In this document: one piece after another, positions 1-48,922 of the stretch
How the letters are laid out: the number at the start of each line of letters is the position of its first letter
Position numbering within the stretch: the stretch's first letter is position 1
DNA from: a virus
Length of the DNA stretch: 48,922 nucleotides
Direction: 5' to 3' (one strand)
Virus record (IMG/VR): IMGVR_UViG_3300020171_000008
Span: 1 to 48,922 of that record
The notes under the pieces: model-generated
Database searches by the model: none
What the model was told of the DNA's origin: nothing
What the model saw: only the letters and a program-made list of their open reading frames with translations
Program-made: the position numbers and the translations under genes

Positions 1-127
1 GGATGGATCAGAACCATGACGGGCAGTTCTTTGACGAGAAGGAGAAATGCATTATCTGGCTTTGTCTTGCGCCCGTAGCCTATATGCGAACCTTTCCCGA
101 CGTGGACGGCGGCAGATGGGTCATGGA
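1..127. repeat. Terminal direct repeat (circular overlap), left copy
   Basis: The first 127 bases are identical to 48796-48922. The portal reading frame continues in phase across the overlap, which is what a circular or circularly permuted genome gives when assembled as a linear contig. An exact overlap of 127 looks like an assembly k-mer length rather than a biological terminal repeat (inference). Confidence 0.95.
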
Positions 128-1874
128 CGAGAACGGTTTGTGGAAAACCGGAGATGTTGCTTGCGAGTGCATCCTTCCGTTCAATGTTCGTATGGATACC
201 TACGGGGACCGTCTCGAACAGAAGCAATGGGTAGGAATCCAGTCCCTGAAACCGCGTGAGTGGGTCGAAGATACTTTCAAAATCAAGATTGACCGGCCCG
301 ACAAGGACATGAGAGCGTTAAACTACCAGACGCAGATTGCAAAACTGGTTTCCAATGTATCCCCATTCGGGGCAACCGCGATGGAATCCAACGCAATTCC
401 CGACGACGATGACACGGTGCTTTTCCGGGAAGTGGAATTCAAACCACAGGCGGATTATCCTTTTGGACGGTATGTTGTTTCCGCCGGTGGGAAGATTCTC
501 AAAATATATGAAAGATTGCCGATCAAGTCCACGGTTGAAGATTGGTATTACTCGTTGACGGATTTTCATTTCAATTATGTTCCGGGTCGGTTCTGGTCTG
601 ACCCGCCCGTGAACGATCTGATTTCTCCGCAGAATATCATCAACGACATCGACCAAGCTCTTGTTATAAATAGGATGGGAATCGGAAGGCCGCGCATTAT
701 GACGGCGGGCGAGATTGGCCTGAAGAAACTGGATATGGGCGGACAGGGATTTCTCGCACTGACCTATAACCCCATCATGGGACAGAAACCGGAGATTCAC
801 GAAGGCACCCCCTTACCAACCCAGGTTCTTAATGAACGGCAATTACAAAAAGAGCAGATACAGGACATAGGCGGTGATCCGAAGAATATTCTTAGGGGAC
901 AACAACCTTCCGCAAATGCTTCAGGTATTCTCACGCAAGAACTGAGAGAGACGGCAGAGGCCGGTAAAACCCCGGACGTGGATCGTTTTAATCGTGCATT
1001 GACAAGGGTTTATAAGAAACGGATGATTCTGGCTCAGGAGATATTTACTGAGGAGCGGCTTATTAAGGTCACGGGTCGGGGAAATAAAGTCAAGATCACC
1101 AAATTCAAAGCCTCCGACCTTCGCGGCAATACCGATGTGCGGCTTGAACTTGATTCCGGGCTGATAACGACCAAATCAGGACAGGCGCAGATGTTGGTCA
1201 ATCTTGTCCAGGCGGGGTTCTTTAAGGACAAAGATACTAATCCTACCACGCAACAGGAAATCTTACAACGTATGGGGATGACCTCGTTCACGGATGAAGT
1301 TAATGTGGATGTGGAGAGGGCCGAGGCGGAAAATGTCGCCGTGGCTTCGGGCACGGGTCAAGTGATGACGACCCGAATGAACCCGGAGACGAAACAACAG
1401 GAAGTTGTCACCGACGATCCCCTGTTCAAATATGACAACCATTCGGCACATTATGAAGCGCACCGGAAATTCATAATCTCTCCGGAGTTCAAGGAAGTCC
1501 CGTTTGAGAAGATGGCGACACTGATTTACCACGCCGATTTGCATAAGCAGATGATGGAAGAGGCGACGCCGGACATTCGGGATTATGTGCAGATCGACAA
1601 ACTCCTGGCGGCAAACATTCTGACGCAGAGTGAGAGGGCGCAGATTTTAAAGAAATACCTCGGAATCACTCCGGGGGACGAGCCGATGACGGGATTGCCG
1701 GATGCGGACACGGTCACTAAGAGCAAGGCAAAACTGATCGATAGCGACACAAAAGCCGATCTGAAACGTGATCAGATGCGGGTGGATTTGGTAAAACATG
1801 GAATTACCGAAGGGGTAAAGGCAAGTGCCATACAACAGCGGAAGACTTCTGGGTCCGGGAAGAAGACTGTTTAA
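1..1874 (+). CDS. Portal protein, C-terminal 623 residues (gene continues from 48450)
   Basis: The portal forms the dodecameric ring at the capsid vertex through which DNA is packaged and ejected. The N-terminal 116 residues lie at 48450-48795, so the whole protein is about 739 residues, close to the 725 of the P22 portal. Family resemblance is in the central region (PGRFWSDPPVNDLISPQN, then an acidic and glycine-rich wing and a long helical C-terminal part). It follows the terminase large subunit and precedes scaffold and capsid genes, the normal head-gene order. Assignment as P22-like rather than T7-like rests on length and this motif region. The apparent ATG at base 3 is an internal methionine, not the start. 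Confidence 0.9.
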   Translation, partial: MDQNHDGQFFDEKEKCIIWLCLAPVAYMRTFPDVDGGRWVMDENGLWKTGDVACECILPFNVRMDTYGDRLEQKQWVGIQSLKPREWVEDTFKIKIDRPDKDMRALNYQTQIAKLVSNVSPFGATAMESNAIPDDDDTVLFREVEFKPQADYPFGRYVVSAGGKILKIYERLPIKSTVEDWYYSLTDFHFNYVPGRFWSDPPVNDLISPQNIINDIDQALVINRMGIGRPRIMTAGEIGLKKLDMGGQGFLALTYNPIMGQKPEIHEGTPLPTQVLNERQLQKEQIQDIGGDPKNILRGQQPSANASGILTQELRETAEAGKTPDVDRFNRALTRVYKKRMILAQEIFTEERLIKVTGRGNKVKITKFKASDLRGNTDVRLELDSGLITTKSGQAQMLVNLVQAGFFKDKDTNPTTQQEILQRMGMTSFTDEVNVDVERAEAENVAVASGTGQVMTTRMNPETKQQEVVTDDPLFKYDNHSAHYEAHRKFIISPEFKEVPFEKMATLIYHADLHKQMMEEATPDIRDYVQIDKLLAANILTQSERAQILKKYLGITPGDEPMTGLPDADTVTKSKAKLIDSDTKADLKRDQMRVDLVKHGITEGVKASAIQQRKTSGSGKKTV

Positions 1875-2073
1875 CGAAGATCGTCTTTACCATAGGCAGG
1901 AAGGATCGAGAAATACCTTCGAGGAAACGCCTTATATGGGGCCGGTAGATACCGAGATAAGGAACTATGTTCCCGATCCATCGGAAATAGGTGATTTTAA
2001 TTTCCGCATGTCCTCAGAAGATATTGAGGCTTATTTAGAGTGGATGAGAAGGAATCCATCGGTGACTTTATAA
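1825..2073 (+). CDS. Small hypothetical protein overlapping portal 3' end
   Basis: An 82-residue frame with a GTG start at 1825, preceded by the purine-rich AGGGGTAAAGG, overlaps the portal gene by 50 bases in another frame. Its stop TAA abuts the next ATG directly, consistent with translational coupling. The first third is forced by the overlap and rich in Gly/Arg; the rest is acidic (YVPDPSEIGDFNFRMSSEDI) and ends in a predicted helix with WMRR. No family recognised. A later start is possible. Confidence 0.55.
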   Translation: MPYNSGRLLGPGRRLFNEDRLYHRQEGSRNTFEETPYMGPVDTEIRNYVPDPSEIGDFNFRMSSEDIEAYLEWMRRNPSVTL

Positions 2074-2217
2074 ATGCCGTATAAATTACGTAAAAGGGGT
2101 AAGGGTTATGTCGTGGCGTCACCAAACCATCCCCAGGGACTAAGTAATAAACCGATGTCCTTGAGGAAGGCGAAAGCAATGATGCGTGCGGTTTACGCAC
2201 ACACTAAGGGGAAGTAA
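2074..2217 (+). CDS. Small basic phage protein (47 aa)
   Basis: ATG follows the previous stop with no gap (TAAATG). The 47 residues are strongly basic: an N-terminal KLRKRGKGYVV strand, then NKPMSLRKAKAMMRAVYAHT, a helix. The pattern 'K-x-R-K...yvv...(S)KPMS...KA.aQ.rALyah' is familiar from short proteins of many phages and large DNA viruses, function unknown. The next gene starts immediately after its stop. Confidence 0.7.
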   Translation: MPYKLRKRGKGYVVASPNHPQGLSNKPMSLRKAKAMMRAVYAHTKGK

Positions 2218-2349
2218 TTGGAAGCTCTCAAGAAACTGATATTCCTGCTTCAGCGATATGTCGAAAAGAATTGGTATGGCAAGATCGAGATCAGCATGGA
2301 AGCCGGGAACATCGTCAATTTGAAGGTGACGGAGAACATTAAACTTTAA
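2218..2349 (+). CDS. DUF2292-like small protein (43 aa)
   Basis: TTG start directly after the previous TAA (TAATTG), giving MEALKKLIFLLQRYVEKN followed by YGKIEISMEAGNIVNLKVTE. The segment 'YGKIEI...dG.IV.lKvTeniKl' resembles the short DUF2292 family, beta-rich small proteins common in phages and bacteria with no known role. The non-ATG start is supported by the abutting stop and by lack of any other plausible start. Part of the four-gene chain of mini-genes between portal and scaffold. Confidence 0.6.
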   Translation: MEALKKLIFLLQRYVEKNWYGKIEISMEAGNIVNLKVTENIKL

Positions 2350-2372
2350 CCTATTCAGAAAATGGAGGGGGT

Positions 2373-2522
2373 ATGGAATTGATATGGATTAGTTTTATTT
2401 TAATTATTGTTTCGATGTTCTGTCTGTATAAATCGTGCAAATACGGAAAAGAAGCGGAACGTCTATTGGTAGAATTAGATAAAAAGATGAAACAATTAGA
2501 GGCAATGAATACGAGTAAGTAA
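2373..2522 (+). CDS. Small single-pass membrane protein (49 aa)
   Basis: A strong ribosome site (ATGGAGGGGGT) precedes the ATG. Residues 2-19 (LIWISFILIIVSMFCLYK) form one hydrophobic segment followed by a charged helix (KEAERLLVELDKKMKQLEA), so an N-terminal anchor with a cytoplasmic tail is likely. Role unknown. The stop sits at the 5' edge of the first copy of the leader-terminator element. Confidence 0.6.
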   Translation: MELIWISFILIIVSMFCLYKSCKYGKEAERLLVELDKKMKQLEAMNTSK

Positions 2523-2580
2523 CACATAGGCTATCGGAAACACCGGGGCGCGAATCACGAAAGTGACGCGCCTTTTTTAT
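2521..2580 (+). terminator. Leader-terminator element, copy 1
   Basis: The leader CTATCGGAAACACCGGGGC contains a small hairpin CGG-AAACA-CCG. It is followed by stem GGCGCG/CGCGCC with an inner stem TCAC-GAAA-GTGA and six Ts. Two further copies lie at 4870 and 21835 with the same leader but different, fully complementary stem bases. It lies 57 bases upstream of the scaffold gene, so it ends the mini-gene transcript and may set scaffold/capsid dosage. Confidence 0.85.
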
Positions 2581-2636
2581 TTGCGATTCAGCCAGTTACC
2601 CCTGACTGCATCGACAACAAAACTAAGGAGAAAATT

Positions 2637-3482
2637 ATGGCAGACGAGAAAATCAATACGGAAGCAGCAGGGGCCGTACCTGCGGATAAGGGGCAAGCGT
2701 CAGATTCCCCTACTGACAAGAAAACGGATGCAGGTTCGGATTCATCCCCCGAAGTGGTGTTGGATGACAAAGGCAAACCGTTGCCTTGGTCGGATCAACC
2801 AAAGTGGAAGCAGGCACGAACAGCCGAAAGGAAACTCGAAGCCCTCCTGAAAGCCAATGACCTTACAGATCCAGACGACCTTCTGGACCTCGTTCAAAGA
2901 GGTAAAACGGTCAAAGGGAAATTGGCAGACCTGAACCAATTGGACGTCCTCATAGCGAAGTCTGAGAAATTAGACAAATATGAGGCGTACTGGCAGGAGC
3001 AGGAGGAACTTAAAAGACGGAACACAGAGTCAGAATCGGAGACGATAAGGAGACTTGAAACGCAACTAAAAGGCCGTGACGCGGCTGAGGCCCGCAAGAG
3101 GGCGGAAACGGAACATGTCGAGAATACGAAAAGGGCTATATCCTCTTATGAAAATGAAGTGGAAAACCTGATTCGTGAGGTCGAAGTGCCAAAAGAACAA
3201 CGTGCTTTCTTGGCAGAGTTCTTCGGCGTGGGGAATCCCTGCAACGACATCGACATTACCGACCGGAAGGCGATCAAGAAACTTATCTCTGATGGGATTA
3301 AGAAAAAAGAGGCATACGATCAGGCGGTCATCAAGCAATACCTTAATTCAAAACAAGGTATTCCTAAGGTGACTTCAACCGCCGGAGCGAGTGCAGAAGG
3401 AACTAAACAAAAAATGACTATGAAAGACGCCCGTTCGATATTCCGGGAGAATATGCAGAAATGGGCGGACTCAGGAGGATAA
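2637..3482 (+). CDS. Putative capsid scaffolding protein
   Basis: 281 residues, highly charged and mostly helical. An acidic, low-complexity N-terminus (to about residue 50) includes SSPEVVLDDKGKPLPWSDQP; residues about 60-175 are coiled-coil-like (KLEALLKAN, QEELKRRNTESES, RLETQLKGRD); the C-terminus is basic (KMTMKDARSIFRENMQKW), as expected for the shell-binding helix-turn-helix of scaffolds. Position immediately before the major capsid gene, with a 4-base gap, is the main argument. AAGGAG lies before the ATG. No protease motif seen, so a scaffold rather than a protease fusion. Confidence 0.8.
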   Translation: MADEKINTEAAGAVPADKGQASDSPTDKKTDAGSDSSPEVVLDDKGKPLPWSDQPKWKQARTAERKLEALLKANDLTDPDDLLDLVQRGKTVKGKLADLNQLDVLIAKSEKLDKYEAYWQEQEELKRRNTESESETIRRLETQLKGRDAAEARKRAETEHVENTKRAISSYENEVENLIREVEVPKEQRAFLAEFFGVGNPCNDIDITDRKAIKKLISDGIKKKEAYDQAVIKQYLNSKQGIPKVTSTAGASAEGTKQKMTMKDARSIFRENMQKWADSGG

Positions 3483-3486
3483 TTAA

Positions 3487-4812
3487 ATGACTACGGCTTA
3501 TGCTGCAAGGGACTCAATCGTTGAGAACCTTAAAAATGTGTACGGGGTGGGGATGACCGACCAATTCCCCGAAGAGAACATAACCTATAACCTTTTTGAG
3601 ACTACCGACAAGAAGCCGGGTGGCAATGGGTATATTGGCGCCGTGCGGTATGCCCGCGCCCAGAGTGGCGGCGGTAGAGCCGAATCGGCGAAACTGCCCG
3701 ATCCGTTGACCGGCGTTAAGGACCAGTACACCGTCACCCCGAAGTACATATACGAATCGCTTCGTATCACCGGACCGGCAATCGAGTCGGCAAAGGGTAA
3801 TGTGATGGCGTTCGTAGATGGTCTTGCCGACGAAATCGACGACCATTATAAAAGCATCCTGGCGAATCTGAACAGGATGAGTCATTGGGACGGGTACGGT
3901 CAACTTGGTCGTCTGACCGCTGCGGCGACCGTTCCTGCGGGTACGTGGGCCGGTACTTTCGATAACGACATCGGCGTCATGTACATGATCGAAGGGCAGT
4001 TGGTTGACTTCTACGCTTCTGCCGGCGATACCGTTCCGGGTTCATCCGCCTCGGCTATTTTCGGTCAGAGGATTTCAACCATCACGCCTTCAACGAATGT
4101 CGTTATTTTCGAGACTAATGCCACGACCTACAAGTCGAACCATCCTACGTTGTCCAGTCTGACTAACGGGGTGGCGGTCACGATGGGCAACGGTTGCATC
4201 GCTGTTCACATGGGCGCGAGAGACCTGGCGTGGACAAGTTCGGATACGCAGTATGAAATCGTCGGGTTGGATGGAATCTTCGACGACGGAACCAACAAGG
4301 CCGTCTTTGAGGGTATCACATGTTCAACCAATCCGAAGTGGAAGGCCAACATCCTTTCCAACTCTTCGGTCGATCGTGAACTAAGTCTCGATCTGATGCT
4401 TACGGCTTGCGATCTTTCTCGCAAAAGAGGCGGGGCGAAACCGGATTCGATTATCATGGGGCTTGGTCAGCGGCGGAAATACGCTAACCTGTTCCTGAGT
4501 GATGTACGGTTTGAACCCGAAGTGCTGAAAGGCGGGTACCGAACCCTCACGTTTGCTGCGGGTGATGGAAGCATCAAAATCATCATCGATCCGATGTGCC
4601 AGCCGGGCCGGCAGTATTTCTTCCCCAAAGGTGTGATTCAGAAATATGAATTAACACCACTTGGGTGGGGGAACCTTGACGGTTCGCAGTTGCACCAGAG
4701 AAGCGGTTATGACGAGTGGGATGCTTATTTGAGAATCTACACCGAGCTCGGGTGCGATCAGAGAAACAGTCTAACCCTCTTGAAGGATTTAGTAGAACCT
4801 TCATATGATTAG
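3487..4812 (+). CDS. Major capsid protein
   Basis: 441 residues, the main shell subunit. Position after the scaffold, with a strong AGGAGGATAATTAA ribosome site, and the composition (Gly/Thr/Ala rich, few Cys) support the call. An N-terminal helix (AYAARDSIVENLKNVYG) is followed by DKKPGGNGYIGAVRYARAQS and SLRITGPAIESAKGN, reminiscent of the N-arm and spine helix of HK97-fold capsids in podovirus-like phages; the C-terminal LHQRSGYDEWDAYLRIYTE belongs to the P-domain end of such proteins. A decayed echo of that C-terminal coding sequence lies just downstream. Fold assignment is by context and resemblance. Confidence 0.85.
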   Translation: MTTAYAARDSIVENLKNVYGVGMTDQFPEENITYNLFETTDKKPGGNGYIGAVRYARAQSGGGRAESAKLPDPLTGVKDQYTVTPKYIYESLRITGPAIESAKGNVMAFVDGLADEIDDHYKSILANLNRMSHWDGYGQLGRLTAAATVPAGTWAGTFDNDIGVMYMIEGQLVDFYASAGDTVPGSSASAIFGQRISTITPSTNVVIFETNATTYKSNHPTLSSLTNGVAVTMGNGCIAVHMGARDLAWTSSDTQYEIVGLDGIFDDGTNKAVFEGITCSTNPKWKANILSNSSVDRELSLDLMLTACDLSRKRGGAKPDSIIMGLGQRRKYANLFLSDVRFEPEVLKGGYRTLTFAAGDGSIKIIIDPMCQPGRQYFFPKGVIQKYELTPLGWGNLDGSQLHQRSGYDEWDAYLRIYTELGCDQRNSLTLLKDLVEPSYD

Positions 4813-4827
4813 TAAGTTAGGGATTCT

Positions 4828-4860
4828 TTGAATCCGGGTTATGATGAATGGGATGCGTAA
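4828..4860 (+). pseudogene. Relic of a capsid-gene 3' end
   Basis: Bases 4837-4857 encode GYDEWDA, then TAA. The intact capsid gene encodes GYDEWDA at 4705-4725; the two 21-base stretches differ at only three third-codon positions. The relic has no start or ribosome site. It is most simply a leftover from a past recombination or insertion at the capsid gene 3' end, like the endolysin relic at 26632, but chance similarity of so short a stretch cannot be excluded. Confidence 0.5.
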
Positions 4861-4869
4861 ATAGGTAAC

Positions 4870-4936
4870 TAACAACATAACGCTATCGAGCAAGTCGGGG
4901 CGGGTTTCACCAGAGATGGTGGCCCGCCCTTTTTAT
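4870..4936 (+). terminator. Leader-terminator element, copy 2
   Basis: ACATAACGCTATCG followed by a small hairpin CGA-GCAAG-TCG, then stem GGGCGGG/CCCGCCC with inner CACC/GGTG and a T-run. The leader matches copies 1 and 3, while both stems carry compensating base changes. It lies between the capsid gene and the beta-helix protein gene, 45 bases before the latter's start. Confidence 0.85.
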
Positions 4937-4980
4937 TAACCAGTATCCCTTATGGGGGCAAACTAAAAAGGAGAAAGAAA

Positions 4981-5994
4981 ATGATTAAAAAAAGAAACCT
5001 CGATCCATCGTTAGTTCAGTGGATTATGACTCAAACGGGGTTAGGGCCGGGGATCGGTGAGTTGTTTTATGTTGCCCCTGCTGCCAGTTCGACCTCGCAG
5101 TTTCGGACGCAGTTACAGAGCATGGGTGTTAAGGATGAAAGCATCTACACATCCCCGACAACGGCCTATGCGGACATGGTAGCGGGGCGTAATGATGTTA
5201 TGCTTGTTGCCCCAGGTGCTTATGACCTCGATGCAGAATTGACTTGGAGTAAGGCATGGACGCATCTGCTCGGCATGGGCGGACCAAATATGTATGGGGA
5301 TTACTCAGAACCCAATGTGTTTATCTATTCGGATGGTGTCGGGGTTGCTTCGGTTATCACCGTTACCGGACAGAACTCCATTTTTGTGGGTGCCGGTGTT
5401 GGTAATTTCGGAGCCAATGCCGCTTGTCTTACCGCTGCAACAATCAACATCTACGGAACCACATGGCGAGATTGCTCTTTCATGGGGACTACCGTGACTG
5501 AGCAATGTGCAGTAGCCGCCGCCGCATCTCTCTATATTGGAGCGGCAGGAATGTATCCTCTCATTGAGAACTGCCAGATCGGTCAGAATGTGTGGGGAAC
5601 CAGAACAACGTCCCAGAGTGGCGTGTTGAGTTTTTCAGGAACCGGTGGAAGGCCTAATGGCGGTGTCATAAGAAAATCAAGAATCGTCAGTACCGGGGAT
5701 GATACGGCGTGTTTCTTAGTCCGTATCCCTGCGACGACTTCTTCAGGACGTGGTTGGTTGTTTGATGATTGTTCGTTTGAACATTTTGCAAGCGCGGCTG
5801 ACGGAACCCAATTAGCGGCGGCATTTTACACCGTGACGGGTGGAACGCAGAAACAAACCATGCTTCTTCATAACTGCGGTCTATTCGGTGTTGATGAGTG
5901 GGAAACCGGAGACTATGGTGTTGTGTGGGGAGATATGTCCACGTCAAGTACCAGCGGTGGTATCGGCAGAGAACCGAGTGCGGCAATTAGTTAA
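4981..5994 (+). CDS. Beta-helix structural protein (head fibre/decoration candidate)
   Basis: 337 residues, Gly/Thr/Ser/Ala-rich. From about residue 60 the sequence repeats short turns of the kind ...IYTSPTTAYADMVAGRND, VMLVAPGAYDLDAELTW, SIFVGAGVGNFGANAACL, INIYGTTWRDCSFMG, YPLIENCQIGQNVWG, GVIRKSRIVSTGD, GWLFDDCSFEHFASA: the 20-25-residue coils of a right-handed parallel beta-helix (pectin-lyase-like fold). The N-terminal 30 residues are helical and may be the capsid anchor. Its place right after the capsid gene suggests a head-associated decoration or fibre, possibly glycan-binding. Good ribosome site (AAAAAGGAGAAAGAAA). Confidence 0.6.
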   Translation: MIKKRNLDPSLVQWIMTQTGLGPGIGELFYVAPAASSTSQFRTQLQSMGVKDESIYTSPTTAYADMVAGRNDVMLVAPGAYDLDAELTWSKAWTHLLGMGGPNMYGDYSEPNVFIYSDGVGVASVITVTGQNSIFVGAGVGNFGANAACLTAATINIYGTTWRDCSFMGTTVTEQCAVAAAASLYIGAAGMYPLIENCQIGQNVWGTRTTSQSGVLSFSGTGGRPNGGVIRKSRIVSTGDDTACFLVRIPATTSSGRGWLFDDCSFEHFASAADGTQLAAAFYTVTGGTQKQTMLLHNCGLFGVDEWETGDYGVVWGDMSTSSTSGGIGREPSAAIS

Positions 5995-5995
5995 T

Positions 5996-6184
5996 ATGGA
6001 AACCGTTAAAACACGTGGCCCAAGAAACAAACCCCCACTTGTTGTGGGAACTGGCAAGGATATGCAGTTTAATCCGAAGATGTGGGAGAAATGGAATGCT
6101 GATGCCTGCCGTGCCGATTCATGGAAACACGGCAGGGTCAGTAAGATATATCGGGAAAAGTATGACCAGATAAGATGGCATTAA
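5996..6184 (+). CDS. Small hypothetical protein (62 aa)
   Basis: Starts at ATG 5996, one base after the beta-helix stop, so probably coupled. Basic N-terminus (METVKTRGPRNKPPLVVGTG) followed by a Trp-rich helix (MWEKWNADACRADSWKHGRV). No recognised family. A longer frame in the same phase exists upstream but overlaps the beta-helix gene deeply and is not believed. Confidence 0.5.
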   Translation: METVKTRGPRNKPPLVVGTGKDMQFNPKMWEKWNADACRADSWKHGRVSKIYREKYDQIRWH

Positions 6185-6196
6185 GGAGGAACGAAA

Positions 6197-6424
6197 ATGC
6201 CAGAGAACATGGTGTCTCCGTCCTGTACGGCATGTGGTGGTGATGGTGTAAATGGTGTCGAACTTTGTACTGAATGTATGGGGAGTGGGACACTTCCTCT
6301 TCGGGGGATGAGTCTTTATGTGAGAAATAATAATATTAATATTCTCGACAAGATTCAGGAGGTAAAAACCAAGGTAAACCAGATGCAGGCGGATATTAAT
6401 TACATCAAGGCCAAGGTCGGTTAA
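6197..6424 (+). CDS. Zinc-ribbon / coiled-coil small protein (75 aa)
   Basis: Strong ribosome site AAGGAGGAACGAAA before the ATG. Residues 10-31 carry two DnaJ-type knuckles, CTACGGDG and CTECMGSG, which would bind one zinc. The C-terminal half (NINILDKIQEVKTKVNQMQ) is a heptad-patterned coiled coil. DnaJ-central-domain-like modules of this size occur as small phage proteins next to head genes; partner unknown. Confidence 0.65.
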   Translation: MPENMVSPSCTACGGDGVNGVELCTECMGSGTLPLRGMSLYVRNNNINILDKIQEVKTKVNQMQADINYIKAKVG

Positions 6425-6428
6425 ACCC

Positions 6429-6491
6429 AGGGCGGATGGCCGCCCTACATTGCGGGTCCGGGATTTCTCCCTCCGCCCGGATCCGCCTTTT
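6429..6491 (+). terminator. Structured terminator with alternative pairings
   Basis: GGGCGG-ATGG-CCGCCC forms one hairpin and GGTCCGGG pairs with CCCGGATCC in a second. Alternatively GGCGGAT (6432-6438) pairs with ATCCGCC (6481-6487) and is followed at once by TTTT. Either fold can terminate, and the two are mutually exclusive, as in attenuators. It separates the zinc-ribbon gene from the next small gene. Confidence 0.5.
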
Positions 6492-6501
6492 GAAAGAGAA
6501 T

Positions 6502-6690
6502 ATGAAGAGAAGGAAATATGGTGTGATTGGCGGTTTTATGGGGTGCGACAGCAGTGGGATGCTCATTCATCCCAACGGCAAAAGACTATTCAGGGTTCCC
6601 GTTAAAATGGGACGTGTTATCAGATACATACAACATCAAATTGTTTATATGATCTGTTACTTAAAAGGGATTGGATATGCCAGAAGTTGA
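6502..6690 (+). CDS. Small hypothetical protein (62 aa)
   Basis: ATG 6502 is preferred because an in-phase ATG at 6436 lies inside the hairpin structure. The product begins MKRRKYGVIGGFMGCDSSG and ends with a hydrophobic/basic region (RYIQHQIVYMICYLKGI) that could touch membrane. It overlaps the next gene by 14 bases. The ribosome site (AAAGAGAAT) is weak and no family is recognised, so it may not be expressed. Confidence 0.35.
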   Translation: MKRRKYGVIGGFMGCDSSGMLIHPNGKRLFRVPVKMGRVIRYIQHQIVYMICYLKGIGYARS

Positions 6691-7111
6691 TCGGAGCTTC
6701 TTACGCGATCTCAAGAATCTTGACTCGCGCTTAGGATGCAAATTCAACGGGGAACGATTTGTCGTTACATACGCCAGAGCATACGGCGAGCCGGTAAACC
6801 TTCTATGCGTCGAGGGCGACAGAGGAGGATTCCGGCAACCGGATAAACGGGATTTAGCTGTTCTTTGGAAAGGGGATAAATCGAGAGGCGACAACCCCGA
6901 AGTGCGTCTTAAAAAGGCCGCTTACGTCTCTGAACTCATACGTCGGGAACGGGCACGGAAAATGACAGGTGAAATCCGCGACATGACCAAGGACGGGAAG
7001 AATCAACTTCGGAAGACGTTTGAACAGGCGACGAATCAGAGTAAGGCCAATTCGACCTTCAGGCGGATCGCTCCAAAACCGGGGAAGAATACAGTCCGGG
7101 TGGTTCCATGA
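6677..7111 (+). CDS. Hypothetical protein, first of the modification cassette (144 aa)
   Basis: Start ATG 6677 with AAGGGA seven bases upstream. The N-terminal half has alternating strands and helices (LGCKFNGERFVVTYARAYG) and the C-terminal half is basic and helical (ELIRRERARKMTGEIRDMTK). Its last bases overlap the methyltransferase start (ATGA), so the two are probably translated together. Function not recognised; such proteins sit among phage structural genes. Confidence 0.6.
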   Translation: MPEVDRSFLRDLKNLDSRLGCKFNGERFVVTYARAYGEPVNLLCVEGDRGGFRQPDKRDLAVLWKGDKSRGDNPEVRLKKAAYVSELIRRERARKMTGEIRDMTKDGKNQLRKTFEQATNQSKANSTFRRIAPKPGKNTVRVVP

Positions 7112-7728
7112 CGGACTATTCGCAATTCGAGAAGCATATCGAAACGCTGAAAAAGTCCGTCTATACCGAACCACGCTGGCCGTATCACGAAAAAATGATG
7201 GATACCGTTTTTGGTAATTTCGTCAAGAATGGCTCTTTTCAAAATGTGTTGGATGTTGGATTCGGGACCGGGTACTCGCTGGACAAGTTCAGGGGATTGG
7301 GTATCAAGGCGACCGGGATCACGCTTGACCCGAAGGAACTTCAGACGGCAGCGTTCATCGGCCATGATGTGAAAATGATGGACATGAACTTTCTGGATTT
7401 CCCGGACAGTTCGTTCGATCTTGTATGGTGCCGGCATTCTCTTGAACACAGCATCATGCCGCTGATTGCCCTGATGGAATTTCGCCGGGTTATGACACCG
7501 GAAGGGCGGTTATACGTTGAAGTGCCGAGCGATAACGTGGTCCACATGGAAAACGCGAATCATTATTCGCTTTTCTCCGATGCGGCATGGCAAGCGATGT
7601 TTCGCAAAACCGGATTCTTTTTGATGTTCCGGGGACAGTTGGCGGTTACTATAAAGGCTAAGGAGGAACGGATCAACGGTTATTATGACATTTATTGGCA
7701 ATACTGGCTACTGAAAGAGGGAAATTGA
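7108..7728 (+). CDS. Class I SAM-dependent methyltransferase
   Basis: 206 residues. Motif I NVLDVGFGTG at residues 46-55 is the glycine-rich SAM-binding loop. The GITLDPKE segment ends in an acidic position typical of motif II, and FDLVWCRHSLEHSIMPL (motif IV region) plus RRVMTPEGRLYVEVPS (motif V/VI) complete a Methyltransf_11-type fold. This type usually acts on small molecules or sugars rather than DNA. It is fused by overlap to upstream and downstream genes (ATGA; TTGA with the glycosyltransferase), so the three probably act together, perhaps capping a glycan on a virion protein or on the host surface. Substrate is inference. Confidence 0.8.
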   Translation: MTDYSQFEKHIETLKKSVYTEPRWPYHEKMMDTVFGNFVKNGSFQNVLDVGFGTGYSLDKFRGLGIKATGITLDPKELQTAAFIGHDVKMMDMNFLDFPDSSFDLVWCRHSLEHSIMPLIALMEFRRVMTPEGRLYVEVPSDNVVHMENANHYSLFSDAAWQAMFRKTGFFLMFRGQLAVTIKAKEERINGYYDIYWQYWLLKEGN

Positions 7729-9488
7729 AAAAAGCAATCTTAACCGTCGTAAATGGCGAAAAATATGAAGAAATATGGAAGAGAAGCGAACCCTTCTTTG
7801 TCCGTTACGCCGAAAAATGCGATGCCGATTTGATCGTTATGAAAAATGCGGAAGGATTAAACTTTCCCTCTCCCCATTGGATCAAGTTCGGGATTTACGA
7901 CCTTTTGAAGAAGGAGTTTGACCGGATAGCGTTCATAGATGCGGATGTGATTATCCGGGATGATTGTCCTTCGCTCTTTGACATAGTGCCGGAAGATAAG
8001 TTTGGAATCTTCAACGAGGGAGAGTTTACGCCCCGCGCCATGTGCATTTATGAAGTTCGCAAGGTGTTCAGTGTGGACATAAAGGATTGGAACGGGGTAG
8101 ATTACTACAACTCCGGCGTATTCGTCTGTTCTAAAGAACATCGTTTTATCTTCAAGATCACAGAGGAAATCAAACCGCTCCGCAACGCCTTCGGCGAACA
8201 GACCTATCTGAACATGAAGATCATGTGCAACCTGCAGGTTAAGGTGTTCAATCTTCCGTTCAAGTTCAACAGGATGAGCATCATGGACCGGATCACAGGG
8301 ATGACGCGCCTTGATTCTTACATTATCCATTATGCCGGCGATGCCGATAAATTACTTCTCAAAATGGATAGGGACATCGAAAGATGGAAACAGGATACGC
8401 CGGAATACAAATACAAACGGAAAATCTTCATCTGGTCATTAGGGGGTCTGGGAGATTGCATCGCCACGGAACCCGTCATTCGATACATCAAACGGAAGAT
8501 TTACCCGAAGGACGATGTTTATGTGATGTCCAAAGAGGATTATCTATACGAACACATCGAGGACATTCATCTTTCCAAAACGTACCCGGAAGGGGAGTTC
8601 GATGCTGTCCATGAAATGAACACCCATCAGACCCCGTGGGGCGAATTTGGGAAACTCTGCCCGTTCATTTATATCCATTCCCTTGATTGGGCGTCGATGG
8701 CGACGATAGGCCGGATGATCCCCGATAAGGATAAACAGATTTTCCTTCATTATGCCCCCCAGGACCTGCAAGAATCATTTGCGTTGAGCGATCACCTTGA
8801 CGACCTGGTGCTGGTTCATCCCGGTGTCGGATGGGTGACAAAGACGTTCCCCATAGAATATTGGCAGAAAATCATAGACGACCTTGCAGAATTGGGTTTC
8901 CGGGTCGGCATTATCGGAAAACACGTCAACGATCAGCATAGTGTCCTGGACGTGAAATGTCCGTCAAATGGCGTGGATTTCCGGGACAAACTGAGCGTTC
9001 GGGGATTGATTGCATTGATAGCAAAGGCAAGGATTTTGGTTACGAATGATTCAGCCCCTCTATTCATTGCAGGTGCGTTCAAGAATTATATCGTTTTGAT
9101 TCCAACCTGCAAACATCCTGACCTGATTCTGCCATACCGTAACGGGGGTGACAAATATTGGCGTTCAGCGGCCCTATATAAAAAGATGATCGAAGATGAC
9201 GATTATCTGGCAACGACTGATATTAAAGGGTGGTCGATGAAGGACTTCCCTAAAGGTCATACAATAGATGAATATCTACCGGAGATTGAGGATGTAGTCG
9301 ATAAGGTTATCGACTTTAACGATCAGTATGAAAACACATACTGCTCGATTAAAACAAAGGAGAAAGAAGAAAATGGGAAAACAAGATTTTTGGAGTTCGA
9401 GGGAAGCGGATTGGACGTTATGGAATCCCACAAACGAAGCATTCGACATGAAGTATGCGGGGAGGTCGTTCACGCTTGCGACGGGTGA
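7725..9488 (+). CDS. Two-domain glycosyltransferase (GT8-like + GT9-like)
   Basis: 587 residues from TTG 7725, which overlaps the methyltransferase stop as TTGA with GAAAGAGGG upstream. Residues 1-225: GT-A-type domain with the metal-binding DAD at 72-74 (RIAFIDADVII) and YYNSGVFVCS, as in GT8 enzymes. Residues 232-560: GT-B-type domain like heptosyltransferases (GT9), with GGLGDCIATEPVIRYI, VHPGVGWVTKTFPIEYW and NDSAPLFIAGAF (about 438-449). The last 38 residues overlap the next gene by 116 bases and do not look conserved, so the original stop may have been lost by frameshift. Expected to transfer sugars from nucleotide donors; target could be virion protein or host envelope. Confidence 0.8.
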   Translation: MKKAILTVVNGEKYEEIWKRSEPFFVRYAEKCDADLIVMKNAEGLNFPSPHWIKFGIYDLLKKEFDRIAFIDADVIIRDDCPSLFDIVPEDKFGIFNEGEFTPRAMCIYEVRKVFSVDIKDWNGVDYYNSGVFVCSKEHRFIFKITEEIKPLRNAFGEQTYLNMKIMCNLQVKVFNLPFKFNRMSIMDRITGMTRLDSYIIHYAGDADKLLLKMDRDIERWKQDTPEYKYKRKIFIWSLGGLGDCIATEPVIRYIKRKIYPKDDVYVMSKEDYLYEHIEDIHLSKTYPEGEFDAVHEMNTHQTPWGEFGKLCPFIYIHSLDWASMATIGRMIPDKDKQIFLHYAPQDLQESFALSDHLDDLVLVHPGVGWVTKTFPIEYWQKIIDDLAELGFRVGIIGKHVNDQHSVLDVKCPSNGVDFRDKLSVRGLIALIAKARILVTNDSAPLFIAGAFKNYIVLIPTCKHPDLILPYRNGGDKYWRSAALYKKMIEDDDYLATTDIKGWSMKDFPKGHTIDEYLPEIEDVVDKVIDFNDQYENTYCSIKTKEKEENGKTRFLEFEGSGLDVMESHKRSIRHEVCGEVVHACDG

Positions 9489-9966
9489 GAAACTCGATCA
9501 TGTAAATGAAGCCTGCAAGAATCACTTGATTACCGAATTTGGCAGGCGGGGTCTGGTTGCTCTTGGGTACAGTGATGCCGGTCACGAGGACGAAATAGGC
9601 GAAGCCGCAAGAAAAACGAATTTGGAGTTCAAAAAAAGGCAGGTGCGGATTTACAATGAAACCAACGAACAGAGGAAACTTTCAAGGCTTGGTTATCAGT
9701 CGCCGGGCAAAGTAATACGGCAATATGCCGTTGAGTTGGGGATAGAATTACTTGAACCATACACAATGAAGGATGAAGAAAAGGCGGCTATTGCCAAATC
9801 AACGATTGAAAATGAAGTTCTGAAACTGAAGTTGGCCGCACAGGAAACCGCGATGGCCGAAATGAAAACCATGATGGAACAACTTTTGGCGCAGAAGAAG
9901 GAACCGGAACCGCCGAAATCAGGAGTAAGGGTGCGGAACAGCGACGGTAAATGGGTAAAGGAGTAG
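9373..9966 (+). CDS. Hypothetical structural-region protein (197 aa)
   Basis: ATG 9373 is chosen over the upstream in-phase ATG at 9328 because AAAGGAGAAAG lies just before it. The N-terminus (DFWSSREADWTLWNPTN, then MKYAGRSFTLATGEK) is beta-rich; residues 130-190 form a long coiled coil (ENEVLKLKLAAQETAMAEM) and the tail is basic (VRVRNSDGKWVKE). Sits between the glycosyltransferase and the adaptor gene, so a virion-associated role is likely but unproven. Confidence 0.65.
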   Translation: MGKQDFWSSREADWTLWNPTNEAFDMKYAGRSFTLATGEKLDHVNEACKNHLITEFGRRGLVALGYSDAGHEDEIGEAARKTNLEFKKRQVRIYNETNEQRKLSRLGYQSPGKVIRQYAVELGIELLEPYTMKDEEKAAIAKSTIENEVLKLKLAAQETAMAEMKTMMEQLLAQKKEPEPPKSGVRVRNSDGKWVKE

Positions 9967-9969
9967 ATA

Positions 9970-10812
9970 ATGCCGACTTACAACGGGAACGCATTTAACA
10001 TATTGTCTGACGTGAGGTACGGGATCAACGAGTATTCGAGCACACTCGTCTATGGGACTGACACTACCGGAGCTTTTCAGAACGCCGAATTGATGCGCCA
10101 GATCAATAATGCTCAGTACCATCTATGGGCGATCCTGTTTGAGGCGTTCCCGGAGTATTTCCTGACATCGGCCTCCCTTGCCTTCACTTCTTCCGTGGCG
10201 ACCCTTCCCGGCGATTGCTTCAAAATCCGGGATATATCCGATTCGGAAGGATACCCTATCTATCCGATCAACATGGGGCAGAGGCATATAGACGCCGATA
10301 CCGGGTCTGAACATGCTTATTATCGGTATGGAAATACACTCAGGATTGACGCTGATAGCGTTACGGGTACCGGTACGATCTGGTATTACTCCCGGTGTCG
10401 TGAACTCGATACAGGCAAGGTGGTGACTACCGCCAACACCCTTGCGACGACCGCAAAGGCTATCGCAGATTACTACAATAATATGTTGATCGAGAATTTT
10501 ACGGATTCTACGGTAGGCACAATCACGGATTACTCCGCCGCGAGACTCGCAACTATATCCACCAATTTCCTGACGTCCGATGAGTATTACGGCATTGTCT
10601 CTGATTTGCCTGAGATTTTTCAACCCCTGATTTCTGAATACGCGATACTGCAAGTAAAGAAAAGTCCCAAAACTCCGTTACAGACAACCTCAGTGGATGT
10701 TGGACTATTTGGGGAAATGTTGCAAAGCTCTTTGAAGTCCTTTGCGGGTACTCAGCATGGGGATGTTTATATCAACGATGTAATTAACGATTTTACCCCT
10801 ATGGGTTTTTAA
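9970..10812 (+). CDS. Head-tail connector / adaptor protein
   Basis: 280 residues, starting three bases after the previous stop. Helix-rich N-terminus (LMRQINNAQYHLWAILFEAF) with TLPGDCFKIRDISDSEG, a pattern seen in adaptor proteins that bind below the portal (gp4/gp16-like, DUF6682-type). The C-terminal helices (FQPLISEYAILQVKKS) fit the same architecture. Located before the long tail-hub gene as expected. Family assignment is by resemblance and gene order. Confidence 0.65.
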   Translation: MPTYNGNAFNILSDVRYGINEYSSTLVYGTDTTGAFQNAELMRQINNAQYHLWAILFEAFPEYFLTSASLAFTSSVATLPGDCFKIRDISDSEGYPIYPINMGQRHIDADTGSEHAYYRYGNTLRIDADSVTGTGTIWYYSRCRELDTGKVVTTANTLATTAKAIADYYNNMLIENFTDSTVGTITDYSAARLATISTNFLTSDEYYGIVSDLPEIFQPLISEYAILQVKKSPKTPLQTTSVDVGLFGEMLQSSLKSFAGTQHGDVYINDVINDFTPMGF

Positions 10813-10817
10813 TAATA

Positions 10818-13694
10818 ATGCAAAAGAAAATTGAAACAAAATCAGTTCCTTTCCGTGGTGGATGCAATACCTATCTGGAACCGTCATTACTGGAACCTGG
10901 GAAATATTCGATGGTTCAGAACTTCCGGCAGATGCATCCCGGCCTGAAGAAACGTCCTGGTCAAGTAAAATCTCATTGGTCGGCGGATTCGACAAACCGC
11001 GTCATGTCTCTTTTCCAATTTTCAAAGGGAAAGGTGACTGAAAGGCATCTGTTTGCGCAAATGAGCGACGGCGATGTGTTGGAATCCTATGCCGCACCGC
11101 CGATTATCGGGGAAGAGTTGTTGACCCTTGACGTTGCTCCCGCGACCGTATGGGCGGACGGTGTTACCGTGACGGGCGTAACCAGCACAAAGACCTGTGT
11201 GGTTGTTAAGAATCTTACTACCCTGACCTACATCGTCAAGGAGCGAAGCGGGACTTTTACATTAAGCGAGGTTATGGGTACGGGTACTGGCGGGGCAGAT
11301 AATCAGGCGAATCAAGGCGCAGCCAACCCGACGTTTGCCAATGCTGTCTTTGGGGATGAGGTTCATAACGGGACGGCAAGCGGGATGATCCCGGCCTCGT
11401 GGTCTAACTATAATGATTCGATGATCTACTCAAATGGGTCGGACCAGCACCAAATTTATTACGGACAGACGGCGCGGATACAGAAATTCATAGTCTATGT
11501 GTCGGCGGCAGCAATTCCTGATTTCCCTGTTTTGGGTGCGGATTATACGGATGATGTAACAGACGGACTTTCAACAACCTTTGCAATATTAGATTCCCTT
11601 GGAACCATAGCGGCTTACGATTGCGTATTTATTTGCGTGCCTGTTCCAATCAACAAACTAACATGGACAATGCTGACGGCAAACGTGACCGCCTCGGTAT
11701 CCTTAATAAATTACAGAAAAAACGATAATACCTGGGCGGCGGCAGCAGCGTTTAATGACGGCACGGAACTCTTGACGTTAGATGTTGCCCCTGCTACGCC
11801 GTGGCTCGCGGGGCAGACAGTCACCGGGCAAACCAGCACTAAATCGGCTTTAATCGTTGCCGTGACGACCACCACGACATATCAGATAAGTGGAAGGACC
11901 GGGGCGTTTACCCTTGGAGAAGTCTTAACCAATGGGACCGTAACCGCCGATCAGGGCGCGGCACATCCCCAGGTTGCAACACTTGGTTACACCGGCACGA
12001 TGACTTGGACAAAACCGACCGATTCCATCCCTACTTTCATGTTTGGGACTTATGGGTACTGGTATCAATGGGGTCTTAGTTCGGGTGCACTTAACGCACA
12101 AACGGAAGTTTCGGCAGTAACCTTTGAATCTTCATTCACCAGTCTTTCTAATATGTGGGATGGTGTTCTTGTGGACGGGGCAGAAGCGCAAGTTTATGAC
12201 AATTCGGCGGCAAAATACCTCACCTTTGGAACAACCTCCATTGATCTTGATGCGTTTGCCATAGCGGATTATCTGTATATCGCCTTTGCAGACCGACAAC
12301 AAGCCCTTTATTTTGATGTTGGCGATACTCCAAGTACCACGGGAAGCAATAAGATAGACGAAATCGCCTATTGGAATGGTACGGCATGGACCACCACGGG
12401 ATGGGTTGTGGACACCAACTATACCGATCACACCATAGGTCTTACGAACTCAGGATATATCATTCTACCCCACTTGACGGATGGGACTGAACAGAAACTT
12501 TGTTTCAATAACACTCAATATTATGCCTATTGGTATCGACTGTCCGTAACGGCGGCCCTGAGTGCGACTGTCAATATTGGCATCCAAGGTATCCCAATTT
12601 ATGATATTAGTGATTTTGGTCCCGCAGGCGTATGCAATGCGCCGTGGAAGAACCGCATGGTTTATACTTTCAATCAGTATCCGAATTTTATCTATATCAG
12701 TGCGGACGGGCAACCAATGTCCCTGAGCGGGGAAGATTCGGATATAAAGAAGGCCGGTGATGGTAGGGCAAACAAGGTTATCTGTATGAAACCTTTTTAT
12801 AACGAACTCATGGTATTTCAAGAGGAAAAAGGTGTCGAGGGGGGGATGATTACCATCTTTGATGGTTATGATCCGTCCACCTTTGGAAGATTGACGCTCT
12901 CCTCAAAGTACGGAACCATGAACTCTCAATCAGTAGAAGTTGTGGAGGGGTTCAACTTTGGAGGTACAAAGGATGCTGGTTTGGTAGCCTTCATTCTTTC
13001 ACGGTTCGGGATACTCTATACTGAGGGGAAAACCATCAGTCATGTTCCTAACTTCGATGAAATAAGAAATTACTTTGATCCGACAAATGCTAATTGCATC
13101 CATGTCGGTTACGAAAGACACATGTGGCTCAAGTATGATTCCGCTTTCAATATCCTTCGCATCGGTCTTGTCACGGGTTCGGGAACTGTCTGTAATACAT
13201 TCTTAACTTACGACCTTACGGACCTAACTTGGGGTGTTGATTCTTACGCGCAGGAACTTTCGGCCTTTACCGAATGCGAGGCGGCAAGCGGAACGGCACC
13301 CGTCCTTCAGATGGGTGGTGGGGTTGATGATGGGTTTGTATATCTGTTAAACAGTGGTCTTAATGATGTGACCACGGCGATAGACGCCCATGTAATCCCC
13401 GAATATGATACGGGTGGGGAAATCCTTCAAATGGACGAATTGATGATCCGCATGAAGGTCCAAAGTGCCGGGACAATCACCATTGCGCCTTATCTTAATT
13501 CCATTGAACAGACGGATAAGGATTACACGTTGTCACAGACGGCGGAAACGGCTACCCAGACTATTAGACGGCATAAGAAATCCATTGACCTGGCGGGCCA
13601 GCATATAAGCCTTAAAATACAGCACAATACGGCGGGAGAATCCTGTTACCTTGAAGATATGAGATTAAAGATCAGAGAGTTGTCGGAACGATGA
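10818..13694 (+). CDS. Tail hub / nozzle-like protein (958 aa)
   Basis: 958 residues, beta-rich, with the opening VPFRGGCNTYLEPSLLEPG and FRQMHPGLKKRPGQV typical of stub-tail nozzle proteins (P22 gp10 / T7 gp12 type) whose beta-propeller subunits form the tail tube tip. Residues 100-171 and 317-384 are two copies of one module (ELLTLDVAPAT..., ...GTFTLSEV/GAFTLGEV...), apparently inserted into the propeller. The C-terminal third (SRFGILYTEGKTIS, MWLKYDSAFNILRIG, LTWGVDSYAQELSAFTEC) is propeller-like. Ends ATGA with the next gene. Confidence 0.7.
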   Translation: MQKKIETKSVPFRGGCNTYLEPSLLEPGKYSMVQNFRQMHPGLKKRPGQVKSHWSADSTNRVMSLFQFSKGKVTERHLFAQMSDGDVLESYAAPPIIGEELLTLDVAPATVWADGVTVTGVTSTKTCVVVKNLTTLTYIVKERSGTFTLSEVMGTGTGGADNQANQGAANPTFANAVFGDEVHNGTASGMIPASWSNYNDSMIYSNGSDQHQIYYGQTARIQKFIVYVSAAAIPDFPVLGADYTDDVTDGLSTTFAILDSLGTIAAYDCVFICVPVPINKLTWTMLTANVTASVSLINYRKNDNTWAAAAAFNDGTELLTLDVAPATPWLAGQTVTGQTSTKSALIVAVTTTTTYQISGRTGAFTLGEVLTNGTVTADQGAAHPQVATLGYTGTMTWTKPTDSIPTFMFGTYGYWYQWGLSSGALNAQTEVSAVTFESSFTSLSNMWDGVLVDGAEAQVYDNSAAKYLTFGTTSIDLDAFAIADYLYIAFADRQQALYFDVGDTPSTTGSNKIDEIAYWNGTAWTTTGWVVDTNYTDHTIGLTNSGYIILPHLTDGTEQKLCFNNTQYYAYWYRLSVTAALSATVNIGIQGIPIYDISDFGPAGVCNAPWKNRMVYTFNQYPNFIYISADGQPMSLSGEDSDIKKAGDGRANKVICMKPFYNELMVFQEEKGVEGGMITIFDGYDPSTFGRLTLSSKYGTMNSQSVEVVEGFNFGGTKDAGLVAFILSRFGILYTEGKTISHVPNFDEIRNYFDPTNANCIHVGYERHMWLKYDSAFNILRIGLVTGSGTVCNTFLTYDLTDLTWGVDSYAQELSAFTECEAASGTAPVLQMGGGVDDGFVYLLNSGLNDVTTAIDAHVIPEYDTGGEILQMDELMIRMKVQSAGTITIAPYLNSIEQTDKDYTLSQTAETATQTIRRHKKSIDLAGQHISLKIQHNTAGESCYLEDMRLKIRELSER
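11115..11331 (+). repeat. Tail-hub internal module, copy 1
   Basis: Encodes ELLTLDVAPATVWADGVTVT, TSTKTCVVVKNLTTLTYIV, GTFTLSEV and ends NQGAANP. It matches copy 2 at 11766-11968 along its whole length, with diverged DNA, so the duplication is old. The fold looks like a small all-beta domain. Confidence 0.75.
11766..11968 (+). repeat. Tail-hub internal module, copy 2
   Basis: Encodes ELLTLDVAPATPWLAGQTVT, TSTKSALIVAVTTTTTYQI, GAFTLGEV and ends DQGAAHP. About half of its residues equal copy 1, including the whole ELLTLDVAPAT start. Confidence 0.75.
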
Positions 13695-14350
13695 ACGAAA
13701 AGGGATGGAAACCATATATGTATCCTGGACTTTCATACAATCAATTAAGAGACGTTGTTCCTGCGAGGAAACGTGAATGGGACGGTTATATCATCCCGCA
13801 GTTAGAGATGAAGAAACCCAATCAGTATCCAGAAAGTGGGAAAAAGGTAAAGCTAAAAACGGGATCAGGTTATCCGGAGATGATCTATACATATGATCTT
13901 CAATGCATGAAATCGCCTTATCCAACCTCACGCCACGAAGCATCTACCTACGTAAGACCTTCTTTTGATGCCCCTGATCTCATTGAATGGGAACCGGAGG
14001 AAATAACGGAGACTGAAGTGCCAACGAAAATCGAAGGAAGATATACGGTATCTTATAGTCTTAACGGAAGTGATTGGGTTGATGTGTTTTCATATATCCC
14101 TGATTCTTCATACGATAAATATAATGTAGATTCTGTTGAACACCATGTATCTTTAGAACAACCAACTAATGCTAATGTTTATTTTGATGATTTGACTTTT
14201 TCGGCACCCAGTTCTGCGTCTATTTATAGTGATACTTTCACGGGCAATAATAATGACCCACCGGATTCATCCAAGTGGACACTTCCAACAGATTCTATGG
14301 CGATTGAAAACAATACGTTAAGTTATTATGATGGTGGAGGACCAGGCTAA
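13691..14350 (+). CDS. Structural protein with C-terminal lectin-like domain, N-part
   Basis: 219 residues, starting ATGA with the tail-hub stop. Residues 1-110 are Tyr/Pro-rich (PYMYPGLSYNQLRDVVPARK, PQLEMKKPNQYPESGK). From about 115 the sequence becomes lectin-like and its DNA AT-rich (GRYTVSYSLNGSDWVDVFSY, VYFDDLTFSAPSS), followed by SDTFTGNNNDPPDSSKW, the start of a LamG/DUF1349-type jelly roll. The frame ends in GGGPG-stop exactly where the next frame begins (TAATG), and the next product reads like the rest of the same domain. Likely a tail-associated receptor-binding or stabilising protein. Confidence 0.6.
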   Translation: MNEKGWKPYMYPGLSYNQLRDVVPARKREWDGYIIPQLEMKKPNQYPESGKKVKLKTGSGYPEMIYTYDLQCMKSPYPTSRHEASTYVRPSFDAPDLIEWEPEEITETEVPTKIEGRYTVSYSLNGSDWVDVFSYIPDSSYDKYNVDSVEHHVSLEQPTNANVYFDDLTFSAPSSASIYSDTFTGNNNDPPDSSKWTLPTDSMAIENNTLSYYDGGGPG

Positions 14351-14646
14351 TGCCCGGAGCGACAAGTAAGATTAGTCAAAGTGTTACTAATAAACAAATT
14401 TCCTTCACCGTTAAGACACATCTACCTTTGAACGGGGGAAACGCAACGGTACATCTTAACAGAGACATTTCGTCTATTCCGCCAGAGTATCAGACTGGAT
14501 GGATAGATTGGTGCCAAGTAGAACACCGATCTTATTCTGGATCGGGGGCGCGGTCGTTGGTTGTCAGCATGGATGGTTTGGTAAAGCAAACCGTAAATTT
14601 ATCATCGGGTAACGAAGATGTTTGGATAAAAGTAAAATACACATAG
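14350..14646 (+). CDS. Lectin-like domain remainder (98 aa)
   Basis: Starts within TAATG of the previous gene, one frame over. Sequence TSKISQSVTNKQISFTVKTH, then WIDWCQVEHRSYSGSGARSL and SMDGLVKQTVNL, is all-beta and completes the jelly roll begun upstream (n-terminal strands with SKW and IENNTLSYY). Two readings fit: stop-start reinitiation producing two chains, or a frameshift that split one gene. No ribosome site beyond the coupled stop is seen. Confidence 0.5.
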   Translation: MPGATSKISQSVTNKQISFTVKTHLPLNGGNATVHLNRDISSIPPEYQTGWIDWCQVEHRSYSGSGARSLVVSMDGLVKQTVNLSSGNEDVWIKVKYT

Positions 14647-14655
14647 GAGTCTCAA

Positions 14656-15156
14656 ATGCCTAAGATAAACTGGAGTAAATACAGAACCGAATACGCCAAT
14701 AGCAAGGTTGGAATGAGTATCGAGGAACAAGAGGCACTTGACGCAGAACTCCGGGCAAAGGGCGGGGCCACAAGTCAGGCCGGATTGAGTACGGAGAAAT
14801 CAGGACCGTCAGGGGGAGACTTCCGTACCGACGAGTATATGTATAATGCGGCACAGGCAACGGTCCCGGTCAGTGCCGGTTCGTCTAAAATGGCCGGAGG
14901 TCTTGCGGGACTTAGGGATGCAAGATCAAAACAATTTCTGGCCGTATATGGTCCTGGTGGACCGCTTAACAGAATGTCAAAGACTGACTCAAAGACGAGG
15001 GTTGCATTACAATCAGCATTACAACTGGATGATTCCCTTGATACCCTTGGGAAATTTGTTGGCCCTTATGGGAATACCCCGCACTATTATGATGCGTTGG
15101 TGGCAGCAAAAGGTCTTCGTAACGCGAAACGATCAGCAAGAAGGACAGGAGGATAA
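14656..15156 (+). CDS. Probable internal virion protein (166 aa)
   Basis: ATG with TAGGAGTCTCAA upstream. Gly/Ala/Ser-rich (LRAKGGATSQAGLSTEKSG, AQATVPVSAGSSKMAGGLAG) with a basic tail (KGLRNAKRSARRTGG). It is the first of four consecutive genes whose composition and position match internal or ejection proteins of short-tailed phages. No named family recognised. Confidence 0.6.
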   Translation: MPKINWSKYRTEYANSKVGMSIEEQEALDAELRAKGGATSQAGLSTEKSGPSGGDFRTDEYMYNAAQATVPVSAGSSKMAGGLAGLRDARSKQFLAVYGPGGPLNRMSKTDSKTRVALQSALQLDDSLDTLGKFVGPYGNTPHYYDALVAAKGLRNAKRSARRTGG

Positions 15157-15158
15157 AA

Positions 15159-15794
15159 ATGGCAACACTACCCACTTATACGGCCCCTACTTATAAAGAA
15201 CTTGGGACATATTCAGCTCCATCGTGGGATGAAGCAACAGTCGATGCCCTTACGCAGAAACGCGCTGCGCCGGGACTTCGGGCCGCTCGGCAGCAGATTA
15301 ACCGTGCATCGGGGGTGAGTTATGAAAATCCGAATGTCAAACGGCAAACCTTGAGAGACGCATTGTCCAGTTATGGCAATACCGTTGAAAGCACCCTTTC
15401 GGAGGCCAACGAAGCGGCGACAAGCGAATACGGGAAGAAATATGGCTATGCTGTTTCAAACGCACAGGCCAAATACACCAGCGAAGCAAACGCCGCGAGC
15501 GCTTACAATACACTCGCTCAAAATACGGCACAAACACAATATACGGGTGCATTGACCGGGTACGGAACCAAAGTCGGGAAAGAAACCGCTGCCACCGCTG
15601 CTGCCACAGCCGCCGGTGTAGCCACAACTGCTTACGGGAGACAACAGACCGCCCTTGAGAACGCATACGAACTATGGAAGAAAAAGTATCTGTGGACCGA
15701 GGAACAAGAATCGGGAGTGTCGCCATGGAGTCCGGGTACAACGCCGTGGAATTCCAGTAAAGAATATCCATACAAGGGCAGTACCGTAAGATAG
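15159..15794 (+). CDS. Alanine-rich internal virion protein (211 aa)
   Basis: AGGACAGGAGGATAAAA before the ATG. Residues 60-165 are a long Ala/Thr/Tyr-rich helical stretch (SEANEAATSEYGKKYG, SEANAASAYNTLAQNTAQTQ, ETAATAAATAAGVATTAYG) of the type found in ejected proteins such as T7 gp14. Pro/Trp-rich C-terminus (SPWSPGTTPWNSS). Confidence 0.6.
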   Translation: MATLPTYTAPTYKELGTYSAPSWDEATVDALTQKRAAPGLRAARQQINRASGVSYENPNVKRQTLRDALSSYGNTVESTLSEANEAATSEYGKKYGYAVSNAQAKYTSEANAASAYNTLAQNTAQTQYTGALTGYGTKVGKETAATAAATAAGVATTAYGRQQTALENAYELWKKKYLWTEEQESGVSPWSPGTTPWNSSKEYPYKGSTVR

Positions 15795-15806
15795 AAGGAG
15801 ATAACG

Positions 15807-17126
15807 ATGTCATTCGATGAATATGGAAACCAGTACGACGACGAGGGAGTTCTCCTGTTGCCTCCTGACCTCCAAGAGATATATGACCGTGGGGGATTCA
15901 GTCCTGGCGAAGCAGAAGCACTTGCGAGAGCTTATAGGGGTAGTTCCCCAACGCAGATTCCTACGTCTGAACGAGTCAAGGATGTAACCTATGTCCCCCC
16001 GGAACCGGTAGGGATTCCCTTTGTCCCGCGAGAACGTCCCGCAGGACCGTCATTTAAGTTTGGAAGGGAAGAATATAATACTCCCCTAATCGCGGGTTAT
16101 GGTAGGCGTATGGCCCTAATAAAACCCGAAGCGGGGCGTGCCGGTGCGACAAATGATTACGGTCAACCCGTATCAGAAGAATATCTAAAGGATATGGAAG
16201 ATACGATGGCCGCTTTTTATAGGGGGGACATATCTGAAGAACAACTGAAGGTAAAAGGGGGGATCCCGGCTAAGCCAACCGATCAGCAACTTTCGATCAC
16301 GGAACAAAAATTGAGGAACCGCCAGGATACATTCGACAAAATGAAAGAGACAGGGTTCCCCATTCCTAATCCCCAATCAGCACGTGAAGAAGCGGAATCA
16401 GCAATACAGAGAAGCTATAATGAAGGTCTTCAGACTTCTGATATAGTTCTAAGAAAGCCCAAAGAAGCAGCGCAAATCAATGCACATGCTCGCATTGCCG
16501 GACAATCGGCATTTCAACATGAACAGACAAGGTACGATGCCCTTGTTAATCATATAGATAAGGACTTTAACGCAAGGTATGAAGCTGATTACAAAAAGGG
16601 CGAAGAGGAACGCAAGAACGCACGGGAACTGGCAGAAAAGCAGGCCGCCGACAAACTGAAACGGGAAGAACGGCAAGAGGATGCTTGGCAAATCGTAGGC
16701 GACCAAAAGGTAAACAAATATACTGGAGAGGTTAAAGATATTCCCGGATTGAAAAAACCATCAACCTCCGTTGACTTGAAACGTTTGTCTGACATGGTGG
16801 CAATCGCTACGCGAGATAAGGGTGGTAATCTTGTCGAACCAAGTGTAAGTGATGTGGCCATAATATCAGACATGGCTGACAAGGCGGGATATGAATTCAA
16901 GAAACTAACAGGGAAATCGGCAGAATATGGACTTCCCGGAATAGATAAACCATTGTGGGGCGGGAAAGAAACGAGTGAATGGCGATTAGTGCCGAAGGGT
17001 AGCGAAAAGTCAACCGCTTCAGCAGTCTCCGAATCTGATCTTATAAAAGATTTGATGTCTCACGGCCACAGTAAATCGAGTGCCGAAGCCTATATCAAAA
17101 AGGCAAAAGTTAAAGGGAAATTATAA
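15807..17126 (+). CDS. Probable internal/ejection protein (439 aa)
   Basis: ATG after AGAAGGAGATAACG. The N-terminus is acidic and Pro-rich (EYGNQYDDEGVLLLPPDLQE, GGFSPGEAEALARAYRGSSP); the centre is a highly charged coiled coil (KGEEERKNARELAEKQAADK, then LKREERQEDAW); the C-terminus has a short helical motif with repeated SDLIKDLMSHGHSKSSAEAY. The last codon abuts the next ATG (TAAATG). Role inferred from position only. Confidence 0.6.
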   Translation: MSFDEYGNQYDDEGVLLLPPDLQEIYDRGGFSPGEAEALARAYRGSSPTQIPTSERVKDVTYVPPEPVGIPFVPRERPAGPSFKFGREEYNTPLIAGYGRRMALIKPEAGRAGATNDYGQPVSEEYLKDMEDTMAAFYRGDISEEQLKVKGGIPAKPTDQQLSITEQKLRNRQDTFDKMKETGFPIPNPQSAREEAESAIQRSYNEGLQTSDIVLRKPKEAAQINAHARIAGQSAFQHEQTRYDALVNHIDKDFNARYEADYKKGEEERKNARELAEKQAADKLKREERQEDAWQIVGDQKVNKYTGEVKDIPGLKKPSTSVDLKRLSDMVAIATRDKGGNLVEPSVSDVAIISDMADKAGYEFKKLTGKSAEYGLPGIDKPLWGGKETSEWRLVPKGSEKSTASAVSESDLIKDLMSHGHSKSSAEAYIKKAKVKGKL

Positions 17127-20100
17127 ATGGCATATGATCCTTTAGGAATAGATACCGAAGAATACGATCCGCTTGGCATCAATGAAGTGTCCGATACCAG
17201 ACCGCCGGTAGATTATTCTGTGTTCGATACGATAATGGAGGATGTCAAAAGGACCGCCGATGTGATCGGTATCCCTCTAACTATGCCCCTTGCGTGGGCG
17301 GCGAGTGGGGTTAGCGGTATTGTTGCGAAGGCATTAACCGGAGATGAAGAATTTGCTAATCAAATAAGGGAAGATGTAGGGAAACAGACTACATGGACGC
17401 CTAAGAGCGAAGTCGGTAAGGCAGCAATGGAATTTCTTGAACCCGGTTTTCGTGATGTATCTAAGTTAGCAAGGCAAATGACTGGTTCTGTTCGGATGCT
17501 TCCGGGTGTAAATGTTAATCCAGACGAACCTCTGTTTAGTGGGAAATTATACGAACATTCTCCCATAGAGGATATTGCGGCTTTAGGTGCGGAAGCATGG
17601 GCTTTCAAACAAGCGGGTAAAGTGGGGGGTGTATTAAAAAGCGAAGTAAAGAGTGGAGTTCGTGCTGCGAAAGAATCTCTGCGTAGCATGGAGGAGGGTT
17701 TGAAGTTTGGAGAGGAACCCGCACCGGAGATTGTGCGTCCAGAGTCGGGGGAGAGACCTGTCGAACCAATACAGAAACCCCGTGAGACGGTTGTCGCAAA
17801 GCAAGAATATGATCCGTTGAAGATTAACGAAGAAAAACCCGTAGCCGAGACTTTACCCGAAGCGAAGGTAGAGCCGCCCGTTGCTCCGATCGTTCAAACT
17901 GGGGCAACGTCGGGAGGCAAGCAGCCGTGGGAGATGGACAAGACATCCGTCAAGGCGGGTTTGTCCGACGAGTTAATTTATCGTCCAACATCGCTGTCAG
18001 ACGGGACCCTTGCCTTCCGTGATTTTGATAGCGGGAAAACTATCGTCGGGGATAAATATTTCGAGTTAGACCCCGTTGGGCGTAAGTCTCTGTTGATTCA
18101 CGAAGTAGGACACGACATTTCAAAGGCTATTTTGGCAGATAAGACGCAACCATGGGTTGACCTTATGGAACCCCTACGGGTTCAAGACGGTACGCCGCGA
18201 AGCGTCCGTTCACAATGGAAAAACCCGGTCGGGGGTTCAACGAAACCCGAAGAAATTCTTGCTGATATTTATGGGGATATCAAAGAAAACGGGATGCCGA
18301 ACTTCGCGGAAGGGTGGAGTAAAGAGACTGCTGAAAAACTCGGCCCTGTTTATGAGCGAGTAGCAAAGGAAATGGAGGTTAAATCCCCCCCTGGTCCTCG
18401 TCCGGGTAGCGAGCCATCCCCCCCGGAGATCGTTGAACTTGGGGCAACGTCGGGCGTTTTCTACCATGCCAAAACGAAAGGTGAGTTTACTGGCGGAAGA
18501 CCGTCAGTAGATATTGGCAGTGACGCCGATATTATGGGAAGAGGGTTTTATGTTTCAAAGGATTCTGAATATGCGGCGCGTTACGGAACCCCGGAACCGT
18601 ACAATATCGAAGGGAATTTTGCCAATACGAAGCAATGGACGGACACCTTAAAAAAGCACGAAAATAAACCAATAGCAGAGCAAAGGAGTCTGGCGCGGGA
18701 AGAATTGCAGGCACAAGGATATGACGGTGTGATGCAAGAAGGCGGAAATGGTGTCATCTGGAATCAAGGTGTTTTGGATAAACCTGGGGCACCGGCGGAA
18801 GGCAAACCGGAAGGAGCAACCGGAATCAAAAACGCTCAGACTTTGGCCGAACGTGAAGCAAGAGGATTGTCTGAGGTTGAGGTTGAGACGAGGCGATCTA
18901 ATCTGGTTGCCTTTGATGAGGGGAAGCGGCGTATTGAATCCGGGGAAGTTGATCCACGATTATTGGCCGAAGAACTTTCTAAGAAACCGCGTCCATTAAC
19001 ACCCGAAGAAACCGCCATGTTGACCATCGACCGGCAAAGGATCAAAACCGATCATAAAGCCGCGATGGATGCCGTTGAAAAAGCAAGGGATAGCGGAGAT
19101 ACAATCGCAGAAGCCGAGGCGCGGGTTAAACTGTCCGAAGTGGAAGAGGTTTACAATACGAACGACATTGCTTCACGACTTACGGGGTATGAACAAGGTG
19201 CCGGTTTACAGGCCCGGAAGATGATGGTTGATGAGGATATGTCCCTTGCGGCTATGTTGCAAAAACAGCGGGTGGAAAGTGGTAAACCAGTAACCCCGGA
19301 AATGAGGGCAAAGTTTGAGGAACTTAGTAAACGATATGAAGAAGTAAATGCGAAATTAAAAACCCTTGAAGAATCTAAGGCCCAAAGAGAAGCCGATATA
19401 ACGGTCAAGAGAATACAAAATGAGGTTGCAAAGGAACAACGGCAAACCAAACGGACGTATGCCAAAGAGGAACTCTCGACAGAATTTAGTGGATTGGTCA
19501 AGGAACTTAATTCAGTCCTCGGTGGTCAGTTAAATGTTGGCCTTGATCCTGCGGCTGTTGTCGTTCTCGGCAAGATGGCAAAGAACAGGGTTAAATCCGG
19601 CGTGATAACGATTGATGGTATCGTTGATGAGGTCTATTCTGCCGTAAAGGAAATAGGATTTGAAATCAGCAAGAGGGACATCAGGGATGCAATATCTGGC
19701 TATGGAATTACTTCGCAGATGAGTAAAGAAGCGATTGCTGTTCAACTGAGGGAACTTAAACGGCAAATGCGATTGATTTCAGCGTTTGAGGATGCAAAGG
19801 CGGGGCAGGTTCCGCTCAGGAGTGGGCTGCAACGTGACCTTCCGAGTGATACGGTTAGGGAACTGGGGCGGAAGGTTCAACAGGCCATGCGTGAAAGCGG
19901 GGTTGATAGTACCAAAGTAAGATCACCAGAGGAACAATGGAAGACATCTATTGATGCCGTTAAGACACGGCTGAATAACAGTATCGCGGATATTACCAAA
20001 GAGATAGAATCGGGGGAACGACTTCCAAAAAGCAAGGGGATCACTTATGATGCCGAAGCGAAGGCTTTGAGAGAACGTCGGGATGCCCTTGCGACTTTGC

Positions 20101-21833
20101 GAGATGCGTTGGTGGAAGAACCGAAAGAATTTACCATAGAAGAACCAGGAACTATTCCTGTTCAGAAGACCCGTCAACTGACGCAAGAACAGAGAATTAA
20201 CGCGGCTATAAGGGCTGCTGAGAAAGCAACTGGCCGGTATTCAGAAATGGCTGCAAAGGGCAATTTATTCCCCGAAAAGAAAGTAAGCACGATTCTTGAA
20301 ACGCCAGAACTGATAGAGGCAAGAAACAGAAGAACGGAGATGAAGGAGTATCTTGACGAACTTCGGGAAATTGCCAATCCTAAAAGAACCCCTGAAGAGA
20401 TTGCACTTAAATCATTTAAGACCAGAACTACGAACCGGATCACGGAACTTGAACAAAAATTGGCGAATAAAGATTTTACAAAACAGGAAAAACGCCAGAC
20501 GGCCCTTGACCCCGAAGCTCTGGCCCTCAAATTCCAACTGGACAAGGTAACCCGTTCTTACCATGAGGCCATGACGAAAGATCGGTTGGCAAATCGCAGT
20601 ACCTTGCAAAAGATCGGTGGCGGTATCGGAGAGGCGATAAACCTTTCACGGGCGATTAAAACCAGTTTCGACTTGTCGGCGGTTCTCCGCCAGGGTGCCT
20701 TCATTGTCTTTGGTCATCCAATCAGGGGCGCTAAGTCTATTCCGGCCATGTTCAAAGCATTGATGTCAGAAAAGGGTCAATTTGCGGTTGATTTGGAAAT
20801 TAGGAATAGGCCAAACTATCGCCTTTATGAACAAGGGAAACTATATTTAGCGGAACACGGGCAGAAACTTTCCCAAATGGAAGAAGTGTATATGTCCCGG
20901 TGGGCCGAGAAAATTCCCGGTGTTGCGGCTTCGCAACGGGCGTATACGGCATTCTTGAATAAACTTCGGGCGGATTCGTTTGATACGATGTGGCAAAACC
21001 TTTCCGTTAAAGGGAAACCGACACCACAAGAACTAAATGCGATAGCTAATTATGTTAACGTGGCTACCGGACGCGGGAACTTAGGGGCCAAGGAAAATGC
21101 GCTTGTAGGGTTAAATACTGCGTTCTTTGCCCCGCGTTATGTTGCAAGTCGTTTTCAATTACTTGCCGGTCAGCCACTATATCGTGGATCGGCGGCCACA
21201 AGGACCATGATTGCGGGGGAATATGCAAGATTTCTGACGGGACTTGGAGTTGTATATTCGTTAGGTGCGGCGGCGGGTGCCGATATTGAAATTGATCCAC
21301 GATCATCGGACTTCGGTAAAATCAAATTCGGTAATGTCCGCGTTGACCCTATGGCCGGTATCTCACAATCAACCGTTTTAGTCGCAAGATTGTTATCAGG
21401 TGAAACCAAAACATCCACGGGGAATATTGTCCCGATCCGGGGTGATAACGTACCCTATGGAAGCGGAAATTCGGCAGACGTTATCGCAAGATTCCTACGG
21501 TCAAAATTGAGTCCCGTTGTTGGAACGGGTGTGGATATTGCCGCCGGGAAAGACATTGTGGGGCAAAGGGTAACAGCAGAGGCATTGCCGGAGAAACTAT
21601 TGGCTCCTCTTGCGTTTAACGATATTTACCAGACCATGAAAGAACAGGGTGTTCCTGCGGCGGCGGCATTAGGCATACTTTCGATGTTTGGAATGGGATT
21701 GCAAACGTATAATTCGCAGCAAAGAAATTCAGACACAATATTTGATACTTTCCGGCAAGATGTTATGGGAGAACCGCCACAAAGTATGGAAAGAGGAGTA
21801 AGGGCCGCCCGACAGAGAATGAGGGCAAGATAA
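17127..21833 (+). CDS. Giant multidomain virion/ejection protein (1568 aa)
   Basis: 1568 residues, the largest gene. The N-terminus repeats YDPLGI twice (residues 3-8, 13-18) and YDPLKI near 230. Around residues 295-335 is a zinc-metalloprotease-like segment LLIHEVGHDISKAI with H325, E326, H329. After a GATSG linker, residues about 440-550 resemble an ADP-ribosyltransferase/polyvalent-protein domain (VFYHAKTKGEF, GRGFYVSKDSEYAARYG, LQAQGYDGVMQEGG). A long charged coiled-coil region (about 600-1150) leads to a C-terminal domain with AIKTSFDLSAVLRQGAFIV and NALVGLNTAFFAPRYVASRF, typical of large polyvalent proteins, with hydrophobic helices near the end. Likely ejected with the DNA; activities untested. 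Confidence 0.7.
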   Translation: MAYDPLGIDTEEYDPLGINEVSDTRPPVDYSVFDTIMEDVKRTADVIGIPLTMPLAWAASGVSGIVAKALTGDEEFANQIREDVGKQTTWTPKSEVGKAAMEFLEPGFRDVSKLARQMTGSVRMLPGVNVNPDEPLFSGKLYEHSPIEDIAALGAEAWAFKQAGKVGGVLKSEVKSGVRAAKESLRSMEEGLKFGEEPAPEIVRPESGERPVEPIQKPRETVVAKQEYDPLKINEEKPVAETLPEAKVEPPVAPIVQTGATSGGKQPWEMDKTSVKAGLSDELIYRPTSLSDGTLAFRDFDSGKTIVGDKYFELDPVGRKSLLIHEVGHDISKAILADKTQPWVDLMEPLRVQDGTPRSVRSQWKNPVGGSTKPEEILADIYGDIKENGMPNFAEGWSKETAEKLGPVYERVAKEMEVKSPPGPRPGSEPSPPEIVELGATSGVFYHAKTKGEFTGGRPSVDIGSDADIMGRGFYVSKDSEYAARYGTPEPYNIEGNFANTKQWTDTLKKHENKPIAEQRSLAREELQAQGYDGVMQEGGNGVIWNQGVLDKPGAPAEGKPEGATGIKNAQTLAEREARGLSEVEVETRRSNLVAFDEGKRRIESGEVDPRLLAEELSKKPRPLTPEETAMLTIDRQRIKTDHKAAMDAVEKARDSGDTIAEAEARVKLSEVEEVYNTNDIASRLTGYEQGAGLQARKMMVDEDMSLAAMLQKQRVESGKPVTPEMRAKFEELSKRYEEVNAKLKTLEESKAQREADITVKRIQNEVAKEQRQTKRTYAKEELSTEFSGLVKELNSVLGGQLNVGLDPAAVVVLGKMAKNRVKSGVITIDGIVDEVYSAVKEIGFEISKRDIRDAISGYGITSQMSKEAIAVQLRELKRQMRLISAFEDAKAGQVPLRSGLQRDLPSDTVRELGRKVQQAMRESGVDSTKVRSPEEQWKTSIDAVKTRLNNSIADITKEIESGERLPKSKGITYDAEAKALRERRDALATLRDALVEEPKEFTIEEPGTIPVQKTRQLTQEQRINAAIRAAEKATGRYSEMAAKGNLFPEKKVSTILETPELIEARNRRTEMKEYLDELREIANPKRTPEEIALKSFKTRTTNRITELEQKLANKDFTKQEKRQTALDPEALALKFQLDKVTRSYHEAMTKDRLANRSTLQKIGGGIGEAINLSRAIKTSFDLSAVLRQGAFIVFGHPIRGAKSIPAMFKALMSEKGQFAVDLEIRNRPNYRLYEQGKLYLAEHGQKLSQMEEVYMSRWAEKIPGVAASQRAYTAFLNKLRADSFDTMWQNLSVKGKPTPQELNAIANYVNVATGRGNLGAKENALVGLNTAFFAPRYVASRFQLLAGQPLYRGSAATRTMIAGEYARFLTGLGVVYSLGAAAGADIEIDPRSSDFGKIKFGNVRVDPMAGISQSTVLVARLLSGETKTSTGNIVPIRGDNVPYGSGNSADVIARFLRSKLSPVVGTGVDIAAGKDIVGQRVTAEALPEKLLAPLAFNDIYQTMKEQGVPAAAALGILSMFGMGLQTYNSQQRNSDTIFDTFRQDVMGEPPQSMERGVRAARQRMRAR

Positions 21834-21834
21834 A

Positions 21835-21900
21835 CCGTAACAACATAACGCTATCGGAAACACCGGGGCATCTTAGTCGAAAGACAGGATGCCCTTTTTA
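21835..21900 (+). terminator. Leader-terminator element, copy 3
   Basis: ACATAACGCTATCGGAAACA, then CCGGGGCATCTTAGTC-GAAA-GACAGGATGCCC and five Ts. The leader is nearly identical to copies 1 and 2; the stem here is GGGCATC/GATGCCC with inner GTC-GAAA-GAC. Separates the giant protein gene from the next structural gene, whose start is 58 bases further. Confidence 0.85.
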
Positions 21901-21958
21901 TATTGCGGCAGATTCAGAAACATAAACAATTTAACGAGCGGAAGAGGAGGAAAAGAAA

Positions 21959-22630
21959 ATGGCAGTAGATAATCAGTTGTATGAGTATGCGCGGGTAGGC
22001 GAACTCAAAGGTGCAGATGCGCAACCTTTGCCGTCAAGGGCGGCACGAATGGGTTCCCTAATAACAGCAGACGGGCAGGGGAAGTATTACGAGCAGACCT
22101 CAAGGGGGAATGTTTTCTCTCTGGTGCTGACGTCTTGTACGACATCGTTGGCAGCGGGGAACATCATGGCGGCGGCGGCGGCGGCATCGGCAAACTTTGC
22201 CGTGTGGAATCCGACGGGTTCAGGAAAGAACATCTCTCTTCTGAAAGCGTTTATCATTCCTATTTCAGGCACGTCTCCCGTGAGTGGCGTTTATCACAGC
22301 TACATGACGGTGAATCCGACTATTGCAAACGTAGCCGTGACCCCTCTGGCCTGTAACAATGTCGGAATGTCTGCGTCCTCGATTGCGGGGTACTGCACTT
22401 CGGCGGCGGGAGCAACCTTGACGGGATGCTCAGCTCTGAAAGTAATCAGACCGATGAACCTTTACATCAGCGCGGGTACGTTTGCTTCTTTGGGTGGTGT
22501 GTCCTTCGTAGATGTTTGCGACGGGGACATCGTGATCCCTCCGGGCTTTGGGTGGGTTCCGACCTTCTCAGCGGCAGGTTCCACGTTCCTTACGGGATTC
22601 GGCGTGGAGTGGGAAGAAATCTACATCTAA
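21959..22630 (+). CDS. Minor structural protein (223 aa)
   Basis: Start follows AAGAGGAGGAAAAGAAA. Composition is Ala/Gly/Ser/Thr-rich with few charges (LAAGNIMAAAAAASANFAVW, SASSIAGYCTSAAGATL, AGTFASLGGVSFVDVCDGDI), i.e. a beta-rich virion protein. It stands first in a three-gene set after terminator copy 3, which suggests separate dosage, as for a decoration or tail-fibre protein. Family not recognised. Confidence 0.6.
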   Translation: MAVDNQLYEYARVGELKGADAQPLPSRAARMGSLITADGQGKYYEQTSRGNVFSLVLTSCTTSLAAGNIMAAAAAASANFAVWNPTGSGKNISLLKAFIIPISGTSPVSGVYHSYMTVNPTIANVAVTPLACNNVGMSASSIAGYCTSAAGATLTGCSALKVIRPMNLYISAGTFASLGGVSFVDVCDGDIVIPPGFGWVPTFSAAGSTFLTGFGVEWEEIYI

Positions 22631-22690
22631 TTTTACTGGTGGGTCTGCTCCACAGGGGGCAGACCTATCCACCCGATAAGGAGGTTTAAG

Positions 22691-23125
22691 ATGGCTGGAA
22701 CAATAAGAGCAAACGCAAGGGGGATCAAGAGAGAAGGTTCCCCTAATCAATATGACATGATTGAAGTCCATTTACTCTGCTCCGCCGAGGCTGCGGCAGC
22801 GACATTTACGTCAAGGGTGCTCCAATCTCTTGCAGGGATGGCTAATTTCGATATTACGGGATACTCTTTATACAACGTCAAGGTATTCCCCGGCGCGACG
22901 GCTCCGACGGACGCCTCCGACCTTACCATTACAGATGTTGATGGGGTTGACCTGCTTGGCGCAAGAGGAACGGATTTGATTGATGCATCGAGTATGACTT
23001 CTTGCTGCGCCGGTTCTACCAATACCGAGATGCCGATGCCGGTAACTGGACCGATCACTATCAATATCTCAAACAATGCCGTTAATGCTGCCATAATCAA
23101 CATCAAACTCTTATTCGTACCATAA
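22691..23125 (+). CDS. Minor structural protein (144 aa)
   Basis: Good ribosome site (AAGGAGGTTTAAG). Beta-rich, Ala/Thr-rich (MIEVHLLCSAEAAAATFTSR, NVKVFPGATAPTDASDLTIT, ITINISNNAVNAAIINIKLL). Ends 10 bases before the next gene. Probably a virion protein; no named family recognised. Confidence 0.6.
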   Translation: MAGTIRANARGIKREGSPNQYDMIEVHLLCSAEAAAATFTSRVLQSLAGMANFDITGYSLYNVKVFPGATAPTDASDLTITDVDGVDLLGARGTDLIDASSMTSCCAGSTNTEMPMPVTGPITINISNNAVNAAIINIKLLFVP

Positions 23126-23135
23126 GGAGATTACG

Positions 23136-23939
23136 ATGGGTTACTACGATTATAAATATGGTTACGGAGGACAAGGGCCACCTATTGTCTATCAGGGACT
23201 TGTCACCGGCCTTCGCATCCAAAGTACCGATGGCGGAGCTGTTGAGTCGGGTGGCGCACTAATCGACGGTGCGAATGCCTCCATAACCGCCCTTGCCGAT
23301 GGAAATCACCAGATCGAGATCTATCCCTCATCCGGTGGAGCATTGGGACTGCGGGGCGTCCTGAAGGCGGCTGGGAGCGCAGTAACAACAAGTGAACTCT
23401 TAACAAACGGAAATATGGAAACAGGAAATCCCCCTACCGGATGGGCAAGTGACTTTAGCGGCGCAATTGCCGTAAGTGCTGATGTTCACGGAGGGTCTCA
23501 ATCGGGATTAGTAACTCGTGGTTCACAAGATAAATCCATATACAGGGCTTTTACTGTACCCGTTGGAGCGTTAATAAATGTGAGTTCATGGCAAAAAAAT
23601 GTAAATGCTACGTCTGTTAATGTGAGTCTTTACTCTGGAGGTGGTGCTGTATTAGTACAGGCATTAACGTCCGTTACTGACACAGTTAATTACGTTAATA
23701 AGACAATTAGTAATTACACAAACATCGCTATTGATACCATTAAACTACTGGTAAGTGGGACAACCGGACAACAGGGATTGTTTGACGATCTATCTGTTTT
23801 GCAAACCACTGCCCCCTCGACCTCCGGCGCCACCATCGTCTCCGCAAAGGGTGGGGTGACGTATAACTTTGCGTATAAGAACGCCTCGTTTACTTACAAT
23901 GCGGCCGATTACTACTGTGTAATCAAGAGGTTACGGTAA
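23136..23939 (+). CDS. Tail/fibre-type protein with inserted carbohydrate-binding-like domain
   Basis: 267 residues. Residues 1-85 are Gly/Tyr-rich (YYDYKYGYGGQGPPIVYQGL) plus a beta domain (GNHQIEIYPSSGGALGLRG). Residues about 88-225 look like a CBM4/9 jelly roll: LLTNGNMETGNPPTGWASDF ... YRAFTVPVGALINVSSWQK ... LFDDLSVLQ. The DNA for this part (about 23390-23815) is clearly more AT-rich than its flanks, suggesting a domain acquired by transfer. The C-terminus returns to the flank style (GVTYNFAYKNASFTYNAADY). Likely binds a host surface glycan. Confidence 0.6.
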   Translation: MGYYDYKYGYGGQGPPIVYQGLVTGLRIQSTDGGAVESGGALIDGANASITALADGNHQIEIYPSSGGALGLRGVLKAAGSAVTTSELLTNGNMETGNPPTGWASDFSGAIAVSADVHGGSQSGLVTRGSQDKSIYRAFTVPVGALINVSSWQKNVNATSVNVSLYSGGGAVLVQALTSVTDTVNYVNKTISNYTNIAIDTIKLLVSGTTGQQGLFDDLSVLQTTAPSTSGATIVSAKGGVTYNFAYKNASFTYNAADYYCVIKRLR

Positions 23940-24589
23940 TGGCAAGAAAGAAGAATATCTGTAAGGTTGAAGGATGCGAAGAATTTTGTTTCGGACAGGG
24001 ATACTGTTCAAAACATTATGCTCGTTTATGTAGGGGGAAAGACCCGCAAGCAATATCAAGAAAAGAACCCAATCTTGTTATCATAAACGGCGAGACTTCT
24101 GAAATTATCTTGCGGAATATAAAGTGTGATGAGATTGCCCGTGTCATTGTTGATACGGAAGATTTGCCAATTCTGAGGGAATACGTTTGGTCGTTCCATA
24201 ATCGAAGTGGATACGCATATAGTCACACAAAAGGTCCGACAATCAGGATGCACAGACTTCTTGCCAAAACACCGGAAGGTATGTTTACAGACCATATTAA
24301 TAGCAATCGTTTGGACAATAGAAAGGCAAATCTTAGATACGCAACAGCGACAGAAAACGCACAGCACATGAGTCCGTGGATTAAAGATACAAAGCACAGC
24401 AAACACAAAGGAGTATGCCGTCTTTCTAATCGCGAGTATGATTTAAGAAAGCCCTGGATGGCGTACATTGGAATCAACGGGAAGCGTAGGTATCTTGGAT
24501 ATTATGAAACCGAAGATTTCGCCGCCCTTGCTTACGACAAAGCGGCAAGAGAACAATTTGGTGAATTTGCCAGGCCGAATTTTGCATGA
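23939..24589 (+). CDS. HNH endonuclease with AP2 domain (homing endonuclease)
   Basis: 216 residues; ATG overlaps the previous stop (TAATG). An N-terminal zinc-binding segment (CKVEGCEEFCFGQGYCSKHY) precedes an HNH_3 domain (MHRLLAKTPEGMFTDHINSN, NRKANLRYATATENAQH) and a C-terminal AP2 DNA-binding domain (SKHKGVCRLSN, WMAYIGINGKRRYLGYYETE, FAALAYDKAAREQFGEFARP). Free-standing homing endonucleases of this type insert between phage genes; no duplicated host-gene tail is seen here. Confidence 0.9.
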   Translation: MARKKNICKVEGCEEFCFGQGYCSKHYARLCRGKDPQAISRKEPNLVIINGETSEIILRNIKCDEIARVIVDTEDLPILREYVWSFHNRSGYAYSHTKGPTIRMHRLLAKTPEGMFTDHINSNRLDNRKANLRYATATENAQHMSPWIKDTKHSKHKGVCRLSNREYDLRKPWMAYIGINGKRRYLGYYETEDFAALAYDKAAREQFGEFARPNFA

Positions 24590-24596
24590 GGTAACT

Positions 24597-24923
24597 ATGG
24601 GTTGGCTTGCTAACATACTCAGAACGAAGTCAGAAGGAGTCCAGACCTACTGCGTCCCGAACAGTATCCTTTGCGCGTGGACGTGGGGAGCATTGAAGCG
24701 GGGTCAGGTAAGGATTGCTGTTCAGAAGATCGGAGATGGAGTGGATCATTCTCAGGCCCAGGCCTTTATCAATGACGTGTGGACTCCTCTTACAGAGATA
24801 TGGACCGGAAGTTACATGAAGATCGTACCTTGGAAACAGCACTATCCCCAGGAATCCTATCGTTACCTGACTTTGAAAGACTGGATAGATGAGCAGATTC
24901 AATACACTAACCAAGGAGGATGA
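24597..24923 (+). CDS. Hypothetical protein upstream of lysis genes (108 aa)
   Basis: ATG 24597 preceded by TGAGGTAACT; an in-phase ATG at 24468 would lie inside the HNH gene. Hydrophobic/aromatic (MGWLANILRTKSEGVQTYC, SILCAWTWGALKRGQVRIAV, KIVPWKQHYPQESYRYLTL). Two cysteines (residues 19 and 25) and a downstream DHSQAQAF are noted, but no catalytic fold is recognised. Located between structural and lysis genes. Confidence 0.55.
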   Translation: MGWLANILRTKSEGVQTYCVPNSILCAWTWGALKRGQVRIAVQKIGDGVDHSQAQAFINDVWTPLTEIWTGSYMKIVPWKQHYPQESYRYLTLKDWIDEQIQYTNQGG

Positions 24924-24924
24924 T

Positions 24925-25497
24925 ATGAAGCGTTATTTGTGGATTAGCATTGCGTGTTTCCTGATTGCAGCATATGGGATCTCACTGATGGGTTGCGCTA
25001 CAACTCAAGATAGAGCACAATTTTATCAAGCCCAACAGGAATTTGTAAAGATGCAGATGAGTCAGGAACAGAAACCTATGATTGATTTAAAAGCTGTTGA
25101 GGGAAAATCCATTGAGAATCTTGAAAGACTTACTATTTATATGCCTACGGCTGGACAAATTAGGGATTTCAAACAATTTTCTGAGGCCCATCCTGGCTGG
25201 GAAGTAGCGAAGGACGGCATACGGATGGTTACTACTCTTGGCGGAATCGGACTTGTTGTGAATGGAGTTACGGGACTTGCTGAATCCGTCGGTAAATATT
25301 CTGGTGGAAATACAACCTACAATCAATCTGTCAGTGGGGGTAGCACGGCACAGATTAGGACGATGGGCGATATGAGAACGGGTAATATTGGAAGCGGGAA
25401 CACGGTAGGCGGTCTGATTGACCAGACCAGTACCCCCACGGTGGTTTATCAACCGCCTCCGGTGGTGATCGAGCCAAGTTATCCGCCTACTCCCTAA
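24925..25497 (+). CDS. Phage lipoprotein (190 aa), possible lysis-associated
   Basis: ATG 24925 with AAGGAGGATGAT. Residues 1-23 are a type II signal peptide ending LMGC with the lipidated Cys at 24, followed by a helical, Gln-rich start (QDRAQFYQAQQEFVKMQM). A second hydrophobic region (GGIGLVVNGVTGLAESVG) is followed by a Gly/Thr/Asn-rich segment and a Pro-rich tail (VYQPPPVVIEPSYPPTP). A lipoprotein next to an endolysin recalls an outer-membrane spanin, but the Gly-rich middle is unusual, so anchoring or exclusion roles are open. Supports a Gram-negative host. Confidence 0.65.
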   Translation: MKRYLWISIACFLIAAYGISLMGCATTQDRAQFYQAQQEFVKMQMSQEQKPMIDLKAVEGKSIENLERLTIYMPTAGQIRDFKQFSEAHPGWEVAKDGIRMVTTLGGIGLVVNGVTGLAESVGKYSGGNTTYNQSVSGGSTAQIRTMGDMRTGNIGSGNTVGGLIDQTSTPTVVYQPPPVVIEPSYPPTP

Positions 25498-25521
25498 TTC
25501 TGTGAAAGTGAGGATACTGAA

Positions 25522-25728
25522 ATGAATGGATTTCTGGTACTTAATGACAAGGACTGGGAAAGTGCGACGCCGGAACAGCAAAGTTGGATGACCTTCAATA
25601 CGTTGAAGTCAATCGATGCGCGGTTGTCGAAACTGGAAAAGAGACCATTGATGGACAAGTTCTTTTCATTTCTCGGTGGAGTAATCGGTGGATTTGCGGC
25701 TGTTCTGGGGATTAAGATAGGGGGATAG
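25522..25728 (+). CDS. Small membrane protein, holin-associated type (68 aa)
   Basis: N-terminal soluble helix (SWMTFNTLKSIDARLSKLEK) and one C-terminal membrane segment (FFSFLGGVIGGFAAVLGIKI, residues 47-66). Small coiled-coil plus C-terminal anchor proteins of this type (XhlA-like) stand beside endolysins. The stop overlaps the endolysin start region (TAGATG). Confidence 0.6.
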   Translation: MNGFLVLNDKDWESATPEQQSWMTFNTLKSIDARLSKLEKRPLMDKFFSFLGGVIGGFAAVLGIKIGG

Positions 25729-26121
25729 ATGAATAAATTCAGCGCCATAAGCCGGGAACGCCTTGAGTCCTGCGATTCTCGATTGCAAAAGGTTTTCTCT
25801 GAAGTCATTAAGTATTTTGACTGTATGATTATTGAGGGGCATCGGGGCGAGGCATTGCAGCATCTATATTTCACCCAGGGCAAGAGCAAACTGGATTGGC
25901 CTTATGGACAGCATAATGCAATCCCGTCAAAAGCTGTGGACGCTATGCCCTTCCCGGTGATTTGGACCGATATAAACCGAATCTGTTATTTTGCAGGATA
26001 TGTTATGGCGACGGCCCTTTCGATGGGGATCAAACTTCGATGGGGGAAAGATTTCGATATGGACACCGACCTAAACGACCAAAAATTTATAGACGGCCCT
26101 CACTACGAATTGGTGGACTAA
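25729..26121 (+). CDS. Endolysin, M15-type L-alanyl-D-glutamate peptidase
   Basis: 130 residues. Zinc ligands and catalytic pattern of VanY/M15C: H62 and D71 in QHNAIPSKAVDAMPF, and H125 with E127 in DGPHYELVD at the C-terminus. Usual family length about 125-145. It cleaves the peptide cross-bridge of peptidoglycan. The C-terminal 25 codons have a second, diverged copy at 26632-26709, after the HNH gene that starts within this gene's stop (TAATG). The present C-terminus may have arrived with that HNH gene. Confidence 0.88.
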   Translation: MNKFSAISRERLESCDSRLQKVFSEVIKYFDCMIIEGHRGEALQHLYFTQGKSKLDWPYGQHNAIPSKAVDAMPFPVIWTDINRICYFAGYVMATALSMGIKLRWGKDFDMDTDLNDQKFIDGPHYELVD

Positions 26122-26639
26122 TGCTTACTTGCACTCGCTGTAGAGAAACGAAAGAGATGGAACTGTTTAAGATTGCAAAGGATCGACTCACTGGTCGATC
26201 TTCGTGGTGCAAGAAATGCCACTCGGAAGTTCAATGTAAAAGACAAACCGTCGCGCGTAATAAGGAAAAGGATAGAAAATATAGGGCTTCCGAAAAATAC
26301 AAACTATCGCAGAGGAAATTCAAAAAGAGTGTCCTGTGCGTAGTGGCGAGGAGAAGATATAATCAAGGTGAGTCAGGAAGGACGGCACAAGCGCGATGGC
26401 GATCTAACAGAAGAGATAACAATTTGAAGGTGATCAATACGCTGACAGTTTTTGAGTGGAATCAGATATTAGAAGATCAGGGTAATCGGTGCGCGGTGTG
26501 TAATATCATATTCAGTCATGAAAATATCATGACTCGACCAGAACGGGATCATATTATCCCGTTGACTGCCGGCGGAGGATTGTCGAAAGACAACGTGCAG
26601 GCACTTTGCAGACGGTGTAACGCGAAAAAGGGGCCGTGA
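26121..26639 (+). CDS. HNH endonuclease inserted at endolysin 3' end
   Basis: 172 residues; ATG overlaps the endolysin stop. N-terminal zinc knuckle (CTRCRETK ... WCKKCHSEV), a basic Arg/Lys-rich linker, and a classical HNH domain: RCAVCNIIFSH, RDHIIPLTAGGGLSKDNVQA, CRRCNAKKGP. Acts as a site-specific nickase or double-strand nuclease in related systems. It separates the working endolysin end from an older copy of the same end, the expected footprint of invasion with replacement of the target's 3' part. Confidence 0.9.
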   Translation: MLTCTRCRETKEMELFKIAKDRLTGRSSWCKKCHSEVQCKRQTVARNKEKDRKYRASEKYKLSQRKFKKSVLCVVARRRYNQGESGRTAQARWRSNRRDNNLKVINTLTVFEWNQILEDQGNRCAVCNIIFSHENIMTRPERDHIIPLTAGGGLSKDNVQALCRRCNAKKGP

Positions 26640-26709
26640 TTGGGACGGGGACACGGATCTGAACGATCAGACGTTCAAAGATGGACCTCATTGGGAGGTC
26701 ATAGACTAA
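26632..26709 (+). pseudogene. Displaced former 3' end of the endolysin gene
   Basis: In phase it encodes GRDWDGDTDLNDQTFKDGPH followed by WEVID-stop; the endolysin ends GKDFDMDTDLNDQKFIDGPH followed by YELVD-stop: 17 of 25 residues identical, including the active-site H and E. It has no start of its own and the first bases overlap the HNH 3' end. Clear remnant of the pre-insertion endolysin terminus. Confidence 0.88.
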
Positions 26710-26718
26710 GGAGGCGTT

Positions 26719-26892
26719 ATGAAAAAGAGTTTTTGGAGAAGCAAGACGTTATGGGCCAATGCGCTGGCAACAGTAGCCTTGGGGATTCAAACAGCGTATG
26801 GGTTCGTGATCCCGGCAGAGTTTCAGGCGTATGCGCTGATCGGCATTAACGCACTACTAAGGCTGATTACAAAACAAGGATTAGAGGCATGA
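26719..26892 (+). CDS. Holin-like small membrane protein (57 aa)
   Basis: ATG follows TAAGGAGGCGTT. Starts MKKSFWRSKTLWANALATVA, a frequent opening of phage holin-like proteins; two hydrophobic segments (about 11-30 and 35-50, ALIGINALLRLITKQG). Sits next to the endolysin relic and would originally have followed the endolysin directly. Expected to form the lesion that lets the endolysin reach the wall. Confidence 0.65.
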   Translation: MKKSFWRSKTLWANALATVALGIQTAYGFVIPAEFQAYALIGINALLRLITKQGLEA

Positions 26893-26897
26893 AGTAA

Positions 26898-27062
26898 TTG
26901 AACTCGATCCTTTACAGAATCCTGCTGACTGTGGCTATACAGGGACTGAAATACCTGCGTAGCCAGCAGGCCAATCTAACCAACGAACAGCGGGCGGAAA
27001 TGCGGGCCGAAGAAAAGAAGATGTATGGAAAGAGATGGTATGAGGTTAGGAGTGAACCATGA
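26898..27062 (+). CDS. Small protein with N-terminal hydrophobic segment (54 aa)
   Basis: TTG start just after the holin-like stop; ends ATGA with the next gene. MNSILYRILLTVAIQGLKYL could be a membrane or signal segment, followed by a charged helix (NEQRAEMRAEEKKMYGKRW). The coupled downstream gene and its coding appearance support it; the non-ATG start is the weak point. A small spanin-like component is possible. Confidence 0.5.
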   Translation: MNSILYRILLTVAIQGLKYLRSQQANLTNEQRAEMRAEEKKMYGKRWYEVRSEP

Positions 27063-27604
27063 CGGAAGAGCATTATCTAACCCTTGACGAGATTCGTGCG
27101 ATCCCGGTAGATGAATATCCCTTCATGGTGTTTGCAGATAATATCAGGGGATTCTTTTCTCTCGGCGTAAAGATCAGGAACCACGGGAGTTACGGTCATT
27201 TTATGTGGTTAATCGGTCCAGACCGTCTTGCCTCACAGTGGTTCTATTTCCGGGAATTTCCACTTGACCACTTTGCTGGATGCACCTTGAAACTGGTCAA
27301 TAATCCAGAATGGACAATATATCAAAGGGTAAAAATCATCAGTGCTATCCGGGATGATCTTGCTAAACCTTGGTATAAAACACTGTACGATGCTCCCGCC
27401 ATTGTTGGTCAGTTACTTGGATTGGACTGGTTTCAGTTGAAACTTAACCGGATCTGTTCAGAGACCATTGACTATTTAGGGCGTGTTGATCCAGAGGCGG
27501 CGGCGTGGCTCCTAACAGAACATACTCCAAATCCTACTGAGGTAAACCTTTGGACAAAGGCAAGAAAACGATTTAAAGTAAAGGGGCGTTACTCGCCGGA
27601 TTGA
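27059..27604 (+). CDS. Putative permuted papain-like (NlpC/P60-related) hydrolase
   Basis: 181 residues. GFFSLGVKIRNHGSYGHFMW places a histidine in a strand near the N-terminus and NRICSETIDYLGRVDPEAA places a Cys before a helix near the C-terminus: the order of circularly permuted NlpC/P60 (YiiX-like) enzymes. If right, it would act on peptidoglycan or amide bonds as a lysis accessory or virion enzyme. Start is ATGA-coupled. Its last 16 bases overlap the convergent HNH gene, so the two transcripts meet with no visible terminator. Confidence 0.5.
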   Translation: MTEEHYLTLDEIRAIPVDEYPFMVFADNIRGFFSLGVKIRNHGSYGHFMWLIGPDRLASQWFYFREFPLDHFAGCTLKLVNNPEWTIYQRVKIISAIRDDLAKPWYKTLYDAPAIVGQLLGLDWFQLKLNRICSETIDYLGRVDPEAAAWLLTEHTPNPTEVNLWTKARKRFKVKGRYSPD

Positions 27605-28179
27605 CTCTCCTTATTCCATCGTGTCGAAGGGGCCAAATATGGTTTACAGTTTATATGCTCCTCAGACAGCAAAAACTCCAAAGCCGCATCCCGAAGTTCT
27701 GGAAAATTAAGTCTTGCACTCTCTCCGAAATACTTTTCAGCAGATCTGTCATAAGCAAGTGCCGCGCTTTTTATTGTGTTATGCGTCCCACAATATATTT
27801 CTACTCCTTTAACGCATATTCTTGCTTGCCATTTTTTCGTTTGTTTATGCCATGTCACTCCTCGGAAACCAGACGTATTGGTTGAGAACATTCGATGGTT
27901 ATGTCCATTGAGAGAGGACGTAGCTAATCGTAGATTATTCCTCCTATTATCTAACCCATTGCAGTTTTTATGGTCACACAACTTTCCATCCTTATATTGT
28001 AACCCGAGTATTTCACGGTGCATCTGTATTTCCCGTTGTGCGCCGTTTAAACACTCCGAACGTGCGGCATAGAACAGATTATCCCGCTTCCTTGCAAACC
28101 ATTTATGTAAAATCAAGCCCCCATAATCTTCATCATCAACGATTGCCGCCTTGCCTTTGGTTAATGGTATTTCCTTCAT
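27589..28179 (-). CDS. HNH-AP2 homing endonuclease with captured host-gene tail
   Basis: 196 residues. HNH_3 core (QMHREILGLQYKDGKLCDHK, NGLDNRRNNLRLATSSLNGH) and AP2 domain (GFRGVTWHKQTKKWQARICV, YCGTHNTIKSAALAYDRSAE, FGESARLNFP). AP2 proteins normally end about here, but this one runs on with ELRDAALEFLLSEEHINCKP. The neighbouring upstream gene (28176-28466) ends KLRDAAIEFLGRKQ, so the extra tail looks like the displaced 3' end of that gene fused in phase. Start overlaps the upstream stop (ATGA). Confidence 0.88.
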   Translation of the reverse strand: MKEIPLTKGKAAIVDDEDYGGLILHKWFARKRDNLFYAARSECLNGAQREIQMHREILGLQYKDGKLCDHKNCNGLDNRRNNLRLATSSLNGHNHRMFSTNTSGFRGVTWHKQTKKWQARICVKGVEIYCGTHNTIKSAALAYDRSAEKYFGESARLNFPELRDAALEFLLSEEHINCKPYLAPSTRWNKESQSGE

Positions 28180-28466
28180 TGTTTCCTCCCGAGAAATTCT
28201 ATCGCAGCATCTCTTAATTTGCCAGGTTCGAGAATTAACTCAAAGGCTTCTTCAAGCGTAGCATAATGGGTCGAGCAATATTTCACAGATATGAAATCAA
28301 GAAATTTGTTCCAGTCTGGACGCTTTTTCATCTCCCTCAGCAGGAGATGGATGCCGTCGGGGGTAGTGAAGTCGGGATTCTTCTCAAAGTGTCCATACCA
28401 ACCTTCCATTGTACTCCAAGGCAGTCCCAACTTCAAGGCGAGTTCCTTATTCTTTATTCTGTTCAT
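28176..28466 (-). CDS. Hypothetical protein, target of HNH insertion (96 aa)
   Basis: ATG with GGGGAGGCCACCG upstream. It opens like an HTH-type sequence (KNKELALKLGLPWSTMEGWY) followed by a Trp/His-rich domain (HFEKNPDFTTPDGIHLLLRE, WNKFLDFISVKYCSTHYATL) and ends EPGKLRDAAIEFLGRKQ. The final 13 codons probably came with the HNH gene: they double as its ribosome site (GGGAGGAAACAATGA). Function unknown; a DNA-binding role is possible. Confidence 0.65.
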   Translation of the reverse strand: MNRIKNKELALKLGLPWSTMEGWYGHFEKNPDFTTPDGIHLLLREMKKRPDWNKFLDFISVKYCSTHYATLEEAFELILEPGKLRDAAIEFLGRKQ

Positions 28467-28767
28467 CGGTGGCCTCCCCGAGAGCGTCCCGCAGCCTCAT
28501 TGACCTTTTTACTAACTCGGCTAACTTGTCGGATGGCGCAGCACCCCAAATCACCACGTATGAGACTACGTTCTCGGCAGCCTTTAGTCTATCACGCAGC
28601 CGTTCGTTCCTGGCGGTCAGGGCGGCAATCCGATCCATTGCTTCTTCTTTCTCGTATCGCAGTGTAGACATCTCATAGTCCACTTCGCCATACTTTAGCC
28701 AATCTCCGGTAGTAGACTCTATTGGTACTACGGAACCATTACTTGCATTCATGCAATATCTTTGCAT
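28447..28767 (-). CDS. Coiled-coil small protein (106 aa)
   Basis: ATG with GAGGG upstream at good spacing. N-terminal region is acidic (VVPIESTTGDWLKYGEVDY), then a long heptad helix (RYEKEEAMDRIAALTARNER, LRDRLKAAENVVSYVV) and ELVKRSMRLRDALGEATDEQ. Overlaps the next gene by 20 bases. No known function. Confidence 0.6.
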   Translation of the reverse strand: MQRYCMNASNGSVVPIESTTGDWLKYGEVDYEMSTLRYEKEEAMDRIAALTARNERLRDRLKAAENVVSYVVIWGAAPSDKLAELVKRSMRLRDALGEATDEQNKE

Positions 28768-28768
28768 A

Positions 28769-29263
28769 TTAAAAACCCTCCATTTTAAGGAGATCGTCGT
28801 ATCTTTGTTGATATGTATCCCTCTCAGAGGTCAGGGTAGCGATCTGTTCCACCATGTCGTCGCAGAGCATTACCAAAAGAGGTCCAGTTAAGTCAACATT
28901 TGGACGACAGATACCGGCCTTCACTGCTGCATTACGGATCGCAGCACCAAGATCGTTCCGTTCTGTTCTCATCTCCTTCATCGCCGCTTCGAGTTCCGCG
29001 ATCCTGGCGTAAAAGTCAGGGATTTCAAGATACCAATACTCCCCCGCTTCTACCCATTCTCCGAGTTGGAAGCTCTCGCCGGTAACGCCGACAACCTCAA
29101 TAAATCTCCCGCCCTCTGGCCCAGGTGGTCCATCAAAAACTATCCTAATCTTTTTGCCTTTAAGGGCGAGTCCCTTATTCTTATTCTTATTCTTTCCCCA
29201 TATATCTCTGTGATCCGCTTCAAGATTGTTCATGGCAATGACCTTATCAAGTTCACTTTCCAT
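28769..29263 (-). CDS. Hypothetical protein with SH3-like segment and coiled coil (164 aa)
   Basis: Residues 28-85 are beta-rich (LKGKKIRIVFDGPPGPEGGR, FIEVVGVTGESFQLGEWVEA); residues 85-164 are helical with RIAELEAAMKEMRTERNDLG and DDMVEQIATLTSERDTYQQR. The heptad segment LEAAMKEMRTE recurs as LEAAVKEMRTE in the gene at 29363-29665, so the two are partial paralogues. GAGGGGAAG precedes the start. Confidence 0.6.
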   Translation of the reverse strand: MESELDKVIAMNNLEADHRDIWGKNKNKNKGLALKGKKIRIVFDGPPGPEGGRFIEVVGVTGESFQLGEWVEAGEYWYLEIPDFYARIAELEAAMKEMRTERNDLGAAIRNAAVKAGICRPNVDLTGPLLVMLCDDMVEQIATLTSERDTYQQRYDDLLKMEGF

Positions 29264-29292
29264 CTTCCCCTCCTTTCAGGATCATAGACAAT

Positions 29293-29451
29293 TCAAGATC
29301 CGGCACACGGAAACTTCCGAAACATCAACTCATCCATCTTGAGTGATCGTGGATGGATGCCTTTAGCAATTAACGTCTGTCGGTAAGCATCCCTTAACGG
29401 CTTGATCTTGCGCCACCATTTTGCCAGGGCAAAATATCCCCACCAACTCAT
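29293..29451 (-). CDS. Small basic Trp-rich protein (52 aa)
   Basis: ATG 29451 has GGGGAGAAG directly upstream. Product begins MSWWGYFALAKWWRKIKPLR and continues DAYRQTLIAKGIHPRSLKMD. It overlaps the 3' end of the preceding gene by 89 bases in another frame, which is long, but codon appearance and ribosome site favour this frame over the preceding gene's odd C-terminus. Confidence 0.5.
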   Translation of the reverse strand: MSWWGYFALAKWWRKIKPLRDAYRQTLIAKGIHPRSLKMDELMFRKFPCAGS

Positions 29452-29665
29452 CTTCTCCCCCTCCTTCTGTTCTCATTTCCTTCACCGCCGCTTCGAGGGC
29501 GGCAAGTTTGATTCGATGATCTGATTCACTTTCTTCAAGTTTGTTCGCCCATGCCTTCGATACAGCTATTTGATCGGCAAGGTGGTCGGCGTAGAGAGCA
29601 ACTTCTTGCAGCTTGCCAAAGAATTTCCTGTCGTTACATATTTCTGCGATATATCTCTGGATCAT
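29363..29665 (-). CDS. Coiled-coil protein, partial paralogue of the 28769 gene (100 aa)
   Basis: Good ribosome site (GGAGGAGAAGAT). Helical throughout residues 1-68 (FFGKLQEVALYADHLADQIA, KLEESESDHRIKLAALEAAV). After KEMRTEG the sequence turns irregular (FCPGKMVAQDQAVKGCLPTD), lying over the 52-residue gene in another frame; this tail may be the result of a frameshift that removed the original C-terminus shared with the 28769 gene. Confidence 0.5.
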   Translation of the reverse strand: MIQRYIAEICNDRKFFGKLQEVALYADHLADQIAVSKAWANKLEESESDHRIKLAALEAAVKEMRTEGGGEDELVGIFCPGKMVAQDQAVKGCLPTDVNC

Positions 29666-29681
29666 CTTCTCCTCCTTCCCT

Positions 29682-29765
29682 TTAATAAAGTTGCAGTGAT
29701 ATAAAAAAGAGCAGACTAATTACAACAGCAAGTTCACATGCTATTATTGTTAATATCAGTACCAT
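29682..29765 (-). CDS. Tiny membrane protein (27 aa)
   Basis: A very strong ribosome site, AAGGAGGGGGAAAATG, precedes an ATG that opens a 27-codon frame coding for one hydrophobic segment (VLILTIIACELAVVISLLFF). Size and hydrophobicity match the single-span mini-proteins that phages make early in infection. Too short for homology arguments. Confidence 0.5.
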   Translation of the reverse strand: MVLILTIIACELAVVISLLFFISLQLY

Positions 29766-29782
29766 TTTCCCCCTCCTTGAAA

Positions 29783-29878
29783 TCACTCGTTGTTATAGTC
29801 GGCTCGGTGAATCCCCCGACTTACGCCCACTAAGTGATTTGTATGGTAATCCGGTACTTGGATCAATCGACACTGCAT
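29783..29878 (-). CDS. Mini-protein (31 aa)
   Basis: AAAGGGGGTG immediately precedes the ATG. Product MQCRLIQVPDYHTNHLVGVS followed by RGIHRADYNNE is polar with several His. The stop lies 18 bases before the next mini-gene's start, within its ribosome site region. Supported by the ribosome site and packing only. Confidence 0.4.
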   Translation of the reverse strand: MQCRLIQVPDYHTNHLVGVSRGIHRADYNNE

Positions 29879-29930
29879 CACCCCCTTTCAAAAGGTTGGC
29901 GCGTTATTCGACAGGATGCGCGGCCCCCTG

Positions 29931-30014
29931 TTACTGCTGAAAATGCGGGTGTATAGGACAGGGCATCTTCGCAGAACTATTTCCATCGTAACAAGTGCAT
30001 CTCAGTTTAATCAC
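29931..30014 (-). CDS. Cys/His-rich mini-protein (27 aa)
   Basis: GTG start overlaps the upstream stop as GTGA, with AAGGGG just before it. MIKLRCTCYDGNSSAKMPCP followed by IHPHFQQ has C-x-C ... C-x2-H-x-H spacing suited to one zinc ion. Follows a larger zinc-ribbon gene in the same operon. Confidence 0.45.
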   Translation of the reverse strand: MIKLRCTCYDGNSSAKMPCPIHPHFQQ

Positions 30015-30250
30015 CCCCCTTCGGTTATCCTGCAATACGGACCGAGCATTTCCTTGAGGCAATGCTGACAAAGATCGCAGTCAACCTTTGTTTCATCCCC
30101 AAAAATGGAGCCATATCCGCCGGTAAGCCGGATATGGTGCATCTCCGGGTATTCTATCATATCGTCTGGTCGGACGATCTTGCAGCACTTATCACAAGAA
30201 ATACTTTCTATTTTCTCTTGCCAAACCTGCACTTTGGTCGTGTTTATCAT
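30011..30250 (-). CDS. Zinc-ribbon protein (79 aa)
   Basis: ATG with GGGGGATGAAAC upstream. Two metal knuckles, CDKCCKIV (residues 19-26) and CDLCQHCLKEM with a further Cys in GPYCRI, frame a beta region (HHIRLTGGYGSIFGDETKVD). Small treble-clef or rubredoxin-like phage proteins often modulate host proteins. First gene after the non-coding inverted-repeat region. Confidence 0.65.
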   Translation of the reverse strand: MINTTKVQVWQEKIESISCDKCCKIVRPDDMIEYPEMHHIRLTGGYGSIFGDETKVDCDLCQHCLKEMLGPYCRITEGG

Positions 30251-30264
30251 GTTTCATCCCCCTT

Positions 30265-30607
30265 TCATCTGAGCCTTTTCGGGTGCTGGCGGAGCGAAGA
30301 ATTTGGCATACTTTAAGCTACGGATTTTAACCGTCGTGCAACTCCGCCAGCTTTTCAAAGAAGGTCACGGTTAACCCCTACTTACTCGCCTTGCATGCGG
30401 CCCCTCGTCCCGTCAAATCGGGAGTCTCCGCGAAGCCGTGACCAGTTTCAAGATCGGTTGTCATGGCCGCGCCTTCTACCGGCTATGCTTGTTCTGCATA
30501 CGCTCCTACATCCTTTGCTGCATGACAACCTTCATCGTTTCAAAGATCGTGGCGGGGCCGGTTCGAGCCTACTAACCGGGGTGTCAGTCACGCCGAAGCG
30601 CCGCCCT
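30265..30607. other. Non-coding array of tRNA-sized inverted-repeat units
   Basis: No convincing gene longer than 28 codons. Unit A 30286-30350 (CTGGCGGAG/CTCCGCCAG), unit B 30363-30443 (GGTCACGG/CCGTGACC), unit C 30456-30530 (GGTTGTCATG/CATGACAACC), weak unit D 30551-30605 (GGCGG/CCGCC, inner CCGGTT/AACCGG). Spacers of 12, 12 and 20 bases carry TTTTCAAAG, TTTCAAG and TTTCAAAG. Inner hairpins: A has ACGG-ATTTTAA-CCGT, B has CCCG/CGGG within GCGG/CCGC, C has TATGC-TTGTTCT-GCATA. Canonical T-loops are absent. Confidence 0.65.
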
Positions 30608-31624
30608 TCACTCGGCCTCCATGCTTGCCTTGATAAAGTCATTCGCTTCCGTGAAGGTCAATTCCTTTGATGATTTAATTACCCGCCCACAAAAGTCACT
30701 TAGGTTTTTAAGGCGCAATTCCCTCACTTCTTCTTCTGTGGCTTTAAGAGCGGCTTTTGTGTATCCCCGTCGCTGCATAAACATTTGGATTTGTTTTATC
30801 TGTCCTTCGGTAGCAAGTTTCACCGGGGCGGTAAATTCAGGATATTCAGGTTCAGGGGCCTTTTCAGCATCCGTTGAAGCCGGGGGTGCAGGTGAAATTC
30901 CCCCCTTCGCCCATTCTGCCACCGCCTTACCAGATGCCTCGTCAAGTAGCTTTCCGTTCGGAAAAATGGCCTTGTGCTGCTCCTGGAGTTTTATGGGCTG
31001 ACCGACTCCCGGGTGATCCGACGACAGCAGGAAGGAAACCGTAAGCTCATAGGGAAGTTCTTTTGAGCATACCGGCTGAAAGCCCATTGGGATGATGTGC
31101 GTTTTCCCGTCCGGCCCCTTCTCGATTTTCGTCTTTTCCTCGGCGCGGAAGCAGAGGATAAGGTGAGCCTTTGCCCGGAGAAGTCTTTGGACCATCTGCT
31201 TATGATTCCCCTTTGGCTTGATCCAGGCGGCCATTTTTACCTGCTCCCGCTTCTTCCAGTCATCACCGGCCATGCGGTTTAACTCAGCTTCCTGAAAGTC
31301 TAATACCCCTCCCTCGGAACTCCACTCATGGGAACACGAATCTACAACGATAGCCCCATATCCCGCCTTGTCTGCGGTCTCGATAGCATCCGCGTAATTC
31401 AGCGACTTGAAGGGCGGGGAAAGCTCACAATGATCGAATTGAAATTGAGAGGCATAGTGGAGTGCGCGACGGTTCTCCGTGTCGATCACCGCAAATCTGT
31501 TTCCTTCTCCGACGATCCCGGATGCTATACGCATTGCCGAAAAGGTCTTACCGCTCCCCGATGGACCGATAAGGCCGATCAGCAGGCCGACCGATTCCCT
31601 TACCGCTTGCTTAAATTCAAACAT
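30608..31624 (-). CDS. AAA ATPase, Sak4/AAA_24-like recombination protein
   Basis: 338 residues. Walker A GPSGSGKT at 20-27; Walker B-like GAIVVDSCSHEW near 92; a following HKQMVQRLLRAKAHLILCFR resembles the sensor strand of RecA-fold phage ATPases (PF13479). The C-terminal 80 residues (KLATEGQIKQIQMFMQRRGY ...) form a small helical domain. Together with the exonuclease upstream it is likely a recombination or annealing pair. Start overlaps the HNH stop by eight bases. Alternative: replication ATPase. Confidence 0.75.
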   Translation of the reverse strand: MFEFKQAVRESVGLLIGLIGPSGSGKTFSAMRIASGIVGEGNRFAVIDTENRRALHYASQFQFDHCELSPPFKSLNYADAIETADKAGYGAIVVDSCSHEWSSEGGVLDFQEAELNRMAGDDWKKREQVKMAAWIKPKGNHKQMVQRLLRAKAHLILCFRAEEKTKIEKGPDGKTHIIPMGFQPVCSKELPYELTVSFLLSSDHPGVGQPIKLQEQHKAIFPNGKLLDEASGKAVAEWAKGGISPAPPASTDAEKAPEPEYPEFTAPVKLATEGQIKQIQMFMQRRGYTKAALKATEEEVRELRLKNLSDFCGRVIKSSKELTFTEANDFIKASMEAE

Positions 31625-32060
31625 ACGCCGGTCTCCTTATCCCTCGTTTTTTGATCCGCGAAATATACCCAGGAGATACGCCATAATCAACCGCGATCTC
31701 GCGCGATAATCGCGTGTCGGCCATTATGATTTCCGCATCCGCTTTCGTGATCTTAGAGCGTTGTCCCGTTGTTGTGCTGTGCAATCGCGCATGATCGGAT
31801 TGCGTCATTACCGCAAGGTTTTCCTGGCGGTTATCCGTGACATCCCCATTGGCATGGTGAACAATCTCATTTTCTGTGAGGCGTCTGCCTAATTTCCGTT
31901 CCGCCACAAGCCTATATTCTAAGATGTGTGTTCCCCCTAATGCCCTGGCGTCCGGGTGGTCGGGTGCGTAAATCAACACCCTTCCGTCTCCCATCGTGAT
32001 CCTTCCTCCTCGCCAATTTGGATTTCCCGCGCCAGATTTTCGCTTATCGCAACAGGTCAT
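31617..32060 (-). CDS. HNH endonuclease with C-terminal HTH (147 aa)
   Basis: ATG 32060 overlaps the exonuclease stop (ATGA) and has GGAGG upstream; a longer in-phase frame runs back into the exonuclease and is not believed. HNH_3-type core ALGGTHILEYRLVAERKLGR, NEIVHHANGDVTDNRQENLA, SDHARLHS, followed by an HTH of resolvase type (KITKADAEIIMADTRLSREI, AVDYGVSPGYISRIKKRG). Inserted between the exonuclease and ATPase genes. No host-gene relic seen. Confidence 0.88.
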   Translation of the reverse strand: MTCCDKRKSGAGNPNWRGGRITMGDGRVLIYAPDHPDARALGGTHILEYRLVAERKLGRRLTENEIVHHANGDVTDNRQENLAVMTQSDHARLHSTTTGQRSKITKADAEIIMADTRLSREIAVDYGVSPGYISRIKKRGIRRPAYV

Positions 32061-32935
32061 AATGCCTCCGGACTGTCTAATAAGTATTTGTTCAATTCCC
32101 ATGAAGCTAAGGCCCACGGGGGAGCATCTATGCAACAAGTTCTTTTCGGATAACCCGGCCACTGCCCAGAAGAAACACACTTTTTCCAAAGGTCAATGCC
32201 GTACTTTACTTTTTGATCCCCCATGTCGGAAAACTCGGATGATAAATCCACGAATGAGCATAAATATGGGGATTCCGTTTCTTGAAAAAGAAATACAAAG
32301 CGGGGGGTTATCCCCTCGACTGCCGTTATCCCCCGACGATAAAATGATTCTTGAATATCGTATCCCATTTCCGAAATACGCCGTGAAAGAGTCTGTGGGT
32401 TTGCACTCATAGAGGTACTTTTGTAGTCAATCAAAAGCGTCCGGTCCTTGCTTATCCAGTCGGGCCTTGTCCGGCACCAAATCCCATTCGATTCTTGCCA
32501 GACAAAGGTTTGTTCCACATCGCCATCGGCAATTTTCCATCCGTTTCCTTCCCATTCCGCTAATGCCTCATGCGCCGCCGTGACCATAGCGGTGACTTCA
32601 ACGAATTGGTGTTCAAGCAAAGCGATCTTACCTCTTGATTGTGCTTCGTCTCGTTCCGCTTTTGCGGCATTTGTGCGCCAATCGTTTGCCAAAACAACAT
32701 GGACAGCATCCGCCGCGCCTTCAAGAAATATCGCGTGTGCCGCCGTCCCGATGTCAAACTTTTCAGATTGCTTTTCGACCACCTGCGGATTCAGCCTGGG
32801 ATGCTGTAAAAAGGCTCTCCGTGGCGTCTCCGAAATCAGCGACTTGATCGTTGACCGGGTAAGTGACGGATTCTGACAGGGATCTGCAAGGTATTCCGCA
32901 AATGAGATTTTATATCGTCCGGGTTTGTCGATCAT
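32057..32935 (-). CDS. PD-(D/E)XK exonuclease (DUF3799 / RecE-like)
   Basis: 292 residues. The pattern SLTRSTIKSLISETPRRAFL, IGTAAHAIFLEG, then WCRTRPDWISKDRTLLIDYK (D ... DxK core) and MGYDIQESFYRRGITAVEG is that of the Cas4/RecE-type nucleases found next to single-strand annealing proteins. Degrades dsDNA 5' to 3' in related systems, making ends for recombination. ATGA junctions on both sides. C-terminus (CIDAPPWALASWELNKYLLD) normal for the family. Confidence 0.82.
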   Translation of the reverse strand: MIDKPGRYKISFAEYLADPCQNPSLTRSTIKSLISETPRRAFLQHPRLNPQVVEKQSEKFDIGTAAHAIFLEGAADAVHVVLANDWRTNAAKAERDEAQSRGKIALLEHQFVEVTAMVTAAHEALAEWEGNGWKIADGDVEQTFVWQESNGIWCRTRPDWISKDRTLLIDYKSTSMSANPQTLSRRISEMGYDIQESFYRRGITAVEGITPRFVFLFQETESPYLCSFVDLSSEFSDMGDQKVKYGIDLWKKCVSSGQWPGYPKRTCCIDAPPWALASWELNKYLLDSPEAL

Positions 32936-33177
32936 ACCGCCTCCTTGTCCTCTGGCGCCGGATCGGTCTCACTCACCGTCAAACCAAGCATTACTTTGAC
33001 ATTTTTGATAGCCTCTGCGTAAGTTTTGGCGGAGTCTGCATGACCGTTAGGAAGCCAGTCTTCAATATATCCATGAATCTTTACGTCGTGGTATGAAGCA
33101 ACTTCGTGCATAAGTGCCCAATGCTTCCCTGGTGGTGCCAACCTTTTCATTTCCTCAACAGCTTCCTTGTGTGTCAT
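32932..33177 (-). CDS. Small hypothetical protein (81 aa)
   Basis: ATGA junctions at both ends place it in the exonuclease operon. MTHKEAVEEMKRLAPPGKHW, VASYHDVKIHGYIEDWLPNG and KTYAEAIKNVKVMLGL suggest a compact alpha/beta protein with a C-terminal acidic tail (SETDPAPEDKEAV). Similar small proteins accompany recombination nucleases in phages; function unknown. Confidence 0.6.
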   Translation of the reverse strand: MTHKEAVEEMKRLAPPGKHWALMHEVASYHDVKIHGYIEDWLPNGHADSAKTYAEAIKNVKVMLGLTVSETDPAPEDKEAV

Positions 33178-33356
33178 TTCTTCCCCCTTTCCAATGCCTT
33201 GTAAATCATGTTCATGGCGCCGTTAAGCATCGTGATCCGGTCAAGATCGGCATTATATGGCCTGTCAATCGCTTGAATCAATGAGGTATGAGTAATGACA
33301 GGCTCCGCATCCGTATTCCGTGAGACACTTTCCGACGTTATGGCTGTATTGCACAT
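33174..33356 (-). CDS. Small hypothetical protein (60 aa)
   Basis: MCNTAITSESVSRNTDAEPV followed by a helical part (LIQAIDRPYNADLDRITMLN, AMNMIYKALERGKK). Ends ATGA with the next gene; GGAGGGGGGAGCAAGGTC precedes the start. No family recognised. Confidence 0.55.
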   Translation of the reverse strand: MCNTAITSESVSRNTDAEPVITHTSLIQAIDRPYNADLDRITMLNGAMNMIYKALERGKK

Positions 33357-33377
33357 GACCTTGCTCCTCCCCCCTCC

Positions 33378-33530
33378 TTATCTTTCCGAAACCGGGTAAG
33401 TCTCCGGCACCTTCCGTTTGACCGGATTTTTATGAATATGAAATCCACCCTCTCGGACAATGGAATCAAATGCGTCCGGGTAGTTCCACCACAGCCACCG
33501 GATCGCCCATCGAATCAGCCTCTTTTTCAT
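33378..33530 (-). CDS. Small basic Trp-rich protein (50 aa)
   Basis: ATG 33530 has AGGAGGGAAG directly upstream, better than the in-phase ATG 120 bases earlier. MKKRLIRWAIRWLWWNYPDA is amphipathic and may bind membrane; tail HIHKNPVKRKVPETYPV is basic. Overlaps the zinc-ribbon gene upstream by 65 bases. Confidence 0.5.
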   Translation of the reverse strand: MKKRLIRWAIRWLWWNYPDAFDSIVREGGFHIHKNPVKRKVPETYPVSER

Positions 33531-33663
33531 CTTCCCTCCTCTCTCGTTTGACACGTTGATGACAATTCGGACACATCCCCCGCCGGCAATCCCACCGATC
33601 CCCGAACCAGCCGCAATCGCAGACGACGGCGTAAACGGTATCGGGATCAACGGGGGCGGTCAT
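33466..33663 (-). CDS. Zinc-ribbon protein (65 aa)
   Basis: VVCDCGWFGDRWDCRRGMCP and NCHQRVKR supply C-x-C ... C-x2-C ligands of a short zinc ribbon. ATGA-coupled to the upstream gene. The last 30 residues overlap the next gene and are of low confidence. Confidence 0.55.
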   Translation of the reverse strand: MTAPVDPDTVYAVVCDCGWFGDRWDCRRGMCPNCHQRVKRERREDEKEADSMGDPVAVVELPGRI

Positions 33664-33857
33664 TTCAGTGCCTCCCTATAGATCCTCCTTGCCTTTTGGA
33701 TGTTACGTCTGCTTACATTCCACTGACCATTTTTATAGTATCCGTGAGCATAAAACAGACATTGGGGCGACTCGGATATCCCGGATAGGCAGTTCCTTCT
33801 TGGTCCCCGGTAAACCGCAACACATCCGACTCGAATATCTAACTGAATTTCTTTCAT
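33660..33857 (-). CDS. Small hypothetical protein (65 aa)
   Basis: ATGA junctions on both sides. MKEIQLDIRVGCVAVYRGPR, then a Cys pair (NCLSGISESPQCLFY) and WNVSRRNIQKARRIYREALK. Mixed alpha/beta. No family recognised, but operon packing argues that it is expressed. Confidence 0.55.
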   Translation of the reverse strand: MKEIQLDIRVGCVAVYRGPRRNCLSGISESPQCLFYAHGYYKNGQWNVSRRNIQKARRIYREALK

Positions 33858-34078
33858 CCCTTCACCTTCCCCTGTGATTCATAAACGATCTCTGTAATGA
33901 TCCCGCCGTGCCGATCTTCGTAGAGATTCGCCCGCCAATCGGCCTCATAACCGGCTTGCAGATCCGTGCCGATCCAGTCTTCGGCATCGCCCTTGTCGCG
34001 CACCATATCCCCGGATGCGAGGAGGTAGCCGGAGCCTGATTCGGTTTCGATTGCGAATTTCCAGCGACGGAGGGTCAT
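33854..34078 (-). CDS. Small hypothetical protein (74 aa)
   Basis: MTLRRWKFAIETESGSGYLL, GTDLQAGYEADWRANLYEDR and IITEIVYESQGKV give a beta-rich acidic protein. ATGA junctions on both sides. Function unknown. Confidence 0.55.
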   Translation of the reverse strand: MTLRRWKFAIETESGSGYLLASGDMVRDKGDAEDWIGTDLQAGYEADWRANLYEDRHGGIITEIVYESQGKVKG

Positions 34079-34566
34079 GGCGATATCCTGTATTCAAAAA
34101 GTCCTTTACACACCCGCTCGCGATGCAGTTTGATCCCGTGGGGCTTCAAGAAGGCGCGGATTTTGCTTGTCCTGTCGGTTCCGTTCAGGATATGAGGTCC
34201 ACCCAGACCGAGCATAATTTCGATATTCGACACCCGGTCCCAGCGGATGAGGCGATGGTAGATCCGATGCGATTGGGACCCCTCTTTATAAGGATTCGGC
34301 GGATATTGAGGCTGATCGAAAAGACCTTGCTGGTAAATCACCATCCCGAGCACCAGCCACAGGGCCAAGCCAACCAGGAACCCGACCATGATCCCCCTTG
34401 CCGGGGCAACAGGGTCGGGTTCCTGTAAATTTCTAATTTCCTTGAGTTCCGCCGGCGTTGGCGCAAATAAATATCGTTGATCCTTTTCGATGCAATATCC
34501 GCCTGCAGGGTTAACGTAAAATGCCTCTCCGCTCTTCAGATGTCCGGCAAGGGTATATTCTTTCAT
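34075..34566 (-). CDS. Single-pass membrane protein (163 aa)
   Basis: Start ATG 34566 chosen for GAGGAGGGTGAA upstream and ATGA overlap with the preceding gene. Residues 1-55 soluble (MKEYTLAGHLKSGEAFYVNP), one membrane span (GIMVGFLVGLALWLVLGMVI), then a basic C-terminal domain (IYHRLIRWDRVSNIEIMLGL, FLKPHGIKLHRERVCKGLF). Topology suggests a membrane-anchored regulator or exclusion protein; no family recognised. Confidence 0.6.
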   Translation of the reverse strand: MKEYTLAGHLKSGEAFYVNPAGGYCIEKDQRYLFAPTPAELKEIRNLQEPDPVAPARGIMVGFLVGLALWLVLGMVIYQQGLFDQPQYPPNPYKEGSQSHRIYHRLIRWDRVSNIEIMLGLGGPHILNGTDRTSKIRAFLKPHGIKLHRERVCKGLFEYRISP

Positions 34567-34730
34567 TTCACCCTCCTCAAGTATCGCGGACCGACCATTT
34601 TCTTCGTTTGCCATATCGCCCATAGCCGCCTAATCAACAGGCCAATCCCGTGGAAGACAATGACACCACCACCGAGGCCGACGAAAATTACGGCACAAAC
34701 AAGGATTGATTCATGGAATTCTGACATCAT
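34563..34730 (-). CDS. Small membrane protein (55 aa)
   Basis: Bounded by ATGA overlaps on both sides and preceded by ATAGGAGGCC. Hydrophobic span ILVCAVIFVGLGGGVIVFHG and LLIRRLWAIW with a basic tail (QTKKMVGPRYLRRVK). Second of three consecutive genes coding membrane proteins in this operon. Confidence 0.6.
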   Translation of the reverse strand: MMSEFHESILVCAVIFVGLGGGVIVFHGIGLLIRRLWAIWQTKKMVGPRYLRRVK

Positions 34731-35092
34731 GGCCTCCTATGAAATTCCTCACATAATCCGTGCTGATGTTTTGATATTTCAATGCAATCACCCTGATCGG
34801 GATGCATAAAGCACGTACAGCACCACCCGATTTGACCATGACGGTCATTCAACGGACTGGGATTAAAAACCATGTCGGCCGGCCACATCCCAAAGCAATT
34901 ACAGACCGTTGCCCGGATTTGACCATGACGGTCATTCAACGGACTGGGATTAAAAACCATGTCGGCCGGCCACATCCCAAAGCAATTACAGACCGTTGCC
35001 CGGAACTGATGGCCACAAACACAACAACATTCTTTTTTATTTCCACGTCCGTTGTTTCCGATCTGGCATAAATCATTCGTCTTTGGGTTCAT
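34727..35092 (-). CDS. Cys-rich protein with perfect 29-residue tandem duplication (121 aa)
   Basis: Ligand-rich start (KKECCCVCGHQF), then RATVCNCFGMWPADMVFNPS followed by PLNDRHGQI, this 29-residue unit occurring twice without change, then WCCTCFMHPDQGDCIEISKH. Before duplication the protein was probably a 92-residue multi-zinc protein. Start TAATG-coupled to the upstream gene; ends ATGA. The identical DNA copies point to a very recent event. Confidence 0.65.
   Translation of the reverse strand: MNPKTNDLCQIGNNGRGNKKECCCVCGHQFRATVCNCFGMWPADMVFNPSPLNDRHGQIRATVCNCFGMWPADMVFNPSPLNDRHGQIGWCCTCFMHPDQGDCIEISKHQHGLCEEFHRRP
34829..35004. repeat. Perfect 87-bp tandem duplication
   Basis: Copies at 34829-34915 and 34916-35002 are identical, with two further matching bases. 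The period is 29 codons, so the reading frame of the Cys-rich gene is kept. Confidence 0.97.
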
Positions 35093-35298
35093 TACTCCCC
35101 CCAGGACTTCAAAAGCTGTAAGGTTTTCTCCGTCCCCGCGATAATCCCGGCGCGGATGCCGTAACAGGTCCCGACAAATACAATGGGGAGAAAGAACAGA
35201 ATCGAGCCGAAAACCCTGAGAATGTCGTTGATCTGCTTTTTGAGGTCCGACATATCCTGATCTTCTATCGCTGCTGCCTGTGCTTTTCCGCTGGCCAT
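35092..35298 (-). CDS. Small membrane protein (68 aa)
   Basis: ATG 35298 with AGGAGGGAAATC; an upstream in-phase ATG lacks a site. An N-terminal acidic helix (MASGKAQAAAIEDQDMSDLK) leads to one span (VFGSILFFLPIVFVGTCYGI) and RAGIIAGTEKTLQLLKSWGE. Stop overlaps the next start. No family recognised. Confidence 0.6.
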   Translation of the reverse strand: MASGKAQAAAIEDQDMSDLKKQINDILRVFGSILFFLPIVFVGTCYGIRAGIIAGTEKTLQLLKSWGE

Positions 35299-35316
35299 GA
35301 TTTCCCTCCTAAAAAA

Positions 35317-35389
35317 GTGGTGACGGTCATCGGTTGGTTTGCCCCTCATCTTCGGTCGCCTAAGAGCCTCTCAGCGTAACCGCCACCAC
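35317..35389. other. 73-base inverted-repeat unit
   Basis: GTGGTGACGGT (35317-35327) and ACCGCCACCAC (35379-35389) pair over 11 positions with one mismatch, enclosing 51 bases. The size matches the units at 30286-30530. It lies between two leftward mini-genes and would form in their mRNA. Confidence 0.5.
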
Positions 35390-35396
35390 AGTCCCG

Positions 35397-35492
35397 CTAC
35401 TTCTTTTTAACTACTTTCTTTGCCGGAGCTTTCTTCTTCTTCGGCTCAGGTTTCCGCGCAACCTTCTTAACTGGTTTCTTCGCTGGCACCAT
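35397..35492 (-). CDS. Lysine-rich mini-protein, histone-H1-tail-like (31 aa)
   Basis: ATG 35492 preceded by AAAGGGGGTGAG. Sequence MVPAKKPVKKVARKPEPKKK followed by KAPAKKVVKKK is over half Lys, with Ala/Pro/Val, like the tails of histone H1 or bacterial AlgP/Hc1 proteins. First gene after the leftward promoter and its long leader, so it should be made earliest. Likely binds nucleic acid. Confidence 0.6.
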   Translation of the reverse strand: MVPAKKPVKKVARKPEPKKKKAPAKKVVKKK

Positions 35493-36030
35493 CTCACCCC
35501 CTTTCGGTTAAAGACATGGGCCGTGCGTGATTTTAAGGGTTCCACAGACCCACCATTGTCATCACCGCCACCATAGCGGGTAACTTGGCCGTCAACTCCC
35601 CTGCACGATGGGATCGCTGGTTAGGCGTCTTTCGCCTTCCCCATGCCATTGATTCTGGCATGGGCAGGAAGGTTCGGTCGTAACACCACCACTTACGCGG
35701 TCTCTGGTTTGAGTGCAGAGCGGCTTATTAGATTTGTTTTGTCCAAACGGCGCGTTGACATGTCGCACCGTTGTTGTCGGTTGACGCTCAACCGAAAAAA
35801 CTACCGCCATTGCTGGCCGCCGGATACCTCTACTACCTGCCCATGCCGTTGATAAAAAGAGCTGCTGCTTGCCACCGCAAGGCATCCCTATCTTCCACAT
35901 TGGATACGGGTTTCATCCGTGGCTCGTGTCCGATCATTCGTCCTGTCGTGATCTGCATGATCAACTTTCATCCCGAGGGAAGCAGGCTCTAAAAAACCGG
36001 GCGTTTCAGGGGTTTTCAATGATCAATTAC
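35493..36030. other. Long structured leader of the leftward operon
   Basis: 538 bases with no convincing gene (a 102-residue minus frame at 35592-35900 lacks a ribosome site and looks random). Hairpins: CCATGCC/GGCATGG at 35641-35663, GGTTGA-CGC-TCAACC near 35779-35793, CGTAA/TTACG near 35679-35697, TGCC/GGCA near 35870-35884, and ACGG-GTTTCAT-CCGT near 35906-35920. A 12-base inverted repeat GGCATGGGCAGG / CCTGCCCATGCC (about 35657 and 35837) could close a large loop. Probably the untranslated leader between the promoter at 36031 and the first gene. Confidence 0.5.
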
Positions 36031-36059
36031 ATAGTACGAAATATTTTCCGGCTTGTCAA
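36031..36059 (-). promoter_or_regulatory. Leftward sigma-70-type promoter
   Basis: On the minus strand: TTGACA, 17-base spacer, TACTAT. Nearly consensus. Faces the 538-base leader and the early leftward operon, and lies 100 bases from the rightward promoter of the HTH gene, the usual divergent control layout. Confidence 0.8.
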
Positions 36060-36123
36060 GAAAAATCTTTTACTTTTTTCGAGGAGTGGAAACAGGGGAC
36101 TGCTTTGGGGTAACTTTATTTTC

Positions 36124-36152
36124 TTGACATTGGATGAATAAGGGCGTATCGT
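36124..36152 (+). promoter_or_regulatory. Rightward promoter of the HTH gene
   Basis: TTGACA, 17-base spacer, TATCGT. The -10 sits in a repeated CGTATCGTATCG, a likely operator for the HTH protein that starts 8 bases downstream. The spacer GGAT..GAATAAGGGCG resembles those of the promoters at 37661 and 44171. Transcript would be almost leaderless. Confidence 0.75.
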
Positions 36153-36159
36153 ATCGATC

Positions 36160-36351
36160 ATGGAAATCAATATCAAAAAACTCGAACGGGAACGGGAACG
36201 GCTCGGCCTCACGAAAGTTCAATTATGTAAAGCCCTTGGAATCCATTATCAGAACTGGGATTATATTATGAGAGTCAAGCAAACCCAGTTAAAGACAATC
36301 CAAAGGATAGCGGATTTTTTTGATCTCGACCCAAAAGATTTAATAATCTAA
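36160..36351 (+). CDS. Cro/CI-family HTH regulator (63 aa)
   Basis: HTH_3 fold: LGLTKVQLCKALGIHYQNWD holds the two DNA-binding helices (about residues 15-40) and TIQRIADFFDLDPKDLII the C-terminal part. Length fits a single-domain Cro-like repressor without dimerisation domain. Its location between divergent promoters suggests it controls the early switch. No integrase or long CI repressor was found, so lysogeny is not implied. Confidence 0.8.
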   Translation: MEINIKKLERERERLGLTKVQLCKALGIHYQNWDYIMRVKQTQLKTIQRIADFFDLDPKDLII

Positions 36352-36360
36352 GAGGTTCCC

Positions 36361-36573
36361 ATGCGTAACCTTCGCCAGAAAGTCGTTAAGTCGCAATCTC
36401 AAAACTTTGGTCGCTGCCCGAAATGCCGGGGATATTTGCAGGTTGGCGGCGTAAGATTCGGCATGCCGGCACCGGAAATATGGGGATGTCTGAAATGTGG
36501 ACTCTCCTCAGAATCCTCCGGATATCTCGATGCAATCAAAAATCAATGGGTAGAAATCGGGGGGAAGGAATGA
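36361..36573 (+). CDS. Lar-like zinc-ribbon protein (70 aa)
   Basis: CPKCRGYL (residues 19-26) and WGCLKCGLSS form a zinc ribbon; tail DAIKNQWVEIGGKE recalls the 'A...WN.R' end of Lar/restriction-alleviation-like phage ribbons. Ends ATGA with the resolvase gene. Confidence 0.6.
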   Translation: MRNLRQKVVKSQSQNFGRCPKCRGYLQVGGVRFGMPAPEIWGCLKCGLSSESSGYLDAIKNQWVEIGGKE

Positions 36574-37004
36574 GTGAGCGTTTCATTTTGGCTATTGATC
36601 CCGGCACCTTTTCCTCGGCCTTCGTTTTTTGGGATTCCTACAAAAAAATCATCCTCGACAAAGGTATTTGGCCGAACGACAAGATACTTGAAATCATCAA
36701 TGATACAAATTTCGATGCCCTGGTTATCGAGGCCATAGCGTCCTACGGGATGCCTGTTGGGAAGGAAGTCTTTGCTACCTGCATTTGGATAGGCCGGTTC
36801 ATTCAGACTTTCCGACCCGACCTGCACCATCTTATTTACCGCAAGGATGTAAAATCGTACCTCTGTGGCAGCATGAAGGCGAAAGACGGCAATATTCGGC
36901 AAGCAATTATCGACCTTTTGGGGAAGGATGTCACGAAGGGGGTATCGAAGGACGTTTGGAGTGCCCTCGGCGTCTGTTTGACATACGCAGGAACCTGCCA
37001 GTAG
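36570..37004 (+). CDS. RuvC-like Holliday-junction resolvase
   Basis: 144 residues from ATG 36570, coupled by ATGA. RNase H fold with the acidic set: D10 in LAIDPGTFSSAFVFW, E54 in DALVIEAIASYGMPVG, and a C-terminal Asp in KGVSKDVWSALGVCLTYAG. RKDVKSYLCGS lies at the expected basic strand. In phages such enzymes resolve branched DNA before packaging. AAGGA precedes the start. Confidence 0.82.
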   Translation: MSERFILAIDPGTFSSAFVFWDSYKKIILDKGIWPNDKILEIINDTNFDALVIEAIASYGMPVGKEVFATCIWIGRFIQTFRPDLHHLIYRKDVKSYLCGSMKAKDGNIRQAIIDLLGKDVTKGVSKDVWSALGVCLTYAGTCQ

Positions 37005-37059
37005 GCGCACACAATTAAGCCAGGTTGAACGATAATGCTTAAAGCCATAGGAGACACCA

Positions 37060-37293
37060 ATGTCCAAAACAGTTAAAGAAGTTCTCTTAGAAGCGGGTGG
37101 TAAAAAAAAGAAGGGGCAAAAATCCAGTAAAAAGAGCGGAAACAAAAAGCATGGCCGGAATAAGGTTAAATGCGCCCGTTATCGGATGGAGGGCCGCCGA
37201 GAAAAAAATAAGGCCCGAAAAGCGAAACGTCAAAAGAAAATTGAGGCGAAACATGTTAAAAAACGGTTGGACCGAATTAGCAAAATCCTTTGA
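37060..37293 (+). CDS. Highly basic protein (77 aa)
   Basis: ATG with TAGGAGACACCA. Only the first 13 residues are neutral (MSKTVKEVLLEAG); thereafter Lys/Arg exceed half (KKKKGQKSSKKSGNKKHGRN, REKNKARKAKRQKKIEAKHV). Probably nucleic-acid-binding. Overlaps the next gene's start by 41 bases. Confidence 0.55.
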   Translation: MSKTVKEVLLEAGGKKKKGQKSSKKSGNKKHGRNKVKCARYRMEGRREKNKARKAKRQKKIEAKHVKKRLDRISKIL

Positions 37294-37441
37294 CCGGCTC
37301 AAAAAGGAGAACCGGGACCTTATCAGCCAGATTTGCGATGTGGTCCAGGAGAACGAACAACGTGATTCTGAAATAGCGAATCTCAAGGGGGAACTGGACC
37401 GGCTGACCTTTTTGATAGCAGACAAGGCGGGGCTGAATTGA
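37253..37441 (+). CDS. Coiled-coil protein (62 aa)
   Basis: ATG 37253 preceded by TTGAGGCGAA. Heptad-rich throughout: LAKSFDRLKKENRDLISQIC, VVQENEQRDSEIANLKGELD, LTFLIADKAG. An earlier in-phase ATG at 37097 lies inside the basic gene and has no site. Overlaps the next start as TTGA. Confidence 0.55.
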   Translation: MLKNGWTELAKSFDRLKKENRDLISQICDVVQENEQRDSEIANLKGELDRLTFLIADKAGLN

Positions 37442-37653
37442 AGCCTTTCGCCCGCATCTTTGCCCTTTTGTATATCGCCCTCGTAATATGGTTACTCTGG
37501 TGGGTGATCGTGCCAAAACCGGGAAGGGGTGACTGGACACCGGCAGAGAAGCAATGGGTGCTCCAAAGGATGAAATTCCACGGGATCGAGGGCGCGATAT
37601 GTGACGGTTCGGGATGCTGGTTTTTTCGGAAGGGGCAAAAATGCCGACTGTAA
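37438..37653 (+). CDS. Membrane-anchored Cys-containing protein (71 aa)
   Basis: TTG start overlapping the previous stop (TTGA). Residues 3-25 form one span (PFARIFALLYIALVIWLLWW) followed by a periplasmic or cytoplasmic part with WTPAEKQWVLQRMKFHGIEG and three Cys (ICDGSGCWFFRKGQKC). No family recognised. Confidence 0.55.
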   Translation: MKPFARIFALLYIALVIWLLWWVIVPKPGRGDWTPAEKQWVLQRMKFHGIEGAICDGSGCWFFRKGQKCRL

Positions 37654-37660
37654 ATAAATC

Positions 37661-37689
37661 TTGACAGGATAGAAAGCTGGGCGTAGGGT
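37661..37689 (+). promoter_or_regulatory. Rightward promoter of the replication genes
   Basis: TTGACA, 17-base spacer, TAGGGT. Shares the 15-mer TTGACAGGATAGAAA with the promoter at 44171. Drives HNH, replication and regulator genes after the structured leader at 37741. Confidence 0.65.
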
Positions 37690-37740
37690 GGGTTTGCGGA
37701 GAATAAATATGGTAGCCATAAAATTTAAAGCGCATAAGAG

Positions 37741-37799
37741 ACCCCCTTCAGGAAAGATTGGCTTCCAGTCATTCTCCGCACCTGCAAGGGGGTTTTCTT
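37741..37799 (+). terminator. Attenuator-like leader hairpin
   Basis: ACCCCCTT (37741-37748) pairs with AAGGGGGT (37786-37793), followed by TTTC. Inside is a second hairpin GATTGG-CTT-CCAGTC (37756-37770). Lying about 50 bases after the promoter and before any gene, it would stop or pause transcription unless opened, so it could control replication-gene expression. Confidence 0.55.
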
Positions 37800-37820
37800 G
37801 TGCGCGAAAGGGTGCCTACC

Positions 37821-38243
37821 ATGAAATACGCTGAAAAGCTGCTCGATCCTCGCTGGCAAAAGTTAAGGTTAGAAATATTCGACCGGGATGGCTGGACCTG
37901 CCAACGCTGTAAAGAAACAACCAAAACCTTATGTGTCCATCATATTTATTACATGAAAGGTCTTGATCCGTGGGAATATCCGAAAGAAATTTTAGTGACC
38001 TTATGTGAGGATTGTCATGGAAAAGAGAAAACGGACCGGCCACAAAGCGAAGCACGACTATTGACAGTTCTTAAAGAAATAGGATTTAGCGCGGGTGGGA
38101 TTGACGATCTTGTTGATATATTTGAATCCCTTGAATTGGAATGGGGACAAGATCATTTAATAAATGCACTCTATAATATCATAAAACATCTTCCCGAAGT
38201 ACCTTTTGCTGATGGAATTAGAGTGACGTGGAATAATGGCTAA
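37821..38243 (+). CDS. HNH endonuclease (140 aa)
   Basis: Start ATG 37821 with AAAGGGTG upstream. MKYAEKLLDPRWQKLRLEIF, DRDGWTCQRCKETTKTLCVH and HIYYMKGLDPWEYPKEILVT, LCEDCHGKE form the C-x2-C, HH and C-x2-C pattern of a zinc-HNH protein. The C-terminal 60 residues are helical and acidic (DDLVDIFESLELEWGQDHLI). First in the replication transcript and overlapping the O-like gene by eight bases, so it may have a role beyond homing. Confidence 0.85.
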   Translation: MKYAEKLLDPRWQKLRLEIFDRDGWTCQRCKETTKTLCVHHIYYMKGLDPWEYPKEILVTLCEDCHGKEKTDRPQSEARLLTVLKEIGFSAGGIDDLVDIFESLELEWGQDHLINALYNIIKHLPEVPFADGIRVTWNNG

Positions 38244-38895
38244 TCCTCAAATTGAAAATGGCTTTACGAAAATAGCGAATGAATTACTTGACGCCTTGAT
38301 TGCTTCTAATATTTCCGGTCAGGATTTCAAGATTGCATTGCTTATCATTCGTAAAACTTATGGGTTCAATAAGCATGAAGATGCAGTTTCGCTGTCTCAA
38401 ATGATGCAGGCGACGGGGATGGGAAAGATCCGTTGTTCTCAGGTTGTGACGCGCCTACAGTTAATGAAAATATTAACCGTTACTGAAAACATTAACGGTA
38501 TCGGGAAAAAGTATAAATTTAACAAGGACTTTGAAAAGTGGGATACCGTTAAGAAAAACATTAACCGTTATCAAAAAGTGAAGCCTACCGTTAATGAAAA
38601 CATTAACCACAAAAGAAACTCTTACAAAAGAAATAAAACATATACGGATGATTTTCAATCTTTCTATAAAGCCTACCCGAAAAAGAAAGCTCGTGACGCT
38701 GCATGGAGAGCTTGGCAAAATAGAAACGGAGACAGACCGGAAATTGAAATAATATTAAAGGCCATCGAAAGCCAAAAGCAAACGGAGGATTGGAAAAAAG
38801 AAAGTGGAAAATACATACCTCATCCCTCAACTTGGATAAATCAAGGGCGGTGGGCGGATGAAAACGAAATACCAAAACAGAAAGGATTGTGGTGA
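38236..38895 (+). CDS. O-like replication initiator
   Basis: 219 residues. N-terminal winged helix of the Phage_rep_O family (IENGFTKIANELLDALIASN, DFKIALLIIRKTYGFNKHED, LSQMMQATGM, CSQVVTRLQLMKIL). Four palindromic iterons lie inside the gene at codons for residues about 75-124, the arrangement of the lambda O gene. C-terminus (FQSFYKAYPKKKARDAAWRA, ESGKYIPHPSTWINQGRWAD) is the DnaA/DnaC-contact-type domain common in phage initiators. Binds the origin and recruits helicase. Confidence 0.82.
   Translation: MANPQIENGFTKIANELLDALIASNISGQDFKIALLIIRKTYGFNKHEDAVSLSQMMQATGMGKIRCSQVVTRLQLMKILTVTENINGIGKKYKFNKDFEKWDTVKKNINRYQKVKPTVNENINHKRNSYKRNKTYTDDFQSFYKAYPKKKARDAAWRAWQNRNGDRPEIEIILKAIESQKQTEDWKKESGKYIPHPSTWINQGRWADENEIPKQKGLW
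38460..38607 (+). other. Putative replication origin: four iterons
   Basis: GTTAATG-AAAA-TATTAAC type dyads at 38460-38477, 38479-38496, 38548-38565 and 38590-38607. The consensus is GTTAATGAAAACATTAAC; copy 4 is a perfect palindrome around AAAA. An AT-rich stretch (about 38610-38670) follows and could unwind. Same position and form as the lambda ori within gene O. Confidence 0.75.
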
Positions 38896-39218
38896 TGTTT
38901 ACCCCCGCCGAAGAAAAACGGGTCGTCGATTACGACCGGGAAACAGCGGAGCAGATCCAGCGGGAAAAGGAATATGCCGAGAGACCGCTGAAAAAGGGAT
39001 CGATGGTGCCGCTTTTAGATGCTTTAGGGGCCGAGGCCCTTGAAAGTATTAAAGAAGCAAATTTTGAAATAGGAGTTTTTTTGAAGTGTAAAGAAACATT
39101 CAAAACGCAAGACACAAAAGACATGGCTAATTATTTTATAAACTTAGCTCGTTATAAGATTGAGGGAAACCGTGATGATATCTCAAGATGGAGATCATAT
39201 AAAAAAGAATCTCGCTGA
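38895..39218 (+). CDS. Hypothetical replication-operon protein (107 aa)
   Basis: ATG overlaps the O-like stop (TGATG). Charged N-terminus (MFTPAEEKRVVDYDRETAEQ) and helical C-terminus (NFEIGVFLKCKETFKTQDTK, MANYFINLARYKIEG). Lies between initiator and helicase genes, where helicase loaders are often found, but no P-loop or loader motif is visible. Overlaps the helicase gene by 44 bases. Confidence 0.55.
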   Translation: MFTPAEEKRVVDYDRETAEQIQREKEYAERPLKKGSMVPLLDALGAEALESIKEANFEIGVFLKCKETFKTQDTKDMANYFINLARYKIEGNRDDISRWRSYKKESR

Positions 39219-40011
39219 GTATGAAGGCGAAGACCGTGTAATTTCTGCGGATGAGATGGTACTCACATTTCAGGCGAAGGATGAATTCACCATCAACGTC
39301 AAATCAGGAATTCCTTATCTGGATTATTATTGCGATGGGTTCCGTGATGGGGAATTGATCACAATTTCAGGGAGGACAAAACAGGGGAAAACATTATTAG
39401 CCCAATCATTAACCCACAATTTTACCCTGCGTCATTACCCCCCCCTCTGGTTTTCGTTTGAGGTTCCACCACGGCAATTTCTGAGCCAGTTTGAAGAAAT
39501 CCCGTTTATTTTCATGCCGTCAAAACTCAAAGCGAACGCCATGGACTGGATCGAAGATCGGATCATGGAATCATTCGCCAAATATAACACCCGGATTATA
39601 TTCATAGATCATTTACATTACCTTTTTGACATCCAAAAGAGTCGCAACCCATCCCTCGACATCGGCGCTATTATCCGCCGGCTGAAAGGAATCGCCGTGA
39701 ATAACGAATTTATTATTTTCCTGCTTTGTCATACCTCAAAAGCGAAAGACGAAAACGAAACCTACGAATCAATTCGGGATTCATCCTTTGTTGCCCAGGA
39801 AAGCGACTGTGTGATTATGGTGAAGCGAACGCCGGACGAGGGGGACAATTATGCACGGGCAAGAATTGAGTTTCATCGGCGCACGGGCATAATGGAAAAG
39901 ATTATATTCCTTCAAAAAACAGGATGTTATCTTGTCGAAAGGGAACGAAATAAAGGGGAATGTGAACCGGAACCCAAAAAAGAATGGAGAAAAAGCCATG
40001 ACAATGAATAA
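39175..40011 (+). CDS. DnaB/RecA-fold replicative helicase-like ATPase
   Basis: 278 residues from ATG 39175 (TTGAGGGAAACCGTG upstream). Walker A GRTKQGKT at 66-73 after IPYLDYYCDGFRDGELITIS, the typical DnaB entry; WFSFEVPPRQFLSQ; Walker B RIIFIDHLHYLFD at about 140-152; IFLLCHTSKAKDENETYESI and IRDSSFVAQESDCVIMVKR correspond to DnaB motifs 3 and 4. No N-terminal DnaB domain, so a short helicase domain only (Twinkle or archaeal-RadA-like alternatives). C-terminal KPK/RK-rich tail. Confidence 0.78.
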   Translation: MISQDGDHIKKNLAEYEGEDRVISADEMVLTFQAKDEFTINVKSGIPYLDYYCDGFRDGELITISGRTKQGKTLLAQSLTHNFTLRHYPPLWFSFEVPPRQFLSQFEEIPFIFMPSKLKANAMDWIEDRIMESFAKYNTRIIFIDHLHYLFDIQKSRNPSLDIGAIIRRLKGIAVNNEFIIFLLCHTSKAKDENETYESIRDSSFVAQESDCVIMVKRTPDEGDNYARARIEFHRRTGIMEKIIFLQKTGCYLVERERNKGECEPEPKKEWRKSHDNE

Positions 40012-40147
40012 AACCGAAACATTACAGCGGCGCATCGAAATCAAGCGGCAGTTAATCCTTTTGACTGAGGAGGAAATCCGGGAGATGGAGGAGATTTTGG
40101 CTTGGGAATTACAAGCGGACCAGGACCGAAGTTGGGAAAAGAATTGA
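39998..40147 (+). CDS. Small charged helical protein (49 aa)
   Basis: ATG 39998 lies inside the helicase 3' end with ATGGAGAAAAAG upstream. MTMNKTETLQRRIEIKRQLI, then LLTEEEIREMEEILAWELQA: one or two amphipathic helices. No function suggested. The alternative start at 39932 would overlap the helicase more. Confidence 0.45.
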   Translation: MTMNKTETLQRRIEIKRQLILLTEEEIREMEEILAWELQADQDRSWEKN

Positions 40148-40162
40148 ATAGGGAGATAGAAA

Positions 40163-40360
40163 ATGATTAAAGCGCATGAACTTAGGCGGGTTTTAAAAAA
40201 GGTGGCCGACGACACCGAGATTATGATTTTTAATGATGCCGACAAGGCCAATCTTTTTACTATCAAGGGCGTTTCAAAGGAATTTCGGGAAGGTAAGATG
40301 TTGATTGCATTACATAAAGGGGAAACAGAGCTACAAAGAGAAGGAAAAACAGTCAGTTGA
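40163..40360 (+). CDS. Small hypothetical protein (65 aa)
   Basis: ATG after AGGGAGATAGAAA. MIKAHELRRVLKKVADDTEI plus MIFNDADKANLFTIKGVSKE follows the 'm.v.eL...L..v..dteV.i.....' pattern of small phage DUF6225-like proteins, as does the 46414 gene. TTGA overlap with the next start. Confidence 0.55.
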   Translation: MIKAHELRRVLKKVADDTEIMIFNDADKANLFTIKGVSKEFREGKMLIALHKGETELQREGKTVS

Positions 40361-40707
40361 ATTGTCACCTATGCGACCAATATAATCGCGGGGCAGGAAC
40401 AAAAAAATGCCTCAAATGCCCCAAATATAAAGATATTCAGCGATTGTCAATTAGACGGCGGACGATTAAATATGAGATTTTACCCCAGACCCTACTGGAG
40501 CAGGTTGCTGAGATACCTAAATCAAATAAAATTATTGATATTTTGCGGTTGATGCCGGCGGATCTTGCTGCTCTCATCGCCATGCGATATTACGCCGGGT
40601 TACAGATTCAGGAAGTCGCCGGGTTGGTCAGGAAGTCGCCGGGTACGGTAAGATATAGATTACATACGGCTATCGCATGGCTCAAAAAATATCTGTCGGA
40701 GAAATAA
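40357..40707 (+). CDS. Sigma-70 region-4-like regulator with zinc finger (116 aa)
   Basis: TTG start overlapping the previous stop. N-terminal CHLCDQYNRGAGTKKCLKCP is a C-x2-C ... C-x2-C finger; residues about 58-110 form the region-4 fold (IDILRLMPADLAALIAMRYY, LQIQEVAGLVRKSPGTVRYR, LHTAIAWLKKYL). Last gene of the rightward early block, so it may switch on late transcription. The recognition region contains a 17-base direct repeat read in two frames. Confidence 0.7.
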   Translation: MNCHLCDQYNRGAGTKKCLKCPKYKDIQRLSIRRRTIKYEILPQTLLEQVAEIPKSNKIIDILRLMPADLAALIAMRYYAGLQIQEVAGLVRKSPGTVRYRLHTAIAWLKKYLSEK

Positions 40708-40770
40708 AAAAACCCGCCACTGTGGAAGCTGGCGGGGTGTAATTTCCGGGAGGTCTGTCAACCCTCCCGG
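40708..40770. terminator. Convergent terminator pair
   Basis: A-run 40706-40712 followed by CCCGCCA/TGGCGGG (40713-40736): on the minus strand this is a hairpin with a T-run, ending the leftward genes from 44,046. A second hairpin CCGGGAGG/CCTCCCGG (40746-40770) follows and could end the rightward transcript. Confidence 0.75.
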
Positions 40771-40779
40771 TCTGAGCGA

Positions 40780-40989
40780 TTAGGCTATTTTCACGTCGTC
40801 GGGCAGCCGGTAGTAATCATAATCCGCCTGCGATATGCGATTGTAGCAGGTGCGGAGATATACCGCCCCCACATCATCCAGCCCGCTGTGGGCTGTCCCG
40901 GCGAGTACAGTTACTACCCGCCGGCTGTTCTTCCTGGCCGGCCAGCATCCGTGCCAGGATTCCATAATCCCTTTATTATTTATCTTCAT
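40780..40989 (-). CDS. Hypothetical protein (69 aa)
   Basis: AATAGGAGGGGAAG precedes the ATG. MKINNKGIMESWHGCWPARK with NSRRVVTVLAGTAHSGLDDV, then TCYNRISQADYDYYRLPDDV. Compact, mixed composition, no family recognised. Last leftward gene before the terminators. Confidence 0.55.
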   Translation of the reverse strand: MKINNKGIMESWHGCWPARKNSRRVVTVLAGTAHSGLDDVGAVYLRTCYNRISQADYDYYRLPDDVKIA

Positions 40990-40998
40990 CTTCCCCTC

Positions 40999-41190
40999 CT
41001 ATTGTAAGAATCGTCTCGTTTTGTCGGCCTCCATGCGCCGAACGTCATCCTCCAGCTCTCGCTCAATGATCGCTCTGGCACAATCGGCCAGGGTCCGCCT
41101 GTGATCCTGTTTCCTCCGCGCCTCTAATGCTTCCAGCAGCCCCTTGCCTAAACTCACAAAAACCCTGGGATATTTCGTCGTGTCTACCAT
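40999..41190 (-). CDS. Ribbon-helix-helix-like small protein (63 aa)
   Basis: GAAGGGAGGCCATA before the ATG. KYPRVFVSLGKGLLEALEAR supplies a short strand and helix, LADCARAIIERELEDDVRRM the second helix, in Arc/CopG order. A likely binder of the palindromes immediately upstream (41218-41341), though this is inferred from position. Confidence 0.55.
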   Translation of the reverse strand: MVDTTKYPRVFVSLGKGLLEALEARRKQDHRRTLADCARAIIERELEDDVRRMEADKTRRFLQ

Positions 41191-41217
41191 TATGGCCTCC
41201 CTTCAAATTCAAGGCGC

Positions 41218-41341
41218 GATATCGATACCGATTCAGTATCGAAACCGATACCGTCAGACCTTATTTGTTTAGTTTACCCGTATCGAAACCGATACCTGTT
41301 TAGACGATAATCGTCTTTTTGACGGTAGCGATATCGATACC
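41218..41341. promoter_or_regulatory. Cluster of palindromic operators/iterons
   Basis: Two identical GTATCGAAACCGATAC sites (41236-41251, 41280-41295), a related GGTAGCGATATCGATACC (41324-41341), GATATCGATACCG (41218-41230) and palindrome GACGATAATCGTC (41303-41315). Lies between the CopG-like gene and the winged-helix gene and includes the latter's 3' end. Confidence 0.75.
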
Positions 41342-41644
41342 CCTTATAGATATGCCATGTATCATATAGATATTTACTCTCCGGTATAGTCCGCCTTCCT
41401 GCTTCTTAGATATCAGCCCCGCTTCTGTCAGTTCCGCTATCGCCCTGCTCCATGTGTTCCTGTTCATGTAGCCTTGAGCGTGAGAATACGGAAAAATGAC
41501 TTCGGTTTGATCGAATCGCTTTTTCTGTCGGCATAATAACAGATAGGCAACCCGTGAAGCGTTGGTAAATTTCTTGTAAATGTCCGAATCAATTAGGCTG
41601 TTACTGGTGGGCGTGAATGGTGGTAAATGGTCTTTCTTCTTCAT
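41300..41644 (-). CDS. Winged-helix replication/regulatory protein (114 aa)
   Basis: ATG 41644 after AAAGGAGCTTATT; an in-phase frame upstream crosses a promoter and is rejected. FTPTSNSLIDSDIYKKFTNA, RVAYLLLCRQKKRFDQTEVI, GYMNRNTWSRAIAELTEAGL and ISKKQEGGLYRRVNIYMI match winged-helix proteins of phage and plasmid Rep type. Palindromes in and beyond its 3' end are probable binding sites. Confidence 0.65.
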   Translation of the reverse strand: MKKKDHLPPFTPTSNSLIDSDIYKKFTNASRVAYLLLCRQKKRFDQTEVIFPYSHAQGYMNRNTWSRAIAELTEAGLISKKQEGGLYRRVNIYMIHGISIRGIDIATVKKTIIV

Positions 41645-41741
41645 AATAAGCTCCTTTACAGCTTTATTTTTGTTCACCAGGCCAGCCCCCAGGTAAAGGC
41701 TGAGGGCTGCAAGGCGTCCGCCGACGCGCCTGATGAATAAA

Positions 41742-41770
41742 ACGATAAGCCATAATAGGGGCAAAGTCAA
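41742..41770 (-). promoter_or_regulatory. Leftward promoter for the winged-helix gene
   Basis: Minus strand TTGACT, 17-base spacer, TATCGT. The -10 is the same as in the 36124 promoter. Leader of about 90 bases to ATG 41644. Confidence 0.55.
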
Positions 41771-41773
41771 GGT

Positions 41774-42115
41774 TTATTTGCCTCCCTCTGCCGCTGTGAT
41801 CGCGGCGCGTGTACGATCAACGACCACCTGGCCCTGCAATGCCATTTGATTCGTGACCGCCAAAACGTCGGGATGCTCAAGATACCGTACCGCCATTTTC
41901 AATGCCTCCAAAAGCTCCGGCGCGGCTATCTCTACCGGCGATAAAAACCATCGGCGAGCGTGATCTGGGTAGCCGTAATTTTCCAACGTTTGGGCGATGG
42001 AATTCCTGTCTAATCTTCCCGACGAATCTCTAACATATTTACAATATTCATCTTTTTTGTAATGGATAAATCCCTTTGGCGTTATAGTCCATCCTTCTGG
42101 CAGTGGTGTGTTCAT
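41774..42115 (-). CDS. Hypothetical protein (113 aa)
   Basis: Start ATG 42115 with AAAGGAACACC; the in-phase extension to 42337 overlaps another gene. MNTPLPEGWTITPKGFIHYK, a central YVRDSSGRLDRNSIAQTLEN, and a helical C-terminus (IAAPELLEALKMAVRYLEHP, VVVDRTRAAITAAEGGK) of the kind seen in many phage 'ead/Ea22-like' accessory proteins. A hairpin (42130-42144) precedes the ribosome site. Confidence 0.6.
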   Translation of the reverse strand: MNTPLPEGWTITPKGFIHYKKDEYCKYVRDSSGRLDRNSIAQTLENYGYPDHARRWFLSPVEIAAPELLEALKMAVRYLEHPDVLAVTNQMALQGQVVVDRTRAAITAAEGGK

Positions 42116-42129
42116 GGTGTTCCTTTCTC

Positions 42130-42144
42130 CCGGCTTCCCGCCGG
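42130..42144 (-). promoter_or_regulatory. RBS-proximal hairpin, copy 1
   Basis: Minus strand CCGGC-GGGAA-GCCGG followed directly by GAGAAAGGA, the ribosome site of the 42115 gene. Resembles the hairpins at 42459 and 43676 in position, not in exact sequence. Confidence 0.5.
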
Positions 42145-42161
42145 ATGGGGTGAGGTTAGGA

Positions 42162-42443
42162 TTAACATTGGCAGTGAAACGACGCCTCTCCACAGGCGCA
42201 CCGGGGTTCAATAGACCATCTGTTTTGAGAATCAACCACCAAGACGTTTTTCTCGTCCCAACTCCAAACCTCACTGACTTCTTGGGGGTCCGTCCCGCCG
42301 AATGTCGGGAGCATGGCCAAATCAATAGCCTGGTCAATTTTCAATTCGCTGGGGTGAATCTCCTCTGTGATTTCCTCCATTATCGCCACGAGGTTATTAA
42401 GGTCCGTCGCCGCGTCTACTCTGTCCTGAAATTTTCTGATCAT
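42162..42443 (-). CDS. Hypothetical acidic protein with Cys tail (93 aa)
   Basis: AAAGAGGAGCAAA precedes the ATG. Helical acidic N-terminus (LNNLVAIMEEITEEIHPSEL), central VSEVWSWDEKNVLVVDSQNR, and a C-terminal CACGEASFHCQC metal-binding tail. Function not recognised. Confidence 0.55.
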   Translation of the reverse strand: MIRKFQDRVDAATDLNNLVAIMEEITEEIHPSELKIDQAIDLAMLPTFGGTDPQEVSEVWSWDEKNVLVVDSQNRWSIEPRCACGEASFHCQC

Positions 42444-42458
42444 TTTGCTCCTCTTTCT

Positions 42459-42474
42459 CCCCGTCTCTCCGGGG
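42459..42474 (-). promoter_or_regulatory. RBS-proximal hairpin, copy 2
   Basis: Minus strand CCCCG-GAGAGA-CGGGG preceded by ACA and followed by AGAAAGAGGAG (ribosome site of the 42443 gene). Nearly the same as the hairpin at 43676. Confidence 0.6.
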
Positions 42475-42480
42475 TGTCGG

Positions 42481-42699
42481 TTAGAATCCCTTTGATTTCA
42501 CAAAGCTATTTAGCTTTTCGATATTTTCCGCGTCCGTTTCTTTCCGCATTGTAGCGCATTTGCCTCCGGTCCCGTACTCGTATCCTCCCGTCGAGGAATG
42601 CAAATAAATACGCTCGTAACGCCTATGACAATTCAGCTCTCCCCCGTCCAACACTCCCACGATAAACGGTCCGATGTTCCTGATTTTAATGATCTTCAT
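42481..42699 (-). CDS. Hypothetical protein (72 aa)
   Basis: ATAGGAGGGACACC precedes the ATG. Beta-rich start (MKIIKIRNIGPFIVGVLDGG) with Cys and His (LNCHRRYERIYLHSSTGGYE, GGKCATMRKE). No family recognised. Confidence 0.55.
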   Translation of the reverse strand: MKIIKIRNIGPFIVGVLDGGELNCHRRYERIYLHSSTGGYEYGTGGKCATMRKETDAENIEKLNSFVKSKGF

Positions 42700-42765
42700 G
42701 GTGTCCCTCCTATGGTTTATTTGTCCTGTCTTGCAGGCTCTAAGGATATGACGGCGGGTTAGAGG

Positions 42766-42933
42766 TTAAACAGAAACAAATTTAGACGCTCCTTCGCGGA
42801 AGATTTTAAAAGAAACCTCGTGCGTTCTCAATCCAATCCAATGAGGCGGAACCTTCATCCATTTATCATGGACATCGTTATAATATTCGTCGGTTGCCTC
42901 AATCTTAATGCCCATCAATATTCTATTTTCCAT
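42766..42933 (-). CDS. Hypothetical protein (55 aa)
   Basis: ATG 42933 with AAAGGATGTGAGATC upstream; an in-phase ATG six codons earlier overlaps that site. MENRILMGIKIEATDEYYND, then KWMKVPPHWIGLRTHEVSFK. Small alpha/beta protein; unknown. Confidence 0.5.
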   Translation of the reverse strand: MENRILMGIKIEATDEYYNDVHDKWMKVPPHWIGLRTHEVSFKIFREGASKFVSV

Positions 42934-42985
42934 GATCTCACATCCTTTCATCCGTCATATCTTCACAGCCTGCAAAGCTGTGTGA

Positions 42986-43193
42986 CCTTAGCAGGATCAG
43001 CAAAGCGCCGGTAAAGGGGTTGTTAATCAATAATCTTGTACCGTGTCCACTCATACTCTGTTGACATTTCCATCTCCCGGATTACACGCGAGGGGCTGTT
43101 GGTTATTACGGTCAATACCAATTTCCGGCCGTTGTAAAATTTTACTCTCATAATCCACCATGCTTTCTGGCGCTTTGCAAACCCTGCTAAGGT
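42986..43193. repeat. Inverted repeat flanking a 42-residue gene
   Basis: Left arm 42986-43017 contains ACCTTAGCAGG, four bases, GCAAAGCGCC, then AAAG. The right arm 43163-43193 gives ACCTTAGCAGG, four bases, GCAAAGCGCC, then AAAG on the other strand. The arms enclose about 145 bases and the small gene 43023-43151. A hairpin CACAGC-CTGCAAA-GCTGTG (about 42965-42983) lies just outside the left arm. Confidence 0.7.
43023..43151 (-). CDS. Small hypothetical protein between inverted repeats (42 aa)
   Basis: MRVKFYNGRKLVLTVITNSP followed by SRVIREMEMSTEYEWTRYKI: a short beta pair and helix. ATG lacks a strong ribosome site (GGTGGATT). Codon sense and the WTRYKIID end favour coding. Lies inside the inverted repeat. 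Confidence 0.45.
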   Translation of the reverse strand: MRVKFYNGRKLVLTVITNSPSRVIREMEMSTEYEWTRYKIID

Positions 43194-43315
43194 TTGTCGG
43201 GGCTATCAGCCAGGACCTTAAAGGGTAAAGACATCAGGTTCCCGTTGTTCCCGTCGCGTCTCTCGTTCTGGCTCCGGTTGTGTGTCCGGTGGTGCGCCAG
43301 GTTTTCAATGAGCAA

Positions 43316-43362
43316 TAAAAAAGGGCGCCCGTGCCTGATTTCTCAGGTCGGTACGCCCCTTA
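43316..43362 (-). terminator. Leftward terminator after the 43662 gene
   Basis: Minus strand: GGGGCG ... CCTGA-GAAA-TCAGG ... CGCCC, then six Ts. A two-part stem with a GAAA tetraloop, a plan also used by the leader-terminators at 2521 and 21835. Confidence 0.8.
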
Positions 43363-43398
43363 GTTGTGCCCGGATTATTCCGGGTCAGTCCAGGTTGC

Positions 43399-43662
43399 CT
43401 AAAATTTCTGCGGAAAAACTTCCCGGAGCTTCGCCGCGAGAGGCGGGGAGGCCTTTTTGACCTCCCAGTCAGCGTGCCCGCCCGCCACACCTCTCTGCTC
43501 ATCCACGGTGAGGCTGTAGACCTCCCCCTCGTGGAGGTAGCAGTAGGCCGGTAGGTTGCACTTTGCGGGGGCTTTCCCCCCGTCGGCCTTGTCGGTCCAA
43601 TCCCGCCACCAATAGTGGCCGGACCCGGCGGCGATTGTCTGTTCGGTCGTTAATACCCTCAT
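43399..43662 (-). CDS. Hypothetical protein (87 aa)
   Basis: GGAGAGGAGGATGTT before the ATG. HYWWRDWTDKADGGKAPAKC, LPAYCYLHEGEVYSLTVDEQ and DWEVKKASPPLAAKLREVFP. Trp-rich N-terminus; small beta-sheet protein. Preceded by the copy-3 hairpin and followed by a strong terminator. Confidence 0.6.
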   Translation of the reverse strand: MRVLTTEQTIAAGSGHYWWRDWTDKADGGKAPAKCNLPAYCYLHEGEVYSLTVDEQRGVAGGHADWEVKKASPPLAAKLREVFPQKF

Positions 43663-43675
43663 AACATCCTCCTCT

Positions 43676-43691
43676 CCCCGTCTGTCCGGGG
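43676..43691 (-). promoter_or_regulatory. RBS-proximal hairpin, copy 3
   Basis: Minus strand CCCCG-GACAGA-CGGGG followed by AGAGGAGGATGTT, the ribosome site of the 43662 gene. One base in the loop differs from the 42459 copy. Confidence 0.6.
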
Positions 43692-43707
43692 TGTAAAAAC
43701 GGTTAAG

Positions 43708-43941
43708 TTAATTTATCGCGCCCCAGTACCCGTCCGCCGCCCGTCGCTCCGCACGCTCGCGGATGCCGTACAGGGCAAACTCCGCCGGCAGATCGGCCAG
43801 CTCGCACGCCATGGGCTCTTGGCGATAATTGATGGGCCAAGCCTCTAGCTCCACTGCCCGCCGCCGCGCAGCCGACGGCGAACGATAAATGCCCGCAAGC
43901 CGCCAATCTACCAACACTACATACACTACATATGTTTTCAT
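43708..43941 (-). CDS. Hypothetical protein (77 aa)
   Basis: ATG 43941 with CCGGAGGATAAAATC; upstream in-phase frame is membrane-like but crosses the promoter region and is not accepted. MKTYVVYVVLVDWRLAGIYR, SPSAARRRAVELEAWPINYR, ELADLPAEFALYGIRERAER. Basic, alpha/beta. First gene of the second leftward block. Confidence 0.6.
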   Translation of the reverse strand: MKTYVVYVVLVDWRLAGIYRSPSAARRRAVELEAWPINYRQEPMACELADLPAEFALYGIRERAERRAADGYWGAIN

Positions 43942-44170
43942 GATTTTATCCTCCGGTTGCCTATCTATATGCTCTATTCGTGCCAAATGTAATGGGTTGC
44001 GATAATAAAGTGCAAGCTGGCGATAATACAAGGCAATCAAAGATAACACAAAACATATCACAGGCCCAAACAGCCCCAAAAGTGTTAATAAATGCATAAC
44101 TGTGGTAAAATAATTAACACACTGTGGTGCAAATAACACAAGCGGTCTGCCGCGAGAATTAAAATAAAGT
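43942..44170. promoter_or_regulatory. Divergent control region with operator repeats
   Basis: No gene. Minus-strand promoter TTGTGT (44046-44051), 17 bases, TATTAT (44023-44028). Direct repeats GCGATAATA at 43999-44007 and 44020-44028 overlap its -10; ACTGTGGT repeats at 44099 and 44121, each followed by AAATAA/AACAC-type sequence, lie towards the rightward promoter. AT-rich throughout. Likely binding sites for one or more of the early regulators. Confidence 0.55.
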
Positions 44171-44199
44171 TTGACAGGATAGAAATAAGGCGCAAGAAT
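44171..44199 (+). promoter_or_regulatory. Rightward promoter before HNH and terminase
   Basis: TTGACA, 17-base spacer, AAGAAT. Contains the same TTGACAGGATAGAAA as the 37661 promoter. Likely start of the packaging/late transcript. Confidence 0.65.
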
Positions 44200-44216
44200 A
44201 TGGGCAAGGTGAAAGC

Positions 44217-44675
44217 ATGAGACCTTCGAACGGGTTATGGAACCCAGATAATCAGGAAAGTAATAAACATCCTGAATGGGCGAGAGGATCAGATATAAAG
44301 GTTTATGATAGTGCTGGAAATATAAAAGAAATCATCCCTATAAAATTATACAGAAAATCCTCCCAAATAACCAAACCGACCCCACAACCCTACAACGCCC
44401 GCGATAATCCTAAGTATCGGAAATGGCGTGATGATATCCTCCGCCGCGATAAAAGTAAATGTGTGCTGTGCGGATCACCTTCTTTTCCAAATGCTCATCA
44501 TGTTGAAAGGTGGATTGATAATCACCAATTTCGATATAATATCAAGAATGGCGTGACGTTGTGTATGGTGTGCCATAATAAACATCATGGACCTCATCGA
44601 CAGGCATTTCCCGACCATATCAACGACAAACTGATATCATACTTGGGGGTTGTATATGCAAAAACAAGCGATTGA
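44217..44675 (+). CDS. HNH endonuclease next to terminase (152 aa)
   Basis: AAGGTGAAAGC precedes the ATG. DNPKYRKWRDDILRRDKSKC, VLCGSPSFPNAHHVERW and MVCHNKHHGPHRQAF give the C-x2-C, HH, C-x2-H pattern of HNH proteins. HNH proteins beside terminase are often needed for genome packaging, cutting at the pac/cos site with the terminase; here it sits upstream of TerS. N-terminal 60 residues are Asn/Pro-rich. Confidence 0.85.
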   Translation: MRPSNGLWNPDNQESNKHPEWARGSDIKVYDSAGNIKEIIPIKLYRKSSQITKPTPQPYNARDNPKYRKWRDDILRRDKSKCVLCGSPSFPNAHHVERWIDNHQFRYNIKNGVTLCMVCHNKHHGPHRQAFPDHINDKLISYLGVVYAKTSD

Positions 44676-45390
44676 CAGCTTTATTCAAAACGGCGGAAAA
44701 ATTGAGCATTGCCCACCATGTGAAACATTTCAGTATGATAAACCAAAATCAAGAGTATGGCACGCCCCCAAAAACGGGCACGACAAGGAAATATGCGCCG
44801 AATGCAAAAATAAAGGACGTTGTGAAGATCCATGTTCCCCCCTGGAATGGATTGATGGCAATGTTCCCCGCCGTGAGAATTTCATAAATGAACGGATGCT
44901 CCAATTCGCCCAGCCTGATTACAAGACCATTATTTACGACCTCGCGCAACATCACGACCCCCCTGATAGACAAGAGGAAATCACCGCCATTAAAGGTATA
45001 CGGGTGCGTGCTATCTGCGCCATGATGGCAGTAAAGATATCAAAACAGGAAATTACCGAGCTCCTAAGCATAACAAGGATGCAATTACATAGGATAATCA
45101 AAAAATGTTACATCAAAAAGGCACGATCAATCAATGATAATACAGGCATATCAAAAAACCATGTTACAAACGCACCTATTATAAAGGGCAAGGAAGTGTT
45201 TCCAGTACCTCCCGCCAGTCCCATCGGCGGCCTCACCCTTTCACCAGGGTGCAAAAGAAGGATGAACCAACACAACAAACCAGCGCGGCGCTCTCAAAAG
45301 CGCAAGCGCCCAACACGGGGCAAAGGCAAAACAACCAGCGGCGCCGGCAGCAAGCCCACCGACAAACCAGAGCAAGCCGAGCCCCAATAA
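44656..45390 (+). CDS. Zinc-binding HTH protein (244 aa)
   Basis: ATG 44656 overlaps the HNH gene by 20 bases. Residues 20-60 carry CPPCETF ... CAECKNKGRCEDPCSPLEW (two knuckles); residues 90-150 form an HTH (IRVRAICAMMAVKISKQEIT, LLSITRMQLHRIIKKCYIKK). The C-terminal 65 residues are low-complexity and very basic (RSQKRKRPTRGKGKTTSGAG). May be a packaging-associated DNA-binding protein. Confidence 0.6.
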   Translation: MQKQAIDSFIQNGGKIEHCPPCETFQYDKPKSRVWHAPKNGHDKEICAECKNKGRCEDPCSPLEWIDGNVPRRENFINERMLQFAQPDYKTIIYDLAQHHDPPDRQEEITAIKGIRVRAICAMMAVKISKQEITELLSITRMQLHRIIKKCYIKKARSINDNTGISKNHVTNAPIIKGKEVFPVPPASPIGGLTLSPGCKRRMNQHNKPARRSQKRKRPTRGKGKTTSGAGSKPTDKPEQAEPQ

Positions 45391-45401
45391 ACAAGGTGAT
45401 C

Positions 45402-45860
45402 ATGCCCCAGATTAACAGAGTTAATAAATCAGAGGCCGTGAAGCTCAGAATCGAAAACGGCCTCACCTATCAGGAAATCGCCAAACTACAAGGTGTATCA
45501 GCCCCAGCGGTATTTAACAGTATCAAGGATTTACTCCCAGATGATGACACCAGGGAATATATCAACTCCAGAGCTGAAATCTTCGCAAAAGCTCAATGTT
45601 TGATAGCAAAAACACTTAACGGGTCATGTATCCAGATGGCCGGCCTGGGTGAACGCACAAATGCCCTGGTCAAACTGCACGCTGCGGAACGCCTTGAACG
45701 AGGCCAGACTACGGCCAACCTAGGCACAGGGATTGTCCTATCTGCTCCCCTACAGGAATCCCTTGACAGGCTGATCAATCGCCTGTCACCTGTTGATAGC
45801 TTAACCCCTTTCCCTGTTGATAACCCTGTCACTAATAATAACAAGGACATACACGCATAA
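45402..45860 (+). CDS. Terminase small subunit (probable)
   Basis: ATG 45402 after CAAGGTGATC; the frame extends upstream but over the previous gene. HTH near the N-terminus (VKLRIENGLTYQEIAKLQGV, SAPAVFNSIKDLL), then a helical oligomerisation-like segment (AKAQCLIAKTLNGSCIQMAG, TNALVKLHAAERLERGQTTA). Length 152 and position before the pac-like region and the large subunit fit TerS. Recognises pac and loads the large subunit. Confidence 0.65.
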   Translation: MPQINRVNKSEAVKLRIENGLTYQEIAKLQGVSAPAVFNSIKDLLPDDDTREYINSRAEIFAKAQCLIAKTLNGSCIQMAGLGERTNALVKLHAAERLERGQTTANLGTGIVLSAPLQESLDRLINRLSPVDSLTPFPVDNPVTNNNKDIHA

Positions 45861-46099
45861 TTAGTTTACATAATACATAATTATAAGACATTGATACAAT
45901 GTAGATACAGGGACAGGAGACAGACAGCACGATGCACGGGGACAGAGGGACAGGATGCAGACCAGGGCAAGCATGCTTATTGTCAGCGGCGGGGAGGGGG
46001 GGGTAAGCCCTTTCAACGGTTCGGCGTGGGTCCCATACACATACCCCTTCTGACACGTTATCTTATATTCTAAAAGGGATTTTTAAGGGGAGGGAGAAG
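45861..46099. other. Non-coding region between terminase genes (candidate pac)
   Basis: No gene. An AT-rich start (AGTTTACATAATACATAATT) is followed by three GGGACAG motifs (about 45909, 45938, 45946) and then a G-run and a T/C-rich part. Repeats between TerS and TerL are common packaging-signal positions. A ribosome site for the 46100 gene ends the region. Confidence 0.45.
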
Positions 46100-46354
46100 A
46101 TGCCGTACATAAATAATTTAGAACCGATGGAAGAGAAGGTGTTTCCGGTTCCATCTATTATGGCCTATATTCCGCGTCGTGATTGTTTTGCGACTGAAGC
46201 ATTATACGCTTTAATTAAGATGGATGAGTTTGAGGCTGTTAGGGGGGATAAGGAGAAATTTAGGGATTTGGTTTTGCTTCGAGTGGAGAGTTCCTATAAA
46301 GTTTTAGTGGATAAGGTGAATGCGGCGTTTGCGTTTACCGAGATAATCCCATAA
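46100..46354 (+). CDS. Hypothetical protein (84 aa)
   Basis: AAGGGGAGGGAGAAG precedes the ATG. MPYINNLEPMEEKVFPVPSI, TEALYALIKMDEFEAVRGDK, DLVLLRVESSYKVLVDKVNA: a mainly helical small protein. Sits just before the large subunit gene; no family recognised. Confidence 0.55.
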   Translation: MPYINNLEPMEEKVFPVPSIMAYIPRRDCFATEALYALIKMDEFEAVRGDKEKFRDLVLLRVESSYKVLVDKVNAAFAFTEIIP

Positions 46355-46382
46355 CAGACTTTGTTAATTTTGGAGGGAGAAT

Positions 46383-46427
46383 ATGGAGACGTATTTAAAA
46401 GGGAGGGGGAGAGATGACGGTTGGTGA
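46383..46427 (+). CDS. Possible micro-gene (14 aa)
   Basis: GGAGGGAGAAT precedes an ATG opening METYLKGRGRDDGW-stop. The stop lies within the start of the next gene. It may serve only as a translated leader. Confidence 0.25.
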   Translation: METYLKGRGRDDGW

Positions 46428-46605
46428 GTTACGGAAGGTTTTGGAGGATATTGATTCAGAGGCGAAGGTATTTGTGAATAGTGTGGACACCTTTACGATA
46501 CACTGGACGAAGCAGTTATACGAGAATTATCCTAAAGGGACGATGTTTGCGCTTCCTGAGCCGCCCCCGAATCGGTTGGATATTTGCAAGGTGTCAGTGT
46601 GTTGA
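46414..46605 (+). CDS. DUF6225-like small protein (63 aa)
   Basis: GGGAGGGGGAGAG precedes the ATG. MTVGELRKVLEDIDSEAKVF with VNSVDTFTIHWTKQLYENYP: the 'm.v.eL...L..i..d..V.v' pattern shared with the 40163 gene. Its stop overlaps the terminase start (TTGA). Confidence 0.6.
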   Translation: MTVGELRKVLEDIDSEAKVFVNSVDTFTIHWTKQLYENYPKGTMFALPEPPPNRLDICKVSVC

Positions 46606-48164
46606 CTCGTGCGGAGGTTAATCGGTCGTATTATGAGCAGGCGATAGGGGCGCAGAAGGCGGGGGAGGTTCCGGCTTTTTATCGCGGGGCGGCTTTAAGG
46701 GATTTGTTCTTTCTCATAACGGTCATATTTGGCCGGACGGATGTTGATCGGGATTGGTTGTATGAGAGATGTACGGAAGTCCAACAGAACCCGGACGGGT
46801 ATTTGGATTTATGGTTTCGGGAGGGTTATAAGTCTACCATCATTACCTATGCCCTCACGATTCAAGAGATACTAAACGATCCGGATATACGGGTGGGGAT
46901 ATTCTCCTATAACAGACCATCGGCTAAAAAAGCGATGGGGATGATTAAAACGGAGTTTGAAACCAATGAACTTTTGAAGGGGTTATTTCCGGATGTTCTT
47001 TGGGCGAATCCTAAAAGTGAATCTCCAAAATGGTCCGAGGATGAGGGGATTATTGTCAAACGGAAGGTAAATGCGAAGGAAGCCACTGTTGAGGCATGGG
47101 GTTTGGTGGACGGACAACCCACGGGACGGCATTTCAGTCTCATGGTTTATGATGATGTGGTGACTTTGGACTCCGTAACCACGCCAGAGATGTGCATAAA
47201 AACAACAGGGGCATGGGCAATGTCCCGTAACCTTGGTGCTCGTGGCGGAAAAGTTCGTTATATTGGAACGAGATACAATTATAACGACACCTACGGGGAG
47301 ATAATGCGTCGGGAAGCGGCAATACCGCGTATTTACCCCGTATATGATATAAATCACAACCCCGTTCTTTTAAGTGAAGAGGAAATTGCTGCAAAACGGA
47401 AGGAATTTGGGCCATACGTTTTTGCCAGTCAGATGCTTCAGAATCCCGTGGCGGATGAAGCGCAGAACTTCAAGGAGGAATGGCTTCAGACCTGGCCGGC
47501 GCAGACGACGACGAATCTGAGAATCTATATTCTGGTCGATCCGGCATCGAAGAAGAAGAAACACAGCGACTACACGGCCATGTTTGTTGTTGGTTTAGGT
47601 ACGGACCGGAATTATTATATCATAGACATGATCCGGGACCGGCTGAATCTGACAGAACGGACACAAACGCTCTTTGGATTGCATAAAATGTACCGACCTG
47701 TGGCCGTGGGGTACGAAGAATACGGGATGCAGAGCGACATTGAGCATCTAATGTATGTCATGGAGAAAGAGAACTACCGATTCCCGATATATCCTTTGGG
47801 GGGACAGGTAGGGAAAGAGGACAGGATAAGGGCTTTAGTACCAATATTTGAACAGAAGCGGGTTTACCTGCCCATGATGTGCATCCGGCCTCGGTCGGAC
47901 GGGAAAGTGGTCGATCTGACCAAAGTGTTCATTGAAGAGGAATACAAGACGTTCCCGGTAGGGGCGCACGACGATATGCTGGATGCCTTTGCGCGGATTC
48001 TGGACCACGGGAAGAAAGGTATCTTTGCGACGTTTCCAGAGGGGGATGTTGTCGCAGAAATTAGACGGCGACCAGATATCAACGAGGTTGCTCGGTTGGA
48101 ACACGCGGAGATTTGGCAAAACGTCAAGGACGCGGAAGAACAGTTTAAGGCACTTTACGAATAG
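46602..48164 (+). CDS. terL: Terminase large subunit
   Basis: 520 residues from TTG 46602 (AAGGTG upstream, TTGA overlap). N-terminal ATPase: adenine-binding region, Walker A-like FREGYKST at 72-79, Walker B SLMVYDDVV at about 178-186 with the catalytic acid following (VVTLDSVTTPE). C-terminal RNase H-type nuclease: IYILVDPASKKKKHSDYTAM with the first Asp at about 312, and GAHDDMLDAFARIL with the last Asps at about 456-460. Normal length for the family. Translocates DNA into the prohead and cuts the concatemer. Confidence 0.93.
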   Translation: MTRAEVNRSYYEQAIGAQKAGEVPAFYRGAALRDLFFLITVIFGRTDVDRDWLYERCTEVQQNPDGYLDLWFREGYKSTIITYALTIQEILNDPDIRVGIFSYNRPSAKKAMGMIKTEFETNELLKGLFPDVLWANPKSESPKWSEDEGIIVKRKVNAKEATVEAWGLVDGQPTGRHFSLMVYDDVVTLDSVTTPEMCIKTTGAWAMSRNLGARGGKVRYIGTRYNYNDTYGEIMRREAAIPRIYPVYDINHNPVLLSEEEIAAKRKEFGPYVFASQMLQNPVADEAQNFKEEWLQTWPAQTTTNLRIYILVDPASKKKKHSDYTAMFVVGLGTDRNYYIIDMIRDRLNLTERTQTLFGLHKMYRPVAVGYEEYGMQSDIEHLMYVMEKENYRFPIYPLGGQVGKEDRIRALVPIFEQKRVYLPMMCIRPRSDGKVVDLTKVFIEEEYKTFPVGAHDDMLDAFARILDHGKKGIFATFPEGDVVAEIRRRPDINEVARLEHAEIWQNVKDAEEQFKALYE

Positions 48165-48173
48165 GAGGGGGAG

Positions 48174-48401
48174 ATGGAAATCGCTGTTTTTGTCGTTTTG
48201 TTTATCGTGATCGTGTTTCAAGGTGCGTTTATCTACTTGCAGAAAACGGTTTACGACGCGCAGGAGAAGGACTTACTGAATCGTATTATGGCGAAAAATT
48301 ACGAGACCTATGTACAGGCGCAGGAACTTATGAAACCCAAAAGGGAACTGACGCCAGAAGAGATTTACCAGATGCAGCAGGAACGGGGAGAGTTGGTATG
48401 A
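48174..48401 (+). CDS. Small membrane protein (75 aa)
   Basis: TAGGAGGGGGAG precedes the ATG. Residues 2-25 form one span (IAVFVVLFIVIVFQGAFIYL), then a charged helix (KDLLNRIMAKNYETYVQAQE, LTPEEIYQMQQERGELV). The 'yETYVQAQ' segment is frequent in small anchored proteins between TerL and portal of phages. Function unknown. Confidence 0.6.
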   Translation: MEIAVFVVLFIVIVFQGAFIYLQKTVYDAQEKDLLNRIMAKNYETYVQAQELMKPKRELTPEEIYQMQQERGELV

Positions 48402-48445
48402 AGTGGTGTGGTACATGGTTTGAGTTTAACCTGTTAGGGGGATAA
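48398..48445 (+). CDS. Possible micro-gene (15 aa)
   Basis: ATG overlaps the previous stop (ATGA) and opens MKWCGTWFEFNLLGG-stop; the last bases include GGGGGATAA, which is the ribosome site of the portal gene. May act as a coupling leader for portal translation. Confidence 0.25.
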   Translation: MKWCGTWFEFNLLGG

Positions 48446-48449
48446 ATAC

Positions 48450-48922
48450 TTGCGCAAGGAAATCTTCGAGACAACTGAAAGTTTACTCCACGCCGTAGAC
48501 GGGTTCTTTGACGATCAACTGGATGTTACACGGATAATGAACGAGGACCTAACCTGGCGGAATCTTTTGTATTACTGCGGCTTCCAGAATCTTCAGTATT
48601 TCCGTTCTTCAAGGACTTTCCGCAAACGCAATATTCCCGATTTAACCCCCAGGCCATGTTCCAATGAAATTAGGGAGTACGTCCGTTCGATCAAGGCTAT
48701 GCTGATGAATCAAAAGATGGTTCCGCGCGTGTGGCCGAATACGAACGAGAAAGAGGATCAACTTGCCGCCGATTTAGGGCAGAATGTCCTGACATGGATG
48801 GATCAGAACCATGACGGGCAGTTCTTTGACGAGAAGGAGAAATGCATTATCTGGCTTTGTCTTGCGCCCGTAGCCTATATGCGAACCTTTCCCGACGTGG
48901 ACGGCGGCAGATGGGTCATGGA
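48450..48922 (+). CDS. Portal protein, N-terminal part (continues at base 1)
   Basis: TTG 48450 after TTAGGGGGATAAATAC opens RKEIFETTESLLHAVDGFFD, then DVTRIMNEDLTWRNLLYYCG, and passes through the terminal repeat in phase to join the frame at base 3. Portal N-terminus of about 116 residues: helical and then MVPRVWPNTNEKEDQLAADL, close to P22-like portals. No earlier start is possible because of a stop upstream. Confidence 0.88.
   Translation, partial: MRKEIFETTESLLHAVDGFFDDQLDVTRIMNEDLTWRNLLYYCGFQNLQYFRSSRTFRKRNIPDLTPRPCSNEIREYVRSIKAMLMNQKMVPRVWPNTNEKEDQLAADLGQNVLTWMDQNHDGQFFDEKEKCIIWLCLAPVAYMRTFPDVDGGRWVM
48796..48922. repeat. Terminal direct repeat (circular overlap), right copy
   Basis: Same 127 bases as 1-127. 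See the left copy. Confidence 0.95.

Follow-up and report, generated by a model that had tools for sequence, protein, structure and literature searches.

A recurring leader, mini-hairpin and terminator RNA at the head-gene boundaries of phages with unrelated capsid proteins

In phage lambda, the boxB of nut is a small hairpin with a five-nucleotide, purine-rich loop that lies upstream of termination sites. Genes 11 and 12 of phage T7 are expressed only via read-through of the terminator T-phi (PMC5592923), and the put RNA of HK022, about 70 nt long and situated near the early promoters, suppresses terminators far downstream (PMC9378689). Here we describe three elements in a virus record of 48,922 bases (the window, that is, the whole stretch of DNA analyzed) that belong to an RNA family found in many uncultivated phages. 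No described element of this kind was found in the open-access literature. Rfam 15 gave no match at the gathering score and only chance-level matches at relaxed thresholds, and the first 25 kb of the window matched no sequenced phage at the DNA level.

Direct reading of the window confirmed the three leader-terminators reported in an earlier note, here called T1, T2, and T3, all on the plus strand. The element is about 60–70 nt long, and each copy comprises a leader ending in GCTA, a mini-hairpin, a G+C-rich two-part terminator stem, and a tract of five to seven U. The leader reads (CA)UAACGCUA, with the core GCUA. The mini-hairpin has four base pairs and a five-nucleotide purine-rich loop and abuts the terminator helix with no spacer, the terminator stem itself consisting of two helices, an outer one of about six pairs and an inner one, separated by an irregular middle. 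T1 starts directly 3' of the TAA of the upstream small ORF with the leader AACACATAGGCTA (2521..2533), followed by the mini-hairpin UCGG-AAACA-CCGG (2534..2546) and the intrinsic terminator (2547..2578; GGCGCG/CGCGCC, inner CAC-GAAA-GUG, then U6). T2 has the leader CAACATAACGCTA (4873..4885), the mini-hairpin UCGA-GCAAG-UCGG (4886..4898), whose last G can pair with the terminator 3' arm instead, and a terminator at 4898..4934 (GGGCGGG/CCCGCCC, an inner hairpin, then U5). The leader of T3 is again CAACATAACGCTA (21841..21853) and its mini-hairpin again UCGG-AAACA-CCGG (21854..21866), with the terminator at 21866..21899 (GGGCATC/GATGCCC, inner GUC-GAAA-GAC, then U5).

A G+C-rich hairpin followed at once by a U-tract, the hallmark of intrinsic termination, is present in all three window copies and in all accepted relatives, and the folding z-scores of the window copies are -3.5, -4.7, and -5.6. 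The pattern GCTATCG-N7-CGGGG occurs exactly three times in the window, against zero occurrences of the reversed pattern. Leader and small hairpin are absent from the other terminator-like sites of the window (e.g., minus strand 43358 and 40736), and the other terminators of carrier genomes likewise lack this module.

T1 lies downstream of a P22-like portal protein gene (3..1874, plus strand) and upstream of a putative scaffold gene (2637..3482, plus), so assigned from its position directly before the capsid gene and its conservation among relatives, and of the major capsid protein gene (3487..4812, plus; phrog_14242). Further plus-strand genes follow the capsid gene, including those after T2 (4981..5994) and T3 (21959..22630), neither of which has a recognizable family. 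That a copy precedes separately dosed virion genes, as the earlier note held for all three, is shown only for T1, with scaffold and major capsid protein behind it. Homologues of the gene after T2 follow the second copy in L124/L112, even though the capsid proteins of these phages are unrelated to that of the window. Two other features of this region were observed. A gene of the late region (7695-9488) encodes a protein with domains of glycosyltransferase families 8 and 9, which is unusual for a virion gene. Downstream of the capsid stop codon (4822-4860), a short stretch read in a different frame encodes GYDEWDA-stop, a peptide also present within the capsid protein (GYDEWDAY), with the same stretch in the same gap of L016 and a similar one in L020; it is possibly a remnant of a partial capsid-gene duplication.

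Within the window, the covariation claimed by the earlier note is slight: the mini-hairpins of T1 and T3 are identical, and T2 differs by one compensated pair and its loop. Such single-genome covariation is weak evidence by itself, and main stems would differ in any set of terminators. The claim of full covariation is borne out across relatives. Pattern scans of IMG/VR and a survey of capsid-protein relatives yielded about 28 distinct copies, in which the mini-hairpin positions pair in 111 of 112 cells (99.1%; 75.7% in shuffles) and two-sided changes number 39, compared with 13 in shuffles. All four pairs vary on both sides, and slid structures pair at most 57%. The relatives also extend the small hairpin from the three pairs first proposed to four, the U or C before the stem pairing with the A or G after it. 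Loop base 4 is A in 26 of the 28 copies. The last base of the mini-hairpin has an alternative partner, the base after the terminator 3' arm, and these two positions covary (A-U in 9, G-C in 8, and G-U in 1 of 20), so that one nucleotide is common to both helices. When folded alone, 13 of the 28 mini-hairpins are predicted at 0 kcal/mol or above; the conservation of pairing despite this predicted instability suggests stacking or a bound partner.

Because most relatives were found via parts of the leader plus the U-tract, the constancy of GCTA and U-tract is in part a product of selection. Unbiased evidence comes from three sources. First, four phages found via their capsid protein rather than the leader (L015, L016, L019, and L023) share this leader and mini-hairpin, placed immediately upstream of the scaffold gene. 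Second, in a scan that did not require a U-tract, each match with a mini-hairpin also had a terminator, while the remaining matches had neither and were chance matches in coding sequence. Third, a last, looser scan left the three inner mini-hairpin pairs free and recovered eight new copies (L203=L206, L205, L208, L209, L213, L216, L217, and L219), which score 34.8–67.5 bits under the covariance model R1. Under the same model the training copies score 50–74 bits and L113 scores 47.6, the next best score in 863 kb being 17.8; generic terminators are not found at comparable scores. Most loose-pattern matches were discarded as lying in coding sequence and having no mini-hairpin.

Homologous phages keep leader and stem together or have neither, with the exception of L013, which has a terminator at the scaffold slot and no leader. 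Both conditions that the earlier note named as refuting its reading, stems kept without the leader in homologous phages and a model finding only generic terminators, thus came out in its favor. Neither leader nor terminator was found at this slot in the capsid relatives L011/L012, L014, L017, L018, L020, L021/L022, and L024. The element is dispensable, as several close capsid relatives have no terminator there. Together with the covarying mini-hairpin, its recurrence in phages with unrelated capsids and its specificity for head-gene boundaries support the proposal that the conserved leader makes it more than a simple terminator. The earlier interpretation as a whole is partly supported.

A second candidate structured RNA lies in the 5'UTR of the gene that follows the capsid gene, at 4941-4974 in the window and at L011:7060, L014:6341, L015:5931, L016:4947, L020:6464, L021:7270, and L126:6930 (minus strand). 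It consists of AGUAUC, a stem very variable in length and sequence, GG, and AACUA ahead of the ribosome-binding site, and it stays with the post-capsid gene even when a small gene intervenes (L011, L021). A small gene with paired CxxC motifs (MDTQQCIKCKEIKPLDMFYANK...), its own promoter-like sequence, and a product that is possibly endonuclease-like, directly follows the capsid gene in L011/L012, L017, and L021/L022, at the place of T2 in the window. Upstream of the scaffold gene, a conserved, apparently structured 5'UTR with UGCUCGUU..AAUGAUCC inside a changing outer stem is found in L013, L016, and L023, and another that is conserved and apparently structured, GGUCAGUCAG.AUUGAUUAACC, in L014, L015, L017, and L019; the latter is kept where the terminator element is missing (L014, L017). 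It is possible that these conserved 5'UTRs exert translational control of the scaffold.

In most phages the element separates portal-side genes from scaffold and capsid. It lies between terminase and portal in L128 and between the scaffold and the capsid unit in L124 and L133, and the window, L124/L112, and L126 have a copy after the capsid gene as well. The gene roles of relatives, beyond the tested capsid proteins and portals, were read from size and order. Nearly all copies are found at head-gene boundaries; a genome has up to three, each on the late strand at a head-gene boundary or late gene. The capsid proteins of carriers fall into at least four families (phrog_14242, phrog_212, phrog_371, and phrog_283). 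No link among these four groups was found by blastp, which indicates that the RNA travels or is kept independently of capsid lineage. Leader, covarying 4-bp mini-hairpin, and terminator are shown by these comparisons to be one unit that recurs with unrelated capsid lineages.

The element is phage-specific. A 47-kb contig of a Syntrophaceae MAG also contains the L010 sequence. One copy alone appears to be chromosomal; it does not adjoin phage head genes and comes from a Deltaproteobacteria MAG (L063). Hosts read from MAG contigs, which can be misbinned, are a lead and not a result. The L063 copy (5456-6228, minus strand) lies between an AbrB-like and a RelE-like gene, a toxin–antitoxin-like pair identified by eye only. 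Model searches gave real matches in only two of 395 genomes of the phylum of the Syntrophaceae MAG, namely the phage contig and L063, and no real copy in 842 genomes of three other phyla (398 + 296 + 148), where the one weak match (L221) has no U-tract. These model searches of about 1,240 genomes, together with a pattern search of 155 genomes of the class of the Syntrophaceae MAG, yielded nothing beyond the phage contig, L063, and generic hairpins, and a host chromosomal feature was rejected. Among cultivated or fully sequenced capsid relatives (Gammaproteobacteria, Bordetella, and others), no element was found in 16 regions; where such phages have a terminator at the slot at all, it is a plain one. 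Plain terminators at the slot occur before the scaffold gene in L171 and L162 and after the capsid gene in L176.

The CTA of the leader usually lies 7–22 nt past the upstream stop codon, and most of the space between that codon and the downstream ribosome-binding site is taken up by the element. A sigma70 promoter for the downstream gene would need some 40 nt or more between the U-tract and the start codon, and in 7 of 20 phage copies this distance is only 12–29 nt (46–74 nt in the rest). With the genes in one direction, these seven leave no room for a promoter, so the genes behind them would require read-through and the element would be a gate; the missing promoter space thereby favors the partial read-through control raised in the earlier note. 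No sigma70-like signal is enriched upstream of the element. The leader as a promoter was rejected on this ground and because no convincing leader without hairpins was found.

We infer, with a probability of about one half, that the element is a cis-acting intrinsic terminator with controlled read-through, in which the leader and mini-hairpin would serve as a recognition module. Judged from its anatomy, it would be a modular terminator flanking the head-gene block within the late operon of the phage, where polymerase would terminate at some rate and from which the downstream head genes would be reached by read-through. The mini-hairpin would sit at the mouth of the RNA exit channel once the terminator forms, and together with the unpaired leader it could act as a handle through which RNA polymerase, NusA, or a phage factor alters termination, read-through being set or raised when head proteins are needed. 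A conserved unpaired leader next to a compensated hairpin points to a partner, whether the stacked terminator helix, RNA polymerase, NusA, or a phage protein. No protein was common to all carriers and absent from non-carriers. The proteins encoded at 37821-38243, 44217-44675, and 45402-45860 occur in several carriers and are absent from two non-carriers; they are HNH endonucleases or a small HTH protein, are not universal, and were rejected as partner candidates.

The gate could be either set, through fixed leakiness, or opened, through antitermination. Unless read-through is regulated or processing of the transcript intervenes, a terminator ahead of the capsid gene is expected to reduce the product in greatest demand; its position before the most needed protein favors an opening gate or a processing step over a fixed reduction. 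More tentatively, the element may be a phage-specific, horizontally mobile RNA switch: leader plus mini-hairpin would signal antitermination or conditional termination in cis to a factor or to RNA polymerase itself, and unrelated phage lineages would use this signal as a timing gate for the capsid block.

Processing of read-through transcripts is an unlikely alternative, in which a host or phage endonuclease would cut in the leader or the two-part hairpin. The cut would leave the upstream mRNA with a protected 3' end and create a separate 5' end for the head-gene mRNA. Such processing would suit an intergenic gap mostly filled by the element, with the CTA usually 7–22 nt past the upstream stop codon, as well as the recurrent irregular middle between the two helices of the main hairpin and the separation of genes needed in different amounts. 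However, a textbook U-tract accompanies every mini-hairpin copy, even where the scan did not ask for one, and would be superfluous for a pure cleavage site, and no conserved cleavage signature was identified.

We regard as less probable again an ordinary leaky dosage terminator like T-phi after gene 10 of T7, its strength tuned by leader and mini-hairpin with no factor involved. T7 genes 11 and 12, expressed only by T-phi read-through (PMC5592923), are a precedent, and L171, L162, and L176 have plain terminators at the slot. These same plain terminators indicate that the slot works without leader or mini-hairpin, and tuning alone does not readily account for a leader kept across unrelated capsid lineages. 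Improbable above all is a 3'UTR-derived sRNA acting in trans on a host or phage target, with the leader as unpaired seed and the hairpins and U-tail as stable body: a sequence-conserved unpaired 5' part, structure-conserved stems, a U5-7 tail, and a length of about 60–70 nt are typical of Hfq-type sRNAs, but up to three copies per genome, all at late-strand head-gene boundaries or late genes, and a position conserved although the flanking genes are unrelated argue against it.

In sum, controlled read-through being the reading we prefer, the element appears to be a new phage RNA, either a switch or a processing tag, that would control transcription into the head genes. Phages need hundreds of capsid proteins per portal and make them from tightly packed operons, and a conserved RNA at the portal/capsid boundary of phages with unrelated capsids points to a common transcriptional checkpoint in virion assembly. 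The covariance model provides a searchable marker for the head modules of phages that have not been cultivated, among them apparently phages of anaerobic Desulfobacterota. Should the leader recruit a factor, the element would join N, Q, and put as a further antitermination system.

Leader attenuators, such as riboswitches and protein-binding leaders, resemble the element in having a conserved RNA directly before a terminator in the 5'UTR of the controlled gene. They differ in that no alternative antiterminator pairing was seen here beyond the one shared nucleotide, and no upstream promoter signal is enriched at the element. Lambda boxB is likewise a small hairpin with a five-nucleotide purine-rich loop, but its GNRNA is not kept in the 28 loops (AAACA, GCAAG, AACAA, and others), most of which begin with A, and no boxA-like sequence was noted at the element. 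T7 T-phi similarly places a terminator at the edge of a capsid gene and has downstream genes reached by read-through (PMC5592923), whereas it acts on the phage's own single-subunit polymerase and sits after the capsid gene; our element adds a sequence-conserved leader and a covarying mini-hairpin, with copies mostly before the scaffold gene. HK022 putRNA is also a short two-hairpin nascent phage RNA that acts in cis on terminator read-through (PMC9378689). Its two hairpins act on downstream terminators, whereas in our element the second hairpin, ending in a U-tract, is the terminator and the first is just 4 bp long. By analogy with HK022 put, the element may act through the nascent RNA.
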